Shown piece after piece: positions 1 to 64,000 of a stretch of 64,000 bases of DNA. Position 1 is the stretch's first letter. The number at the start of each line of letters is the position of its first letter. Source of the stretch: Dokdonia sinensis (GTDB lineage: Bacteria; Bacteroidota; Bacteroidia; Flavobacteriales; Flavobacteriaceae). The notes beneath the pieces were generated by a model. It was not told the origin of the DNA and did no database searches. It saw nothing but the letters and a program-made list of their open reading frames with translations. The position numbers and the translations under genes were made by a program. The stretch is from positions 1-64,000 of the forward strand of contig NZ_REFV01000012.1 in assembly GCF_003688895.1 (NCBI RefSeq), read 5' to 3'.

Positions 1-979
1 TGATCGTTACAGTTCCGTTCATAGGATCTGTTACCGAAGTTACTGTCGTAGGACCGCTACCGATATCATCGTTGCCGATCACATCAATGTCCACAGGAGT
101 ATCCTCATCAGTTACTGCCGTATCATCTTCAGCATCTGGCGTTGGAGTCACATTTACAGTTACTGTAGCTGTGCTCGTGTTTCCATTGTCATCCGTGATC
201 GTGTACGTGAAGGTATCCGTTCCATTCGTATCAGGATCTGGAATATAAGTTACCGTACCATCTCCATTGATCGTTACAGTTCCGTTCATAGGATCTGTTA
301 CCGAAGTTACTGTCGTAGGACCGCTACCGATATCATCGTTGCCAATCACATCGATGTCTACAGGAGTATCCTCATCAGTTACTGCCGTATCATCTTCAGC
401 ATCTGGCGTTGGAGTCACACTTACAGTTACTGTAGCTGTGCTCGTGTTTCCATTGTCATCCGTGATCGTGTACGTGAAGGTATCCGTTCCATTCGTATCA
501 GGATCTGGAATATAAGTTACCGTACCATCTCCATTAATCGTTACAGTTCCGTTCATAGGATCTGTTACCGAAGTTACTGTCGTAGGACCGCTACCGATAT
601 CATCGTTGCCAATCACATCGATGTCTACAGGAGTATCCTCATCAGTTACTGCCGTATCATCTTCAGCATCTGGCGTTGGAGTCACACTTACAGTTACTGT
701 AGCTGTGCTCGTGTTTCCATTGTCATCCGTGATCGTGTACGTGAAGGTATCCGTTCCATTCGTATCAGGATCTGGAATATAAGTTACCGTACCATCTCCA
801 TTGATCGTTACAGTTCCGTTCATAGGATCTGTTACCGAAGTTACTGTCGTAGGACCGCTACCGATATCATCGTTGCCAATCACATCGATGTCCACAGGAG
901 TATCCTCATCAGTTACTGCCGTATCATCAACAGCATCTGGCGTTGGAGTCACATTTACAGTTACTGTAGCTGTGCTCGT
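1..979 (-). repeat. 267-bp tandem repeat array inside the giant gene
   Basis: The same segment recurs with an exact 267-bp period (anchor GATCGTTACAG or AATCGTTACAG near 2, 269, 536 and 803). About 3.7 copies are visible, and the array probably continues off the left edge. Copies differ at only a few positions, for example TCCACAGG/TCTACAGG and ATTTACAG/ACTTACAG. Each copy encodes 89 residues of a tandem-95/cadherin-like Ig fold with the motifs [17 protein letters not shown] and [12 protein letters not shown]. At position 980 the sequence passes abruptly into a diverged unit. Such near-identity points to recent duplication or gene conversion. Confidence 0.95.
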
Positions 980-3900
980 TTGACCGTTTGAATCTCTTAT
1001 CGTATACTCAAAGGTATCTGTACCGAAGAAATTAGCGTCTGGAGTATATGTAAAAGTACCATCACTATTTACAACTGCAGTTCCATTTGCAGGTTGAGTA
1101 TTGTTTACAACTGTGGTTGGTCCTGTTCCTATATCATCTGGTCCGTTTCCTCCGTTGTCAACAAAGATATCTCCCATTACTGGTGTGTCCTCTAATGTAG
1201 TAAACTCATCATCTACAGCATCTGGTGCCCCTTGAACAGTAATCGTAACGGTGTTATTGTTAGTACCATCTGTCGAAGTATCTTGATTCCCACTAGCATC
1301 TACAGTATCAATAATAATCGTAGCTGTTCCTTCAAAGTCAGGTGTAGGCGTGAATACTGCGCCTTCTAGGGCGGTATTAATATCTGTTAGACTTCCTCCT
1401 GTGATCGTAATAGACCCAGATCCATCACCGGTTACTACTAAACCAGGTACATCTGTAAGGTCGAGCGTACCGTTAGTCACATTAATCGTAACCGTTTGAG
1501 TCTGTCCATCACCATCAGTGATACTCAATCCATTACCACCTGCTCCAGTAAATGTAAGGGTTGTGTCCTCTGGAATGGTTTCCGTAGGCATCGCTATTAC
1601 CACTACTGGTGCTGTATCGTTGTCAATAATATCAACAGTTGCAGGCGTAGTATCTACCGTGATCTGAGGATCACCAGCGGTAATCGTGCCTAAGGTCACA
1701 ATAACCGTTTCATTCATTGCTCCTTCCACCTCATCATCATCATTCACCTCAATAGGTATCACAGCAGAAGAAGATCCTGCAGGAATCGTTATTGTGAATG
1801 TCATTATTTCTGTATAGTCCGTGCCATCATTTGAAGCGGTACCTCCTACAGTGAATGTCACGGTTGTAGGTGTGCTACTTACTATAGGATCTCCATTTCC
1901 ATCTCTAAGCGTTACGGTAAACTCACCATCTACTGGTCCGGTTTCATCTCCAGTAGGAATAGTGGCTTCAATACTTATTGTTGCCGCATCATTATCCAGT
2001 ACATTACCCGTGGCGCTACCTCCATCTATATTCAGGTTTGTAGCATTTGCTGGGTTACTGTCTGCTTGGAAAATCAATGTTTCTGTTTCCTCAATGATAT
2101 CATCATCTAATACAACAAGGGTTACGCTTCCATCACTTGAGTTGTTTGGGAAGGTAATTTCAGTAGGGAACATCGTAACAAAGTCCGCTTGTTCAGCCGT
2201 ACTACCTGCTCCGAAAGAGATATCTGCAACGATATCCATTCCTGTGGTATTCGTTAACGTCGCATTTGTTGCTTGATCGATTAGGGTAACTGTGTACTCT
2301 AAATTAACCTCATCACCAGGATCTGTTGTAGGTCCTTCACTTCCATCGTTTGGAGTTACAACAACAAGGAATTCAATGTTGTTATCGTTGTCCGTTATTT
2401 CGCCTTGAGCTGTATTAAGAACAGTATCTATGTCAAGTGCCTCTGTAGGGTCTGTAGGAGTTCCTGTAAATGCAATAGAAGCTATAGTTACGTCAACTGT
2501 TTCAAGATTTTCAATATTGAAATCATCAACCACATCAAGATCAAAAATAAACCCAGATGTACCTTGAACAATAGTTCCCGTGATCGTTGTACTGATGTCT
2601 TGAGTAACATCTGCGTTTTCTGCACTAGTTACTGTAAACGTAAGCTCAACATCTATATTACTGCCTGTACCATTTATAACCGCTAGTGGTGTCATTGCAG
2701 CTGTGCTATCTCCATTATAGAGATTTATAGCAAACCGTACTGAAACCTCATCACCCATAGTGGTCAACGGTCCTTCACTACCGTTCCTAACTAGTTCAAT
2801 GCGGACACGTAAATCATCATCATCATTATCACTTATACTTCCTGTTACCACATTTGTGTTACCCGAAATCGTAAGATTTGTTCCTGTAAAAACACCTGTT
2901 TGCTGGAGATCGAGTGTCTCTGTACCCTCGGCAATACCATCTTCATTTACGTCTAGAGTAATGCTTGTGCTACTTGTTGTATTAGCAATACTAATTACCG
3001 TGCCTCCAGGAGCTGGAATATCTCCAGGAGTTAAGAAATCGGCTGCAACAGCACTTCCAGTTCCTGCATCTGCAACTTCGGTGGTTATCGGTGCTCCAGT
3101 GGCATTAGTCAATACCATACCACCCGGATTAGTGAGTGTTACATCGTATACAACTGCAACCTCGTCACCCACAGCAACAGGATTGAGCGTTGTACCTTCA
3201 GCACCACCTTGAGTATTGCTTAATGTGATTACTATTATGTCATCATTATCAATAACACTTCCTGTAATTGTATTTGTCCCGAGAGTTTCTGTGCCATTTC
3301 CACCCATAATATTACTTAAGGTGGCGGTGAGCGTTTCATCATAAATTCCTGCGGTGGCAGGATCATCTGTCTCGATGAGTAAATCGTCTGTTACTGGAAG
3401 AGTAATTGTTGTTTCCCCTGTCCCGCTTGGAATTGTAATTCCTGTAGGGAAAGCTGTTGTAAAATCAGGTCCTGTTGCCGTTCCTGCGAATGCAACATCT
3501 GCTGTGATAGCTACTCCTGTTTCATTTGTAATTTCAACTCCTTGATCATCTGTAAGGAATACACGATACACTAAATCAGCTCCATCTTCTGTACCATTTT
3601 GAACAACTTCAATGTTTAAGGTAGTTCCCGTTACGTCAGCATCGATAATGTTACCTGTTGCAGTATAAATATCTCCTATGTTTGCCGCTGCAGGCGGATT
3701 TGCAATGCCTATAATCAGGGTTTCTGTTCCTTCGACGAAATCATCGTTATTAACAGCTACGTCAAAAACAACCTCATTACCCGTAGCACTATCTCCTTGT
3801 CCATTAGGGATGGTCACCGTAGTAGGAAGTGTTCCATAATCTGCTGCTACAGCTGTACTGCCGGCTGGATATGTAAGATCAAAGGTAAGATCTCCACCAG

Positions 3901-6900
3901 TTGTATTATTCACTGGCATAGTTCCCGCAGCATCTGTACTTAGATATACTTCATATTGGATCGGGCTGGTTGCGCCTGCATTGTTCTCCATACCATCCAT
4001 AAATGGTACGATTTGAACAAAGTAACTTTGAACCGTTAACAATGCTTCACGACTCATAATATCTGTATCACAAGCAGAACCTCCACTAACAGTCACCTTA
4101 TAGAGATTGCCATTAAATGTGAAGGGGATATTTGTAAGTGTTAGCGTGGCTGTATCTACTCCACTATACACTCCACCGTTTACTAATGGTGTAAAGCTTG
4201 TTCCTCCATTCGTGCTCTCTAGCCATTCATATATTAGACCTGTACCAGAAAAATCACTCGTGAACGTTTCCGTACTTCCTACAATGGTTAAAACATCTGC
4301 AGGTAGTGCGTTGTTTTCATCTGTAACAGGGTTCGTAACTTCCTGATAGTCTGCCGTATTATTTACATCTACATCAGCTGGGAAAGGGTTTGCAACTGAA
4401 GTTGCAGGATATCCAGCAGCCTGAACTGTTCCGTTAGGTTGTGTAGGTACGGGAGCAGTATCATCTCCACCTCCAAACTGCGCATCTTGAACACCATCCA
4501 CATCTCCATCATAAGCCTCGTTTGCATCGCTACAGCCATCTTCATCACTATCATAATCCAAGTAATCTGGTGTACCTGCTGTCGCTCCACTATCAGTAGG
4601 TGTGTTGCCCGCTCCTGCTGAAGTAGGAATACCATCTGATCCTGTGTTATCGACATTGTTGTCGTCATCATCTGCAAAACCGTCGTTATCTAAATCAGTT
4701 CCTCCAGACTCCGTAACATCATAAATACCATCATTGTCTGCATCAAGATCTAAACTATTAGGTTGACCATCGCCATCAAAATCGGCAGCTTCGTTACAAG
4801 GAATTGCAGTAATTCCGAAATCATCAAACACCGCTTGATCCAAAGTATCTGCAGGAGCATCATAATGATAAACTCTTACCCAGTAACTACTGTTTTGTTG
4901 CAAGAAGTATACTTGATCTAAATCTAAGAAACTAAATCCAGTTGTAGTAGTTCCAATCACAAAATCAGATAGTAAGACCTCTGGATTTGTAAAAGCAGCA
5001 TCTGTTGCAATTAGGATCGCAATCTTATGATCATCAAAATAATCGTTCGGGTTTGCTGGACCATTGAAATCCTGCTCTCTGTTATTTTCTGAAAACTGCG
5101 TCAATCTTGCATTTTCATAATTGGTATTTGTCGTAAAGTTATACTCTACATAGTCTCCATCTGCAATTGCCCCAGGAAGTGATCTTTGATCTACATTTCC
5201 TAAAGTAACAAAGGTCTCGGTTTGAGGTACATTTGTTACTCCTGGTCCAAAACTTAACGGACTTGTAGAAGCAATCATATTCTGACCCTGTTCTGCAGGA
5301 GTTGCCGACTCATTCAAAGGAGGAGTTCCGCCCGGATTTCCATTAAAATCATACTTAGGATAGTAAGAGAAGCCTGCATTACAAGTTGGTCCCTCAACAG
5401 TGTCTAGGATACCATCATTATCATCATCTAAATCGTCTGCATCTTTAACCCCATCATTATCAAAGTCTGGTCTATCGTCTATAGGATCACAAGCATCTGC
5501 AATTCCATCTAGATCTATATCTGGACCGAATGTCGTTACATCGTCATTTGTACCCGGATATGTCGCTGCAGCATCAGCCACAGTTCCATCTGCATTGACA
5601 CCGCCGTTTGCAAATGTGAGGGTACCAGTACCAAATTCACCGCCGTCACCGCCGTCTGCATTTGAATCCCCATACGCTTCATTTGCATCACTACAACCAT
5701 CATTATCGCTATCAGTTTCAAAAGAATTAGGAATACCGTCACCATCTACGTCTCTATCACATCCAAAAACGCGGAGGTTCGACCCCATATTAGAAGGATT
5801 TGTACCACCTGTAAATGCAACAGCTGAATATTCTATCACAATACGATTTACAGCTCCTAGTGATAGTAGCTCCATATTGTTGTCAGGGTTATTAGATGTG
5901 TCTCCACCTCTATAAGCTGTGAACTGATTTCCTACTTGTCGTATATTACCTCCTATTTCGATAACATCATATCCTACTGGAGTTGAACCAACAAACATTG
6001 TTATATTAAAAGACTCACCGTAATCGCCACCCATACTCTGGTCAAAATCAGTAAACCTAAATTTCACATTCTCTAATGTAAGATCAGATACGTATTCTAT
6101 CGTATTGCTTTGAGAGAGGTCGCTAAAATTATTTGTAATAGCAAAAGAATCCCCCGCACCACTAATAGTTGCATTTGTTAAGGTTCCTGGATTTGGTTCC
6201 GTAATATTCGTGGTAATTGTAATTCCTTGCTCTGAGGTATACATACCACCATCTGTAAGCGTCTGGTCAGCAGCATAAGTGAGTTGCACACAAGCTTCTT
6301 CGACAGTATCAAGAATTCCGTCATTATCATCATCCAGATCGACATTGTCAGGAATACCATCCATATCAAAGTCCATCGTTTCTCTAAAGTCTACTTCAGG
6401 AGTACCTGGAAGATCATCGTTATCAGTATTTGCCGCTCCGCCGTCAAGGTCATTGTTTACGTCCCAAGCAAAAGGATCTACCGTCACATCAAAACCATCA
6501 TCCAGACCATCATTGTCATCATCTACTCCCGTAAATATTCCAACACCAGCCTCGTCGATATCCGGCACACCATCATTGTCAGAATCGGTATCCAGATAAT
6601 CTGGAATTGTGTCTGAGTTTACAGCCGTACCATCAGAATTTGTAAGAGTAGAAAGAGGTGTGCCTCCCCCAAAGTCAGGATCATATTGATTATCTATTCC
6701 ATCAAAATCATCATCATTTCCAGAAGGTGGTTGATAACCAGCAGTTGTTTGAGCCTCTACATTATCAGGAATTCCATCATCATCTGCATCAATATCATAT
6801 GGGTTTGGATATGGGCTGTTATCTGTATTTGTAAGTGGTCCACTTACACCAGAACCGTCTCCAGCGTCTTCAGAATTATCTGGGATACCATTTGCTCCTA

Positions 6901-9900
6901 CTGGGCTGTCATCACGACCATTACCGTCAGGATCATTTGCTGTATTTCCTGCCTCTACAATATCTAAAATACCATCACCATCACTATCTGCGTCAAATTT
7001 ATTAGGCACACCGTCCCCATCAAGATCACATTCTGTGAATACACGTAACGAAATATCATCTAAAAATAGATCATTACCAAAACCTCCAGGAGCGTTATTA
7101 ATGAGTTTAATCACTAATTCAGTTTCTTGAGCTTCGAAGCGAAGTTTAGTCTCAATCCAACCAGTCCCCTCTGCTTGAGGTCCAGATGTGGCCGTCTCAT
7201 ACCGAACTCCTGTTGTAGACTCTACAACAACCTGAACATTAGGTAAAATAGGATTATTTGCATCACTACCATTTTTGAGCCAAAAGACTACTTCGTAATC
7301 AGAGCCTACTAATAGACCTGTGGAAGTTCTTTCGTAAAAAATACCAGGCTCAAAGGCCGCATTTACGACAAGCGCTCTTCCATCTGTATCTCCTTCGGTA
7401 TGATCTGGCTCAGTGTCTATCCAGAAACTTCCAGAACCATTTGCCGCTAGATTATCTGGATCATCTATGGCATACTCGCCATCAAAAATACCATTTCCTC
7501 CAGCACTCGTTCCTGGCTCATAAGAATATGAGGCCGACACAAAAGGATTAGTTGTTCTTGCTCCAGTTCCAAAATCTTCTGCAAAAATAATTCCAGACGC
7601 AGGTAATGGCTGGCAGTACATTTCCTCTTCTACGTCAGGAATACCATCATTATCATCATCTTCGTCTACATTATCCGGAATACCATCACCATCAAAATCC
7701 TCCGTAGGATCTCTATAATCTACTTCTGGTGTTCCAGAGTTTTGCACATTTGGTAAGGTAGAAGCACCCGTGTCTAAATCATCGTTTGAGTCAAACGTTG
7801 CATTATTATCATCATAAGCATCTAGAAGCCCGTCGCCATCTGTATCTGTAGTTGTACTTGCAGGTGTATACCCTGCTTCAATCACATCATTTGCTCCTTC
7901 ATTATCTGAATTTGTATCTAAATAATCTGGCACAAAATCACCATCTGTATCTACAGGTGTAAGACCTTCATCGCCAGCACCTTCAAAAACGTCAAGCAAT
8001 CCATCGCCATCCGTATCTGCTCCCGTAGGTGCTATGTAGGATGCAGGATCTGTAAGCTGCGCTTCTACATTATCAGGAATTCCATCATTATCTGAGTCGA
8101 TATCTGCCTCATCGGCAAAACCATCTCCGTCACTATCGATTCCATCTCTAACTACATAATCATAGTCGTTGCCCGCTGTCGCAAAACGGGTTACCCCACA
8201 CACATCAAAACTTAATGATGTGAAGTTAGTATTTGGGCTTGCCGTACCATTTACTGCCGAGGCTGTAAAGTTAAATTCTGATTGCTGGAAGTAAGCAAAA
8301 TATACTGCAAGGTCTGTCCTAAGATCTACTCCTGTAAAGGTTGACATAGGGCCTTGAAACTCTACTCCTCCCGTTTCATTATCACGTATATCTAGCTGGG
8401 TAGCGTCATCTACCACATAAACCCCTGGCATTTGTAGGGTAATCGTCTCGTTTGCATTTGCGCCGTCTATATCGTTAAATGTACCCGCAAATCGTGGTAA
8501 AGGAAATACAGTATTTGTTCCTTCAAAAACCAAACGCACATTAAAAGTCATTTGCGCAGTTTCTCCAGCAGGAACATTATATTCTGGTTGCCAAGCATTA
8601 GGATCACCTTGACCTGGCGTATCATTATCTATAGTAAATGTCGTAATATTTGTTGTAGCACTTACTACAGTAATTAATGCATCAAGATTAGTTCCCTCAA
8701 TATTAACCACATCTTCAAAACGGTATACGTCTCCTTCAAAACCAGCACCTGCATCTGTTTCGAGGGTTACCATCGTAGCATCAAAATTAGGCGTAGGGAA
8801 AATACAAGATGCAGGATTTGCTGGATCAAAAGCTAGCGCTTCAACAATATCCAGAATACCGTCATTATCATCATCAATATCTATAAGATCCCCTATACCA
8901 TCTCCATCAAAATCTGGAGTAGTCCTGTAATCCACATCCGTAAGATTTCCATCTGCTTCGGTATAATCTGTAGCTGGATTTGTCACATTACCTTGCGGTG
9001 TCGTATAAATAGCTGTATTGTTAGATGGTTCATCTGCAGCATCATCTAGACCATTACCATTAGTATCGGAACCAGATAATGTAACACCTGATTCTTCTGT
9101 ATCTGTAATTCCATCACCGTCTGAATCTGTGTCCAGATAATCTGGACTTCCTGTTCCATCAGTATTAGGTAAGGTAGCGTCAAAGGGATCTGTTCCTACA
9201 GGGTAAGGCAGCCCTGGAAAGGGATCACCTACCTGCTGTACATTTGCCGTATCTGGTGCTGTCCATCCTGCAGTTGTTTGTGCTTCTACGTTATCTGGGA
9301 TCCCGTCATTATCGCTGTCTAAATCAGTATAATCTGGAATTCCGTCTCCGTCTGTGTCAATTAACTCACAAGCCTCAACAATAATTTCAAATGCATCACC
9401 ACCGTTTCCTTCAAAACCTACTCCAGTCCAAGTAAACACAATTTCATCAAATACACCTGCTACAAGTATTGAACCTGCCGCAGCGCCTCGAGTTCTAGAC
9501 TGATCTGCTTCTGGATTTGCATCTTCTACCACAATACCTGCTTCTCTTCTTACGGAAGAAGATGTTACTATAAAATCATCAGTTCCAGATAATTTATTAA
9601 GTGTTCCAGGAGATGCTAACGTAAGCTGTATTGAATTAGATAAAAATTGACTGGTACCGCTAAAAAAGAACGTACCGCCCAATCTATCTAAATGAATTAT
9701 TGGATTCTCAACAGTTTTGTCAAATGTAATTGTAATGGTTCCTGACCCTTTATCATCACCAGGAGCATCGATGTTTGTATCTGGAGATTCCGCATTGCCA
9801 TCCCAGTTCAAATCAAGGACTGCACTAGAAGCTCCGTTGAGTGGTCCATCATTGGATTGATAAAAGTTAGCACCAAAATTACCTGATGAATTACTTGCAA

Positions 9901-12900
9901 AATTATCTGCGTTTCCATCAAAGGTTACTGATACTGCAACATCTACTCCAGATGCCGTTGTAGCGTTGAATGTAAATGGCGTTGACCCTCCAAACGGTGT
10001 CGACCCCGACCAAGCACCAGTTGTAGAAGGTGTACACAAGCCCTCTTGAACATCTGTTATCCCATCATTATCATCATCTACATCTACAGCATCTGGAATA
10101 CCATCCATATCAATATCTGGTAGGGATCTATAATCTACATCGCTAGTATTTCCATCGTCTTCAGGAAGTGTTGATGGGTCATCTAATGTTCCTTGAGGTT
10201 CTGCATAGGCATCCATTATTGTATTCAGGGTGCCGTCCATAAAATCATCTAGACCATTTCCATTTACATCTGTATTCAGCAATGCAATATCTGCCTCTAT
10301 ATTATCAGAAATGCCATCATTATCGCTATCAAGGTCTAAATAATCTGGAGTTGTTCCATCACCATCTGTATTTACAGGAGTAAGTCCTCCAACAGGAAAA
10401 TTATCTGGTAATCCTGGACTTGCAAAACCTTGTTGATTTACAGTGTCTGAAGGTGCTACAAAGCCAGCAGTAGTCTGGGCCTCAACAGTATCTGGAAGAC
10501 CATCATTGTCTGAATCTAGATCGAACTGATCAAAAACTCCATCGTCATCAGAATCTCTTCCTGATTGACATATTACAAACTGCGTAGAATCAAATGCTCC
10601 AACAGAATTCACAATATCAATTCTTACAGAAACACCCCCTATATTTCCTGTAGAGGAAACATTATAATCCGCAAAATCTCCAGGATTTCCGCCTGATACC
10701 GTAAAGGTATCATTTGTAGAATTTGTTGTGCTAAAAACTATAGTAGTAGTAGCCCCTTGACTTAATATGTTCCATCTAAAGTTAGGACCTGGATCTAAGG
10801 CTACAAAGGTTACTGTTTCAGAACTACTCATATTGGACTGCTGTCCCGCAAAAGATGCTGACTGAGGATCGGCTATGATAATAGGAGCTTTATCCGTAAA
10901 AGTAAATGTGTTTTCTGCGAAGTCGCCAGTAGTCGTTGTATTGTTCTCAAAGCGTACGATACCGTCCGTATTTTCTGCAACATCATAGTTTGTATCGTTA
11001 GAACTTAGAGGGCTCACAATCAAACCCTTAACAGGATTTCCGTTAGTTGCACTAAACGCACTCCCTCCTGCGTCGCTCAAGGAATTATAATTAAATGTGT
11101 TCACAGTATCTGCAAACTCAACGGTATCAAGTATCCCGTCATTGTCATCATCTACATCAACACTATCAGGAATACCATCATTATCATTATCTGGTTGATC
11201 ATCTGTTGTATCTCTGTAATCAACATCCCCAGTAGTTAAGACATCATTATCTGTATCTTGCAAAGTCGTAGGATCATCTAAACTTCCATTAGGATCTGTC
11301 CCACTAAAAGGCCCAAAAAGTCCTAGGGCCTCTTGACTATCAGTCAGTCCATCCTTATCACTATCTACATCTCTATAATCCTGAGGGTCATTGCTCAACC
11401 CATCTGTATTTACTGGCGTTATAGGAGATCCGTTGGTATCGTAAGCGTCATTTACACCATTACCATCTGTATCTGCTTCATTAATGTCTGGGGTCGTGGG
11501 GTCGTCTTCAATAGGTGATATGTAACCTACTGTAGATTGCGCTTCTACATTATCAGGCAGTCCATCTCCATCTGAATCCCAAGAGATATAACTACGCTCA
11601 CCAGATGGACCTACTGTAGGAAATGTATTATACTCTACAAAAGGATCTACAACACCACCATTACCATCGTCTGGTCCTTCTGCAATACCGTCCATATTTG
11701 CATCTGTACCATTTTGACCTGGTATTAATCTGTTTTCAATAAGGTCATATATTCCATCGTTATCTGCATCTAGATCAATTGCATTTGGAAATCCGTCAGA
11801 ATCAAAATCATCATAAGTTTCAATTTCGTCAGCTATACCATCGTTATCACTGTCTATATCCTGGAAATTATATCTGGTAAAGTCTCTACCAAAAGCTGAG
11901 TATGTATCGCCATCTATGTTCGCTTTCGCGAAAGCGGTACCACCATCATCACTATCTACTATATTACTCCATCCATCTCCGTCTGTATCTGTAATCGTGG
12001 TTCCTTCTATAGTACCATCACCATCCGTATCGGCAGTAGCTCCGAGCACTTCGACGATGTCAAAAATACCGTCACCGTCTGCCTCTGTGTCTATATAATC
12101 TGCACCATCAGTACCATCTGTATTAGGAACTGGTAAGAAACTATTTGCATTTAAGGCAGAACCATCACGATTGTCTATGGGGTCAAGCGCATCTATTAGT
12201 CCATCTGCATCTACGTCATTTGTTGCTCCAGCACCAAAACGACCATCATCATTATCATCTGTTCCACCAGCTTCGATAGTATCCGGGATTCCATCGTTGT
12301 CCGAATCAATATCTAAAAGATCATTTAATCCGTCTCCGTCAAAATCTTCAGGAATAATTCGTATTGAACTCCCTGCTACGACTGGACTTCCTAAGGCATC
12401 TACATTTGTGGTTATCAATCCTGTTCCGGGCTGACCACTACCATCAGGATCATTAGTCCCTCCGGCTTCTCTGTAATCTGTTATACCATCATTATCGCTA
12501 TCTAGGTCAAAAATATCAAGTATACCATCGCCATCTGTATCTATAGGCTCACAACTAAAGCCTCCAAAGAAAAATCCGTCAGCGTTATTGCCATTACTTG
12601 ATATGGTAAGATTTTGAATAGGCTGTAAGAACTCAATAGTACCACTTTCATCACTTCCACCGGGTAAAACAGGAACACCAACACTATTTGCCGTAGGAGA
12701 AGTAAAGTTGGGCTGACTGATAATTATATTTAAGTTACGTGCGGCGCCACCTTCTGTAAAAGTCAATGTCGTACCGTTTAACCCTTTTAAATTCAATCTC
12801 AAATTATTAACAGGTCCATTTGGAAATGAAAGTGTGGCCTCGATTGCACCATTAAAAACTGCAGCCGTTGGCGCAGTTCCTGCTGGCTCAAAAGCATTAG

Positions 12901-15697
12901 TATCTGTAAAATCTACATCTGTAAAAAGCTCGCTTCTTGTACCATTAGTTACAGCAAGTGTAAAAGGCTCTCCATTAAATGACCCTTGAAAGGTTCCTCC
13001 AGGATTTGCAGATACTGAGGTAAATGTAAATTCATAACACCCTTCTCGACCATCTGTTACCCCATCGTTATCATCATCTATATCTACACTATCAGGAATA
13101 CCATCTCCATCATTATCTGGCATTACCAGCTCACGCCAGTCTCTCTCTGTAGTTCCTGCATTCTGATCATTAGGTTGTGATTGTGGAGTTTGACCTCCAT
13201 TAGTAACGTTCGCAATAGACGTATTTCCGCCAGCATTTAAATCAAAAACATTTGCTATACCATCACCATCTGTATCACCTGCTGCAATTGACCCTGAGTC
13301 CAAAATACCGTCATTATCATTATCTGTCTCAGAACCCGCAAGTGTTCCGGAAGGCCCAAAAAAGTTTTCACTTAAGTCATTAGGATCTCCGCCTGCACCG
13401 TCCTGATCATCTGCATTTGTATCTGCATAGTCTGGCGCGCTTCCTCCGTCTGTGTTTGCATAACCGTGAGCGACACCACCTTGTGTAACATCATAAGCAT
13501 CATCAAGCCCGTTATTATTTGCATCTATATTGCTAGGTGGAACATACGAAGTTGTAGGCAGTCCCTCAATATTATCTATAATACCGTCATTATCTACATC
13601 GAGATCTAGGTAATTTACAATACCGTCCCCATCACGGTCCTGGTTAAATCCAAATCCGCCAATTACGTTTCCAGGTGCATCAGGGTCATTGCTATCTGCA
13701 AGACCATCGCCATCACTATCTACTGGAATTCCAGCACCTACTATACCATCATTATCACCATCTACAACCTGAAAATTCCCCTCAAAAGTATCTGGCAATC
13801 CATCACCATCACTATCAAGGTCACAGTGATCAGGAATTGCATCATAATCACTATTTGCCACAGTACCATTCCAAGCGGCAGTTGCAGTATTATCCCATCC
13901 ATCACCATCAGCATCAGAAATTGAAGTTCCACCTATGGTCCCATCATTATCTGGGTCGCCTAAGGTAGCATTGTTTACCCAAGCTTCTTCCGCATCTGTA
14001 ATACCATCGTTATCTGCATCTTTATCCTTAAAATCTGCAAGCGCATTTCCTTGCGCATCTGTATCACCGTCCTTATTTGGAATTGTATAATTTATACTCG
14101 CACCGTCTGTATCATTTGTTTCTACAAGATTTGAGAGTCCGTTTCCTCCAAAAGGACCGTCGACCAAGCCGTCACTATCTCCATCCTGACCGTGACCTGC
14201 TTCAAAAGCATCTGGGATACCATCATTATCACTATCTAAATCCAAATAGTCTGGAATACCATCCCCATCTGAATCTTCTAGGATACAATACTCCATATCA
14301 TAGATTTGCATCGTCACATTACCAGAGTTACCATTGTTTTTACCTGCAGTAAGTACTACTTCTGTAACCGGCCCTCCAAACTCTATCAATACAGAATTGC
14401 TAGGCGCATTAGCCCCTCCTGCAGAACTTACGATTGAATTACCACTTATAGCTGCATTACCGCCCAGATTGACATCTACAATTCTCGCCCCTTCAAACAC
14501 ACCATTATTAGTAGCCTCTACATCTAATCTATCCTGATTATCTATTCCCCCTACTTTAAACTCTAATTTATAAACAGGTTTAGAGAAAGTAAGTGTATAC
14601 TCTGCCGTCGAACCGTTTGGAAAATTTGTTTGCCTAGGCTGCACATTGATATAACTACCATCTGCACCTAAAGAACCATTATTTAACGTTCTAACTCCAT
14701 CTGCCCAAGTGGCACTCCCTTGGAGTTCATAATTAAAATCGACCGTTACATCTTGAAAACCAAACAGTCCCGTTTGTGTTCCTGGGTCTGCCTTATTTGC
14801 AAATGTTTGTCCCACGGGTACCGCACCAGGAGTACAGATATTCTCTTCGCCATCTGGAATACCATCATTATCGTTATCTAAATCTGAAATATTAGGCACA
14901 CCATCCCCATCATCATCAAAATCAAAAGCGTTATTAAAGCTAAGATTTGCGATACCGATACGTTGACTTGTACCTCTATTGTTATCTATATTCGAATACA
15001 CAAAATCAATACGAACCACTTCTTCAGGAAACGTAAGATCGAGAATACCTCCCGTATCACCGCTACCAGCATTACCGTTTATCCCTAAAAATCTATTATT
15101 ACCTGTGTAAGCGACGTGAAAACCAAGTGTTCCACCATAATTTGCGGCAGTAATAGGTATCGTAGACCCATCTGGTCTAATCGCATTTACAAAAATTTCA
15201 TCCTCAAAACTTCCTGCAATCTCGTCTATATCTTGCATAGAGAAGGTTAAGTTCCTTACAGGATTAGAAAATGCAAATGAAGTGGTAGATCCACCTATGC
15301 TACCTCTTTTATGCTCAATCTCCAGAATATTACCAAAACCAAAACCATTTACGACAGAGATTTCACTAATAGAGTTGTTTGCATTATCGTTAGAAACTGT
15401 CACCGTCGTCCCATCAGAAAAGTCTGACGTAACCGGGAAATCATTCTGCCAGTTTGCTCTTGTTCCAGAGAAACCAAAATCAGACTCCCAAGCTATTGAA
15501 CCAGAGCCTGCAAAAGGCATTAGATTCAGATAACTCTTTCCTAAACTAGTTTTTCCTAGCGACGTATTTGCCGTTACAAAAGCTGTGATGATGGCAAATG
15601 TAAAAAGCCCTAGAATAAAACGCGTTGCTCGTACTGCAAACGCCTTACTAAGGACTTTCGAAAAACGTGATGTGGTGAATAAAGTAATTTTTTTCAT
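1..15697 (-). CDS. Giant TSP3/Calx-beta repeat surface protein (partial, C-terminus off window)
   Basis: The frame starts at an ATG complementary to 15697 and stays open to the window edge: more than 5,200 codons without a stop. The N-terminus has a long signal peptide ([12 protein letters not shown]..., hydrophobic core near residues 28-42). Then follow at least six lectin/beta-sandwich-like segments of 100-200 residues, often with a closing Cys. They are separated by thrombospondin type 3 calcium-binding runs of the kind [16 protein letters not shown] and DVDDDNDGI. An Ig/PKD-like region (about 4050-4350), six Calx-beta-like units (about 1614-4020), a cadherin-like segment (about 1250-1610) and tandem [10 protein letters not shown]-type Ig-like repeats complete the visible part. 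Known family role: large extracellular adhesins of Bacteroidota, usually exported by the type IX system through a C-terminal domain, which is not visible here. PorU and PorV are encoded at 33-38 kb. Function in adhesion or gliding is inferred. The gene contains one GCTTTCGCGAAAGC copy, translated as AFAKA. Confidence 0.9.
1614..4020 (-). repeat. Six diverged Calx-beta-like units in the giant gene
   Basis: The minus-strand translation shows six successive units of roughly 120-150 residues. Most end in a short acidic motif of the form (I/V)xDND, such as GSVIDND, GSISDND, GEITDND, GNVLDND and VDIIDND. Internally they carry an E(E/G)TETL-type motif ([29 protein letters not shown]). This is the Calx-beta pattern, a calcium-binding beta-sandwich common in large secreted adhesins. 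The units are strongly diverged at DNA level, unlike the 267-bp array beside them. Boundaries are approximate. Confidence 0.75.
4440..14900 (-). repeat. Thrombospondin type 3 calcium-binding runs alternating with lectin-like segments
   Basis: In minus-strand translation this part is a series of acidic DxDxDGxxD loops. Typical phrases are [32 protein letters not shown] and VDYR. They are interrupted by longer non-acidic segments that look like secreted beta-sandwich domains, for example near 7030-7610, 8150-8820, 9370-10040, 10560-11120, 12550-13040 and 14290-14840. The phrase order is repeated module by module, so the region probably arose by old segmental duplications. Binding of many calcium ions is expected from the family. 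Confidence 0.85.
11923..11936. repeat. GCTTTCGCGAAAGC palindrome, copy 1 (in giant gene)
   Basis: Perfect 14-bp palindrome, extended to 16 bp by flanking C and G. It lies in a TSP3 loop region and is read in the AFAKA frame ([11 protein letters not shown]). It is the only perfect copy in the first 18 kb. Confidence 0.95.
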
Positions 15698-16448
15698 ACT
15701 ATTTCAATGATTATGTCTATTATATGATCTTATATAAAATGAAGTATTTCTCGACAACATAGTTTCTATAATTTACTATTTGTAAGAAAAATGACATTTT
15801 ATAAATGAACGCCACACTAGAAAATAATACTGGGTTTGTATTATAATTATCTTAGTGTTATGTCGTTGAAGTATATTCTTTGGTTGATTAAATATACGCA
15901 ATGTTAAAGATAACTTAATTCTACTTTTCTAAACAACTGATATTGAAACATTTTTAATTTTTTAATTGACTTATTATTTTTATCGACAAAAAACACAAAT
16001 TAATTGATGAAATGCATAAAAACTCCCTCTGCCATTGTTTCATTTGTTAAATTTTATTTAAAAAATTACTACAACTATAAAATTTAAAAACTTAAATGGT
16101 TTTAAAAATGGTTTCTCAAACTCTGGGTTTAATTTGTTTTCGATGAAATACACAATTTAGTATCTGAGTAAAATAGAAAATACGCTATTACATAAAATTC
16201 CAACTTTTATTAAATCTGTCTATTCCATAACATTTTTTCAAAAAATCAATTTTAAACGCATTTAAAAGCATCTTAAAGAACAACATACGTATACATATAC
16301 GGCTATTGCAAAACCTTCTTAAAACCGCCTAAATCAATTCATTTTAAATAGAAATAAACTATAAATAAATATGCTGCTATAATTAATTACTATGTAACAT
16401 ACTTTCATTAATGTTTGAAACTTTAGAAATTATATATATATTTACATT
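15698..16448. other. AT-rich divergent intergenic region
   Basis: About 750 bp between the divergently transcribed giant gene and the GbsR-type regulator. No convincing reading frame, RNA gene or strong hairpin was seen. The base composition is very AT-rich with homopolymer tracts. The region must hold the promoter of the giant gene on its left side and that of the regulator on its right side (see 16413-16427). The length suggests a long leader or several control sites for the giant gene, but no individual site can be assigned. Confidence 0.5.
16413..16427 (+). promoter_or_regulatory. Candidate operator upstream of the GbsR-type regulator
   Basis: GTTTGAAAC (16413-16421) is a small palindrome with a one-base centre. 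It overlaps TGAAACTTTAGA (16416-16427), and exactly this 12-mer recurs upstream of the next gene (16983-16994). The site ends 21 bp before the ATG, where a repressor would overlap the promoter. Autoregulation by the adjacent regulator is inferred. Confidence 0.45.
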
Positions 16449-16952
16449 ATGGAATATAAAGAGGCAAAAAATAAATTTATTCAGACCTGGGGGTCTCTTG
16501 GTTCACAATGGGGGATTAATAAGACCATGGCACAAATACACGCACTACTTATGGTGTCAAGAGACGCCCTAAGTATGGAAGATATTATGAGCGAATTGCA
16601 TATCTCAAGAGGGAATGCCAGTATGAACTTACGTGCACTTATAGATTGGGGTATTGTTTTCAAGGAATATAAACCAGGTGAGCGCAGAGAATACTTTGCC
16701 GCTGAGAATGATATAGATGAACTTGCTAGAAAAATTGCCAAAGAGCGCAGCAAAAGGGAAATAAAACCTACCATAAGAGTTCTTCAGGATGTAAGCTCTA
16801 TCGAGACGAATAAAAGCACCGAAGAGGAACATTTTAAAGCCAAAACACAAGAGCTATACGATTTCGTTTCAAAAGCAGATAATATGCTCGAAAAAATTAT
16901 TGCTCAAAAGGAAAACTGGATTACAAAGACCATAATGAAACTAATGTCCTAA
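16449..16952 (+). CDS. GbsR/MarR-type transcriptional regulator
   Basis: A 167-residue cytoplasmic protein with the layout of the GbsR branch of MarR-like regulators. The N-terminal helix (residues 1-25, KEAKNKFIQTWGSLGSQWG) leads into a winged helix-turn-helix at roughly 25-80 (SMEDIMSELHISRGNASMNLRAL, then the wing KEYKPGERREYF). A charged helical C-terminal part probably forms the dimer interface. The gene starts at the first ATG of the frame. It stands 69 bp before a four-gene set on the same strand, and both upstream regions share TGAAACTTTAGA. It may therefore repress itself and that set. Family members often respond to osmolytes; the signal here is unknown. Confidence 0.85.
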   Translation: MEYKEAKNKFIQTWGSLGSQWGINKTMAQIHALLMVSRDALSMEDIMSELHISRGNASMNLRALIDWGIVFKEYKPGERREYFAAENDIDELARKIAKERSKREIKPTIRVLQDVSSIETNKSTEEEHFKAKTQELYDFVSKADNMLEKIIAQKENWITKTIMKLMS

Positions 16953-16976
16953 TTTTTTTTGAAAATAAATTTCAAT

Positions 16977-16994
16977 AGTTTCTGAAACTTTAGA
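16977..16994 (+). promoter_or_regulatory. Candidate operator upstream of the 17022-19760 gene set
   Basis: AGTTTCTGAAACT (16977-16989) is a perfect inverted repeat with a one-base centre. It runs into the 12-mer TGAAACTTTAGA (16983-16994), also present before the regulator at 16449. It lies 27 bp before the next ATG. A shared binding site for the GbsR-type protein is the simplest reading; a shared promoter core is the alternative. Confidence 0.45.
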
Positions 16995-17021
16995 TCAATT
17001 TTCAACTAGTAAAAATTAAAG

Positions 17022-17462
17022 ATGAAATATTCTATTCCTAATTGGCTCATAATTGCTGGCGGTGTCGGTCAGATCTTTACCGCACTCATTTATCCGTACA
17101 TAAGACATCAAGTTTTTGACTGGTACAATGATGTGAAACAACTTAAACCGCTCAATCAAGAAATTGCAAAAACGTACGGGAGATATATTCAAGGGCTCAA
17201 TTTTGCCTTTGGTCTGATCGCAGTATTACTTGCAGACGAACTTCAAAATCAGTCTAAACTCGCCATCGCGATTACTGGACTCATCGGAGCATATTGGGTG
17301 GGAAAAGTCGCAACTCAGATTGCCTATTATCCTATGTATGATATCCCAAAAAAACTTCATTTTAAGATAGGTAGCTACTTTATGAACTTCCTTTTTTGTG
17401 GTTTTGCGGTCATCTTTACTTGGCTACTCCTCTACAACCTTTCTGCAACACTAAATTTCTAG
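17022..17462 (+). CDS. Small membrane protein of unknown function
   Basis: A 146-residue protein with about four hydrophobic segments, near residues 8-26 (LIIAGGVGQIFTALIYPYI), 56-72, 80-100 and 117-140. It is probably an inner-membrane protein. No enzymatic motif is recognised. It is the first gene of a tight set: the methyltransferase begins 4 bp after its stop. The likely operator at 16977-16994 lies just upstream. The tight coupling suggests a job alongside the methyltransferase and epimerase, perhaps in modifying a membrane-associated compound. That is inference only. Confidence 0.75.
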   Translation: MKYSIPNWLIIAGGVGQIFTALIYPYIRHQVFDWYNDVKQLKPLNQEIAKTYGRYIQGLNFAFGLIAVLLADELQNQSKLAIAITGLIGAYWVGKVATQIAYYPMYDIPKKLHFKIGSYFMNFLFCGFAVIFTWLLLYNLSATLNF

Positions 17463-17466
17463 TATT

Positions 17467-18354
17467 ATGAGCACCGTCACGATTCCTTCTAAAATACAGA
17501 TTACACAAACGGAAAATGCCTCTCCAGAACGCATTCAGCATTTTTATGATGAAGCAACAGAGGATTATACCTTCTGGAGCAAGGACTTCAATATGCATTT
17601 TGGGTACCATATCTGGGGAAAGACCAATCCATTTAAAAGAGACTCAATGCTCAATGAAATGAATGGTCAAATCTTCAACAGATTACAACTACCCAAAAAC
17701 CAAGCCCTCGTTGCCGATTTGGGTTGCGGGATGGGTGGCACAATGCGTCATTTCCTCAAACAAAAGATCAACCTTAATATAATAGGTGTGACGCTCTCAG
17801 ACTTTCAAGCGCGGGAGGGGAATAAAATGCTTTCCGGGACTAATGGTATTATTCTCAAAGAAGATTTTACAAAAACGACCTTACCAAGTAACCAAATGGA
17901 TGGCTGTGTAGCGATAGAAAGTTTTTGTCATACGGGTCACAGTTACAAAACGCTTCAAGAAACCTTCCGCCTACTCAAACCTGGCAAACGCCTCGTCATT
18001 GCAGATGCGCTTCTTAAAACACAACCTGAAGAATTATGCCCAGGAAGCTCGTATAGTTATAAAGGCCTTTGCAAAGGATGGAGTCTAGATGGTCTGGGCG
18101 TGATAGATCAAGTAGAAAAAAATTTACTTGATATCGGTTTTTCAAAGGTTACTATTGAGGATGTATCGATGCACGTGGCACCATCTGTATTACACGTTCC
18201 TTTTGCCATTCCAGCATTTATCTTAAAACAACTCTTTACATACAAACGCATCAAGCCTCAAAGCTGGAACAATCTCAAAGCGTCCTTTTATGCGCTGGTT
18301 TCTGGACTGCACCGCAAGGATTTTGGATACTATATAATTACTGCAACTAAATAA
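17467..18354 (+). CDS. Class I SAM-dependent methyltransferase
   Basis: A 295-residue protein with a Rossmann-type methyltransferase core. Motif I is VADLGCGMGG at residues 82-91, followed by post-I IIGVTLSDFQ and a motif near GCVAIESFCHTGH. Then comes LLKPGKRLVIAD, typical of the family that includes UbiE, tocopherol and sterol methyltransferases. The substrate cannot be told from sequence. The C-terminal third, with basic and aromatic residues, resembles lid regions of small-molecule methyltransferases. The gene sits 4 bp after the membrane-protein gene and 6 bp before the epimerase gene, so it is probably cotranscribed with both. Confidence 0.85.
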   Translation: MSTVTIPSKIQITQTENASPERIQHFYDEATEDYTFWSKDFNMHFGYHIWGKTNPFKRDSMLNEMNGQIFNRLQLPKNQALVADLGCGMGGTMRHFLKQKINLNIIGVTLSDFQAREGNKMLSGTNGIILKEDFTKTTLPSNQMDGCVAIESFCHTGHSYKTLQETFRLLKPGKRLVIADALLKTQPEELCPGSSYSYKGLCKGWSLDGLGVIDQVEKNLLDIGFSKVTIEDVSMHVAPSVLHVPFAIPAFILKQLFTYKRIKPQSWNNLKASFYALVSGLHRKDFGYYIITATK

Positions 18355-18360
18355 AAGATT

Positions 18361-19311
18361 ATGAAAAAACTGGTCATCGCAGGAGGAACGGGTTTTCTCG
18401 GCTCCGTAATTATTAAACATTTTAGCACACGGTTTGAGGAGATAGTTTTGCTTTCGCGAAAGCGAACTAGTGAGCTTCACGACCAAAGGGAGAGCACAGC
18501 GGTAAAACGTAAACCTAATAATGGCAATGTGCGCACCGCAATTTGGGATGCCAGAACATTTTCTGGCTGGGAAAAGGAACTCGACGGGGCAGACGTCCTC
18601 ATTAATATGACTGGCAGATCTGTAGATTGTCGCTATAACCAAAAGAACAGAGACCTCATCTTGAATTCTAGAGTGGACAGCACAAAAATTCTGGGGGAAG
18701 CCGTTGCGCAATGTGCACGTCCGCCCAAAGTTTGGTTAAATTCCTCCACTGCTACTATATATAGACACTCGCTGGACAAAGAAATGAGCGAAGCAACTGG
18801 AGAAATAGGTTCAGGATTTTCGGTAAACGTTGCGACTGCTTGGGAGAACGCTTTCTTTAAAAGTAAAACACCCGCAACGCGCAAGGTTGCCCTGCGTACT
18901 TCCATTGTCCTAGGGAAAGATGGCGGAGCCCTGCAACCCATCAAGCAAATCACAAAAATGGGCCTGGGCGGAAGACAGGGCAATGGCAAGCAAAAATTCA
19001 GCTGGATACACGAGGAAGACTTTGTGCGCAGTATCGATTTTATCCTAGATTCCGCACTCGAAGGACCCATAAATATCGTCGCGCCAAAACCCACGACAAA
19101 CAGCATCCTTATGAAAACGATGCGAGAAACTTTAAATGTACCTTTCGGGATTCCTGCCCCCAAACCCATTTTAGAAATTGGTGCGTTTACCATCCGGACA
19201 GAAACGGAATTATTATTAAAGAGCAGGAATGTGATACCTCAGCGACTTCTGGAGGGTGGATTTACGTTCTATCATCCTAAGCTTAAAGAAGCCCTTAACG
19301 ACCTATTATAA
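18361..19311 (+). CDS. TIGR01777-family NAD-dependent epimerase/oxidoreductase
   Basis: A 316-residue extended short-chain dehydrogenase. The nucleotide-binding motif is GGTGFLG (residues 8-14), with LINMTGRSVDCRY near 80 and FSWIHEEDFVRSIDFIL near 215. A C-terminal DUF1731-like part includes RLLEGGFTFYHPKLKEAL. The family resembles E. coli YfcH, whose substrate is unknown. Compared with YfcH, the loop after the second strand is longer by roughly 14 residues. That extra stretch (residues 30-49, LSRKRTSELHDQRESTAVKR) is encoded by a copy of a dispersed repeat (18450-18506). The gene overlaps the next by TAATG, so the two are translationally coupled. Confidence 0.88.
   Translation: MKKLVIAGGTGFLGSVIIKHFSTRFEEIVLLSRKRTSELHDQRESTAVKRKPNNGNVRTAIWDARTFSGWEKELDGADVLINMTGRSVDCRYNQKNRDLILNSRVDSTKILGEAVAQCARPPKVWLNSSTATIYRHSLDKEMSEATGEIGSGFSVNVATAWENAFFKSKTPATRKVALRTSIVLGKDGGALQPIKQITKMGLGGRQGNGKQKFSWIHEEDFVRSIDFILDSALEGPINIVAPKPTTNSILMKTMRETLNVPFGIPAPKPILEIGAFTIRTETELLLKSRNVIPQRLLEGGFTFYHPKLKEALNDLL
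18450..18506 (+). repeat. Extended palindromic element inside the epimerase gene
   Basis: It begins with GCTTTCGCGAAAGCGAACT and continues at 18478-18506 with a 29-bp tail starting CACGACCAAAG and ending CAGCGGTAAA. The copy at 63809-63864 has the same 19-bp head and the same tail with one mismatch. Only the short spacer between head and tail differs. This copy is read in frame as about 19 extra residues of the epimerase. It includes palindrome copy 2 (18450-18463), read as LSRK. Confidence 0.85.
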
Positions 19312-19760
19312 TGACTACTATAAGCCTAACCACCCAAATCAACGCTCCTATTCTTGAGGTTTTCGAACTTTCCCGAGATATCGACTTCCATAAAACGTCG
19401 GTTTCTGATACTCAGGAAGAAGCCATTGCCGGAGTCACCTCTGGGAAAATAGGAATGGGTGAAACGGTGCGGTGGCGTGGGAAACATTTCGGCGTTTTTC
19501 TCACCCACGAAAGTAAAATTACCGCGTTCCATAGCCCGTCGTTATTTACGGACGAAATGATTTCTGGCAGGTTTAAAAGTTTTAGACACGAGCACCGCTT
19601 TCGCGAAAGCGGAAACAAAACAATTATGGAAGACATATTAACTTACGAAACACCTTATGGAATCTTCGGTAGGCTGTTCGACACCTTTTTTCTAGAAAAA
19701 CACCTCACAACATTCCTGCAACAGCGCAACTTAAATCTAAAAAAAGCTCTGGAATCTTAA
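19311..19760 (+). CDS. SRPBCC-family ligand-binding protein
   Basis: A 149-residue soluble protein with the START/Bet v1-like (SRPBCC) pattern. The N-terminal strand is ISLTTQINAPILEVFELSRDIDFHK, with central GETVRWRGKHFGV, then FRHEHRFRES, and a final amphipathic helix near LFDTFFLEKHLTTFL. Proteins of this fold bind hydrophobic small molecules. It overlaps the epimerase stop by TAATG. From general knowledge of flavobacterial genomes, TIGR01777 and SRPBCC genes are often paired. Palindrome copy 3 falls inside, giving HRFRES. No terminator is seen before the sigma-factor gene, which has its own -7 box. Confidence 0.82.
   Translation: MTTISLTTQINAPILEVFELSRDIDFHKTSVSDTQEEAIAGVTSGKIGMGETVRWRGKHFGVFLTHESKITAFHSPSLFTDEMISGRFKSFRHEHRFRESGNKTIMEDILTYETPYGIFGRLFDTFFLEKHLTTFLQQRNLNLKKALES
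19597..19610. repeat. GCTTTCGCGAAAGC palindrome, copy 3 (in SRPBCC gene)
   Basis: Perfect copy, 16 bp with flanking C/G, read as RFRES near residues 96-100 of the SRPBCC protein. Confidence 0.95.
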
Positions 19761-19777
19761 AGTACTCTTAAATTCGT

Positions 19778-19785
19778 TATTTTTG
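19778..19785 (+). promoter_or_regulatory. Bacteroidota -7 box before the ECF sigma gene
   Basis: TATTTTTG matches TAnnTTTG, the -7 consensus of the Bacteroidota housekeeping sigma factor. It lies 23 bp before the ATG. A clear -33 TTTG at the usual spacing is not visible. Confidence 0.45.
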
Positions 19786-19808
19786 AGAAAACTTACGACA
19801 AAGGCCCT

Positions 19809-20360
19809 ATGCCATCACATAAAATAGACGCTACTAAGTGGGTAGACGCATATTCGGACTACCTCTTTAATTACACCATAACGCGGGTAAACGACCGTGA
19901 TGTGGCGCAAGACCTCATTTCTGAAACATTCCTCGCAGGATTAAAGTCTATGAAGAACTTTAAGGGCGAGGCGACAGAGCGCACGTGGCTCATATCGATT
20001 TTAAAGCGTAAAATCATAGACCATTACCGCAAGTCCAACAGTAAAAAAGGAAAGGCAGAGGTACATATAAATTACAAAGACGAGGAGAGCGAGGGCGACT
20101 GGCTGGAAGAACGCGTAGCAGACCCGTTCGACAAGACAGCAGAGGATGAAATTGAAAATGAAGAATTGGGCCAGGCCATTTTCTCCTGCCTAGATAAATT
20201 ACCAGAAAAACAAGCCCGTATTTTTAGGATGAAAACCATCGATAATTTTGATACAGAGGCTATTTGTAATGAATTTGACATAACGCCGTCTAACTTTTGG
20301 GTTATCATCCATAGGGCGAGAACGGCAATGGCAAGTTGTATGGAAGAAAACTGGTTATAA
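19809..20360 (+). CDS. ECF-type RNA polymerase sigma factor
   Basis: A 183-residue sigma-70-family protein. Region 2 spans about residues 10-80, with NDRDVAQDLISETFLAGLKSMKNF and TWLISILKRKIIDHYRK, the typical core-binding and -10 recognition part. An acidic linker follows (DEESEGDWLEE). Region 4 is near 118-175 (CLDKLPEKQARIFRMKTIDNFDTEAICNEF then ITPSNFWVIIHRARTAM), carrying the helix-turn-helix. The small zinc-motif gene 23 bp downstream is probably its anti-sigma partner. Its targets are unknown; the upstream set at 17022-19760 is one possibility by position. Confidence 0.9.
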   Translation: MPSHKIDATKWVDAYSDYLFNYTITRVNDRDVAQDLISETFLAGLKSMKNFKGEATERTWLISILKRKIIDHYRKSNSKKGKAEVHINYKDEESEGDWLEERVADPFDKTAEDEIENEELGQAIFSCLDKLPEKQARIFRMKTIDNFDTEAICNEFDITPSNFWVIIHRARTAMASCMEENWL

Positions 20361-20383
20361 AAAAATTTGAATAAAAGAAAAGT

Positions 20384-20626
20384 ATGAATATTAAAGTAGA
20401 GTGTCACGAGGCAAATCACATCTGTGACAAGAACCAATATAAGGAGGCGACGTTTTGGGAAAAGGTAAAACTTAACTTCCACCTCATCTATTGTCGCGCC
20501 TGTCGCAAGTATTCGGCACGCAACAACAAACTTACTAAGGCTATTAAAAATCCTAAAGTGCAAACCGTTTCGATGTCAGAAAAAGAGGCGATGAAGCGTC
20601 GACTGGAGGAGCAATTAAGCAATTAG
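20384..20626 (+). CDS. Small zinc anti-sigma-like protein (ZAS motif)
   Basis: An 80-residue soluble protein. It shows H33-x3-C37-x2-C40 (HLIYCRAC), the Hx3Cx2C signature of zinc anti-sigma factors, plus C7, H8, H12 and C14 that could supply the fourth ligand. The rest is charged and helical, with no membrane segment. It follows the ECF sigma gene by 23 bp and is probably cotranscribed. Known ZAS proteins such as RsrA sequester their sigma factor and release it on thiol oxidation. A redox or zinc switch is therefore a reasonable inference. Its last 12 bp overlap the convergent UbiA-like gene. Confidence 0.7.
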   Translation: MNIKVECHEANHICDKNQYKEATFWEKVKLNFHLIYCRACRKYSARNNKLTKAIKNPKVQTVSMSEKEAMKRRLEEQLSN

Positions 20627-21442
20627 ATCTTCGGCGATCGACAGCAATATCACCCAGAAGATTGGAACTGCCTCGACGATAAAAGAAGCGTAGTATTTGG
20701 GTTGACGCTTTCGCGAAAGCGTAATCAAAAACCCCAAAATCAATAACACAATACATAATATCACAATCTGTTGTATTTTAAAATCATCGATTGTGTATTC
20801 CAAAAGAAAACCTATTACTAAAAGTGAAACTCCCAAAAGTTTTACTTTTTTTATACCCATCACTTGCGGAAGGGTATGTAACGCCATCGTATCATACGCT
20901 AAATCCCGAATCTCAAATGGAATCATAAGTGTAAGGACAATCAGGAAGCGCTGTAATGCTATAATATAGACATCCCAATATAACTCAAGACCATTTTCTA
21001 CCACTGGCAAAACCACTGTAGTTCCAGCCCAGACCAGCGCAATAACAAACACTTTTATCCCCGCAATAGACCGCAAATTCCGCTTAAGTAGAAATAGTGG
21101 AACAGCATAAAACAAGGTAAACAATGCGAGAATCGCACAGGTAAGCAGTGTTTCCCAGCGCAAGACCAGTCCCGTGAATATCATTCCCAGACCACACATC
21201 ACAGAAAAAACCTGAATACTGCGTAATGAGCGCGCAAGACTCCTATGATGCAATCCCGCTACTGATGCATATTTTACAAAGTTGTATCCCGAAACACTAC
21301 TGCAAAAGAGGAAAATCAAAAAATAAACATCAAGCTTAATACTCAAAGAAAAACCCGTGACTAAAGCTAGCGCAACCACCGCAAGACTCACGTGGATGCT
21401 ACTGTTTATATAAAAGTCAAAGGCTTTTTTAAGCATTGTCAT
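20615..21442 (-). CDS. UbiA-like membrane protein, divergent
   Basis: A 275-residue polytopic membrane protein with about eight hydrophobic segments, arranged as in UbiA prenyltransferases. The second acidic motif is present (EIRDLAYD, D180 and D184). The first is degraded: YNFVKYAS near residue 54 keeps the Asn but lacks the usual Asp residues that hold Mg-diphosphate. Either the activity differs or the family is only distantly UbiA-like. Flavobacteria carry several such genes of unknown role. It is convergent with and overlaps the anti-sigma-like gene by 12 bp. It contains palindrome copy 4, read as LSRK near the C-terminal end. Confidence 0.7.
   Translation of the reverse strand: MTMLKKAFDFYINSSIHVSLAVVALALVTGFSLSIKLDVYFLIFLFCSSVSGYNFVKYASVAGLHHRSLARSLRSIQVFSVMCGLGMIFTGLVLRWETLLTCAILALFTLFYAVPLFLLKRNLRSIAGIKVFVIALVWAGTTVVLPVVENGLELYWDVYIIALQRFLIVLTLMIPFEIRDLAYDTMALHTLPQVMGIKKVKLLGVSLLVIGFLLEYTIDDFKIQQIVILCIVLLILGFLITLSRKRQPKYYASFIVEAVPIFWVILLSIAEDLIA
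20707..20720. repeat. GCTTTCGCGAAAGC palindrome, copy 4 (in UbiA-like gene)
   Basis: Perfect copy with flanking C/G (16 bp), read on the minus strand as LSRKRQ in a loop near the protein's C-terminus. Confidence 0.95.
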
Positions 21443-21540
21443 GCTGTAAAAATAAGCGAACTGTTAATAACCCCATTTTTTCGTGATAAATAGTGTCTGC
21501 CAGAAGGGTTAAAGTGCTGAAATTTTAGACTTATATATCG

Positions 21541-21548
21541 TAATTTTG
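21541..21548 (+). promoter_or_regulatory. Bacteroidota -7 box before gcvP
   Basis: TAATTTTG fits TAnnTTTG and ends 22 bp before the gcvP ATG, a typical spacing for short flavobacterial leaders. No glycine riboswitch fold was recognised. Confidence 0.5.
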
Positions 21549-21570
21549 CAACGCTATAAAAAAAATCCCT

Positions 21571-24420
21571 ATGAATACAGATTCATTTGCATTACGCCAT
21601 ATAGGACCACGCCGTCACGACCTCCCAGAGATGTTAGAAACAGTAGGTGTCGCGTCTGTTGAGCAACTTATTTCTGAAACTATTCCAGAGAACATACGCC
21701 TAGATAAAAAACTCGAACTGGACCCTGCGATGAGTGAGCAAGAATATGCCGCTCATATCACAGAACTGGCAAACCTGAATCAGGTATTCAAATCATATAT
21801 AGGCCTAGGCTATCACCAGGCGGTTACTCCAGCGGTGATACAACGCAATATTCTTGAAAATCCAGGATGGTATACCGCATACACTCCTTATCAAGCAGAG
21901 ATTGCTCAAGGTCGCCTCGAAGCGCTGCTCAATTACCAAACAATGGTTACAGACCTCACAGGTATGGAGCTTGCAAATGCCTCTCTTCTGGACGAATCGA
22001 CCGCGGCGGCTGAAGCAATGGCATTATTATTTGCAGTACGTGAGCGACAGCAAAAGAAAGACAACGTTTGTAAGTTCTTTGTTTCTGAAGAAATTTTACC
22101 ACAAACACTTTCATTATTACAAACGCGCTCTACACCCATCGGTATAGAGCTTGTGGTAGGGAATCACGAAGAATTTGATTTTTCAAAGGAATTTTTTGGA
22201 GCTATTCTTCAATATCCTGGTAAATCTGGAAATGTATATGATTATGCTGGATTTGTAGCTAAAGCAAATGCGGCAGACATTAAGGTTGCCGTTGCTGCAG
22301 ATATCTTGAGTCTCGTGAAGCTTCGTGCTCCGGGAGAATTTGGGGTAGATGTGGTTGTGGGAACGACGCAACGTTTTGGAATTCCGTTAGGTTATGGTGG
22401 TCCTCACGCAGCATATTTTGCGACTAAAGAAGCCTACAAAAGAAATATTCCAGGACGTATCATCGGCGTAACCAGAGACACAGATGGTAACCGCGCCCTG
22501 CGTATGGCCCTCCAAACGAGAGAGCAACACATTAAACGCGACAAAGCAACCTCTAATATTTGCACAGCGCAAGTACTTCTTGCAGTAATGGCGGGGATGT
22601 ACGGTGTGTATCACGGCCCAAGAGGTCTTCAAAATATTGCAGATAAAGTGCACAACAGCACCGCAACACTTGCAGATGCTTTGGAGAAATTAGGATTGTA
22701 TCAAACGAATGCGACCTACTTTGATACTATCCAGGTAAAGGCAGATGCAGAGAAGGTTTACGCTTTCGCGAAAGCGGAAAACATCAACTTCCACTATCCA
22801 GATTCAGAAACCGTTTCTATCTCATTGCACGAGGCCACAACCCTAGCAAATGTAAATGAGATCATCGCTGTTTTTGCAAAGGCTTTAAACAAAGAAACCA
22901 TCACCGTAAGCGAAATTACCGAAGGAACATCCATAGGAAAAGACGTTGCTCGTGATACAGATTTTCTCACGCTTCCAGTTTTCAATACCTATCATTCTGA
23001 AACAGAATTGATGCGTTATATTAAAAAACTGGAGCGCAAAGATTTATCGCTTAATCATTCTATGATTTCGCTAGGTTCCTGCACGATGAAGCTCAATGCT
23101 GCCTCAGAGATGTTACCACTATCTGATCCTCAGTGGGGCAATATGCACCCATTTGCACCGCTAGAACAAGCACTGGGCTACCAAACGATGCTCAAAAAGC
23201 TAGAAGACCAACTAACAGAAATCACAGGTTTTGCAGGTACATCCTTACAGCCTAACTCTGGTGCACAGGGAGAATATGCAGGACTAATGGTAATTAGAGC
23301 CTATCACGAATCTCGTGGAGACGCTCACAGAGACATCTGCTTAATTCCATCTTCTGCACACGGAACAAACCCAGCGAGTGCTGTTATGGCGGGAATGAAA
23401 GTGGTCGTGACCAAAGCACTAGAAAACGGAAATATAGACGTAGATGATTTAAGAGAAAAAGCTGAAAAGCACAAGGACAATCTTGCCGCTCTAATGATTA
23501 CCTACCCTTCTACACACGGAGTTTATGAAAGTGCTGTAAAGGAAATCACTCAGTTAATACACGATCACGGTGGTCAAGTATATATGGACGGGGCAAATAT
23601 GAACGCTCAAGTGGCACTCACTAATCCTGGAGCCATAGGCGCAGACGTATGTCACCTTAACCTGCACAAAACATTTGCCATTCCTCACGGAGGTGGTGGC
23701 CCTGGTGTAGGACCAATTTGTGTAGCAAAACAACTGGTTCCCTTCCTACCTACAAATCCAGTGATTGAAACTGGAGGAGAAAAGGCGATTACAGCAATCT
23801 CTGCGGCACCTTGGGGTTCTGCATTGGCTTGCTTGATATCTTATGCATACATCACTATGCTGGGAGAAAGTGGCCTATCCCGTTCTACGGAATATGCGAT
23901 TCTTAATGCAAACTATATTAAAGAGCGCCTTGATGGACACTATCAATGTCTATATACTGGCGAAAAAGGTCGCGCGGCACACGAGATGATTATAGACTGC
24001 CGTCCATTTAAAGCAAATGGTATTGAAGTAACAGATATTGCAAAACGTTTAATGGACTACGGTTTCCACGCGCCTACGGTTTCTTTCCCAGTCGCAGGAA
24101 CGATGATGATAGAGCCTACAGAAAGTGAAAGCAAAGAAGAACTAGACCGTTTTTGTGATGCGATGATTAGCATACGTAAGGAAATAGACACCGCAAATGC
24201 TGACGAGCCCAACCATATCATGAAAAACGCACCACATACGATGCAAATGGTTACTGCAGATGCTTGGGAATTTCCCTACTCAAGACAACAAGCAGCTTAC
24301 CCATTAGAGTACGTGGCAGACAATAAATTTTGGCCTACCGTACGTCGTGTAGATGACGCTTACGGAGATCGTAATTTAATTTGTACTTGCGCTCCTATTG
24401 AGGAGTATATGGAAGCTTAG
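21571..24420 (+). CDS. gcvP: Glycine dehydrogenase (decarboxylating), P protein
   Basis: The 949-residue length matches the single-chain P protein of the glycine cleavage system. That protein decarboxylates glycine with PLP and loads the aminomethyl group on the H protein. The N-terminal FALRHIGPRRHD is typical. The PLP lysine is K700 in HLNLHKTFAIPHGGGGPG, next to the glycine-rich loop. Two homologous halves are evident, and SLGSCTMKLNA is conserved. The other cleavage-system genes are not adjacent, as is usual in flavobacteria. It has its own promoter box and a hairpin terminator after the stop. Palindrome copy 5 is translated as YAFAKAEN between the halves. Confidence 0.98.
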   Translation: MNTDSFALRHIGPRRHDLPEMLETVGVASVEQLISETIPENIRLDKKLELDPAMSEQEYAAHITELANLNQVFKSYIGLGYHQAVTPAVIQRNILENPGWYTAYTPYQAEIAQGRLEALLNYQTMVTDLTGMELANASLLDESTAAAEAMALLFAVRERQQKKDNVCKFFVSEEILPQTLSLLQTRSTPIGIELVVGNHEEFDFSKEFFGAILQYPGKSGNVYDYAGFVAKANAADIKVAVAADILSLVKLRAPGEFGVDVVVGTTQRFGIPLGYGGPHAAYFATKEAYKRNIPGRIIGVTRDTDGNRALRMALQTREQHIKRDKATSNICTAQVLLAVMAGMYGVYHGPRGLQNIADKVHNSTATLADALEKLGLYQTNATYFDTIQVKADAEKVYAFAKAENINFHYPDSETVSISLHEATTLANVNEIIAVFAKALNKETITVSEITEGTSIGKDVARDTDFLTLPVFNTYHSETELMRYIKKLERKDLSLNHSMISLGSCTMKLNAASEMLPLSDPQWGNMHPFAPLEQALGYQTMLKKLEDQLTEITGFAGTSLQPNSGAQGEYAGLMVIRAYHESRGDAHRDICLIPSSAHGTNPASAVMAGMKVVVTKALENGNIDVDDLREKAEKHKDNLAALMITYPSTHGVYESAVKEITQLIHDHGGQVYMDGANMNAQVALTNPGAIGADVCHLNLHKTFAIPHGGGGPGVGPICVAKQLVPFLPTNPVIETGGEKAITAISAAPWGSALACLISYAYITMLGESGLSRSTEYAILNANYIKERLDGHYQCLYTGEKGRAAHEMIIDCRPFKANGIEVTDIAKRLMDYGFHAPTVSFPVAGTMMIEPTESESKEELDRFCDAMISIRKEIDTANADEPNHIMKNAPHTMQMVTADAWEFPYSRQQAAYPLEYVADNKFWPTVRRVDDAYGDRNLICTCAPIEEYMEA
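22762..22775. repeat. GCTTTCGCGAAAGC palindrome, copy 5 (in gcvP)
   Basis: Perfect 16-bp copy read as AFAKA near residue 399 of the P protein, in a surface-like linker segment. Confidence 0.95.
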
Positions 24421-24442
24421 TAATTAGTTGCAGTAATAGTTA

Positions 24443-24474
24443 AAAAGGTCAAGGGCGTAAGTCTTTGACCTTTT
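24443..24474 (+). terminator. Terminator after gcvP
   Basis: AAAAGGTCAA (24443-24452) pairs with TTGACCTTTT (24465-24474) around a 12-nt loop, 22 bp after the stop. The T-run is short, so efficiency is uncertain. The remaining 240 bp before the next gene show no coding sequence. Confidence 0.7.
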
Positions 24475-24712
24475 GGCATTGTGACAACTGGGTTAACAGG
24501 AGTAGGAAAAGATTTTTTAAAGGACGATTTTACGAAAGTATCTTTTGAAATTATCAATAATGTAATAGAATGCTGATTAAGCCTTAAATTACTTTGAAAA
24601 TTTTTAGTTATCGCATTAGAAATATGGATTTCACAAAGGAAATTACCAGAACCACTATTAGTCGCTATCCCGATCCGTTTTATTAACTTTACAGACTAGA
24701 ATATACCCTATT

Positions 24713-25771
24713 ATGGCAATTAAAATTACAGGTTTAGGAAGCTACGTCCCAGATGTAGTTAAGAAAAACGTCAACTTTTCGGAACATAAGTTTCTCAATA
24801 TGGACGGCTCTAGCATTAAATCTGAGAATGAAATAATCATAGAAAAATTCAAAGCCATTACAGGAATCGATGAGCGGCGCTATGGGAGTGACGCAATGAC
24901 ATCCTCGGATATGGGAACTATTGCTGCACAAGCTGCCATAGACGATGCTAGCGTAGATCCAGAAACCTTGGATTACATTATCTGTGCACACAATTATGGT
25001 GACGTGCAAAAGGGATCTAACTTTAGCGATATTGTACCTAGCCTAGGTTCTCGAATTAAACACAATTTGCGCATTAAAAATCCCAAATGTGTAGCCTACG
25101 ATATTCTTTTTGGATGTCCAGGATGGATAGAGGGAGTAATACAGGCACAAGCTTTTATTAAAGCGGGAATGGCAAAAAAATGCCTTGTCATCGGTACAGA
25201 GATGCTTTCTCGAGTTGTAGACAATCACGACCGTGATAGTATGATTTACAGCGATGGCGCTGGGGCATCTGTCATCGAGCAAGACGATAGTGACACAGGA
25301 ATCCTCGCTTTTGAGACAGCAACTTTTACCTATGATGAAGCCTATTTCTTATTTAATGGTTCGTCTTATAATCCGGATGCGGAGCAGGCTACGAAGTACA
25401 TTAAAATGTATGGTCGTAAAATTTATAATTTTGCACTAACTCAAGTACCCCAGGCAATGAAAACGTGTCTTGAAAATAGTGGATGTTCTATAGGTGATGT
25501 GAAGAAAATTTTTATTCATCAGGCTAATGAAAAAATGGACGAGGCCATTGTAAGTCGCTTTTACAAACTGCACGACTTAGAAATGCCAGAACATATTATG
25601 CCTATGAGCATAAATAAACTAGGAAACAGCTCCGTGGCAACTGTTCCTACCGTTTTTGATATGGTGCGCAATGGCGATCTAAAAAATCACGAAATAAACA
25701 AAGGTGATGTATTTATTTTTGCAAGCGTAGGTGCCGGAATGAATATTAATGCGATGGTTTATCGCTACTAA
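24713..25771 (+). CDS. 3-oxoacyl-ACP synthase III family protein (FabH-like)
   Basis: A 352-residue thiolase-fold protein. The catalytic triad is intact: C135 in LFGCPGW, H269 in IFIHQAN and N305 in LGNSSVATVP. Known FabH enzymes condense acetyl-CoA with malonyl-ACP to start fatty-acid chains. Related paralogues start other acyl products or make beta-ketones. The chain is longer than typical FabH (about 320), with inserts near residues 30-45 and 70-90. It may therefore be a paralogue with a special substrate rather than the housekeeping enzyme. The following genes (methyltransferase, glycosyltransferase) are on the same strand but 115 bp away. Confidence 0.88.
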   Translation: MAIKITGLGSYVPDVVKKNVNFSEHKFLNMDGSSIKSENEIIIEKFKAITGIDERRYGSDAMTSSDMGTIAAQAAIDDASVDPETLDYIICAHNYGDVQKGSNFSDIVPSLGSRIKHNLRIKNPKCVAYDILFGCPGWIEGVIQAQAFIKAGMAKKCLVIGTEMLSRVVDNHDRDSMIYSDGAGASVIEQDDSDTGILAFETATFTYDEAYFLFNGSSYNPDAEQATKYIKMYGRKIYNFALTQVPQAMKTCLENSGCSIGDVKKIFIHQANEKMDEAIVSRFYKLHDLEMPEHIMPMSINKLGNSSVATVPTVFDMVRNGDLKNHEINKGDVFIFASVGAGMNINAMVYRY

Positions 25772-25886
25772 GGTACAAGGTACGAATAACAATATTTTGA
25801 TAAACATTAAGGATGCTGTGTAGATAAAACTAAAACAATTTTACAGTTTAACCTGAAACCCAAAACCCTTCAAACCCTTTCTATCC

Positions 25887-26411
25887 TTGTACGAAAACAC
25901 TTTTCCCAATAAGCGATATAAACATACCTTAGAATTCCTGAGAAAGGTGGTGCCAAACACAAATACCGCTATTCTTGATCTAGGCGTCCGAAATCCATTT
26001 GTAGCATATATGGAACGTGAGGGATATGTCGTATCAAACACCTCTGGCGAGGATCTTGACTTAGATACTACTGCTGTGCAAAACACCAATGCACAGGTTA
26101 TTACAGCCTTTGAAATTTTTGAACACCTGCTCGCTCCATTTAATGTTTTACGAGATATTAAAGCAGACAAAATAGTCGCTAGCGTGCCCCTCAAATTGTG
26201 GTTTTCTCCTGCCTATCGCTCTAAAACGGATATGTGGGACAGGCATTATCACGAGTTTGAGGACTGGCAGTTTGACTGGTTATTTGAAAAGGCAGGCTGG
26301 GAAATTAAAACTCGTGAGAAGTTTACAAACCCTGTTCGTAAAATTGGTCTTAGACCAATACTCCGCAAGTTTACTCCGCGATATTATTTAGTTTATGCTG
26401 AGCGTAAATAA
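25887..26411 (+). CDS. Class I methyltransferase-like protein
   Basis: A 174-residue protein with a short Rossmann methyltransferase core. It has ILDLGVRNPFVAYMEREGY (motif I, with the usual GxGxG weakened), then AFEIFEHLLAPFNVLRDIKADKIVASVP and a C-terminal strand ending YYLVYAERK. The EIFEHL motif is typical of SAM-dependent methyltransferases that act in cell-envelope glycan or lipid pathways. The start used is TTG at 25887; the first in-frame ATG would remove motif I, so TTG is preferred. The next gene begins directly after the stop, so it is probably coupled to the glycosyltransferase. Confidence 0.75.
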   Translation: MYENTFPNKRYKHTLEFLRKVVPNTNTAILDLGVRNPFVAYMEREGYVVSNTSGEDLDLDTTAVQNTNAQVITAFEIFEHLLAPFNVLRDIKADKIVASVPLKLWFSPAYRSKTDMWDRHYHEFEDWQFDWLFEKAGWEIKTREKFTNPVRKIGLRPILRKFTPRYYLVYAERK

Positions 26412-27263
26412 ATGGATTTCTACATTGTCATACCGTGCCATAATGAGGCTCAACACATAAAAAAAACGTTAGACTCTCTAGTAAATCAGACGTTATTACC
26501 CAAAAGGATTGTGGTTGTAAATGACCAAAGCACGGATGAAAGTGAAGTTGTTATTTCTGCTTTCGCGAAAGCGTACTCCTTCATATCCTACATCAACATA
26601 ACAAGCAGTGAAGAACATTTACCAGGGAGCAAGGTCATACGCGCATTCCAAAGAGGTTTAGATACACTGGACGAAAATTATGATATCATCTGCAAATACG
26701 ATGCTGACCTTATTTTTCCAGAAGATTATCTCAGCACTATAGCCGAACATTTTGTCGAAAACCCGAACATCGGAATGGCTGGGGGTTTTTGCTATATTGA
26801 AAAAAATAACGTCTGGAAACTTGAAAATTTGACCAATAAGGATCATATACGTGGAGCATTGAAGGCCTACCGAAAATCTTGTTTTAAAACTATTGGCGGT
26901 CTCAAAGCAGTAATGGGATGGGACACGATAGACGAACTCTTAGCCATATATCACGGGTGGCAGGTAAAAACAAACGAAAGGCTGCACGTAAAACACTTAA
27001 AACCTACGGGTAATATTTACAATAAAGCCGCAAAATTGAAACAAGGAGAAGCATTTTATGGGATGCGCTATGGATTTTGGCTAGCGTTCATTGCTTCGTT
27101 AAAATTGGCATTTCTAAAAGGAAATGCAATCTTCTTTGTGGATTACCTCCACGGCTATTTTCGCGCAAAGCAAAAAAATCAACCTTATCTGGTAACCGAG
27201 GCAGAGGGTAAATTTATCAGACAACATAGGTGGAAAGGAATTCGTTCTAAGTTTAAATTGTAG
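26412..27263 (+). CDS. Family 2 glycosyltransferase
   Basis: A 283-residue GT-A fold enzyme. The N-terminal VIPCHNEAQHIKKTLDSLVNQT and RIVVVNDQSTDES bind the nucleotide sugar. KYDADLIFPEDYL carries the DxD motif. MGWDTIDELLA fits the acceptor/catalytic acidic region. A hydrophobic segment near residues 215-240 suggests contact with the inner membrane. It probably adds a sugar to a lipid or polysaccharide; the acceptor is unknown. The start abuts the stop of the methyltransferase gene. Palindrome copy 6 encodes ISAFAKAYS near residues 49-55, just after the first nucleotide-binding segment. Confidence 0.9.
   Translation: MDFYIVIPCHNEAQHIKKTLDSLVNQTLLPKRIVVVNDQSTDESEVVISAFAKAYSFISYINITSSEEHLPGSKVIRAFQRGLDTLDENYDIICKYDADLIFPEDYLSTIAEHFVENPNIGMAGGFCYIEKNNVWKLENLTNKDHIRGALKAYRKSCFKTIGGLKAVMGWDTIDELLAIYHGWQVKTNERLHVKHLKPTGNIYNKAAKLKQGEAFYGMRYGFWLAFIASLKLAFLKGNAIFFVDYLHGYFRAKQKNQPYLVTEAEGKFIRQHRWKGIRSKFKL
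26559..26572. repeat. GCTTTCGCGAAAGC palindrome, copy 6 (in glycosyltransferase gene)
   Basis: Perfect 14-bp copy, flanked by T on the left and G on the right, read as AFAKA. Confidence 0.95.
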
Positions 27264-27306
27264 GATTCTTAACGTAATCTTTAAATAGTCGAGGGTCTTT
27301 AATTCT

Positions 27307-27314
27307 TATTTTTG
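27307..27314 (+). promoter_or_regulatory. Bacteroidota -7 box before the alkaline phosphatase gene
   Basis: TATTTTTG fits TAnnTTTG and ends 18 bp before the ATG at 27333. The TTG at 27312 lies inside this box, which argues for the downstream ATG as start. Confidence 0.5.
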
Positions 27315-27332
27315 ATACCTAACTCTCAACAA

Positions 27333-28433
27333 ATGCCATTAAAACCACTTTTTAGACTTTTTACATTAGGAGCATTTACACTATTTGCCTCGTGTGCTAC
27401 GACTACCACCGCACAAAGCGCTAAAGAATCCAGTAAGCCTAAGAATATCATCCTGATGATTGCAGATGGAACTGGGCTTAGTCAGATTTCGGCGAGTCAG
27501 TATTTTAGTTCTCAACCCTCTAATTATGATCGATTCAAGCATATAGGCCTTATAAAGACTTCCTCTTCTAGTGACCTTGTAACAGACTCCGCAGCTGGTG
27601 CTACAGCGTTTTCGGCTGGAGTAAAAACGTACAACGGTGCTATAGGAGTGGACAAAGACACAATTCCTGTTCCTACTATTTTAGAACAACTTGAGATTAA
27701 AGGTTATGACACAGGAATAATAGCGACCTCAACAATTACTCACGCAACACCTGGCAGTTTTTATGCGCACGTAAAAACGCGTAAAATGGAAGAGGAAATT
27801 GCAAATAACCTAGTCTCTTCTAATATCGATTTTTTTGCAGGCGGTGGAGTAAACTTCTTTACAAATCGTGTTGATAAAAGAGACGTTGTGATGGAGCTTA
27901 GAAAGAAAGGATATGTTATAGACACGACCAGACTGAATAAGACGGCAAAACTGGACAAAAATAAGCGTTATGGCTATCTCCTCTCCGAAGGCGGTATGCC
28001 TAGCATTCTTGATGGACGTGGATCGTTCTTATATGATGCTACAAAAATGGGTATAAACCGACTATCTATGAACAAAAAGGGGTTTTTCCTTATGGTAGAG
28101 GGCTCACAAGTAGATTGGGGCGGACATAATAACGATGCAGATTACCTCATAAGTGAATTAATAGATTTTGATACAGTAATAGGACAAGTGCTAGATTTTG
28201 CAGGGAAAGACGGGAACACTTTAGTGATCGTTACTGCAGATCATGAGACAGGTGGTTTTACACTTGCCGCAGATGATGGGGATTATAATAAAATTAAGCC
28301 TACATTTTCTACTGGTGGTCATAGCGCCACGATGGTGCCGGTATTTGCTTATGGGCCAGGTGCTTCAGAATTTTCTGGAGTGTATGAGAACACAGAGATT
28401 TATCACAAAATGAGGATGCTTCTTAATTTGTAA
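27333..28433 (+). CDS. Alkaline phosphatase lipoprotein
   Basis: A 366-residue secreted phosphatase. The ATG start gives a lipoprotein signal with lipobox LFASC (C21). The alkaline phosphatase fold is shown by NIILMIADGTGLS (metal Asp), the nucleophile region DSAAGATAFSAG with S86, QVDWGGHNNDA, VTADHETGGF and STGGHSATMVPVFAYGP. It hydrolyses phosphate monoesters in the periplasm or on the cell surface, useful in phosphate-poor seawater. It is shorter than E. coli PhoA, as usual for marine relatives. No Pho-box-like repeat could be recognised. A start at 27312 (TTG) is possible but would lie inside the promoter box. Confidence 0.92.
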   Translation: MPLKPLFRLFTLGAFTLFASCATTTTAQSAKESSKPKNIILMIADGTGLSQISASQYFSSQPSNYDRFKHIGLIKTSSSSDLVTDSAAGATAFSAGVKTYNGAIGVDKDTIPVPTILEQLEIKGYDTGIIATSTITHATPGSFYAHVKTRKMEEEIANNLVSSNIDFFAGGGVNFFTNRVDKRDVVMELRKKGYVIDTTRLNKTAKLDKNKRYGYLLSEGGMPSILDGRGSFLYDATKMGINRLSMNKKGFFLMVEGSQVDWGGHNNDADYLISELIDFDTVIGQVLDFAGKDGNTLVIVTADHETGGFTLAADDGDYNKIKPTFSTGGHSATMVPVFAYGPGASEFSGVYENTEIYHKMRMLLNL

Positions 28434-28508
28434 CCCTCTTAAACCTATCACAATTATACAAAGCTATATTTTTAATTTGTTAATTTAGCACCTTATCAAA
28501 CAAGCTTA

Positions 28509-29246
28509 ATGACGTACCTCCACTCCATAGGTGAATATTTTATAATGATTAAAGATGCCTTTGTAAAACCTACTAAGGGTAAAGTCTTAAGAGATTTAAT
28601 TTTTAAGGAAGTTGACGACTTAATCATTGGCTCCCTAGGTATTGTAGCATTTATATCCTTCTTTGTGGGAGGCGTTGTTGCTATCCAGACAGCACTTAAT
28701 TTGAATAACCCCCTGCTCCCAAAATCCTTAATAGGATTTGCAGCAAGACAATCTGTAATTTTAGAATTTGCACCTACGTTCATCTCTGTGATTATGGCTG
28801 GAAAAGTAGGTTCATTTATAACTTCCAGTATTGGAACAATGCGCGTTACCGAGCAAATAGATGCCTTAGAAGTAATGGGTATTAACTCGATAAATTATCT
28901 TGTTTTTCCTAAAATTGTCGCAATGATGATTTATCCATTTGTTATTGGTATTGCTATGTTTTTAGGAATTATAGGTGCTTACACGGCGGCCGTTTATGGT
29001 GGGTTTGCACCCAGCGAGGCATTTTTATCCGGCATGCAGGAAGATTTTAAACCTTTCCAAGTATTTTATGCATTCTTTAAAACATATCTTTTTGCTTTCT
29101 TACTGGCAACAATTCCAGCATATCACGGTTATTTTATGAAAGGTGGTGCTCTTGAGGTAGGAAAAGCAAGTACATCATCCTTTGTTTGGACAGCAGTCGC
29201 TATTATCATTGTAAATTTTATAGTCACTCAATTACTCCTGAGCTAA
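28509..29246 (+). CDS. mlaE: MlaE-family ABC transporter permease
   Basis: A 245-residue permease with about five membrane helices and the MlaE/YrbE signature. Visible segments include ARQSVILEFAPTFISVIMAGKVGSFI, GTMRVTEQIDALEVMGINSINYLVFPK and TIPAYHGYFMKGGALEVGKAS. In other bacteria this permease, with MlaF and an MCE substrate-binding protein, moves phospholipids between the inner and outer membranes. The ATPase follows 2 bp after the stop. An MCE-domain gene is not in the window. The gene symbol follows the family; orthology to E. coli mlaE in the strict sense is not shown. Confidence 0.92.
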   Translation: MTYLHSIGEYFIMIKDAFVKPTKGKVLRDLIFKEVDDLIIGSLGIVAFISFFVGGVVAIQTALNLNNPLLPKSLIGFAARQSVILEFAPTFISVIMAGKVGSFITSSIGTMRVTEQIDALEVMGINSINYLVFPKIVAMMIYPFVIGIAMFLGIIGAYTAAVYGGFAPSEAFLSGMQEDFKPFQVFYAFFKTYLFAFLLATIPAYHGYFMKGGALEVGKASTSSFVWTAVAIIIVNFIVTQLLLS

Positions 29247-29248
29247 TT

Positions 29249-30019
29249 ATGATAGAAGTTAAAGAAATACGCAAGGGATTTGGCGATGTAGAAGTGCTGA
29301 AAGGTTTCTCAACTACGTTTCAAAAAGGACAGACTAATCTTATCATCGGCCAGTCTGGTTCTGGAAAAACAGTATTCCTTAAAACGATGCTAGGGCTTCA
29401 TAAACCAGATAGTGGTCAAATTATATACGATGGTACACCGTATTCTAATTTAGACGAAGAAGACCAAAGAGATTTACGTGAGCAAATCGGAATGGTTTTC
29501 CAAGGAAGTGCACTTTTTGATTCTATGACCGTAGAGGAGAACATAGCTTTTCCGCTAAAGATGTTTACAAAAATGAAGAAAAGCGAGCGTATAGAGCGTG
29601 CAAATGTTGTTATAGACCGTGTTAACCTAGAAAATGCAAATCATAAACTACCTTCAGAGATTTCTGGTGGTATGCAAAAACGGGTTGCAATTGCCAGGGC
29701 CATCGTAAACAATCCAAAATACTTGTTCTGCGATGAACCAAACTCGGGCCTCGACCCCAATACTGCTACTATTATAGACAATCTTATTAGAGAGATTACT
29801 ATCGAGTATGATATTACTACAATAATCAATACCCACGACATGAACTCTGTAATGGAAATAGGCGACCATATTGTATATTTACAGAAAGGACATCTTGCCT
29901 GGGAAGGCGATAAAACGCAGATATTTAAAACAGATAATGAGGATGTGACAAATTTTGTTTATTCTTCAAACCTCTTTAAAATGGTGCGTGAGGCACAATT
30001 ATCAAAAAACAGTATATAA
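29249..30019 (+). CDS. mlaF: MlaF-family ABC transporter ATP-binding protein
   Basis: A 256-residue ATPase starting at ATG 29249, where the conserved MIEVKEIRKGFGDVEVLKGF begins; a longer start inside mlaE is unlikely. Walker A is GQSGSGKT, the signature is ISGGMQKR and Walker B is YLFCDEP, followed by NSGLDP and the switch histidine in INTHDMNSV. GMQKR in the signature is typical of Mla-type lipid transport ATPases. It pairs with the permease 2 bp upstream. It ends 6 bp before the convergent murF stop, with no obvious terminator between them. Confidence 0.93.
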   Translation: MIEVKEIRKGFGDVEVLKGFSTTFQKGQTNLIIGQSGSGKTVFLKTMLGLHKPDSGQIIYDGTPYSNLDEEDQRDLREQIGMVFQGSALFDSMTVEENIAFPLKMFTKMKKSERIERANVVIDRVNLENANHKLPSEISGGMQKRVAIARAIVNNPKYLFCDEPNSGLDPNTATIIDNLIREITIEYDITTIINTHDMNSVMEIGDHIVYLQKGHLAWEGDKTQIFKTDNEDVTNFVYSSNLFKMVREAQLSKNSI

Positions 30020-30025
30020 AATTAA

Positions 30026-31306
30026 TTATATCATATCCAACACTCGCTCCATTGCCATTCCACGAGAGCCTTTTACAAGTATTACTTTATTCTCACTGCG
30101 AGTTCTCAAGCCTTTGAAGGATTCTTGAAATTCTTTAAAACTTTCATAACTAAATACAGATGGTCCTAAATCTGCTATCGCCGCAAAGTGTTTTCCAACC
30201 AAATATATTTCATCTATCCCTAAAGAAATAGCAATACGAGCAATATTCTTATGTTCTGCTTGGGTCGTAGCACCCACCTCGAACATGTCTCCAAGAAAAG
30301 CCACTCGATAATCTGCTGGTTGTGCACTAAGACTACGTAGTGCAGCCTCCATACTTGTTGGGTTTGCATTATAAGCGTCTAAAATTATTGAGGCACCTCC
30401 CTTTTGTATTATTTGAGATCTATTGTTTGATGGTAAGTAATTTTCGACACCTTTTCTTATTTCCTCGATTTTTACTTCAAAATAGTTCCCTATTGCAATA
30501 GCGGCAGCGATATTAGTCCCATTATACGCACCAATCAACTGACTCTTAATTTTAATTCCTTGTAACGAAAGACTAACGTAAGGATTTGCATTTTGATCAT
30601 CTATGACAATATCACTATGGGTTACTCCAAAAGTGTAATTTTTACACCCCTCTGATTTCTCTATTTGCTTAGTATCGTCATTATTTAAGAACACGAGACC
30701 CCCATTTGACCTTAGAAAATCATACAATTCACTTTTACCTTTAATCACTCCTTCTACCCCACCAAAACCTTCTAAGTGAGCCTTCCCAAAATTTGTAATA
30801 TATCCATAATTAGGTTTTGCAATAGCGCACAATTGAGCAATTTCACCTTGATGATTTGCCCCCATTTCTACAATTCCAATTTCAGTAGTTTTATCCATTC
30901 CCAGCAAAGTTAATGGAACGCCAATATGATTATTAAGATTTCCTCTGGTTGCACTGGTTTTAAACCGTTGACTTAAAACCACATTTATTAATTCCTTTGT
31001 GGTTGTCTTTCCATTACTTCCTGTGAGCGCAATTATAGGCAAGCCCAAATAAGCTCTATGGAAAGATGCCAGCTTTTGCAGGGTTTCCAATGCATCATGA
31101 ACTAGAATAGTCTTCTCCTCTTCAAACCCAGGCTCGTCGATAACTGCGTATGATGCGCCTTGCGCTAAGGCAGCTTTTGCAAAAACGTTACCATTAAAAT
31201 TCTCACCCTTAAGTGCAACATAGAGATTACCTTCCAAAAGCTTTCTAGTATCAGTACAAACTCCAGTACTTTCTAAAAAAATCTTATGTAATTGTGCTAT
31301 TTCCAT
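30026..31306 (-). CDS. murF: UDP-N-acetylmuramoyl-tripeptide--D-alanyl-D-alanine ligase
   Basis: A 426-residue Mur ligase that adds D-Ala-D-Ala to the peptidoglycan precursor in the cytoplasm. The P-loop is GSNGKTT (residues 96-102) in IALTGSNGKTTTKEL. Also seen are IVEMGANHQGEIAQL, typical of MurF, and LDAYNANPTSMEAAL near residue 312. The N-terminal part has CTDTRKLLEGNLYVALKGENFNG, the UDP-MurNAc-binding region. It lies downstream of gldJ on the same strand but behind a hairpin terminator, so it is probably expressed from its own promoter or by read-through. The gldJ-murF order is seen in other flavobacteria, as I recall. Confidence 0.95.
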   Translation of the reverse strand: MEIAQLHKIFLESTGVCTDTRKLLEGNLYVALKGENFNGNVFAKAALAQGASYAVIDEPGFEEEKTILVHDALETLQKLASFHRAYLGLPIIALTGSNGKTTTKELINVVLSQRFKTSATRGNLNNHIGVPLTLLGMDKTTEIGIVEMGANHQGEIAQLCAIAKPNYGYITNFGKAHLEGFGGVEGVIKGKSELYDFLRSNGGLVFLNNDDTKQIEKSEGCKNYTFGVTHSDIVIDDQNANPYVSLSLQGIKIKSQLIGAYNGTNIAAAIAIGNYFEVKIEEIRKGVENYLPSNNRSQIIQKGGASIILDAYNANPTSMEAALRSLSAQPADYRVAFLGDMFEVGATTQAEHKNIARIAISLGIDEIYLVGKHFAAIADLGPSVFSYESFKEFQESFKGLRTRSENKVILVKGSRGMAMERVLDMI

Positions 31307-31321
31307 AGTTTTATAGTACTA

Positions 31322-31346
31322 AAAAAGCCCTACAAGAGGGCTTTTT
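31322..31346 (-). terminator. Hairpin terminator between gldJ and murF
   Basis: AAAAAGCCCT (31322-31331) pairs with AGGGCTTTTT (31337-31346) around the 5-nt loop ACAAG. On the minus strand it follows the gldJ stop by about 20 bp and ends in a T-run. Its A/T tails make it active in either direction. Confidence 0.85.
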
Positions 31347-31366
31347 ATGTTTGAAAAATTGTTGTT

Positions 31367-33031
31367 TTATCTTGGTCTTTTACCTCCTTTAGACTTAGAA
31401 CCTACACGTGACATTGCATTTCTAAACCCAATATCATCTGTTGCCATACCTTGCGGTAAAAAGCGACGGTTTGCAGGATCTAACCAGTAAGCCCTATCTC
31501 TCCAAGAACCTCCCTTATAAACTCGTACTTCGTCATTTATGAGTGTTGTTCTGTCTGAAGATTCATCATATTGTCTGTCCAAGCTACCAGAAGCGCTATC
31601 TGCGGTCACACTATGCTTTGGCGAATTATACATACGTTTACCAGGCTCCTCCTCTCCCTCATCATCTCCGAAAGATTCAAAGTACCTAGAAGAACTCTTA
31701 TCACCATCTCTAAAGTTACGGTTATCGCTCGTAGAGAACTGAGTACGTAAATACGTTTCTTCTTCGTCTACAGGAACTTGTAGAATTTGACCTGGAAGGT
31801 TGCGAGCAATTACACTACCATTTGCCAGAGTATCATAGACTATAGAATCTACAGTAACAGTCTTAATTTTACCATCTTCACCTATTGCGTTCTTCGTATA
31901 GACATTCCCACGGTAGTAATTAAAGTCATTAAACTCATCATCTACTATAGGACGATAAACATCTGCAACCCATTCTGACACGTTTCCGGCCATATCATAA
32001 ATACCAAAATCATTAGGCTCATAAGATTTTACCTCTGCGGTAATATCTGCATTGTCATCAGACCATCCAGCTATACCACCGTAATCTCCATCACCTTGCT
32101 TAAAGTTTGCGAGGTGGTCTCCACGAGTTCTTCTACTAGAAGAACGTGTGTAAGACCCATCCCAAGGATATTTTTTACGTCCTCTGTATACATTATAACT
32201 TCTTAATTCTGTAAGTCCAAGTGCAGCATATTCCCACTCTGCTTCGGTAGGTAGTCTATACTTTGGAAGTAAGATTCCATCCTTACGTTGTACAAAAATG
32301 TCCGTGCTATCGTTGCGTTTCATCCTTTGGTCAGATGACTTCCCACCGCGAGCAAGACTATCGCTCCCTCCATAGGCAAGTGTAGGCGCATTAATATATG
32401 TTTCTGTATCAAATGTAGATGAAGCATCTACATCATATCGAGCACCTCGAGCTGTAAATCCTTCTCTTTCCAGAATAAACTCATTTACTCTATTAGAACG
32501 CCAGTTAGAGAACTCAACGGCCTGCACCCAACTCACTCCCACTACAGGATAATAAGCATAGGCAGGGTGACGCAAGTAATTTTCTGTCATTGTCTCATTA
32601 AAACCAAGACGGTTTCTCCAAACCAATGTATCTGGGAGTGCGCCTTTGTATATAGCGCGATAATTCTCATCATCTGGAGGGAAGACTTCTTTTAACCAGT
32701 CTAAATATTCCGTGTACATAAAGTTGGTCACTTCAGTTTCATCTATGTAAAAAGACTGAACGTGCTGCTGGTTAGGTGCATTATTCCAATCGTGCATTAC
32801 ATCATCCTGAACCTTACCCATTGTAAAAGTGCCACCTTCTACAAATACGAGTCCTGGTCCAGTTTCTTGCTCCTGATAGTCTGCCACACCACGTGGCCCG
32901 CCTTCCTTAGCATTTACTTTCCAGCCTGTTGCGCGCGAATTATCTTTGTAATTGTTAGACTTGCTACAGCTAGCTACCAAAAGAGAAAAGGTAGCAATAC
33001 CAAGCATTCTTAGTGCAGTTTTTTTAGTCAT
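31367..33031 (-). CDS. gldJ: Gliding motility lipoprotein GldJ
   Basis: A 554-residue lipoprotein starting at ATG 33031 (MTKKTALRML); an in-frame TTG sits 6 bp upstream. The lipobox is LLVASC. The body is a formylglycine-generating-enzyme/SUMF1 fold: VFVEGGTFTMGKVQDD, FYIDETEVTNFMYTEYL, GVSWVQAVEFSNWRS, KYRLPTEAEWEYAALG, YDMAGNVSEWVADVYR and KGGSWRDRAYWLDPANRR. The fold is used structurally in GldJ. GldJ is an outer-membrane-associated protein needed for gliding and for stability of other type IX components. It is divergent from porU, the conserved arrangement in flavobacteria, which strengthens the call. Confidence 0.95.
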   Translation of the reverse strand: MTKKTALRMLGIATFSLLVASCSKSNNYKDNSRATGWKVNAKEGGPRGVADYQEQETGPGLVFVEGGTFTMGKVQDDVMHDWNNAPNQQHVQSFYIDETEVTNFMYTEYLDWLKEVFPPDDENYRAIYKGALPDTLVWRNRLGFNETMTENYLRHPAYAYYPVVGVSWVQAVEFSNWRSNRVNEFILEREGFTARGARYDVDASSTFDTETYINAPTLAYGGSDSLARGGKSSDQRMKRNDSTDIFVQRKDGILLPKYRLPTEAEWEYAALGLTELRSYNVYRGRKKYPWDGSYTRSSSRRTRGDHLANFKQGDGDYGGIAGWSDDNADITAEVKSYEPNDFGIYDMAGNVSEWVADVYRPIVDDEFNDFNYYRGNVYTKNAIGEDGKIKTVTVDSIVYDTLANGSVIARNLPGQILQVPVDEEETYLRTQFSTSDNRNFRDGDKSSSRYFESFGDDEGEEEPGKRMYNSPKHSVTADSASGSLDRQYDESSDRTTLINDEVRVYKGGSWRDRAYWLDPANRRFLPQGMATDDIGFRNAMSRVGSKSKGGKRPR

Positions 33032-33250
33032 GTTCAAATTTTCTTAAGCAGATTTGGGATTGCAATATAACAATTAACGCTAAAACAGCAATATTATTTT
33101 GCTCATTACGCATCCATTATCGTGGTTTATTAGGTTATGATGACCCATTAGTAACGACCACTATTATTCTTTATTATTGTAGTCTTAAAAAAATGTTAGT
33201 TTTTTTCCTAATTTCATACTAATCATCACGCTTGCCCGTTATTTCCTAAG

Positions 33251-36200
33251 ATGAGAATATTCTACATAATTTTTCTACTATTTATTAGCATTGTTACCTA
33301 CGGGCAACAGCGGCACATCGATATTATTTGGGCAGATCAGAACCTTACAAAAACAACGCCGGATAAAGCGCTGAGCTCCGAAAACCTATCGGTAAACCCA
33401 GAAGGAAACTGGACCTATGCCCAGCAATGGAAAGACGTAAATAAAGTAAATCCTGGGACCGCCAGGCTTACAAACGTGAGTTACAGCGATGTTCCCGCAA
33501 AACTGTTAGCACAGCTTAAGGATGTTGCTGTTCCTTCGGCGCTAGAATTTTCTTTGAACTCTAGAAAAGGACGGGATATTATATACACCGTGCTTTCTAT
33601 GAACCCCATTATTAAAAAGGACGGCAGGTTGCAACGTGTGATGGGTTTTGATGTAGAGTACGCTTTCGCGAAAGCGCAACCCGCCACCTCAAGAATGGCC
33701 ATTACAAATTCTGTACTTGCCAGCAATGATGTTTATAAATTTTTTATCGAAGAAACGGGAGTTCACCGCATTAACCGAAGTTTTCTTCAAAGTCTAGGAA
33801 TGAACACAAATAACATCAACCCTGCTGAGATTAAGGTTTTCGGGCTAGGAGGTGCTCCACTCCCCTTTCGCAATAGCGACAATACAGAATTTGATCTAGG
33901 CGAGATTGCCATACGTGTGGTGGGCGGAGAAGACGGGAGTTTTGACAACAACGATTACATTCTTTTTTACGGCACAAGCACTAAAGGATACATACCTGAT
34001 ATGGACACGTTTGTAAACCCGTATGCAGACCGCTCCTATTATTATGTCACCGTAAGTCCTGGCAACGGAAAACGTGTACTCCCGATGGAACAACCCTCTG
34101 CCCCGGCGACGACAACGTTTACAACCTTTGACGATTTGCAGTTTCACGAGGAAGACCTCACCACTTTAGTTCAGATAGGAAGACGATGGATGGGAGAACG
34201 TTTTGGGTTTGAAAATGAGCAAACTTTTGAATTTACAGCGCCCAATCCAGTAGGAAATATCCCTGCCAAATTACGAGTTGTTGTAGCATCTACCTCAGAA
34301 AGCAACACTTCCTTTGACGTGGCTGTAAATGGAAACATTGTAGGCAATGTAAGTATCCCAGGTATAAGTGGAGAGACTTTTGCTCGCTCGCAAGAGCTTG
34401 AAGTAGATGTCCCTATAACCACCGAAGAAATAGCAGTGACCCTCACATACAATAATGGGGGAAATCCTGCGAGTCAAGGTTATCTGGATTTTATAAGCTT
34501 AGACATCCCACGCAGTTTAACGGGAACAGATGGACCTATAAATTTCACAAAAAACAGTACCGCAACATCAAGTGGTATTGCTGAGTTTGCTTTCTCAAAC
34601 GCCAGCGCTTACAGTGAGATATGGGATGTAACACTTAAAGACGATGTAAGAATCATCGAGAACATTGATAATCAAGGTGAAATACGCTTTAAAGCAACGC
34701 AAGGAACCAGAAGAGACTATGTAGCCGTTCATAATTCAAATTTCCTAGTACCAAGACGCGAGAGTGGCAATACCAGAGTTCCTAATCAGGACTTAAAGGG
34801 GAACACCCTAAGCGATGGTAATGGAAATTTTCAGGATGTAGATTACCTGATGATCACTGGAGATGAGCTTTTCTCACAAGCTTCTCGCCTTGCCCAACAT
34901 AACAGAGATTTTAGAGGATTAAACGTAAAAACTGTCAGACTTAGTGATATTTATGAGGAGTTCGGAGGCGGCAAGCAAGATATAGGTGCGATACGCAACT
35001 TTGTACGCTATGTATATGAAAATGCTTCTTCACAGTCTAGACGATTGCAGTACGTTTGCCTTTTTGGCGATGCTTCTGTGGATTATAAAAATAGACTGCC
35101 CAACAACACGAACTTCGTACCCACTTTTCAGACTTGGAGAAGTTTCAATCTCGTGAGCTCTTTTATGAGTGATGATTATTTTGGCTCACTCGACCCGGAG
35201 GAAGGATACATAGAGGACTCCCAACAAGTACCACACCTTGAAAATAACCAGAGTGGTGGTTCAGACAAACTTGATCTTGCCGTAGGAAGAATTGTTGCAG
35301 ATTCTCCAGAACGAGCGCGTGTTGTTGTAGATAAAATTTTAGAATATGACACTCGAGACTCCTTTGGGAGATGGAGGAATAATTTTGTACTTATTTCAGA
35401 TGACGTAGACGAGGAGTTTGAGTTTAATGCTTTAGAAGGAAATCTTGACCGCTTAGGTGATCGCATATCAAGTGAGAAACCTTTTGTGAATGTTATTAAA
35501 ATTCATAGTGATGCCTTTCAACAGGTTTCATCTTCTGGTGGAGATCGCTATCCTCAAGTAAACGATGCTATCGCAAACGCTATTGAGGTAGGTGCTTTAG
35601 TAGTAACATATCTAGGTCACGGGGGAGAAGACCTCCTAGCGGCTGAGGCTATTGTGACTCAAAACGAAGTCAAGAGATTAGATAACGGCAATAGATTACC
35701 CTTATTGGTAACTGTAACTTGTGAGTTTACAAAATTTGACAATCCTCTCAGAGAAACTGGTGGAGAACAATTTATTTGGAATCCCGATGGTGGTGCTGTC
35801 GCATTAGTTGCGACTACTAGAGAAATAAGTGTAAGGCTAGGAGTTCGGTTTAATGACGTACTGGCTGAAAAGTTATTCTCCTTTGGCACAAATACCATAA
35901 AAAGCGTCGCAGAAAATCTACGCGAGTCAAAAAATGAAATTTCAGATCCACTACGTCGCGTAATATTTTTTCTAGGCGACCCTGCGATGAAACTCGCATT
36001 TCCCAAACAAGATATTAGGCTTACCGCATTAAATGATATTCCAGTAGGATCTACACTCCCTAACCTAAGAGCTTTAGACAAAATAAAACTCAATGGAGTG
36101 GTTACTACCCAGTCAGGACAACCACTAACATCTTATAACGGTAAAATTGCAGTCACTCTATACGACAAGGAAATTGACAGGCAAACATTAGGAAATGATG

Positions 36201-37108
36201 GCACGAGAAACGGAGATGGAGAACTCTTAATTCTAGATTTTAAAACCCTAGGTAACATCTTATATCGTGGTCAAGCTTCGGTAGAGAACGGAATTTTTGA
36301 AACAGAGTTCATAATGCCTAGAGACACTTCTATACCACTAGGAGAAGGACGCATAAGCTTTTACGCAGAGAGAGAGAGTATTTTAGAAAATCAAACCGGT
36401 GTAAACACAGATATTATTATAGGGGGACTTAATGAGGATGCCCCCGTGGATAATCTTGGACCTAAAATTCGCTTGTTTATGAACGATGAAGGTTTTGTAA
36501 ACGGAGGTATTACAAATGATTCTCCCTTTATACTTGCTAAGCTGGAAGACGAAAACGGAATTAATACTGCTAGCGGTATAGGCCACGATATAGTTGCCAT
36601 AATTGATGGAGATGAAACCAACCCAATCGTAATGAACGACTTTTATGAGACTGAAGTAGATGACTTTATGCGAGGAACCGCAAAAAGAAAAATAAGGGAC
36701 CTAGAACCCGGACCGCACACCTTAACATTTAAAGCCTGGGATGTGTACAACAATTCATCTACCGCAGAGCTCCAATTTATTGTTATAGACAATCAAGAAT
36801 TAGAGCTCAAGAATGTTCTCAACTACCCTAATCCATTTGTAAATTACACAGAATTCTGGTTTAACCACAACAGACCCTTCGAGCCATTAGATGTTCAGGT
36901 TCAAATTTTTACAGTGAGCGGTAAAGTGGTTAAAACCATAAACCAAGTAGTTACTAATGACGGCTTTCTATCTCGAGACATTGTTTGGGATGGATTAGAC
37001 GATTTTGGGCAAGCCATAGGAAAAGGCGTGTATGTGTACAAGCTTTCTGTAAAATCTACGTTAACAAACAAGCAGGTGGAAAAATTTGAAAAGCTTGTTA
37101 TCCTGTAA
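33251..37108 (+). CDS. porU: Type IX secretion sortase PorU
   Basis: A 1,285-residue C25-family (gingipain-like) cysteine protease with signal peptide (MRIFYIIFLLFISIVTYGQ). The catalytic His and Cys are visible: H790 in VVTYLGHGGED and C824 in LVTVTCEFTKFDNP. The C-terminal FlgD-like fold includes NYPNPFVNYTEFWF, VWDGLDDFGQAIGKGVYVYKL and KLVIL. PorU removes the C-terminal signal of type IX cargo at the cell surface and attaches the cargo to lipopolysaccharide, working with PorV. The gene is divergent from gldJ and 48 bp upstream of porV. Palindrome copy 7 encodes EYAFAKAQP near residue 139, in the poorly conserved N-terminal part. Confidence 0.96.
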   Translation: MRIFYIIFLLFISIVTYGQQRHIDIIWADQNLTKTTPDKALSSENLSVNPEGNWTYAQQWKDVNKVNPGTARLTNVSYSDVPAKLLAQLKDVAVPSALEFSLNSRKGRDIIYTVLSMNPIIKKDGRLQRVMGFDVEYAFAKAQPATSRMAITNSVLASNDVYKFFIEETGVHRINRSFLQSLGMNTNNINPAEIKVFGLGGAPLPFRNSDNTEFDLGEIAIRVVGGEDGSFDNNDYILFYGTSTKGYIPDMDTFVNPYADRSYYYVTVSPGNGKRVLPMEQPSAPATTTFTTFDDLQFHEEDLTTLVQIGRRWMGERFGFENEQTFEFTAPNPVGNIPAKLRVVVASTSESNTSFDVAVNGNIVGNVSIPGISGETFARSQELEVDVPITTEEIAVTLTYNNGGNPASQGYLDFISLDIPRSLTGTDGPINFTKNSTATSSGIAEFAFSNASAYSEIWDVTLKDDVRIIENIDNQGEIRFKATQGTRRDYVAVHNSNFLVPRRESGNTRVPNQDLKGNTLSDGNGNFQDVDYLMITGDELFSQASRLAQHNRDFRGLNVKTVRLSDIYEEFGGGKQDIGAIRNFVRYVYENASSQSRRLQYVCLFGDASVDYKNRLPNNTNFVPTFQTWRSFNLVSSFMSDDYFGSLDPEEGYIEDSQQVPHLENNQSGGSDKLDLAVGRIVADSPERARVVVDKILEYDTRDSFGRWRNNFVLISDDVDEEFEFNALEGNLDRLGDRISSEKPFVNVIKIHSDAFQQVSSSGGDRYPQVNDAIANAIEVGALVVTYLGHGGEDLLAAEAIVTQNEVKRLDNGNRLPLLVTVTCEFTKFDNPLRETGGEQFIWNPDGGAVALVATTREISVRLGVRFNDVLAEKLFSFGTNTIKSVAENLRESKNEISDPLRRVIFFLGDPAMKLAFPKQDIRLTALNDIPVGSTLPNLRALDKIKLNGVVTTQSGQPLTSYNGKIAVTLYDKEIDRQTLGNDGTRNGDGELLILDFKTLGNILYRGQASVENGIFETEFIMPRDTSIPLGEGRISFYAERESILENQTGVNTDIIIGGLNEDAPVDNLGPKIRLFMNDEGFVNGGITNDSPFILAKLEDENGINTASGIGHDIVAIIDGDETNPIVMNDFYETEVDDFMRGTAKRKIRDLEPGPHTLTFKAWDVYNNSSTAELQFIVIDNQELELKNVLNYPNPFVNYTEFWFNHNRPFEPLDVQVQIFTVSGKVVKTINQVVTNDGFLSRDIVWDGLDDFGQAIGKGVYVYKLSVKSTLTNKQVEKFEKLVIL
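33662..33675. repeat. GCTTTCGCGAAAGC palindrome, copy 7 (in porU)
   Basis: Perfect 16-bp copy read as AFAKA. The wider context GAGTAC-palindrome-GCAA is shared with copy 13 at 57215. Confidence 0.95.
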
Positions 37109-37130
37109 TTCTCAAAAAAAATTAAAAGGC

Positions 37131-37138
37131 TATATTTG
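37131..37138 (+). promoter_or_regulatory. Bacteroidota -7 box before porV
   Basis: TATATTTG fits TAnnTTTG and ends 18 bp before the ATG at 37157. It suggests that porV can be transcribed separately from porU. The TTG at 37136 lies in this box and is not a likely start. Confidence 0.5.
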
Positions 37139-37156
37139 CCGAAATTCAATCGTCAT

Positions 37157-38347
37157 ATGAAAAAAGTTCTATTAGTATGCTTGGGGGCATTTATGCTATT
37201 TAGTCAACAATCTAAAGCGCAAGACCAACCAAATACAATAACTACCGCAGTTCCGTTTGTACTTATCTCTGCAGATGCAAGAGCATCGGGAATGGGAGAG
37301 CAAGGAGTGGCAACAAGCCCAGATGCTTATTCTCAGCAATGGAACCCTGCAAAATATGCATTCTCTACAGAGAAGCAAGGTGTTGGGGTAAACTACACAC
37401 CATATTTGAGCCAACTGGTAAATGATATTTTTCTAGGGAATCTCACTTATTTTAATCGTATAAACGAACGAAGTGCTTTTGGGGCAAGTTTAAAATACTT
37501 TAGTCTTGGAGAGATAGAACTTAGAGAAGACGCGATACAAGACCCACTACTTGTAAATCCTAACGAATTCACCTTTGATGTTTCCTATGCCTTAAAATTG
37601 AGCGATCGTTTCTCGATGGCCGTTGCTGGGCGCTACCTAAACAGTAACCTTAGGATCCCTGGAGTAGATGGAGACTCAAGCGGGTCAGGTTCATTTGGTA
37701 TTGATATAGCTGGGTACTATCAGTCAGAAGAAATCTTATATGACAACTTTGACGGAAGATGGAGAGCTGGTTTCAATTTTTCCAATATCGGCCCTAAAAT
37801 CAAATATGACGACGCCGGTCAAGAAAACTTTATTCCTACAAATATGAGACTAGGTGGAGGTTTTGATTTCATCTTGGATTCATATAATAAAATAGCTGTT
37901 GGTCTTGAATTTAATAAACTTTTAGTGCCTACTCCTCCACGTCGTGAGGGTCAGCAGGGATTTACTGGTGACCTAAATGGGAATGGTGAGGATAATGACG
38001 GTATGATAATCGCAGGTCAAGATGACGATGTGAGTTTCTTTTCAGGAATATTCCAATCCTTTGGTGATGCACCAGATGGTTTTAGCGAAGAGTTAAAAGA
38101 ATTTACCTATTCATTAGGTGTGGAATATACATACAACGACGTTTTCTCTTTGAGAACAGGGTATTTTAACGAAAGTGATATTAAAGGAGCACGTAAATTT
38201 GCTACTTTGGGATTAGGTTTTGAGTATAGCTCAATTGACATCGATGTTTCTTATCTATTCTCAACTGGTGCGGTAAGAAGTCCACTTGAGAACACGCTTC
38301 GTTTTGGAATTACGTTCTACTTTGGAGACGAGTATGATGAGTACTAG
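37157..38347 (+). CDS. porV: Type IX secretion outer-membrane protein PorV (LptO)
   Basis: A 396-residue outer-membrane beta-barrel of the FadL-like class. ATG 37157 gives a clean signal peptide (MKKVLLVCLGAFMLFSQQSKAQ). The early motif TAVPFVLISADARASGMGEQGVATSPDAYSQQWNPAKYAF is characteristic of PorV (it is quoted here only as the region near residues 30-68). The end is the beta-strand LRFGITFYFG before DEYDEY. PorV shuttles type IX cargo from the translocon to PorU. It follows porU in the conserved order. Orthologues are of similar length, so the gene appears intact. Confidence 0.94.
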   Translation: MKKVLLVCLGAFMLFSQQSKAQDQPNTITTAVPFVLISADARASGMGEQGVATSPDAYSQQWNPAKYAFSTEKQGVGVNYTPYLSQLVNDIFLGNLTYFNRINERSAFGASLKYFSLGEIELREDAIQDPLLVNPNEFTFDVSYALKLSDRFSMAVAGRYLNSNLRIPGVDGDSSGSGSFGIDIAGYYQSEEILYDNFDGRWRAGFNFSNIGPKIKYDDAGQENFIPTNMRLGGGFDFILDSYNKIAVGLEFNKLLVPTPPRREGQQGFTGDLNGNGEDNDGMIIAGQDDDVSFFSGIFQSFGDAPDGFSEELKEFTYSLGVEYTYNDVFSLRTGYFNESDIKGARKFATLGLGFEYSSIDIDVSYLFSTGAVRSPLENTLRFGITFYFGDEYDEY

Positions 38348-38358
38348 GATTTAAATAC

Positions 38359-38393
38359 GCTTTCGCGCCCGCCTGTCCGGCCGGCAAGAAAGC
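38359..38393. repeat. Palindrome copy split by a 21-bp GC-rich insert
   Basis: GCTTTCGCG (38359-38367) and AAAGC (38389-38393) together make the complete GCTTTCGCGAAAGC. They are separated by 21 bp of much higher GC (38368-38388, CCCGCCTGTCCGG then CCGGCAAG). The insert itself contains the inverted repeat CCGGCCGG. The left flank TAC is the one most often seen at intact copies. It lies between porV and cdd. Confidence 0.6.
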
Positions 38394-38426
38394 AAAAAAA
38401 GATTTCTGCCTTTGCAGAAACTAAAG

Positions 38427-38909
38427 ATGAGAAAAATAAAAATAGAATCGTTTCTGGACGTTTTCCCCACTATGGAGGAACTTCCAGAAGCGATTTTTTC
38501 TTTAATGGAAGCCGCTATTGTTGCGCGAGAAAAGGCTTATGCTCCATATTCCGATTTCTTTGTAGGAGCAGCCTTGCTCTTAGATAATGGAGAAACCATT
38601 GCTGGAAGCAATCAAGAAAATGCCTCTTACCCATCGGGATTATGCGCAGAGCGCACGGCCATTTACTATGCAGGAGCAACCTACCCTAAAGCACATATAA
38701 AAGCCATTGCCATTACAGCACGGGCTAAGGACAAGCTCACCACGACACCCATCCCTCCCTGCGGTGCCTGTCGTCAAGCCATAGCAGAATATGAAATCAA
38801 GCAAAGGTCTCCTATCCCACTTTACTTTATGGGAGAAAGTGGCGAGGTTCTAAAAAGTGAATCTTTGGAAAATCTGCTTCCACTCCTATTTACTTCTAAA
38901 TATCTATAA
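38427..38909 (+). CDS. cdd: Cytidine deaminase
   Basis: A 160-residue homotetramer-type cytidine deaminase that converts cytidine and deoxycytidine to uridines in pyrimidine salvage. Substrate loop: APYSDFFVGAALLLDNG. Zinc ligands and the catalytic Glu: SGLCAERTAI and PCGACRQAIAEY. The ATG at 38427 is preferred; an in-frame TTG 15 bp upstream falls in a repeat-like A/T stretch. The gene lies between porV and pdhA, an order I recall from other flavobacteria. No functional link to secretion is implied. Confidence 0.94.
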   Translation: MRKIKIESFLDVFPTMEELPEAIFSLMEAAIVAREKAYAPYSDFFVGAALLLDNGETIAGSNQENASYPSGLCAERTAIYYAGATYPKAHIKAIAITARAKDKLTTTPIPPCGACRQAIAEYEIKQRSPIPLYFMGESGEVLKSESLENLLPLLFTSKYL

Positions 38910-39089
38910 GCTTTAAAAAATAAAAGAAGTTATAAAGTCTAAGAACATTACATAATTCTTAAAAAACAAGGCATTATCATTATTCTTTCTACACTAAGGA
39001 TCAATTAAAAATATCGCTACCGCACAAGTTTGGAGTGCATTAGCTTTCGGCAATGATGACTAAGCAACTTGTCTCTATGGTATATGTAC

Positions 39090-39103
39090 GCTTTCGCGAA
39101 AGC
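39090..39103. repeat. GCTTTCGCGAAAGC palindrome, copy 8 (intergenic)
   Basis: Perfect copy; symmetry extends to 20 bp (39087-39106). It lies about 130 bp upstream of pdhA. Confidence 0.95.
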
Positions 39104-39183
39104 GTATTCTCAACTAATTCTTAAACTACCTCGTTTTCGTAACTTTTCCACACATTGGATTTTAATGTATGGTTTTGAAATGG

Positions 39184-39191
39184 TATTTTTG
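39184..39191 (+). promoter_or_regulatory. Bacteroidota -7 box before pdhA
   Basis: TATTTTTG matches TAnnTTTG, 40 bp before the ATG at 39232. No -33 TTTG is seen at 17-19 bp spacing. Confidence 0.4.
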
Positions 39192-39231
39192 TTATCCGCC
39201 TAAAACTGGGTGGCATTTATACGCTATTTAG

Positions 39232-40230
39232 ATGAAGAAAGTAACTAAAGAAACTTACCTCAATTGGTACGAAGAAATGCTCTTCTGGCGCAAGTTTGAA
39301 GACAAGCTCGCACAAGTATATATTCAACAAAAAGTACGTGGGTTCCTGCACCTTTATAACGGTCAGGAAGCTATTCTCGCTGGGGCACTCCACGTTATGG
39401 ACCTGTCTAAGGACAAAATGATTACTGCATACCGTAATCACGTCCAACCCATAGGGATGGGTGTAGACCCTAAGCGCGTGATGGCAGAGTTGTTTGGAAA
39501 AGCAACTGGAACATCGCAAGGGCTGGGCGGATCGATGCATATTTTCTCTAAGGAAAAGGGCTTTTACGGAGGTCACGGTATCGTAGGAGGTCAGATCCCT
39601 TTAGGAGCTGGAATGGCTTTTGGCGATAAGTATCATAAGCGTGAAGCGGTAACGCTTTGTTTCTTTGGAGACGGCGCGGCACGTCAAGGTTCCTTGCACG
39701 AGACATTTAATATGGCAATGCTCTGGAAATTACCAGTTGTTTTCTGTGTAGAAAACAATGGATATGCTATGGGTACTTCTGTAAAGCGCACGGCAAACCA
39801 CGAAGATATCTGGAAATTGGGACTTGGTTATGAGATGCCTTGTGGTCCTGTAGATGCCATGAACCCTGTGGCAGTTGCAGAGGCTATGGACGAAGCCATA
39901 GACCGTGCACGTCGCGGTGATGGACCAACTTTCCTCGAACTTAAAACGTATAGATACAGAGGTCACTCTATGTCTGATGCACAACATTACCGTACCAAAG
40001 ATGAAGTTGCAGAGTATCAAAAAATAGACCCTATCGTTCAGGTAAAAGACATCTTACTTGAAAAGAAATATGCTACCGAAAAAGAAATTAAGATTATAGA
40101 CAAGCGCGTAAAAGAGCGCGTGGCCGAGTGTGAGAAATTTGCAGACGAAAGCCCGTATCCAGATAAGAGTGTGATGTACGATGTAGTATACGAGCAAGAA
40201 GATTATCCATTTTTATCTCATAAATTGTAA
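39232..40230 (+). CDS. pdhA: Pyruvate dehydrogenase E1 component, alpha subunit
   Basis: A 332-residue thiamine-diphosphate enzyme subunit. GHGIVGGQIPLGAGMAFG and the ThDP motif GDGAARQGSLHETFNMA are evident. The phosphorylation-loop region YRYRGHSMSDAQHYRTK is typical of E1 alpha. With E1 beta it decarboxylates pyruvate and reductively acetylates the lipoyl group of E2. E2 follows after 3 bp. The beta-subunit gene is not in the window, as is common in flavobacteria where it lies elsewhere. The operon pdhA-pdhC ends at a strong hairpin terminator. Confidence 0.96.
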   Translation: MKKVTKETYLNWYEEMLFWRKFEDKLAQVYIQQKVRGFLHLYNGQEAILAGALHVMDLSKDKMITAYRNHVQPIGMGVDPKRVMAELFGKATGTSQGLGGSMHIFSKEKGFYGGHGIVGGQIPLGAGMAFGDKYHKREAVTLCFFGDGAARQGSLHETFNMAMLWKLPVVFCVENNGYAMGTSVKRTANHEDIWKLGLGYEMPCGPVDAMNPVAVAEAMDEAIDRARRGDGPTFLELKTYRYRGHSMSDAQHYRTKDEVAEYQKIDPIVQVKDILLEKKYATEKEIKIIDKRVKERVAECEKFADESPYPDKSVMYDVVYEQEDYPFLSHKL

Positions 40231-40233
40231 GCT

Positions 40234-41949
40234 ATGGCAGAAGTAATCAATATGCCGCGATTAAGCGACACGATGGAAGAAGGAACAGTTGCAACTTGGC
40301 TTAAAAAAGTGGGCGACAAAGTGGAGGAAGGAGATATCCTTGCAGAGATTGAGACTGACAAAGCCACGATGGAGTTTGAATCCTTTAATGAAGGTGTGCT
40401 CTTACATATCGGTATAGAAGAAGGAAAAACAGCAAAGGTAGATACCTTACTTGCCATCATAGGTGAGGAAGGGGAAGATATATCTGCATTGCTAGAGGGT
40501 GGGGATGATGATGCCGCTTCCGCGAAAGAAAACGGCACTAAAGAATCATCCCAAAATAAGGATTCAGAAAAAGAACAGTCAGAAGATGAATCTTCTGACA
40601 ATGATGACACTGAAGAAGAGAAAAGTGATGACTCTGATAATTCTGGAGGAGATTTACCTGATGGAGTCGAAGTCATAAATATGCCTCGACTTTCTGACAC
40701 GATGGAAGAAGGAACGGTTGCAGCTTGGCTCAAAAAAGAAGGGGACGAAGTTGCCGAAGGAGACATCCTTGCAGAAATCGAGACCGACAAAGCCACAATG
40801 GAGTTTGAATCTTTCTATGGAGGTACGTTACTTCACATAGGAATACAAGAAGGTGAAACTGCAAAAGTGGACAACCTTCTAGCCATCATAGGCCCAGCGG
40901 GAACAGATGTTTCTGGTATTGTCAAGGCTGGCGGAAGTAAAGCTAAAAAAGAAGCTCCAAAGAAAGAAGAAAAAAAGACAGAAGAAAAAGCTTCAAAGCC
41001 AGCAAAAGACGAAAGCCAAGACGCTCCAAAAGTTGACACAAAGAAAGAGAGCAAAAGCTCATCTTCAAGTTCGAGTTCGAGTTCTAACGGAGGACGCATA
41101 TTTGCCTCTCCCCTAGCAAAGAAAATCGCCGAAGAGAAAGGTATTAACCTGTCACAGGTTAAAGGTTCAGGAGAAAATGGACGCATTGTAAAAAGTGATA
41201 TTGAGAATTTCACACCTTCTACGGGAGGTTCGGGAGCATCTGTACAGCAGTTTGTTGCGACAGGCGAAGAAAGCTTTGAAGAGATTGAAAATTCTCAAAT
41301 GCGTAAGGCTATCGCTCGCGGTCTTGGAAAATCTAAATTTACAGCGCCGCATTACTACTTGAACGTAGAGTTCAATATGGAGAATATGATGGCGTTCCGC
41401 TCTCAATTTAATCAGTTGCCAGATACTAAGGTGTCCTACAACGATATGATTATTAAGGCAACAGCCATCGCTCTAAAACAGCATCCTCAAGTAAACTCGC
41501 AATGGTTTGACGATAAAATGCGTTTAAACCATCACGTACACATCGGTGTAGCTGTGGCTGTACCAGATGGATTAGTAGTTCCAGTCGTAGAGTTTGCAAA
41601 CGAAAAAAATCTACAACAGATAAATGTAGAAGTAAAAGAACTGGCCGGAAAAGCGCGAGATAAAAAATTGAAGCAAAAAGAAATGGAAGGATCTACCTTT
41701 ACTATTTCTAATCTTGGAATGTTCGGAATCACAGATTTTACTTCAATAATTAATCAACCCAACTCGGCAATCCTTTCTGTAGGAGCGATTGTAGAGAAGC
41801 CTGTTGTAAAGGATGGAAAACTTACCGTAGGACATACCATGAAGCTCACACTCGCCTGCGATCACCGTACGGTAGACGGAGCGACTGGAGCACAGTTCCT
41901 ACAAACACTTAAGATGTATATAGAGAATCCTGTACTTATGCTAGCTTAG
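40234..41949 (+). CDS. pdhC: Pyruvate dehydrogenase E2, dihydrolipoamide acetyltransferase with two lipoyl domains
   Basis: A 571-residue E2. Two lipoyl domains each carry ETDKATMEFES, with lipoyl lysines K43 and K186. An acidic linker (residues about 90-135, rich in Ser, Asp and Glu) separates them. A Lys/Glu-rich linker with a run of ten serines leads to the E3-binding domain (about 288-330, FASPLAKKIAEEKGINL). The acyltransferase domain ends with the active-site motif CDHRTVDGATG (H544). It transfers acetyl groups to CoA in the cytoplasmic complex. The first linker contains GCTTCCGCGAAAG (near 40518), a degraded form of the dispersed palindrome. Confidence 0.96.
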   Translation: MAEVINMPRLSDTMEEGTVATWLKKVGDKVEEGDILAEIETDKATMEFESFNEGVLLHIGIEEGKTAKVDTLLAIIGEEGEDISALLEGGDDDAASAKENGTKESSQNKDSEKEQSEDESSDNDDTEEEKSDDSDNSGGDLPDGVEVINMPRLSDTMEEGTVAAWLKKEGDEVAEGDILAEIETDKATMEFESFYGGTLLHIGIQEGETAKVDNLLAIIGPAGTDVSGIVKAGGSKAKKEAPKKEEKKTEEKASKPAKDESQDAPKVDTKKESKSSSSSSSSSSNGGRIFASPLAKKIAEEKGINLSQVKGSGENGRIVKSDIENFTPSTGGSGASVQQFVATGEESFEEIENSQMRKAIARGLGKSKFTAPHYYLNVEFNMENMMAFRSQFNQLPDTKVSYNDMIIKATAIALKQHPQVNSQWFDDKMRLNHHVHIGVAVAVPDGLVVPVVEFANEKNLQQINVEVKELAGKARDKKLKQKEMEGSTFTISNLGMFGITDFTSIINQPNSAILSVGAIVEKPVVKDGKLTVGHTMKLTLACDHRTVDGATGAQFLQTLKMYIENPVLMLA

Positions 41950-41971
41950 TTCAGGCGCGAGATACTAGATT

Positions 41972-42000
41972 AAATCCCATCTTTACAGGTGGGATTTTTT
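41972..42000 (+). terminator. Terminator after pdhC
   Basis: ATCCCATCT and AGGTGGGAT pair (one G-T wobble) around the loop TTAC, followed by TTTTTT. It lies 23 bp after the pdhC stop. Confidence 0.85.
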
Positions 42001-42055
42001 AGTTTAAATGGAATCTGACATACGGCTCTTATGGCTTTTCCATATCTTTACTTTT

Positions 42056-43114
42056 ATGAAAAAAATAATTGCAATTTTAGGTATATCCACTCTAGTCTCT
42101 TGTGGTTCCGGTCAATTAATCTCGGTAAATGAAGACAACGCTGGACAGCCTATAACAACTCAATCTACAACTGCTACAGAATCATCAGGGATTACTAAAA
42201 CGGAGCAAAAGGAACTTACGCCAGCCCCAGGAATATTGGGTTCTAGCAAAACGACTTCGGTTAGAAAAACAATGGAGTTTTTAGCCTCGGACGACTTAGG
42301 AGGACGAGATACAGGAAGTCCAGGAATCCAAAAAGCTGCAAAATATATCGAAGGTAGATTTACGCGCAGCAACATAAAACCCTATTTTAAAGACAACTAC
42401 AGAAGTATTTTCGAGGTAAATGAACAAGAGGCGTTCAATATTGTTGGCATGATTGAGGGAACAGACCCTAGGCTCAAAAATGAACTTGTCATTATAGGAG
42501 CTCATTATGACCACATTGGGAATAATGCAAAAGCTGTAAATGGTGACAACATCGCAAACGGAGCAAATGATAATGCAGCTGGAACGACCGCAGTACTTGC
42601 AATAGCAGACCACTTTGCAAAAGCAAAGAACAACAAACGGACCTTAGTATTTGCACTTTTCTCAGCCGAAGAAAAAGGTTTAAAAGGTTCGGCAGATCTT
42701 GCTAGAAAAATGAAAGCACAAGGCGCAAAACCTTATGTAATGTTCAATATAGAAATGATAGGCGTGCCGATGATAGGAAAAGACCATCTCGTATACTGCT
42801 CTGGTTACGATCTTTCAAATCTTGCAGAAAAGTTCAATGAATACGCAGACGAAAAGGTGATTGGTTTCCTACCTAAAGCAAAGGAGTTCAACCTTTTTAA
42901 GCGTAGTGACAACTACCCGTTTTACACTCAATTTAAAATACCCGCACAAACAATCTCTAGTTTTGATTTTACAAATTATGACTATTATCATCACGTAGAC
43001 GACGAGGCAAGCGAGATGGATTACGTTTTTATGCAAACTGTAATAAATAAAGTTGTCCCAGGAATCGCTAAGATGGCAAATACTCCTAAGAAGGAGATAA
43101 AAATGAATGAGTAA
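42056..43114 (+). CDS. M28-family zinc peptidase lipoprotein
   Basis: A 352-residue protein with ATG at 42056 giving a lipoprotein signal (MKKIIAILGISTLVSC). The low-complexity Thr/Ser/Gln-rich region (about 25-65) is probably a tether. The peptidase core has IIGAHYDHIG (zinc His), NGANDNAAGTTAVLAIA (bridging Asp), LFSAEEKGLKGS (catalytic Glu) and a C-terminal YYHHVDDEASEMD (zinc His). It probably acts as an aminopeptidase at the cell envelope. A 5' start at 42008 would put extra residues before the signal peptide and overlap a TATCTTTA promoter-like box, so it is rejected. Confidence 0.92.
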   Translation: MKKIIAILGISTLVSCGSGQLISVNEDNAGQPITTQSTTATESSGITKTEQKELTPAPGILGSSKTTSVRKTMEFLASDDLGGRDTGSPGIQKAAKYIEGRFTRSNIKPYFKDNYRSIFEVNEQEAFNIVGMIEGTDPRLKNELVIIGAHYDHIGNNAKAVNGDNIANGANDNAAGTTAVLAIADHFAKAKNNKRTLVFALFSAEEKGLKGSADLARKMKAQGAKPYVMFNIEMIGVPMIGKDHLVYCSGYDLSNLAEKFNEYADEKVIGFLPKAKEFNLFKRSDNYPFYTQFKIPAQTISSFDFTNYDYYHHVDDEASEMDYVFMQTVINKVVPGIAKMANTPKKEIKMNE

Positions 43115-43123
43115 GTCTTAAAC

Positions 43124-43816
43124 ATGGAGAAAGCAATGAAGCGCATTATTATTACAGGAACTAGCAGAGGCATAGGTTTTGAACTTGCAAAGCAATTTGC
43201 GGCAGAGGGGCACCAGGTACTTGCGCTTTCGCGAAAGCATACCCCTTGCGCAAACCTTAATCTACCTAACCTTACTGCTTTCCCTTTTGATATAACTGAC
43301 GTTGCACACTTTCAAAAAGTGATTGATTTTATTGAGAGTGATTGGGAAGGTGTAGACATATTGATAAACAATGCCGGAGCTCTTTTAAACAAACCTTTTG
43401 CAGAAACCTCCATCGCCGATTTTGAAGCCGTTTACAATGTTAATGTTTTTGGCGTTGCAGAGCTTACCAGAACCGTAGTACCTTATATGAAATCTGGCGC
43501 TCACGTAGTCACAATCTCCAGTATGGGCGGTATTCAAGGCAGTATGAAATTCCCAGGGCTTGCAGCATATAGTAGTAGTAAAGGAGCAGTAATCACGCTA
43601 AACGAACTCTTAGCCGAAGAGTATAAAGAGCAGCATATTGCATTTAATGTTCTTGCACTAGGCGCAGTTCAAACAGAAATGCTTGAAGAAGCCTTCCCCG
43701 GATACAAAGCACCTCTCAATGCAAGAGAAATGGCAGACTACATCTTTAATTTTGCACTTTCGGGTAACCAGTTTTACAACGGAAAGGTTTTACAAGTCTC
43801 GGCGAGCACCCCGTAA
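43124..43816 (+). CDS. SDR-family NAD(P)-dependent oxidoreductase
   Basis: A 230-residue classical short-chain dehydrogenase. GTSRGIGFELA is the cofactor motif, NNAGALL the structural NAG motif, and YSSSKGAV the YxxxK catalytic pair preceded by TISSMGG. The substrate is unknown. The basic residue after the second strand (LSRKH) suggests NADP preference, but this segment is encoded by palindrome copy 9, so the inference is weak. It lies 9 bp after the M28 gene and 3 bp before the SprT-like gene, so the three may be cotranscribed. Confidence 0.9.
   Translation: MEKAMKRIIITGTSRGIGFELAKQFAAEGHQVLALSRKHTPCANLNLPNLTAFPFDITDVAHFQKVIDFIESDWEGVDILINNAGALLNKPFAETSIADFEAVYNVNVFGVAELTRTVVPYMKSGAHVVTISSMGGIQGSMKFPGLAAYSSSKGAVITLNELLAEEYKEQHIAFNVLALGAVQTEMLEEAFPGYKAPLNAREMADYIFNFALSGNQFYNGKVLQVSASTP
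43225..43238. repeat. GCTTTCGCGAAAGC palindrome, copy 9 (in SDR gene)
   Basis: Perfect 14-bp copy, read as LSRK directly after the second beta strand. The epimerase copy at 18450 is read in the same frame and falls at the equivalent place of its Rossmann fold. Confidence 0.95.
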
Positions 43817-43819
43817 ACT

Positions 43820-44416
43820 ATGGTTGATGTCCTTAAAAAATACATCCCAGAACAAGCAGCGGCACCAGTTTTTGAACTTATAAAAGCAAATGCTGTTGCA
43901 CTTAAAATTGTAAATGAGCGACTTACTCGTCACGGAGATTATCGTAGGATGCCCAACGGGCAGCACCAGATTACAGTAAACGTAAGCCTCAACAAATATC
44001 GATTTCTGGTAACACTCATACACGAGATTGCCCATCTGGTTGCCTTTGAGAAGTATGGGCGTTTTATAAAGCCGCACGGCAAAGAATGGAAAATTACGTT
44101 CCAGCATCTAATGATACCGTTTATAAGACCTGAGGTTTTCCCTATGGACCTCCTACCCTATCTTGCAAGGCATTTTAAAAATCCAAAAGCAAGTAGTGAT
44201 ACAGATGCATCACTAGCGGTAGCTCTTAAAAAGTACGATCCCCCCAATGATAAAAATTATATCTTTGAATTGCCTCTAGGTACAACCTTTCGTATTCCTA
44301 ATGGTAAGATTTTTAAAAAAGGAAATAAACGTAGAAAGCGGTATGAATGTGTAGAGATAGCTACTGGAAAAGTTTATATATTCCAACCCAATGCGGAGGT
44401 CGAGCAACTGGACTAA
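43820..44416 (+). CDS. SprT-like zinc metalloprotease-domain protein
   Basis: A 198-residue protein with HEIAH at residues 68-72 (LIHEIAHLVAFEKYG) and a third potential ligand H86 in KPHGKEW, the SprT-like pattern. In eukaryotes the related SPRTN digests DNA-protein crosslinks; the role of bacterial SprT proteins is not settled. The C-terminal part (RIPNGKIFKKGNKRRKRYECVE) is strongly basic and might bind nucleic acid, although it lacks a four-Cys zinc ribbon. The gene sits 3 bp after the SDR gene and 9 bp before the mannose-1-phosphate guanylyltransferase gene. Confidence 0.85.
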   Translation: MVDVLKKYIPEQAAAPVFELIKANAVALKIVNERLTRHGDYRRMPNGQHQITVNVSLNKYRFLVTLIHEIAHLVAFEKYGRFIKPHGKEWKITFQHLMIPFIRPEVFPMDLLPYLARHFKNPKASSDTDASLAVALKKYDPPNDKNYIFELPLGTTFRIPNGKIFKKGNKRRKRYECVEIATGKVYIFQPNAEVEQLD

Positions 44417-44425
44417 TTAGATACA

Positions 44426-45514
44426 ATGAGTGCAAAAAATGAAAATTATTACGCTTTGCTTATGGCAGGCGGCGTTGGGTCACGGTTTTGGCCAGTGAGC
44501 ACTGCAAATTTCCCTAAGCAGTTTCACGATATGTTAGGAACGGGTGATACGCTTCTTCAAAAAACATTTCAGCGGTTAGCAAAGATTGTTCCTAAGGATC
44601 AAATATTAGTTCTCACAAACACCCGCTATAACGATCTTGTAAAAGAACAACTTCCTCAAATAGCTCAAAAAAATATCGTCCTAGAACCCGCGATGCGCAA
44701 TACAGCACCTTGCATATTGCTCTCGGCGCTTAAGGTAAAAAAGGAGAATCCTGACGCAGTAATGATCGTTGCGCCCAGCGATGCCTGGATTGAAAATGAG
44801 AATGCTTTTGTAAGTGATCTTCAGAAAGCCTTTGATAGCGCACAGAACGACAATGTGATCGCCACTTTAGGAATTCAACCTACGTTTCCAAATACAGGAT
44901 ATGGGTATATAAATTATGATAAGGATGATAGCGCTTTTGCGAAAACAGTAAAAAGATTTACAGAAAAACCAGATTACACAACTGCAAAAGACTTTATCTC
45001 TAGTGGAGAATATTTATGGAATGCCGGAATGTTTATTTGGAGTGTAAAAACGGTGTTAGATGGTTTTAAATCGCATTTACCAGATATGTTCAGTCTTTTT
45101 GATCAAGGAATGGTAGTTTACAATACACCAGAAGAACAAGCTTTTATTAATAACCACTACCCACGCGCCGAAAATATCAGTATCGATTATGGGATTATGG
45201 AAAAGCACGAAAACGTTAAAGTAGTTCCAGCAACCTTTGACTGGAATGACCTAGGTACCTGGGGTTCTCTGTATGAAAAACTGGACAAGAGTTCTGAGAA
45301 TAATGCTGTAGTAAACGCGCTATTGCATACAGAAGGTGCGACAGGAAATATCGTGCGCACTACAAATAAGAAAATCGTCGTGCTCGATGGGATTAAAGAC
45401 TATATCATTGTTGAAGAGGATAATATTTTGCTTATAATGCCTAAAAGTAAAGAACAAGAAATTAAGGAAATACGAAACGCCGTTCAAGCAAAATACGGCA
45501 ACCACCTAGGCTAA
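44426..45514 (+). CDS. manC: Mannose-1-phosphate guanylyltransferase
   Basis: A 362-residue nucleotidyltransferase that forms GDP-mannose for envelope glycans. The N-terminal motif LLMAGGVGSRFWPVS binds GTP. FPKQFHDM and IVAPSDAWIEN follow, and FTEKPDYTTAKDFI contains the conserved EKP. It lacks the phosphomannose-isomerase half of longer enzymes. Its stop overlaps the next start (TAATG). Near residues 171-174 a degraded palindrome copy (44933-44946, GCTTTTGCGAAAAC) encodes AFAKT. The symbol is by family; manC/rfbM naming varies. Confidence 0.93.
   Translation: MSAKNENYYALLMAGGVGSRFWPVSTANFPKQFHDMLGTGDTLLQKTFQRLAKIVPKDQILVLTNTRYNDLVKEQLPQIAQKNIVLEPAMRNTAPCILLSALKVKKENPDAVMIVAPSDAWIENENAFVSDLQKAFDSAQNDNVIATLGIQPTFPNTGYGYINYDKDDSAFAKTVKRFTEKPDYTTAKDFISSGEYLWNAGMFIWSVKTVLDGFKSHLPDMFSLFDQGMVVYNTPEEQAFINNHYPRAENISIDYGIMEKHENVKVVPATFDWNDLGTWGSLYEKLDKSSENNAVVNALLHTEGATGNIVRTTNKKIVVLDGIKDYIIVEEDNILLIMPKSKEQEIKEIRNAVQAKYGNHLG
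44933..44946. repeat. Degenerate palindrome copy in manC
   Basis: GCTTTTGCGAAAAC differs from GCTTTCGCGAAAGC at two positions and is read as AFAKT in the same frame as the AFAKA copies. It may be a decaying copy or a coincidental match. Confidence 0.55.
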
Positions 45515-46971
45515 TGGAAAATAAAGATAATATAGGAGCAAATCCAGACCCTAGAAAGTCCGAGCTTATGCCCTCAGATGACACGCAGATTCATAATAAC
45601 GCGCAAGGACTCTGGCAGAACATAAAAAAGTTCATTCACGATCTCTTAGACATAAGGGATGACACAGACCGTAATGCAACCATAGAAGCAGTGCGCAAGG
45701 ATATTCCTTTTAAAGGACATACCTCGTGGATTCTTATTTTTTCAATATTTATAGCAAGTATCGGACTTAATGTAAGCAGTACTGCGGTCGTTATTGGGGC
45801 AATGCTTATCTCCCCACTTATGGGACCTATTGTAGGCATAGGATTATCTGTCGCCATAAACGACGGCACGATGATGAAACGATCCTTCCTTAATCTCGCT
45901 GTAATGATCGTTCTTAGTGTCCTTACTGCGACATTATATTTTTGGATCAGTCCGCTTAAAGAAGAAACACCAGAGCTTCTATCCAGAACGTACCCGACCA
46001 TTCTCGATGTTTTAGTAGCTATATTTGGTGGACTTGCATTGATTGTTGCAAAAACTAAATCAGGAACTATTGCTAGTGTTATTTTTGGAGTTGCGATCGC
46101 GACAGCTCTTATGCCACCTTTATGTACTGTGGGCTATGGACTAGCTATCGGAAACTTAGAATATGCAGGAGGAGCAGCTTATTTGTTTTTTATAAATGCC
46201 GTTTTTATAGCACTTGCAACTTTTGTAGTGGCAAAATTACTCCGTTTCCCATTAGTCAAATATGCGAACCAGAAAAAGCGTAAGAGGGTCACGGCAATCG
46301 CTACGCTTGTAGCCATATTTGTACTGGCACCATCTATCATCCTCTTTGTAAACTTGTTGCAAAAACAGATTTTTATAACTAAGGCGCAAGATTTCGTATC
46401 AAACACAATTAAATATGAAGGTACTGAAGTTGTAAAAGAAGTAAAAAATCCTGAGACTAAGAGAATCGATGTCTATCTGATAGGAAATCTGGTTCCTCAA
46501 AATGTTATAAGCAACTGGCAAAGGCAACTTCAAGAAAAAGAAGGCCTAGAACAATGCAATCTAGTAGTACATCAAGGAGCAGATCAAAGCGGTGAGTTAG
46601 CCGCAAAACTAAGCACTGAAGTCCGCTCGGGAATTTTAGAAGACCTTTATGTAAAAAATCAAGAAGCAATGACATCCAAAGATGCTCAAATTCTACTCCT
46701 AGAAGAACAACTTACAAAATTACGAGCCTCAGCAATACCTTTCCAGTCTGTAGGAAATGAAGCAAAGATTAATTATGATGGACTCCAACGTTTTGGCTAC
46801 TCCACCTTAATAACATCAGATTTTTCTACAGAAGCAGATACGCTTACCTACATAAAACTACAATGGGCAGATTCTATCCCTAAAGCAAAGCGACTTCGGC
46901 AAGAAGGTAAGATGAGTGAATGGCTAAAAGCAAGATTTAAGCTAGATACAATCGTTGTAGAGGGGAATTAA
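45514..46971 (+). CDS. DUF389 / TIGR00341-family membrane protein
   Basis: A 485-residue protein with about six membrane helices between residues 70 and 290. The conserved DUF389 core is [35 protein letters not shown] (residues about 72-106), then [15 protein letters not shown] soluble C-terminal domain of about 190 residues follows, with a coiled-coil-like segment near [14 protein letters not shown]. Function is unknown; transport has been suggested for the family. It is translationally coupled to the manC stop by TAATG. A heptamer repeat array and a hairpin terminator follow its stop directly. Confidence 0.9.
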
Positions 46972-47034
46972 AGCTGGGAGCTGGGAGCTGGGAGCTGGGA
47001 GCTGGGAGCTGGGAGCTGGGAGCTGGGAGCTGGG
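46972..47034. repeat. Heptamer tandem array (AGCTGGG) x 9
   Basis: Nine exact copies of AGCTGGG start at the first base after the TAA of the DUF389 gene, followed by a partial AGCT that forms the left arm of a hairpin terminator. The unit is GC-rich in an AT-rich region. Exact identity suggests slippage and possibly variable copy number. Confidence 0.97.
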
Positions 47035-47054
47035 AGCTAAAGTTTAGCTTTTTT
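47035..47054 (+). terminator. Terminator after the DUF389 gene
   Basis: AGCTAAA, one base, TTTAGCT, then TTTTT. The left arm is the last, partial heptamer unit. The 100 bp that follow, up to the tRNA, show no gene. Confidence 0.7.
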
Positions 47055-47155
47055 GAGTAAAAACCATTACTCAATTTACTATGCTCAAAACCAGTCTTCA
47101 CGAGCAAGCAAAATCCTTACCGCTTCCTACAACTGAGAACTGCCTACTAGAAAAG

Positions 47156-47230
47156 TGGGTAGTACTGGATTCGAACCAGCGACCTCTGCAATGTCAATGC
47201 AACGCTCTAAACCAACTGAGCTAACCACCC
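47156..47230 (-). tRNA. tRNA-Val (anticodon GAC)
   Basis: The minus strand reads GGGTGGT (acceptor), TAGCTCAGTTGG (D arm), then anticodon stem TTGCA/TGCAG around loop TTGACAT, giving anticodon GAC. The T arm is CTGGTTCGAATCCAG and the acceptor closes with ACTACCC and discriminator A. All four stems pair (one G-T in the acceptor, one at the top of the anticodon stem). CCA is not encoded. A short T-run follows on the minus strand. The 246 bp between it and the glycerol gene contain no other gene. Confidence 0.95.
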
Positions 47231-47476
47231 TTTTACAAGTGTAAATATACATAAAGGTGTAGCTCAAGAAACAAAATTATTTATTTTTTCTAAGTCCAAG
47301 ACTCACATTTGTTCTTGAGTAATCAACGGTACTCAAAATGAATTAGCTACAGTTTTCACCTACGCTTAATCTTTTCTACACACTTCAAATTTCATTTGTA
47401 TTCGCTTGCATTAAAATGGGCATAGAGAATGAGAAATCGTTAACTTTAGCTTTCGCAAAAAAATGACTCCACAACT

Positions 47477-50400
47477 ATGTCCAAGAAATACATCATTGCA
47501 TTTGACCAAGGCACGACCAGCACCCGCGCCATAATTTTTGACAACAAAGGAAACATCTGCAAGATTGCCCAAAAAGAGCTTACCCAGCATTACCCTAAAT
47601 CAGGATGGGTAGAACACGACCCCGAGGAGATATTTCAAGCTCAAAACGAAGTTTTTGAAGAGGTGGTACACACCTCAGACATTGCTATGGAAGATATTGC
47701 TGGGATTGGAATTACTAACCAGCGAGAGACAACCGTAGTTTGGGATAAGACTACTGGAAAACCCATTTATAATGCCATCGTTTGGCTGGATAAACGTACG
47801 AAGGGCATCTGCGAGAATCTCAAGTCGCAAGATCTTGAAGAATACGTAAAAGAAAATACCGGACTCATCATAGACAGTTATTTTTCGGGGACAAAAGTGA
47901 AGTGGATTCTCGATAATGTTGAGGGCGCTTTCGCCAAAGCGGAAAAAGGAGAACTCCTCTTCGGAACCATTGACACCTGGCTCATCTGGAAATTTACTAA
48001 CGGAAAAGTACACGCCACAGACCACTCCAACGCATCGCGCACGATGTTGTACAATATAAAGACATTGAAGTGGGACAAAAAAATGCTCACGGCACTCAAT
48101 ATTCCGGCGTCTATGTTGCCTCAAGTGCAAACCTCTGCTTCAGACTTTGGAACCGTTGAAATAGATGAGCACAACATTCCCATTTCGGGAGTTGCTGGAG
48201 ACCAGCAAGCATCCCTTTTTGGACAAGGCGGTTATAAATCGGGAATGGCAAAGAACACCTACGGAACGGGTTGTTTCTTACTTATGAATACTGGAAAAAA
48301 ACCCGTTACTTCAAAAAATGGGTTGCTCACTACCTTATGCGCCAGCTTGCCAGATGGTAAAGTAAAGTATGCACTCGAGGGCAGTATTTTTGTGGGCGGA
48401 GCTTCTGTACAATGGTTGCGGGACAAACTCAATGTGATAGATAAAGCCAGCGACACAGAGGAAATCTGTAAGAACACACCATCGTCAGATGGACTTTATG
48501 TGGTACCCGCTTTTGCTGGGCTGGGCGCCCCTTACTGGGATATGGATGCAAAGGGTGCAATTTATGGACTCACACTCGATTCTGGAAAAAATGATATCAT
48601 AAAAGCAACGGTAGACGCACTCGCTTATCAAACCCGTGACGTACTAGATGCAATGATTGAGGATAGTGGTAAGCAAATGAAAGCGTTAAAAGTAGATGGC
48701 GGTGCTACGGCAAACGATTATCTAATGCAATTCCAGTCAGACATTCTCAATGTAGAAGTAGACCGCCCAAAAATGCTAGAGGTAACCGCCCTGGGCGCCG
48801 CATTTCTTGCTGGAATACAAGCGGGAATATGGAATAAAAAAGACATCGCAAAAATACGTAGAGTAGACACCATCTTTGAACCCAAAATCACCGAACACGA
48901 GCGGTCAAGAAAATATACAGGCTGGAAAAATGCGGTTGCCAGAACGAAGAGCACAACAAACCAAATGTTGAGCACACAAGAAGACGGCCCTATACGTTTT
49001 TCTGTGCTCGATAGGCAGACGCAAATCGCCCGAGCTAGCCGCGAGAAATACGACCTCATTGTTATAGGTGGTGGAGTTACAGGTGCAGGGATTGCGCTGG
49101 ATGCTTCTTCCCGAGGAATGAAAGTATGCCTTATCGAGAAAAATGACTTTGCCTCAGGCACGAGTAATAAGTCCACCAAACTCATACACGGAGGTCTGCG
49201 CTACCTAAAACAAATGGAAATAGGACTGGTAAAAGAATCTGGTAGCGAGCGAGCCATCGTACACACCCTTGCACCGCACCTTGTGGTTCCAGAAAAAATG
49301 TTGCTCCCCTTAATAGAAGGAGGAACTTACGGTAAAATGATGACTGCCATAGGACTAAAAGTATATGATTTCCTGGCAAATGTAGAAGGCGACGACAAAC
49401 GAAAGATGCTAAGCGCCGAAGAAACCGCACAAAGAGAACCATTGCTCAATGAAGCAATCTTAACAGGCGGAGGATATTATGCCGAGTATCGCACGGACGA
49501 TGCAAGACTTACAGTAGAGCTATTAAAGAAGGCTGCGAGTTTTGGGGCGACGGTCATTAACTATTGTGAGATGCGTTCTTTTACGTATGATGATGGTAAG
49601 ATTAAAAATTTAAAATGTTTTGACCATAACAACCAGCAGTCATTTACTTTAAAGGCGCAACATTATGTGAGTGCGGCAGGGCCTTGGGTAGACCTATTAA
49701 GAGAGAAGGACCACTCGATGAACAACAAGCATTTACATTTAACTAAAGGCGTGCACATTGTTTTCTCAAAAGAGCGTTTCCCGCTCACACAATCTGTTTA
49801 TTTTGATGTGCCGGATGGGAGAATGATATTTGCCATACCCCGTGGACGTTCGGTTTATGTAGGTACTACGGATACAAATTACAATGGCAATCTCAATCGA
49901 GTTGTGGCAACAGAGGAAGATGCAAACTATCTTCTCGAAGCTACTAATAATATGTTTCCCTCTCTAGATTTAAAAATTGAAGATATAGAGTCCAACTGGG
50001 CGGGACTGCGACCACTCATACACGAAGATGGCAAAGACCCCAGCGAGCTTAGCCGAAAAGATGAAATCTTTGAATCTAAAACAGGCTTAATCTCTATCGC
50101 TGGTGGGAAGCTCACAGGATACCGCAAGATGGCCCAGCGCGTTATAGACCGTGTTTTAAAAGATGTTCCTGACAAGAAAAAGGCGCATCTCGTTAAATCG
50201 TACACGGAGAAAATTCCGCTTACATCAGAACCTTTAAAAGACAGTAAAGCTGTAGATGCCTATCAAAAAGAAATTACAAAGCGGCTCAAAGATTTGGGCA
50301 TTGAGAACGAGTATCAGGGCTGGTACCTCGCCACTACTTACGGAAAACAGGCCGATGCTATCATAGATAAAATGGACTTCTTTCTAAATGACAGTCCAGA

Positions 50401-50653
50401 GGAACGCCTCATAAGAGCAGAGCTCTGGTACAGCGTACACCACGAAATGACCAATGCCCTGGTAGACTTTTTTGTAAGACGTACGGGCCGACTGTATTTT
50501 GACATACATTCCGTACACCAGTATAGACTGCTGGTTCAAGAGGATATGATAAAGTATCTGGGGTGGGATGAAGCGAGAGTGATAAAAGAGAATAACTATC
50601 TGGATATGCTATTGCAGGATGCGAGTGAATATTATGAGGAGGAATTTGCTTAA
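47477..50653 (+). CDS. Glycerol kinase-glycerol-3-phosphate dehydrogenase fusion (GlpK-GlpD)
   Basis: A single 1,058-codon frame. Residues 1-496 are a full-length glycerol kinase: [62 protein letters not shown] and the C-terminal W-rich [10 protein letters not shown]. Residues from about 507 are a full-length FAD-dependent glycerol-3-phosphate dehydrogenase: [32 protein letters not shown] (FAD motif near 529), [31 protein letters not shown] and [15 protein letters not shown]497 probably marks the old GlpD start; no stop separates the halves. The product would phosphorylate glycerol and oxidise the product, passing electrons to quinones. A mutated palindrome copy (47927-47940) encodes GAFAKAEK in the kinase. 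Both halves keep their key motifs. Confidence 0.93.
47927..47940. repeat. Degenerate palindrome copy in the glycerol kinase half
   Basis: GCTTTCGCCAAAGC has one mismatch to GCTTTCGCGAAAGC and is read as AFAKA in [13 protein letters not shown]. The E. coli enzyme, as I recall it, has a segment of equal length here, so the copy replaced or evolved from existing codons. Confidence 0.7.
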
Positions 50654-50976
50654 TTATTTCGCTTTGGCGAGAGGAAATAAAATTTAAAATTCCGAGCTGA
50701 AATTCATAGGATGCCCGCTTTCGCGAAAGCGGAATAAACAACCTCGATGAGAGCCTACGGGTATTAAATTAAAAAATACGTTTTCCAAAATCCAAAGGAA
50801 GATAAAAAATACAAGCAGAAGGGAAATTGAATTCTCAGGGATTTGAAATCGGAAGGATTGTTATTCAATAGAAATGGTTTGAAGAGCATCACATTTTTAC
50901 GAAAGCGTCATCACAAACCTTAATATTGTCTTAAAATTACATATTTTAGAGGCTTGACAAATTAACAACAACATAT
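50654..50976. other. Intergenic region between the glycerol fusion gene and the symporter
   Basis: 323 bp without a gene. It holds palindrome copy 10 (50717-50730) and a half-site ACGAAAGCG near 50899. It ends in an AT-rich stretch (TTAAAATTACATATTTTAGAGG) that probably includes the symporter promoter. No terminator is evident after the fusion gene. Confidence 0.55.
50717..50730. repeat. GCTTTCGCGAAAGC palindrome, copy 10 (intergenic)
   Basis: Perfect 16-bp copy about 64 bp after the stop of the fusion gene. With no T-run it does not look like a standard terminator. Confidence 0.95.
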
Positions 50977-52620
50977 ATGGGACTCATTACATTTCTAGGA
51001 TTTACTTTGCTCGTTGCGGGCTACGCTTGGTGGAAAACACGCGGTACAGATGAAAAAAGTGCAGACGGATATTATCTGGGCGGTCGAAGCCTCGGAGCAC
51101 TTACCATTGCGGGTTCTTTATTACTCACAAACCTCTCTGCAGAGCAAATTGTAGGGCTCAACGGGCAAGCATTTTCCGAAGGAATCTTAGTAATGGCCTG
51201 GGAAACACTAGCAGCAATTGCAATGGTCATTACGGCTGTGTACTTCCTTCCTAAATATATGCATAAAGGGATCACTACAATTCCAGAATTTATAGAAGAG
51301 CGTTTTGATGAAAATACAAAAGCTATATTGTCTATCCTTTTTCTTATCGCCTTTGGAATCGTGCTTTTACCTACCATTCTTTATTCAGGTTCGTTAGCCT
51401 TCAGTACAATGTTTGATTTACCTGCACTATTAGGTCTATCTGACGGGGCGACGATTACTGTTTGCGTTTGGACCATAGGTATTATCGGGATTATATATGC
51501 GATTTTTGGAGGTTTAAAGGCCGTGGCGGTTTCTGACCTCGTAAACGCAATTGGATTGTTAATAGGCGGATTGTTAATCCCTTATTTTGGTCTTAAACTT
51601 ATAGGAGATGGCAGCATGGTAGACGGTCTAGATATACTCTGGACAGAAAATCAAGATAAATTTGATGTGACTGGAGATGTCACCTCCTCTATTCCTGTAG
51701 GAACTATTTTTACAGGAATGATGATTGCTCAGATGTACTATTGGGGAACAAATCAGGCAATATTACAACGTGTTTTTGGTGCAAAAAGTTTAAAAGAAGG
51801 TCAGAAAGGAATGATGCTCGCTGCCTTTGTAAAATTTCTTATCCCCATTATTGTTGTGCTTCCAGGTATAATAGCTTGGCACGTTTTTCAGGGCGATTTG
51901 AGCTCGGCAGATAAAGCATATCCAGAACTTGTAAAAGAAGTACTTCCTCCTGCCCTAGTAGGATTCTTTGCTGCTGTTCTCTTTGGGGCTGTACTAAGTT
52001 CATTTAATAGTTTATTGAACAGTAGTGCGACATTATTTGGTTTTGATCTTTATAAGAAGTTTTTTAATCGTGAAGCTTCTGAGCATCGTGCAGTGCGTGC
52101 AGGGAAGTTCTTTGGACTCGGGCTAGCCATTGTTGCAATGATTATTGCTCCTTTTATTGCAAAGGCTCCTGCAGGACTTTTTGATTACATCCAGCAAGCA
52201 TTAGGAAGTCTGAGTGTACCTATTCTGGCAGTTGTTCTCGTAGGAATTGTAACCAAAAGAGTTCCGGCTCTCGGGGCAAAAATTGTGATGATTGCAGGGG
52301 TGATTATGTATGTTGCTACGATATTTATGAGACCTAGTTATCAAGAAGCTGCACTTGCAGAGGCCACAGCTGCTGGCATTTCAGATGTGGCGCAACTCGC
52401 GGTTATTAAAGCCGAAGCCTTCCCACACTTCCTACACGTAATGGGAATCCTGTTTGTAGTAAATATTATCATTATGCTCATCGTAGGAGCTGTAAAACCT
52501 AAAACCGATATTTACGTCCCTAAACAAACACAAGCCATAGATACCACTCCGTGGAAGTATGCTTGGATAGTGGGTGGACTGATTGTGTTACTGGTATTGA
52601 GCACTTATTTGATATTTTAA
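50977..52620 (+). CDS. Sodium/solute symporter (SSS family)
   Basis: A 547-residue membrane protein with about 13-14 helices and the SSS-family pattern. The N-terminal region has GYYLGGRSLGALTIAGSLLLTNLSAEQIVGLNG. The IIGIIYAIFGGLKAVAVSDLVNAIGLLIGG segment (near 168-200) corresponds to the SGLT signature region, and GAVLSSFNSLLNSSATLFGFDLY (near 337-360) is the conserved core helix. It probably takes up a sugar or polyol with sodium. The galE and aldose epimerase genes downstream fit a sugar, but this is context only. A heptamer repeat array begins 2 bp after its stop. Confidence 0.92.
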   Translation: MGLITFLGFTLLVAGYAWWKTRGTDEKSADGYYLGGRSLGALTIAGSLLLTNLSAEQIVGLNGQAFSEGILVMAWETLAAIAMVITAVYFLPKYMHKGITTIPEFIEERFDENTKAILSILFLIAFGIVLLPTILYSGSLAFSTMFDLPALLGLSDGATITVCVWTIGIIGIIYAIFGGLKAVAVSDLVNAIGLLIGGLLIPYFGLKLIGDGSMVDGLDILWTENQDKFDVTGDVTSSIPVGTIFTGMMIAQMYYWGTNQAILQRVFGAKSLKEGQKGMMLAAFVKFLIPIIVVLPGIIAWHVFQGDLSSADKAYPELVKEVLPPALVGFFAAVLFGAVLSSFNSLLNSSATLFGFDLYKKFFNREASEHRAVRAGKFFGLGLAIVAMIIAPFIAKAPAGLFDYIQQALGSLSVPILAVVLVGIVTKRVPALGAKIVMIAGVIMYVATIFMRPSYQEAALAEATAAGISDVAQLAVIKAEAFPHFLHVMGILFVVNIIIMLIVGAVKPKTDIYVPKQTQAIDTTPWKYAWIVGGLIVLLVLSTYLIF

Positions 52621-52622
52621 AA

Positions 52623-52713
52623 GGTAGTCGGTAGTCGGTAGTCGGTAGTCGGTAGTCGGTAGTCGGTAGTCGGTAGTCGGTAGTCGGTAGTCGGTAGTCG
52701 GTAGTCGGTAGTC
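52623..52713. repeat. Heptamer tandem array (GGTAGTC) x 13
   Basis: Thirteen exact copies of GGTAGTC start 2 bp after the TAA of the symporter gene, followed by GAAAAAAC. The unit length and the position right after a stop codon match the AGCTGGG array at 46972. The remaining 128 bp before galE hold only a weak inverted repeat (TCCCGATAGTTATAGGGA near 52788). Confidence 0.97.
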
Positions 52714-52842
52714 GAAAAAACTATTTTTTTGCTTGCGAAAAAAAGATTTTGAGATTTTGTAAACAAATATTGAGCTTAGGGGATGAGTCCCGATAGTTAT
52801 AGGGATTGCCGTAGCGTATATTAAATTGAATGCAGAAATAGA

Positions 52843-53859
52843 ATGAAAGTTATAGTCACAGGAGGATTAGGATTTATAGGGTCGCACACGGTCGTAGAGT
52901 TACAGAACAAAGGCTATGAGGTGGTCATTGTAGATAATTGCTCTAACTCCTCAAAAGAAGTCCTTAAAGGAATAGAAAAGATAACTGGCATTGCACCTGT
53001 TTTTGAAGAGTTTGATTTACGTGAAAAAGTCAAAGTCCAAGAGTTTTTTGAGCGTCATCAAGATGCTTCTGGATTAATTCACTTTGCTGCGTCAAAAGCA
53101 GTAGGAGAAAGCGTAAAAGAGCCTCTCCTCTATTATGAAAACAATATAGGAACGCTAGTGTATCTTTTACAGGAACTCAAGAAAAAGGAAAGCGCAAACT
53201 TCATATTCAGTTCTTCGTGTACGGTTTATGGACAAGCAGATGAGCTTCCTATTACTGAAAATGCTCCTATCAAACCTGCCGAGTCCCCTTACGGAAACAC
53301 TAAGCAAATAGGAGAAGAAATCATAAGAGACACTTGTAAAGTGAATCCACAAATTAAAGCTATCGCCTTACGCTATTTTAATCCTATAGGAGCACATCCT
53401 AGTGTGGAGATAGGTGAACTTCCTCTAGGCGTACCCGCAAACTTAGTTCCTTTTATTACGCAAACAGGTATTGGGCTGCGAGAGCAGTTATCTGTTTTTG
53501 GCAATGATTATCCTACCCCAGATGGCACCGCGGTGAGGGATTACATACACGTTGTAGATCTAGCAAAAGCTCACGTCATTGCGTTAGAACGATTGATAAA
53601 ACAAAATAATAAAGACAACTACGAAGTTTTTAATATCGGTACAGGTACTGGAAGTTCTGTGCTTGAAGTTATTAGATCTTTTGAGAGTGTATCTGGTAAA
53701 AAGCTTAATTATAAGATCGTAGCAAAACGCTCTGGCGATGTCACCGCAGCTTATGCTGACACTTCAAAAGCAAACAATGATTTGGGCTGGAAATCGCAAA
53801 GCACTCTAGATGAAGCGTTAGCTTCGGCTTGGGAATGGGAGCAAAAAGTACGTGGCTAA
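52843..53859 (+). CDS. galE: UDP-glucose 4-epimerase
   Basis: A 338-residue extended SDR that interconverts UDP-glucose and UDP-galactose. The NAD motif is GGLGFIGSHT (residues 7-16), followed by DNCSNSS, FAASKAVGESV and FSSSCTVYG. The catalytic Tyr/Lys are in SPYGNTKQIGE. RYFNPIGAHPSVEIGE and VRDYIHVVDLAKAH are typical GalE motifs. The aldose 1-epimerase gene follows after 9 bp, so the two Leloir-type genes probably form an operon closed by the terminator at 54834. Confidence 0.96.
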   Translation: MKVIVTGGLGFIGSHTVVELQNKGYEVVIVDNCSNSSKEVLKGIEKITGIAPVFEEFDLREKVKVQEFFERHQDASGLIHFAASKAVGESVKEPLLYYENNIGTLVYLLQELKKKESANFIFSSSCTVYGQADELPITENAPIKPAESPYGNTKQIGEEIIRDTCKVNPQIKAIALRYFNPIGAHPSVEIGELPLGVPANLVPFITQTGIGLREQLSVFGNDYPTPDGTAVRDYIHVVDLAKAHVIALERLIKQNNKDNYEVFNIGTGTGSSVLEVIRSFESVSGKKLNYKIVAKRSGDVTAAYADTSKANNDLGWKSQSTLDEALASAWEWEQKVRG

Positions 53860-53868
53860 TTACCGGGA

Positions 53869-54822
53869 ATGTTTGCAATCAAGAAAAGATTTTTAGGAAC
53901 CTTTACAGAAGTTTTTCTTGAGGATATTAATACAGGCGTTTGTGTGAGCTGTATTCCCGATCACGGGGCACAGCTTAACCATCTTAATCTTTTAAAAAAC
54001 GGCAAATCACACGCCTTGCTTTGGAGTGCACATACTGCTCATGAATTTACAGAGCAATCTATTCCCTACTTCTCTGGCTCGCATTTATTCCCCTTTCCTA
54101 ATCGGATAGATGGTGGTCGCTATTCCTTTAATGGGGATAAATTAAAATTAAATTGTAATGAAACTTCAAACTACAATGCATTGCACGGTTTGATTTTTAA
54201 CAAACCTTTTGAACTACAAAAAACTGAGACAGATTCTGCTTTCGCGAAAGCGGAATTTTCATACTCCACAAATACTCGTCATCCTGGTTTTCCGTTCCTG
54301 TATACCATTGCAATTACTTACACAATTTTTAAAAATAAGCTGCTCGTAGAAACTCGGGTTCGCAATAATGATGACAAGAAATTTCTTTTTGGATTAGGCT
54401 CACATCCTTATATTAATACAGGTACATCAATAAACAAATTGTTGGTGCAACATCCAGGCACCTCATCTTTAGAACTCAACAACCGAATGATCCCTACTGG
54501 AAATACAACTCCAGATTTGAGATTTTTAAAAGCCTATACCTTAGGTACAACAACGCTAGACCATTGTTTTGTACTAAGTCCTAATCATAAGATGGCCGTA
54601 ACGCGTATCATCGACCCTATTAAGAACCTCAACATCGAGATCCGTCAGGAAAATTCTGAAGGCCGTTATAATTTTTTGCAACTATATACTTCGCCAGACA
54701 GAAATAGCATTGCGGTAGAGCCTATGACTTGTGCGCCAGATGCATTTAATAATGACAAAGGAATTCTATTTTTAGAACCTGAAGACACTTACACGTCTTA
54801 CTTTGAGATTGCCCTTACTTGA
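53869..54822 (+). CDS. Aldose 1-epimerase (mutarotase-like)
   Basis: A 317-residue beta-supersandwich protein of the aldose 1-epimerase family. It shows IPYFSGSHLFPFPNRIDGGRYSFNG (substrate-binding Arg), NALHGLIFN (catalytic His), GLGSHPYIN (second His) and AVEPMTCAPDAFNN (catalytic Glu region). It interconverts alpha and beta anomers of hexoses. It has no signal peptide and so is probably cytoplasmic. It pairs with galE upstream. Palindrome copy 11 encodes DSAFAKAEF between the first His motif and the next strand. Confidence 0.92.
   Translation: MFAIKKRFLGTFTEVFLEDINTGVCVSCIPDHGAQLNHLNLLKNGKSHALLWSAHTAHEFTEQSIPYFSGSHLFPFPNRIDGGRYSFNGDKLKLNCNETSNYNALHGLIFNKPFELQKTETDSAFAKAEFSYSTNTRHPGFPFLYTIAITYTIFKNKLLVETRVRNNDDKKFLFGLGSHPYINTGTSINKLLVQHPGTSSLELNNRMIPTGNTTPDLRFLKAYTLGTTTLDHCFVLSPNHKMAVTRIIDPIKNLNIEIRQENSEGRYNFLQLYTSPDRNSIAVEPMTCAPDAFNNDKGILFLEPEDTYTSYFEIALT
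54238..54251. repeat. GCTTTCGCGAAAGC palindrome, copy 11 (in aldose 1-epimerase gene)
   Basis: Perfect 14-bp copy with T on the left and G on the right, read as AFAKA near residues 124-128. Confidence 0.95.
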
Positions 54823-54833
54823 GTAGACTTCCT

Positions 54834-54866
54834 TATAAAAACGAGGCCTACAGCCTCGTTTTTATA
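54834..54866. terminator. Bidirectional terminator between convergent genes
   Basis: A 14-bp perfect stem, TATAAAAACGAGGC with GCCTCGTTTTTATA, around the loop CTACA. The A- and T-tracts give a U-run in both directions. It closes both the galE operon on the plus strand and the metal-related gene group on the minus strand. Confidence 0.93.
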
Positions 54867-54885
54867 ATTCTTACTCTTAAAACTC

Positions 54886-55755
54886 TTAATGCTCGTGGTC
54901 ATCGTGATCGTGCTCCTCTTCTGGTATAACGTCTAACGCTTCCTTTAAAGTGTAAGCTGTAAGATTACTTCCTTTGTAATTTGTCACATAAAGCTTATTT
55001 TCTCTCACTAAAACATCCGTAGGTTTAGAAATACCATCCTTGATCTCTTGCTTGAACCGTCCGGCCATATCAAAAACTACAATACGATTATTCTCAAAAT
55101 CAGTAACAAAAATCTCGTTTTCGGTTACAAAAATTCCAGTCGCAGCATTTAAATCTTGGTCTACACCTACTGTTCTTATATGCGTTCCATTTTTTGTAAA
55201 TGATTGTACTCTATTATTATAAGCATCTGCTACCCAAATTTCATTTTCGGTAATTTGAACATCCGTAGGATAATAAAAGTCTCCATCTGCTTTACCTTCT
55301 TTTCCAAAGGTCATCCAGTCTGTCCCGTTACTAGAGTAATGGATTTTATTGTTATAAAAATCGGCAATTGCGATTTCATTCCCACGCACATCTACGCCAG
55401 CGGGCGCGTCTAAGCTATCTTTTGTTGTGATTACTGTTTTTGCGCTTTCGCGAAAGCGTATTACCTCATCATTACCATATTGCGGAATAATGATCTCATT
55501 TCCTTCTGTGGCAATATGCATAGGTCGGTCTAATGAGTCTATAACCTTTAAAGTTTTCCCATTATCATCTATTAACACCACCCGATTATGGTCTCCATCG
55601 CTTAACCATATCCCATTATCGCTAGCTGCTATACCTATGGGATTTACACCTTCTAGCGCAATGGTTTCTGATAGTTGCCAAGTTTGATCTTTATCCTGAG
55701 ATGTGCAACCCGCTATTATAAAAGCGAGAATTGCTAAATTATATATTTGTTTCAT
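54886..55755 (-). CDS. NHL-type beta-propeller lipoprotein with His/Asp tail
   Basis: A 289-residue lipoprotein with lipobox IIAGC (Cys17). The body is a series of about six NHL-like blades with recurring phrases: GIWLSDGDHNRVVLID, EIAIADFYNNKI, EIWVADAYNNRVQSF and EIFVTDFENNRIVVFD. The last residues, EEEHDHDDHEH, form a His/Asp-rich tail that could bind metal. It is the last gene of a minus-strand group with a double-HMA protein, an outer-membrane protein and an HYC_CC_PP protein, which supports a metal-related envelope role. Its substrate is unknown. Palindrome copy 12 falls between blades, read as RFRESAK. Confidence 0.85.
   Translation of the reverse strand: MKQIYNLAILAFIIAGCTSQDKDQTWQLSETIALEGVNPIGIAASDNGIWLSDGDHNRVVLIDDNGKTLKVIDSLDRPMHIATEGNEIIIPQYGNDEVIRFRESAKTVITTKDSLDAPAGVDVRGNEIAIADFYNNKIHYSSNGTDWMTFGKEGKADGDFYYPTDVQITENEIWVADAYNNRVQSFTKNGTHIRTVGVDQDLNAATGIFVTENEIFVTDFENNRIVVFDMAGRFKQEIKDGISKPTDVLVRENKLYVTNYKGSNLTAYTLKEALDVIPEEEHDHDDHEH
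55444..55457. repeat. GCTTTCGCGAAAGC palindrome, copy 12 (in NHL lipoprotein gene)
   Basis: Perfect 16-bp copy read on the minus strand in the FRES frame. Confidence 0.95.
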
Positions 55756-55774
55756 CGTTTAAATTCTTTAAGAA

Positions 55775-55840
55775 GAATGGAACCGCAACACTTGGGGGAA
55801 ATGCGCAAGTTCCATTCGTGCCTTTTAGGGATAAAAGGCA
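55775..55840 (-). promoter_or_regulatory. Two hairpins in the leader of the NHL lipoprotein gene
   Basis: On the minus strand, TGCCTTTTA pairs with TAAAAGGCA (55819-55840, 4-nt loop). Then GAATGGAAC (55809-55817) pairs with GTTCCATTC (55775-55783) around a 25-nt loop. Both lie in the 95-bp gap after the HMA-protein gene and before the lipoprotein ATG. They could be a processing site, weak terminator or attenuator. There is no long T-run. Confidence 0.5.
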
Positions 55841-55850
55841 TTAATACTTA

Positions 55851-56474
55851 TTACTGTAAACGTTGGTATTTACAACACGCCGGCAGATCTTTATATGCCT
55901 GCTTTGTTGCTTTATGGGCTTTTGTATCGTGACCAGCTTGCGCGACTGCTTTCTGGATAGCATCCAGCGTCGTCTGGCTCTTGTCAAAGGTCACCTCAAG
56001 CATATTCTGTTCTTCTTTCCAAGATGCTTCGGTCACTCCAAGAATACCGTTTGAAGCTTTCTCTATACGAGCCTCACACATCCCACATTTACCAGCTACA
56101 AGAATCTTTTGAGTAACAATCTCGCTGGTAGCGGAGAGCTCTGTGTTATTTGCCTTTGAAGTTTCTACACTACCATTTGCTCTTGTGATTTTAGAGGTTA
56201 TGGGTGTGTAACCCGCCTTCTCCACTTGCTTTGTAATGTCATCCATAGTAAGGGCTTTTTCGGCAGGATACTGGAAACTAAAGTCTCCCGTCTCAATATC
56301 TATAGCCACCTTTTTAATACCCTTAAATTCTTTGAATTTTTTCTCGAGTCCGTAGGCACAAAATGGACACCCCAAACCGTCTACTTGGATTTCAAATTGG
56401 TCCATTGCTTTCTGCGCTTGCATCCCCATCGTGGTGAATAGCGCAATTACTAAAGTTATCATTGTTGTTTTCAT
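55851..56474 (-). CDS. Periplasmic protein with two heavy-metal-associated (HMA) domains
   Basis: A 207-residue secreted protein (signal MKTTMITLVIALFTTMGMQAQ). HMA domain 1 is near residues 25-95 with C36-P-F-C39 in GLGCPFCAYGLEKKF. HMA domain 2 is near 125-190 with GKCGMCEARIEKA. The end, LPACCKYQ, adds a further CC pair. HMA domains bind Cu(I) or similar soft metals and pass them between partners. The neighbours (outer-membrane protein, HYC_CC_PP protein, His-tailed lipoprotein) point to a periplasmic copper or other metal pathway. No ATPase or sensor gene is in the window, so the metal is not known. Confidence 0.88.
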   Translation of the reverse strand: MKTTMITLVIALFTTMGMQAQKAMDQFEIQVDGLGCPFCAYGLEKKFKEFKGIKKVAIDIETGDFSFQYPAEKALTMDDITKQVEKAGYTPITSKITRANGSVETSKANNTELSATSEIVTQKILVAGKCGMCEARIEKASNGILGVTEASWKEEQNMLEVTFDKSQTTLDAIQKAVAQAGHDTKAHKATKQAYKDLPACCKYQRLQ

Positions 56475-56493
56475 AATCTTCTTCTTTTATTTT

Positions 56494-57264
56494 TTAAAAT
56501 GTGTAACGAGCCCCAGCAAAAATGCTATAATTAAGCTCTCTATCATTAGGCATATTCTGAATCAAAGGCAATTGTACAGCAAGGTCAAAAGTCATATTCT
56601 TCCCTGCATATTGTATCCCCTGTGCATAGAGCAATTGATACCAATCCCGCTCTACCAAGAGCGCATTTGTATACTCAAAATAAAGATTTAACTGCTTGTT
56701 GGGGTATTGCGGTTTTAGAAGTGGTAGCCCAAAACCTAGTTTTGCTCTAAATTCATCTAAGGTTCCGTCTGGCATCCAGTTGTATCCTACTTCAGTAGAA
56801 ATTCCATACTTCAAGGTTTCGTAGCCCGATACAAGACCGTAATATCCAGCATATTTTCCGGTGCTGAGTTCCATAATATCGAGTTCTTCTCCGGTGGGCA
56901 ATGTTTGTAATGTCTTTGCCACCATTCTAAAGGTCTTACCCGTAGCATCTTTTCTAAAGAATTGATACTTCCCTAACACCTTAATATCGGCAAGAGCATT
57001 ACCTCCTGCTGCCCCATCTTTAAAATCGTAATCTATATAAGGTAGATGTACTGCTACAAGAGAATTAGACGTTGGTAAATAGTGTAGCATAAGCGGCACG
57101 TAAAGCGCCGAAAGCCGCTCCGTATCCCTATACTCTATTAATGTTTTTGTTGTAAAACTATTACCTCCCAGCATTATAGGCTTATCTGCTGTAATAGGAG
57201 GTCCTTGTGAGTACGCTTTCGCGAAAGCGCAAACAAGCATAATCCCTGTTATAATATATTTCAT
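56494..57264 (-). CDS. Outer-membrane beta-barrel-like protein
   Basis: A 256-residue protein with a signal peptide (MKYIITGIMLVCAFAKAYSQG). It is rich in alternating beta-strands such as ALYVPLMLHYLP, LVAVHLPYIDYDF, TEVGYNWMP and AKLGFGLPLL. It ends in YSIFAGARYTF, a typical barrel-closing strand with terminal Phe. It resembles small transporter-type outer-membrane proteins found next to metal-resistance genes; the family name is not certain. It lies 19 bp before the HMA-protein gene on the minus strand, probably one operon. Palindrome copy 13 encodes AFAKA inside the signal peptide. Confidence 0.78.
   Translation of the reverse strand: MKYIITGIMLVCAFAKAYSQGPPITADKPIMLGGNSFTTKTLIEYRDTERLSALYVPLMLHYLPTSNSLVAVHLPYIDYDFKDGAAGGNALADIKVLGKYQFFRKDATGKTFRMVAKTLQTLPTGEELDIMELSTGKYAGYYGLVSGYETLKYGISTEVGYNWMPDGTLDEFRAKLGFGLPLLKPQYPNKQLNLYFEYTNALLVERDWYQLLYAQGIQYAGKNMTFDLAVQLPLIQNMPNDRELNYSIFAGARYTF
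57215..57228. repeat. GCTTTCGCGAAAGC palindrome, copy 13 (in a signal peptide)
   Basis: Perfect 16-bp copy coding for AFAKA at residues 13-17, at the end of the hydrophobic core and next to the expected cleavage site of the outer-membrane protein. Confidence 0.95.
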
Positions 57265-57384
57265 AATTGTGTTTTTGATTATAGTTTCTTAAAATGGAGA
57301 CTACACAAGAAGTGGAGTCCCAAGCGCGCACATTTCTGTTTAAGGTATGAACGCCATATTAAGTCCGCAATCGCGGATGCTAAA

Positions 57385-57801
57385 TCAAATCAAATACTGC
57401 TCGAAGAGGCTTTGGAAGTCGTGCGTAATCAATGGTGGCGGATAGCCGTCAAAAGGAACAAAGTATTGTTCTAGCCCTTGAAATAAATCTACGTAAGAAT
57501 ACGTAAATGCTGAAACAAAAACGATTTGGTCTAAAGAAAATGACTCAAATTGTATTTTGAGTTCATCTTGACCTTCTATAATTATCTTCTCATCCTTGCA
57601 ACAGTCAGATTTTACTTCTTGGTCACATCCGTAACGGTTTGCTAGTGCCATTTCCATTGCACAAGGCTGGGCATCACCAAAATACGCCACATCCATCAAG
57701 TGTCCTCCACAGTAGTGCTTTGCAATACTGAAAGAAGATGTAGACCCGACCACAAGAAATGCGAGTAAGAAAGCTGTTATCTGACGTAAGAATTGTTTCA
57801 T
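57385..57801 (-). CDS. HYC_CC_PP family protein
   Basis: A 138-residue secreted or membrane-anchored protein. The N-terminal hydrophobic segment (about 8-25) is followed by the motif set that names the family: HYCGG near residue 29, a CC pair in DCCKDE near 71, and PPP in GYPPPLI near 120. Four or more further Cys residues could bind metal. Members usually sit beside HMA and outer-membrane metal-transport genes in Bacteroidota, as here. It lies 120 bp upstream of the outer-membrane protein gene. That gap holds a small inverted repeat (TCCGC-AATC-GCGGA, 57364-57377). Confidence 0.85.
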   Translation of the reverse strand: MKQFLRQITAFLLAFLVVGSTSSFSIAKHYCGGHLMDVAYFGDAQPCAMEMALANRYGCDQEVKSDCCKDEKIIIEGQDELKIQFESFSLDQIVFVSAFTYSYVDLFQGLEQYFVPFDGYPPPLITHDFQSLFEQYLI

Positions 57802-57890
57802 TTAATGTGTAAAATTACAAAAATCGCGCCTAAAGCAAATTAATTAGCATTAATTTATGCTTAATTCCCGAGGCGTGAGGTATTTGCATA

Positions 57891-57924
57891 AAAAAGAGAC
57901 TTATCTCACGATAAATCTCTTTTT
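57891..57924 (-). terminator. Terminator after the 74-residue ORF
   Basis: AAAAAGAGA (57891-57899) pairs with TCTCTTTTT (57916-57924), extended by TTAT/ATAA past one mismatch, around a 6-nt loop. It lies 17 bp past the stop of the minus-strand gene at 57942 and could serve either strand. Confidence 0.75.
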
Positions 57925-57941
57925 CTTTAGGGGGTTATTTA

Positions 57942-58166
57942 CTAAGCGGGATCCGGTCTTCCCTTCAATCGCTTCTCTATTTTGCGCTTTTTTTCAGTGA
58001 GACGTTTCATAACGTCCATTAATTCACTGTCTTTCGTCGTTTTATAAACCTCGTTCAATGCTAATATAAGACGCTTTGCTTCTCGAGAAGCTACAACTCT
58101 GTCACTGGTAGACATGTTGCTCATCTTTTCATTTTCAAATGCGAGGGCTTCATTTAAAATATCCAT
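57942..58166 (-). CDS. Small charged helical protein of unknown function
   Basis: A 74-residue protein starting at ATG 58166; a TTG two codons upstream is less likely. It is rich in Lys, Arg and Glu, predicted mostly helical (EAKRLILALNEVYKTTKDSELMDVMKRLTEKKRKIEKRLKGR), with no membrane segment or Cys. A proper terminator follows. Similar short proteins occur in flavobacteria without known function. The basic C-terminus might bind nucleic acid or ribosome, which is only a guess. Confidence 0.7.
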   Translation of the reverse strand: MDILNEALAFENEKMSNMSTSDRVVASREAKRLILALNEVYKTTKDSELMDVMKRLTEKKRKIEKRLKGRPDPA

Positions 58167-58318
58167 GTACAATAATTTTGGACAAATTAAGCGCTTATTA
58201 ATATTTTGACCAAATTAATTGCATAGATTCTTGCTATGTACAGAAATTTTTCTTTTATGGAGGACAGAATTGAGCATTCATTATGTTTAAAACGCGTAAT
58301 TTTAGCTAAAACCAAACT

Positions 58319-58795
58319 ATGAAAAAGAGGCTTTTCTTAATATTTTTAATGTGCATTGCCGTATCCTGTGCGCAAAGCAATGATGAGTCCACTACAAATG
58401 ATGGTACCACTGGCACTACCCCAAGCATCACCGGTGTAGTGGTAGATGGTGTGGCAAATGCTTACACCTTTAATGTAACAGTTCAAAGTCCAGATACAGG
58501 TTGTGATCAATATGCAGACTGGTGGGAAGTACTATCTCTCACTGGCGACCTACTTTATCGTCGTATTCTGGCACATAGCCATGTGGATGAGCAACCTTTT
58601 ACACGCTCTGGTGGTCCTGTGGAGATTGACGCAAACCAAACTGTACTTGTACGCTTACATATGAATACGACTGGATACAGTGTAAACGGTTTTCGGGGTT
58701 CTGCCGTAGGAGGTTTTACAGGGTATACCTTTCCCGATGGATTTGCCACAGCATTAGAGAATAGCGCGCCACAACCTGCAGGTTGCGCTTTTTAA
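58319..58795 (+). CDS. Lipoprotein of unknown function
   Basis: A 158-residue lipoprotein with lipobox AVSC (C17) and a Ser/Thr/Asn-rich tether (residues 20-36). The compact domain of about 115 residues shows beta-type patterns (GVANAYTFNVTVQSP, VEIDANQTVLVRLHMN) and two Cys (C62 and C156) that could form a disulfide linking its ends. No family is recognised. A TAATTTTA box (58297-58304) lies 14 bp before the ATG. The last 4 bp overlap the convergent TolC-like gene. Confidence 0.75.
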   Translation: MKKRLFLIFLMCIAVSCAQSNDESTTNDGTTGTTPSITGVVVDGVANAYTFNVTVQSPDTGCDQYADWWEVLSLTGDLLYRRILAHSHVDEQPFTRSGGPVEIDANQTVLVRLHMNTTGYSVNGFRGSAVGGFTGYTFPDGFATALENSAPQPAGCAF

Positions 58796-60207
58796 ATAGC
58801 TACACCTGCTGTTTGATAGTAATTTAAAATTCTTACTTGAAGCTCATACTCGTACTTTGCAGTTGCCAAGCTCACTTGAGCATTCTCTAGATTATTCTTG
58901 CTAGCAATATATTCAACACTTGTAGAAACTCCATTTTCAAAACGGATCTCATTAATCCGAAAAGATTCTGCGTAGGCTGCAACCTGCTTTTCTAAAACAT
59001 TATAGCGATCATATGCGGCTTGCATCGTATTATAAGATTGCTCGATGGCTTGTTTAATCTCTATTTCCGTTCTTTCTAGAGCAACCTGAGCTTCTTGCTT
59101 TTTAATTTTTTCCAGAGCGATATTATTTTTCGCTCGAAAACCATTAAATATTGGTACACTGACAGCTACTCCCATTACCGAATTGAGGTTATTATCAAAC
59201 TGATCTCGGTATGTAATTTCCTCTGCAGTAAATGAAGTCTGATTTGTAAGCACTGGAATCGTCTGGTTATCCAGATTTACAAAGTCTCCAGTCTCCTGTA
59301 TTGCGGTTCCGCTCTCTGTAAATAAACGCGCCGCACTCGAGTAGTTTGTACCCAAATTTGCAAAAACGTTAATTTCTGGAATATACTGAGCACGGGCCAC
59401 TGCTACTCCTTTTTGAGCCGCTTGAACTCTCAAACTACGCGCTTTAAAGGTTGGGAAATTCTCCTGTGCGCTTGCAAAAACTTCTTGCACGGAAGCTTCA
59501 TAGGGTTGAAAATTAATGAGAATATCAAGTTGAGAAGCCTCTATTTTTTCGGACGTATTCAGTAATTGGTTCAGATTGAGTGTTGCCGTTTTCAGATTAT
59601 TTCTTGCTAGAATAAGCGCCGCCTCGTCATTAGAAATTTGCCCCTGCAGGTCGCGAAATTCAGCTGGATTTCCAGTTTCTTCTGCAAACAGTGTTTCTAA
59701 TCGCTTTACCTGCTCATTTGTACTTTCAAGTCTCGTTGCCGTGAGGCTTACAACGTCTCGCGCATTAAGCACTTGAAGAAAGGCTAGAGTAACATTAATG
59801 GCCAAGTTTTGCTTTGCCTCAGCTGTTTCCATCTCACTTGCCGCGCGGTTGAGCTTGGATTGTTTAAGGCTATTCAGTAATCGAAAACCGTTAAAGACTA
59901 CCGCATCTAGACCCAATCGAGCATTTGAAAAAGTGAGTTCCTCGTTTACAAAGTCATTTGTAAACGGGTCAATGCTCCGTCCTCTAGAAATACCGAGATT
60001 GTAATCTCCATTTATACTAGGCAACAGGGCGTTGCGATTTTGCTTATAATTTACACTTGCTGTTTCATAAGTAAGCTGTGCTGCTTCCAGATCAAGATTG
60101 TTTTTAAATGCAATCTTGAGGCAATCTTCGAGTGTATATGTTTTGCTTTGCGCAAAAATGTGAGTAGACCCAAAAAGCACAAGCCCTATTAAAATTCTAT
60201 ATTTCAT
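58792..60207 (-). CDS. TolC-family outer-membrane efflux protein
   Basis: A 471-residue protein with signal peptide (MKYRILIGLVLFGSTHIFAQ). The TolC layout has two repeated halves of beta strands and long coiled-coil helices: YTLEDCLKIAFKNNLDLEAAQLTYETA in half one and VAVSVPIFNGFRAKNNIALEKIKKQEAQ in half two. It forms the outer-membrane duct of tripartite efflux systems. The ABC ATPase and FtsX-type permeases lie directly upstream on the same strand, so it probably serves a MacB-like exporter. The periplasmic adaptor gene is not in the window and may lie to the right. Confidence 0.93.
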   Translation of the reverse strand: MKYRILIGLVLFGSTHIFAQSKTYTLEDCLKIAFKNNLDLEAAQLTYETASVNYKQNRNALLPSINGDYNLGISRGRSIDPFTNDFVNEELTFSNARLGLDAVVFNGFRLLNSLKQSKLNRAASEMETAEAKQNLAINVTLAFLQVLNARDVVSLTATRLESTNEQVKRLETLFAEETGNPAEFRDLQGQISNDEAALILARNNLKTATLNLNQLLNTSEKIEASQLDILINFQPYEASVQEVFASAQENFPTFKARSLRVQAAQKGVAVARAQYIPEINVFANLGTNYSSAARLFTESGTAIQETGDFVNLDNQTIPVLTNQTSFTAEEITYRDQFDNNLNSVMGVAVSVPIFNGFRAKNNIALEKIKKQEAQVALERTEIEIKQAIEQSYNTMQAAYDRYNVLEKQVAAYAESFRINEIRFENGVSTSVEYIASKNNLENAQVSLATAKYEYELQVRILNYYQTAGVAI

Positions 60208-60236
60208 CCTGATTATTTTTGATTGACGTTTATCCT

Positions 60237-60911
60237 CTATTCCTTCGAACGGTCCCGCATCCCATCTAAAAGATGAATCGTACGTGTCCCATAAGAAGCA
60301 TTAGACTCCGAGTGTGTTGCCTGAATAATGGTGACACCTTCTTTATTTAAGTCTCTAAAAAGTTCCATAATCTCCGTACTCTGTTGTGAGTTGAGATTCC
60401 CCGTAGGCTCATCTGCCAGTATGAGTTTGGGCTTTGCGACGAGTGCTCGCGCAATTCCTACGAGTTGTTGTTGCCCTCCACTTAATTGGCTCGGAAACAG
60501 ATCCTTTTTTCCCACGATATTAAAACGGTCCAGCATATCTGCCACCAGCGCTTTGCGTTCTGAACTTTTTACATTTTTATAGAGCAAGGGCGTCTCAATG
60601 TTTTCGTACACCGTAAGCTCATCGATCAAATGGTATTGTTGGAAAACAAAACCAATATATTCCTTATAAAGTTTTGACCTGCTCTTCTCTTTCATCGCGT
60701 GCACAGGCTCGTCCAGAAAATCATATTCTCCTTCTTGAAAACCATCCAACATCCCAATCACATTAAGCAAAGTAGATTTCCCAGAGCCAGAAGGCCCCAT
60801 AATGGAAATAAACTCGCCCTCTTGTACCTCGAGGTTTAAATCATTTAAAAGAAAGATTCTTCGGCCACCTTGTGTGACCCATTTGTAGATGTTTTTTAGT
60901 TGTAGTAGCAT
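60237..60911 (-). CDS. ABC transporter ATP-binding protein (MacB/LolD type)
   Basis: A 224-residue ATPase. Walker A is GPSGSGKST, signature LSGGQQQ, Walker B LILADEPTGNL, and the switch His is in IQATHSES. YHLIDELTVYENIETPLLY marks the LolD/MacB/FtsE subfamily. It energises the FtsX-type permease encoded upstream (61164-63554) and probably feeds the TolC protein downstream. LSGGQQQLVG differs slightly from the common LSGGQQQRV: the usual Arg after QQQ is Leu. A 252-bp repeat-rich gap separates it from the permease gene, which is unusual for such partners. Confidence 0.92.
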   Translation of the reverse strand: MLLQLKNIYKWVTQGGRRIFLLNDLNLEVQEGEFISIMGPSGSGKSTLLNVIGMLDGFQEGEYDFLDEPVHAMKEKSRSKLYKEYIGFVFQQYHLIDELTVYENIETPLLYKNVKSSERKALVADMLDRFNIVGKKDLFPSQLSGGQQQLVGIARALVAKPKLILADEPTGNLNSQQSTEIMELFRDLNKEGVTIIQATHSESNASYGTRTIHLLDGMRDRSKE

Positions 60912-60930
60912 AAGTGTATTTTTGTTGTCA

Positions 60931-60948
60931 TTTCCGCGTAGGCGGAAA
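60931..60948. repeat. Inverted repeat TTTCCGC-GTAG-GCGGAAA
   Basis: A perfect 7-bp stem with a 4-nt loop in the gap between the ABC ATPase and permease genes. The same type of element (CCGC-N4-GCGG core) occurs at 61089-61108 and, more weakly, at 57364-57377. It has no T-run. Confidence 0.8.
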
Positions 60949-61088
60949 TCTCATCCCGCCTATCACGATTATTATTTTCATTCTAAAGTTTTCGATACAA
61001 GCCTCGCTTCCCTTCCGACTCACGCTTCGGCTACACAGTGCAGGCGCTCAGGGGGCGTCGGGATCACTCAACCACCTTTGATTTGGCT

Positions 61089-61108
61089 ATATCCGCGAAG
61101 GCGGATAT
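61089..61108. repeat. Inverted repeat ATATCCGC-GAAG-GCGGATAT
   Basis: A perfect 8-bp stem with a GAAG loop, same core as the element at 60931. It lies 55 bp beyond the stop of the permease gene on its strand. Confidence 0.8.
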
Positions 61109-61163
61109 CTCTTGCACCTTAGTGTTGTGCTTTTTATACACTTTCGCTAAAGCGTACTCAAAA

Positions 61164-63554
61164 TTATTCTTTCCTTAAAGCACCTATTGGGTTTCTGAGC
61201 GCGGCTTTTATACTTTGTAAACTCACGGTGAGTAACGCCACAAATAGTGCACAAAGTCCTGTAAAGATGAATGGCTCCCAGCCTATAGAAATACGATAGG
61301 CAAATTCCTGTAGCCAATTATTCATCACATAATATGCTAGCGGAAAGGCAATGATTAACGCTATTCCCACGAGCTTGATAAAGTCTGTAGATAGTAGTTT
61401 TGTAATGCCAAAAACACTTGCGCCTAGTACTTTACGTATACCGATTTCCTTGTCGCGTTGCTCTGCGGTAAATGCTGCTAGGCCGAAAAGACCGAGACAG
61501 GCTACAAAGATGGCTAGGATAGAAAAAATAAGTCCTATTTGCGCTGTACGCTGTTCGGCTTCGTAAAGTTTTTCTGTGTTTTTATCTAAGAACGAATAAT
61601 CAAATGCTCCGCCAGGAATGATCTCTTTAAAATCTGCTTCAAAAGTAGATAATGTTGTTGAGAGGTCGCTTTCGCGAAAGCGTACCAATAAATAGTTTTT
61701 ATATTCTCCTATAGGCCTATTATGAAAAGCATAAGCGCCTATGGGTGCACGTAGTGAGGTGAAGTTAAAATCGTCTACCACGCCTCTTATGTAGGCATTA
61801 CTTCCTAACTGTGCGTTTATTTTTTTACCTATGGCTTCTTCTGGACTAAGGCCTAGATATGCTACCGCTTTTTTGTTTAATAACACCTCTACAATAGTAT
61901 CTGAGCGTTGCTTTACTCTGGGCAACGGTTGTCCAGCAAGTAGCTTTAAATTGAGTACATCTACAATGGCTGCATCACTATGATTGGTTTGGAGATTGGT
62001 CCCAGATTCATCTTGGTCGTTTTTACGCAGTGTGCGGCCACTTACACCTAGTCCCGGGTAGCCCTGTGCGAGTGATACACTCTGGACTATAGGGTTGTTT
62101 TTAAATTTATTAAGGAGCGCATCTTCAGACTTGTTCTCTAATGCAACTGTTGCGTTTATGGCCAAGACTTGATTAGGGTTAAAACCTAAGTCCTTCGTCT
62201 GCATAAACGTCATTTGTTTGTACATAACAGCAACGCTCACAATTAATATGACTGAGGCGGCAAACTGCACCACCACAAGTCCTTTGCGCACTAATTTTGC
62301 TGCTCCCTTTCTAGCTGGAGAGGGGTTCATTATTTCTTTGGGTGAAAATTTAGAGAGATGTAATGCTGGGTACGATCCAGCCACTAGCGTAGTAATAATC
62401 CATACGCCTAGGAGCAAGAAAAGAAAGGTAGGAGAGAGTACCTCTGCTACAACTATCGTTCTGCTTGTAATATCGTTAAAAAATGGTAGTGCAACTATAG
62501 TGAGTACAATCCCAAGTGCAATAGCAATCCCAGTAATTAAAAATGTTTCCGTATAAAATCTGAGTATGAGGCTTTGTGTAGATGCTCCTAACGTTTTACT
62601 TATGCCTACATCTTTTGTGCGCTTTTGAGAGCGCGCTGTCGTAAGATTCATATAATTAATGCAGGCAATAATAAGTATAAGAAAAGCTAGTAGTGTGAGA
62701 TTGCGCACTTCATTAATATCCCCGTCACGCTTGCTGTAACTATCCAGGTAACCTCCAGAATATAAGTGGACCTCCTCCAACGGTTGTAAGCCGAAGGAGT
62801 ACCATTGGTCTTCTTTAACCACATTCTTATTTAAAGTTGTTTGGATCTTACTTACAACCTCATCTATGTTTGTGTTGTCTACTGTATATATGTAGGTTTC
62901 AAAACTAGAATTACTCCAAGAAGGGTTTTTATAAAAATTGAGGGTTTTAAAAGAGCCTACCATTGCCGCATCTAGGGTGCTGTTGCTAGGCAAATCTTCG
63001 TATACTCCGGTCACTTCAAGTTCGAGGCCATTATCTATGTTTAGGGTTTTCCCTATAATATCTATCGTTCCAAAATACTGTAAAGCACGACTTTGAGAAA
63101 GTGCAACTGCATTAGGCTTATCTAACGCTTTTTGACCATTGCCACGCAGGAAGGGGACATTAAAAATTTGGAACAACTCGGCGTCTGCCCAGTACAAATC
63201 CTTTTCTATAAACTGCTCGTCTCCAGCTTTTACAAAAGCATTTCCGCCAAAGTTATGACGATACATACGTGATGCTTTCTTAACCTCAGGAATGTCTGCC
63301 ACAATTGCTGGAGCGAGGGCTGCGGGAGCGTTTGTCCACGTTTCTTCGCCCTGGTCGCCATCTGTAAAGAGAAGGACACGCTGTATATTTTCTTTTTGAG
63401 CATACATCGTGTCAAAACTGCGCTCGTGACTTATAAATAAAAAAAGCAGTAATGTTATCGCTAGTCCCACAGAAAGGCCTAGAATATTGAGTACAGAAAA
63501 CTTAGGGTCTGATCGTAAGTTTCGCCAAGCAATTTTAATGTGGTTCTTAAACAT
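61164..63554 (-). CDS. FtsX/MacB-type ABC transporter permease
   Basis: A 796-residue permease. An N-terminal helix (LNILGLSVGLAITLLLFLFIS) precedes a large periplasmic MacB-like domain (about 45-270). FtsX helices follow at about 280-400 (LTLLAFLILIIACINYMNLTTARSQKR). A second MacB-like domain is near 440-660, and the last helices start at about 670 (IGLIFSILAIFVACLGLFGLAAFTAEQRDKEIGIRKVLGAS) and close with AALRNPIGALRKE. Such tandem permeases export peptides or lipophilic compounds through a TolC partner. Another permease end lies just upstream (63912-64000). Palindrome copy 14 encodes VRFRESD in the second periplasmic domain. Confidence 0.93.
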   Translation of the reverse strand: MFKNHIKIAWRNLRSDPKFSVLNILGLSVGLAITLLLFLFISHERSFDTMYAQKENIQRVLLFTDGDQGEETWTNAPAALAPAIVADIPEVKKASRMYRHNFGGNAFVKAGDEQFIEKDLYWADAELFQIFNVPFLRGNGQKALDKPNAVALSQSRALQYFGTIDIIGKTLNIDNGLELEVTGVYEDLPSNSTLDAAMVGSFKTLNFYKNPSWSNSSFETYIYTVDNTNIDEVVSKIQTTLNKNVVKEDQWYSFGLQPLEEVHLYSGGYLDSYSKRDGDINEVRNLTLLAFLILIIACINYMNLTTARSQKRTKDVGISKTLGASTQSLILRFYTETFLITGIAIALGIVLTIVALPFFNDITSRTIVVAEVLSPTFLFLLLGVWIITTLVAGSYPALHLSKFSPKEIMNPSPARKGAAKLVRKGLVVVQFAASVILIVSVAVMYKQMTFMQTKDLGFNPNQVLAINATVALENKSEDALLNKFKNNPIVQSVSLAQGYPGLGVSGRTLRKNDQDESGTNLQTNHSDAAIVDVLNLKLLAGQPLPRVKQRSDTIVEVLLNKKAVAYLGLSPEEAIGKKINAQLGSNAYIRGVVDDFNFTSLRAPIGAYAFHNRPIGEYKNYLLVRFRESDLSTTLSTFEADFKEIIPGGAFDYSFLDKNTEKLYEAEQRTAQIGLIFSILAIFVACLGLFGLAAFTAEQRDKEIGIRKVLGASVFGITKLLSTDFIKLVGIALIIAFPLAYYVMNNWLQEFAYRISIGWEPFIFTGLCALFVALLTVSLQSIKAALRNPIGALRKE
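61668..61681. repeat. GCTTTCGCGAAAGC palindrome, copy 14 (in permease gene)
   Basis: Perfect 16-bp copy read on the minus strand in the FRES frame. Confidence 0.95.
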
Positions 63555-63634
63555 AGTTTTGTCTTTTATGCGACGTCTGGAATTTCATCCCATTTTTCAC
63601 TAGTGTTATTTCCTTTTAAGAGGTGTGATATTAC

Positions 63635-63648
63635 GCTTTCGCGAAAGC
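63635..63648. repeat. GCTTTCGCGAAAGC palindrome, copy 15 (intergenic)
   Basis: Perfect 16-bp copy; the flanks TTAC and GGAAAAC are shared with copy 5 in gcvP. Confidence 0.95.
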
Positions 63649-63808
63649 GGAAAACTACCCATTTCCCAATCTGTTCTAATAAAGGTAACAATGATGCCAA
63701 AACTGTAAGTTTCTATTTATCAATACTTTACAACTAAATCGAAAGAATAGACTGTTCGATAATGATACACTCGCGTTCGGTAGTGATACAGGTTGTTTTT
63801 CTGGATAC

Positions 63809-63864
63809 GCTTTCGCGAAAGCGAACTCAAAAAAACACGACCAAAGAGAGAGCACAGCGGTAAA
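63809..63864 (+). repeat. Extended palindromic element (intergenic copy)
   Basis: GCTTTCGCGAAAGCGAACT, an A-rich spacer, then a 29-bp tail at 63836-63864 (CACGACCAAAG to CAGCGGTAAA). It matches the element inside the epimerase gene (18450-18506) with one mismatch in the tail. It includes palindrome copy 16. Confidence 0.88.
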
Positions 63865-63911
63865 GTGTAATAAAGCCAAGACCAAGCATCCCCCCTTTTT
63901 GGCTAAAGTAT

Positions 63912-64000
63912 TTACTCCGTTTTCAGACTTTCCACAGGATTTTTCATCGCGGTGGAGATGGTTCTTATACTCATTATGACGAGAGCCACAACAACCATCG
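63912..64000 (-). CDS. C-terminal end of a second FtsX-type permease (partial)
   Basis: The minus strand reads VVVALVIMSIRTISTAMKNPVESLKTE and then TAA (quoted only as the last 28 or so visible codons, broken by the window edge). A final hydrophobic helix followed by A(M/I)KNPVESLKTE is the usual end of MacB-like permeases; compare AALRNPIGALRKE at the end of the neighbouring permease. The start lies beyond the right edge. It is on the same strand as, and upstream of, the 796-residue permease, so the locus probably encodes several paralogous permeases. Confidence 0.8.
   Translation of the reverse strand, partial: MVVVALVIMSIRTISTAMKNPVESLKTE

Follow-up and report, generated by a model that had tools for sequence, protein, structure and literature searches.

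A highly iterated 14-bp palindrome with polarised flanks in Dokdonia, a candidate self-DNA tag

To our knowledge, abundant tags that mark DNA as self have been established in two proteobacterial families. Among other dispersed sites, those bound by Noc, parS and matS are palindromes of similar length, the Noc sites and parS with TTTC/GAAA-like arms, and occur in tens of copies with a bias towards the origin or the terminus. For uptake sequences, passages of PMC1939737 and PMC7811141 describe an origin by point mutation and accumulation by molecular drive, and the known ones are non-palindromic according to the passage of PMC1939737. We analysed a 64-kb stretch of Dokdonia sinensis DNA, here called the window, in which a perfectly symmetric signal recurs within and between genes.

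The 14-bp palindrome GCTTTCGCGAAAGC is present in 16 perfect copies in the window, compared with none in 100 dinucleotide shuffles, and just four additional sites lie within two mismatches of it. All 16 had been reported in an earlier note on this DNA with 15 of the starts right, the first copy beginning at 11922 and not at 11923. The note's counts of 12 copies that extend to 16 bp (CGCTTTCGCGAAAGCG), of 12 coding and four intergenic copies, and of six AFAKA, three LSRK and three FRES reading frames were all borne out, the last two from ORF calls and ORF coordinates. The AFAKA copies lie at 11922..11935 in a giant minus-strand open frame (2-15697), at 22762..22775 in gcvP (21571-24420), at 26559..26572 in a family 2 glycosyltransferase gene (26412-27263), at 33662..33675 in a Peptidase_C25 gene (33251-37108), at 54238..54251 in an aldose epimerase gene (53869-54822) and at 57215..57228 in a minus-strand gene (56494-57264). 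Those read as LSRK are at 18450..18463 in an NAD-dependent epimerase family gene (18361-19311), at 20707..20720 in a minus-strand gene (20615-21442) and at 43225..43238 in a short-chain dehydrogenase gene (43124-43816), and those read as FRES at 19597..19610 in a gene (19311-19760) with Polyketide_cyc2 slightly below the cut-off, at 55444..55457 in a minus-strand NHL-repeat gene (54886-55755) and at 61668..61681 in a minus-strand ORF (61164-63554). Outside the large ORFs, the copy at 39090..39103 is intergenic and flanked by tac and gta. Short TTG- or GTG-start frames, which overlap larger genes or have fewer than 70 codons, cover the other three: the only frame over the copy at 50717..50730 is a TTG-start one of 110 aa that runs antisense to the gene before it, while the copy at 63635..63648 is covered by a 65-aa GTG frame and that at 63809..63822 by a GTG frame of 116 aa that overlaps the gene after it. 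We took these frames as spurious and the copies as intergenic; the last two form an unusually close pair, 174 bp apart. The window has a single Rfam match, a tRNA.

The whole genome (3,647,482 bases in 43 contigs) contains 857 perfect copies, or one per 4.3 kb, against 0.006 predicted from base composition and none for the control, the complement palindrome. Within two mismatches, there were 1281 sites versus 21 for the control. Across 464 kb (positions 1-400000 of contig C1 plus the window), sites with zero, one and two mismatches numbered 106, 20 and 29, compared with 0, 0.33 and 2.7 in order-4 Markov sequence (three simulations). Perfect copies likewise outnumbered one-mismatch copies by 84 to 4 in 16 congener regions and, in 100 kb each, by 16 to 1 in genome G027 and by 13 to 2 in G230. 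The genomic excess is strong and falls with mismatch load, as it does for the uptake sequences DUS and USS. The earlier note had held the 14-mer to be far above chance and had argued that the DNA rather than one peptide is maintained; both statements hold genome-wide, and the genome-wide counts close to a Markov expectation that the note had named as a refutation were not observed.

Abundance extended to all 17 other Dokdonia genomes examined (369-905 copies each) and to few genera beyond. Among 397 genomes of the family, 317 had no copy and 80 at least one, and six, from three genera, had more than 19. These six carry hundreds: 857 in this genome and 903 in G011 (both genus g1), 578, 664 and 609 in g11, and 408 in g210, which is also rich in imperfect copies (732 sites within two mismatches). 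The remaining matching genomes had 1 to 19 copies each. In the two genomes of genus g164, 86 and 74 sites lay within two mismatches compared with 20 and 10 for the control, with nine and six perfect copies, a pattern suggestive of either decay or an early stage. A scan of named records returned at least 108 stretches; among the matches listed, 67 were from Dokdonia or Nonlabens, four from strain BBFL7 and 37 from others, and by elimination g11 is probably Nonlabens. A single-gene tree (30 loci collected, the partial L390 excluded) left the carrier genera unplaced among non-carrier genera; monophyly of the three was neither supported nor rejected (p-AU 0.46, for a group defined after the tree was seen). 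No alternative palindrome stood out in 220 kb from three non-carrier relatives. In the open-access literature, we found no paper with the letters of the 14-mer or 16-mer and none treating Nonlabens, Dokdonia and palindromes together; an 11-letter piece of the palindrome occurs in an excerpt of PMC9046217, on an unrelated enzyme.

How copies arise was visible in an alignment of the gcvP neighbourhood from 17 genomes of the genus and three outgroups (G019 excluded, G007 absent), in which the outgroups have no copies. Within gcvP itself, a copy can occupy either of two sites that lie 108 bp from each other: four of the 17 genomes have the copy at 22762, nine have one at 22870..22883, four have neither and none has both. 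In this genome the second site reads GTTTTTGCAAAGGC (VFAKA). At this site, most genomes lacking the palindrome carry sequences like GTTTTTGCAAAAGC, which likewise encode VFAKA as opposed to the AFAKA found elsewhere, and at 22762 those lacking it encode peptides such as AVAQE. Presence and absence at single sites, which the earlier note had suggested comparing, indeed varied, as exemplified by 20707 (five of 17 genomes) and 26559 (15 of 16, G010 having no sequence there). A copy at 21082 was found in two aligned genus genomes, and one at 24545 in G004 alone, within a gappy intergenic alignment; the alignments near 20707 and 21082 also contain gaps. At 22762, 22870 and 26559, the palindrome replaces aligned coding sequence without any gap. 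Copies at these three coding positions arose by substitution in place, overwriting protein sequence, which is the point-mutation origin known from DUS and USS; the three other positions are in or near gaps. The earlier note had named conservation of the peptide in distant relatives lacking the palindrome as an argument against it. In the two of 12 coding genes that were compared with the three outgroups no AFAKA was found, but the peptides at 22870 (IFAEA, IFSEV) are similar.

Once present, copies tend to be kept. We surveyed 209 sites from 20 genomes, a set that favours alignable sites and in which ancestry is shared. All 11 alignable sites of G006 were perfect in G003, and 11 of 14 in the opposite direction, at a mean flank identity of 80% (an average over stretches of unequal identity), while eight of 13 G004 sites were perfect in G006 and eight of nine G006 sites in G004 at 74%. 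Neutral survival of a 14-mer would be expected at 4% and 1.5% of sites at these two identities. Conservation between this genome and single congeners was modest, with one to four of two to eight alignable sites perfect (four of six in G004 at 70% identity, two of five in G006 and two of four in G003).

The average profile of the 106 copies further revealed that each centres an approximately 52-bp symmetric element, whose 5′ side is G/T-rich and C-poor and whose 3′ side is the mirror image, A/C-rich and G-poor. Its extent, the 14-bp core plus ∼19 nt per side, is illustrated by 39071..39122, an example drawn from the average profile that implies nothing about the 39090 copy itself. C/G at ±1 (89%) and T/A at ±3 (78%) lengthen the palindrome towards TACGCTTTCGCGAAAGCGTA. 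The GC skew of the flanks was 0.67 at 6–10 nt, 0.56 at 11–15 nt, 0.50 at 16–20 nt and 0.21 at 21–30 nt, stayed at ∼0.09 up to 60 nt and was ∼0 beyond. The profile was also present in intergenic copies alone, in this genome and in G016 separately, and it recurs in G016 as a whole and in loci of the Nonlabens type, with a weak version in the 13 copies from G230. These polarised flanks are a new observation, absent from the earlier note. The symmetric footprint would suit a soluble dimer.

Complementary letters across the two flanks were about as frequent as their marginals predict, without base-pair covariation, and the flanks are therefore not a longer hairpin; we reject selection for an extended hairpin on this ground. 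Between orthologues without and with a site, C was lost and G gained through every type of change, including 104 C>G versus 30 G>C (weighted counts from 342 pairs at 104 sites, with shared ancestry and outgroups included). This rules against a deamination scar and argues for selection on composition. The same region was already somewhat C-poor in sequences without the site (13% versus 20% genome-wide). In 30 strictly non-coding copies, T made up 57% at −4, −7, −10 and so on, compared with 39% and 41% in the other two phases, in a test that treats positions as independent and leaves out 20 non-coding copies through which some frame stays open; we regard this 3-nt periodicity as a lead.

Along the chromosome, the copies are spread more evenly than at random. 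In 20 evenly spaced 20-kb stretches of the complete genome G016 we counted 3–9 copies each, 129 in total (variance 1.94 at a mean of 6.45, lower-tail p 0.0015), and no trend between origin and terminus was visible in these 400 kb of one genome, so that the position bias of Noc, matS and parS sites was not seen. On contig C1, the coefficient of variation of the spacing was 0.65 versus 0.98 for uniform placement, a value as low being reached in none of 20,000 simulations, and two spacings were shorter than 1 kb where 17.9 were expected. The stretches from congeners, which include orthologous regions of related species, had 10 such spacings versus 48 expected. Exceptions are the pair at 63635 and 63809 and, in four of the relatives retrieved, a pair 126 bp apart.

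Relative to genes, copies were denser between than within them, again as for DUS and USS: 65 of 129 in G016 were intergenic, with 8.4% of the DNA non-coding, and 34 of 90 on C1 of this genome, with 9.2%. This excess is inflated, because the gene calls come from a home-made caller that placed three of the 12 coding window copies (19597, 20707 and 26559) between genes. AFAKA was the leading frame of coding copies in both sets (36 of 64 and 34 of 56), and the 41 copies called intergenic lay between tandem (30), divergent (five) or convergent (four) genes or at a sequence end (two).

Exchange of long DNA segments between Dokdonia species was apparent in a 60-kb region, where the identity of G008 to G003 is 97–98% along 19 kb and ∼80% elsewhere; in the first part of this tract, the identity of G008 to its usual relatives G006 and G009 falls from ∼91% to 71–88%. 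At least one long homologous replacement has thus taken place between Dokdonia species that are ∼20% diverged. None of the breakpoints of the tract falls on a copy. Foreign DNA gave a mixed picture. Two Nonlabens phages (70 kb) had no copies compared with 13.6 expected, and an IMG/VR record of 39.8 kb, phage-like by its translated frames and the single one inspected (L190) of at least 120 viral stretches, had four compared with 7.8 expected, about half the host density. The conjugation gene TraG was found in three of 22 genomes. In the 80 kb taken around each, with undefined element ends, G011 lacked copies in the first 64.5 kb, G013 had none in the last 48.5 kb and six before, and G009 had 13, near the genome average of ∼18. 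That stretches of such length can lack copies argues against a structural spacing that the cell cannot do without. On C1, the gaps free of copies had a gene content that was not clearly foreign.

ComEC (PF03772) was over the cut-off in all 24 genomes searched, carriers and non-carriers alike, and was therefore rejected as a discriminator between the two. The pilus/secretion ATPase family PF00437 was over the cut-off in five of the 24, namely the carriers G004, G013 and G281 as well as G034 (no copies) and G254 (six copies). It was not over the cut-off in this genome, G016, G006, G027, G433 or G230, which differs from the pilus machines of DUS and USS and makes a pilus-type uptake system unlikely in this genome; if the palindrome acts in uptake, it would work without a PF00437-type machine. 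Riemerella species, placed in the same family by an excerpt of PMC7965970, are described there as naturally transformable, and R. columbina shows a preference for DNA of its own kind, for which no tag is proven. For the carrier genera themselves, we found no uptake assay in the open-access literature.

The reading we favour, at what we judge an even chance, treats the palindrome as a tag of self-DNA that serves homologous exchange and accumulated by molecular drive. A symmetric, presumably dimeric, sequence-specific DNA-binding factor would read it during homologous exchange at the level of the genus. Fragments from relatives that carry the 52-bp element would be taken up more often, or spared and recombined more often after entry, and each transfer would bring the tag into the homologous locus of the recipient. 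Molecular drive could then propagate point mutations that complete the 14-mer at any place where the protein or regulatory sequence permits them, and the C-poor 3′-ending flanks may help RecA or the exchange machinery to load. The distribution, the origin by substitution and the turnover of sites agree with molecular drive of the kind described for uptake sequences. Also in favour of this reading are the abundance in few genera, the excess of perfect over one-mismatch copies, the maintenance of alignable sites, the even spread, the excess between genes, the lack of copies in the two phages and in 64.5 kb of G011, the 19-kb tract and the transformability of Riemerella. An uptake-type signal, one of the roles put forward in the earlier note, gives the best fit to the distribution, but PF00437 is not over the cut-off here; this, the symmetry and the lack of an uptake assay in the literature argue against filing the palindrome as a DUS or USS. 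Counting against a tag, too, are the four copies in the IMG/VR record, the 13 near TraG of G009 and the six near that of G013, the gene content of the gaps on C1, the modest conservation between this genome and single congeners, and tract breakpoints that lie off the copies. A more specific form of the idea, which we put forward tentatively and consider unlikely as a whole, is a pilus-independent self-recognition system of Bacteroidota, in which a dimer would read the 14-bp core and the C-poor, 3-nt-phased flanks would serve to load RecA onto either of the outgoing strands. A single signal would thereby identify DNA as self and initiate its recombination.

Were the palindrome a self-DNA tag, it would be a third case, in marine Bacteroidota of which most tested carriers have no pilus ATPase over the cut-off, and control of exchange would have evolved again with another machine. 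Even with a chromosome-organising or recombination reader, ∼850 identical 14-mers with a defined flank should make that reader findable by pull-down. Such a tag could also serve as a marker, since islands bearing the palindrome in other genera may indicate Dokdonia- or Nonlabens-type donors.

The strongest competitor, which we consider possible though improbable, is a set of chromosome-organisation sites, to which an abundant nucleoid or segregation protein would bind every ∼4 kb and anchor loops, supercoil domains or condensin, ordinary selection keeping the copies. The symmetric 52-bp footprint fits a soluble dimer, and the even spacing with avoidance of close pairs, the conservation of alignable sites and the substitute site that other species have at a distance of 108 bp would all be expected of it. 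This role, also suggested in the earlier note, stays among the rivals but is weakened by the even distribution, with no visible origin-to-terminus trend in G016, by the long copy-free stretches of G011 and G013, and by abundance confined to three genera while several relatives are at or near background.

We are more doubtful still of a two-way Chi-like signal, at which a helicase–nuclease arriving from either side would halt degradation, RecA then loading on the G/T-rich, C-poor strand beyond. The density of Chi in E. coli is similar to the one copy per 4.3 kb seen here. Chi sites are, however, short and non-palindromic, and a requirement for 14 bases would be unusual. Whichever the direction of travel, the 3′-ending strand past the palindrome is C-poor and G/T-rich for ∼19 nt, with T every 3 nt from −4 in the strictly non-coding copies; RecA prefers TGG repeats according to a passage of PMC3763553. 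The periodicity rests on 30 copies whose positions were treated as independent.

A methylation or modification target comparable to HIP1, in which a methyltransferase would recognise an inner portion such as TCGCGA, appears very unlikely; a methylation target was also among the roles named in the earlier note. HIP1 is an octamer, and 14 near-invariant bases with polarised flanks are more than a methyltransferase site requires. Outside the 14-mer, moreover, TCGCGA was near chance level in this genome (75 versus 64–67), neither in excess nor avoided, although part of PMC4390886 does link highly iterated palindromes of cyanobacteria to methyltransferases. Finally, we assign next to no probability to a dispersed mobile palindrome of the Rickettsia or REP type or to a terminator: the dispersed copies, both intergenic and in any of the three coding frames, and the gaps at 24545 (G004 only) and near 20707 and 21082 would suit the inserted element that the earlier note had considered, but it is rejected on the gapless replacement at 22762, 22870 and 26559, where no empty site was seen, the other three positions deciding nothing; perfect copies outnumber decayed ones, and a terminator is rejected because just four of 41 intergenic copies lie between convergent genes.

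Set against the known systems, the palindrome is unlike the sites of Noc, parS and matS in its 857 copies and in their even spread in the genome sampled (G016). It resembles HIP1 (GCGATCGC) of cyanobacteria as a highly iterated perfect palindrome found within and between genes, but its core is neither GCGATCGC nor a derivative, it has 14 rather than eight bases and extended one-sided flanks, and it has no known link to a methyltransferase. With Chi it shares a G/T-rich strand adjoining the site, whereas the palindrome is symmetric and longer. From the DUS of Neisseriaceae and the USS of Pasteurellaceae it differs in being a 14-bp palindrome whose polarised flanks mirror each other, and in its occurrence in Bacteroidota, here in a genome with no pilus/secretion ATPase over the cut-off; it is also sparser, with one copy per 4.3 kb compared with ∼1 per kb for USS in a section of PMC7811141. 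Like DUS and USS, it is a short motif at hundreds of sites whose excess falls with mismatches, which originated by point mutation in place, is in excess between genes, has no visible trend from origin to terminus and is confined to related genera.

Outside the three genera that carry hundreds of copies of the 14-bp palindrome, a recurrent spacing was found. In an Aquimarina stretch (L069:115-5022), two perfect palindromes are separated by 933 bp; both are read in the AFAKA frame, one of the three reading frames of the element, and lie inside a frame that appears efflux-like from its translation, adjoined by frames whose translations resemble multicopper oxidases. A pair at exactly 933 bp was also present in each of G141, G118, G254 and G127, genomes of four genera with few palindrome copies each. 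This identical spacing in four low-copy genera suggests that the pair belongs to a single island transferred out of a carrier genus.

Imperfect copies outnumber perfect ones in two genomes of genus g164, of which one (G184) holds 86 sites within two mismatches of the palindrome, compared with 20 for the complement-palindrome control, and another (G368) holds 74 compared with 10; only nine and six sites, respectively, are perfect. Judging from these counts, the genus is possibly a lineage that has lost the reader, the proposed factor recognising the palindrome, and whose palindromes are now decaying.

Palindromes spaced by just 126 bp were observed at L321:15968-16107, with the same pair at matching places in L324, L327 and L332; this pair is retained in four species, whereas close pairs are rare elsewhere. 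Separately, a 19-kb homologous replacement tract between species was seen in one Dokdonia genome (G008:C1, about 415.7-434.7 kb), where identity to a second (G003) is 97-98%, against about 80% in the background.

Within the window, an open frame of >5,200 residues occupies positions 1-15697 on the minus strand and continues past the contig start, its span including a 267-bp repeat (1-979; 3.7 copies, 98% matches). At two other places a heptanucleotide is perfectly repeated in tandem, as AGCTGGG x 9.6 (46972-47038) and as GGTAGTC x 13.1 (52623-52714); each array lies directly 3′ of a gene, and the word lists of the relatives G018 and G027 are likewise headed by short tandem words.
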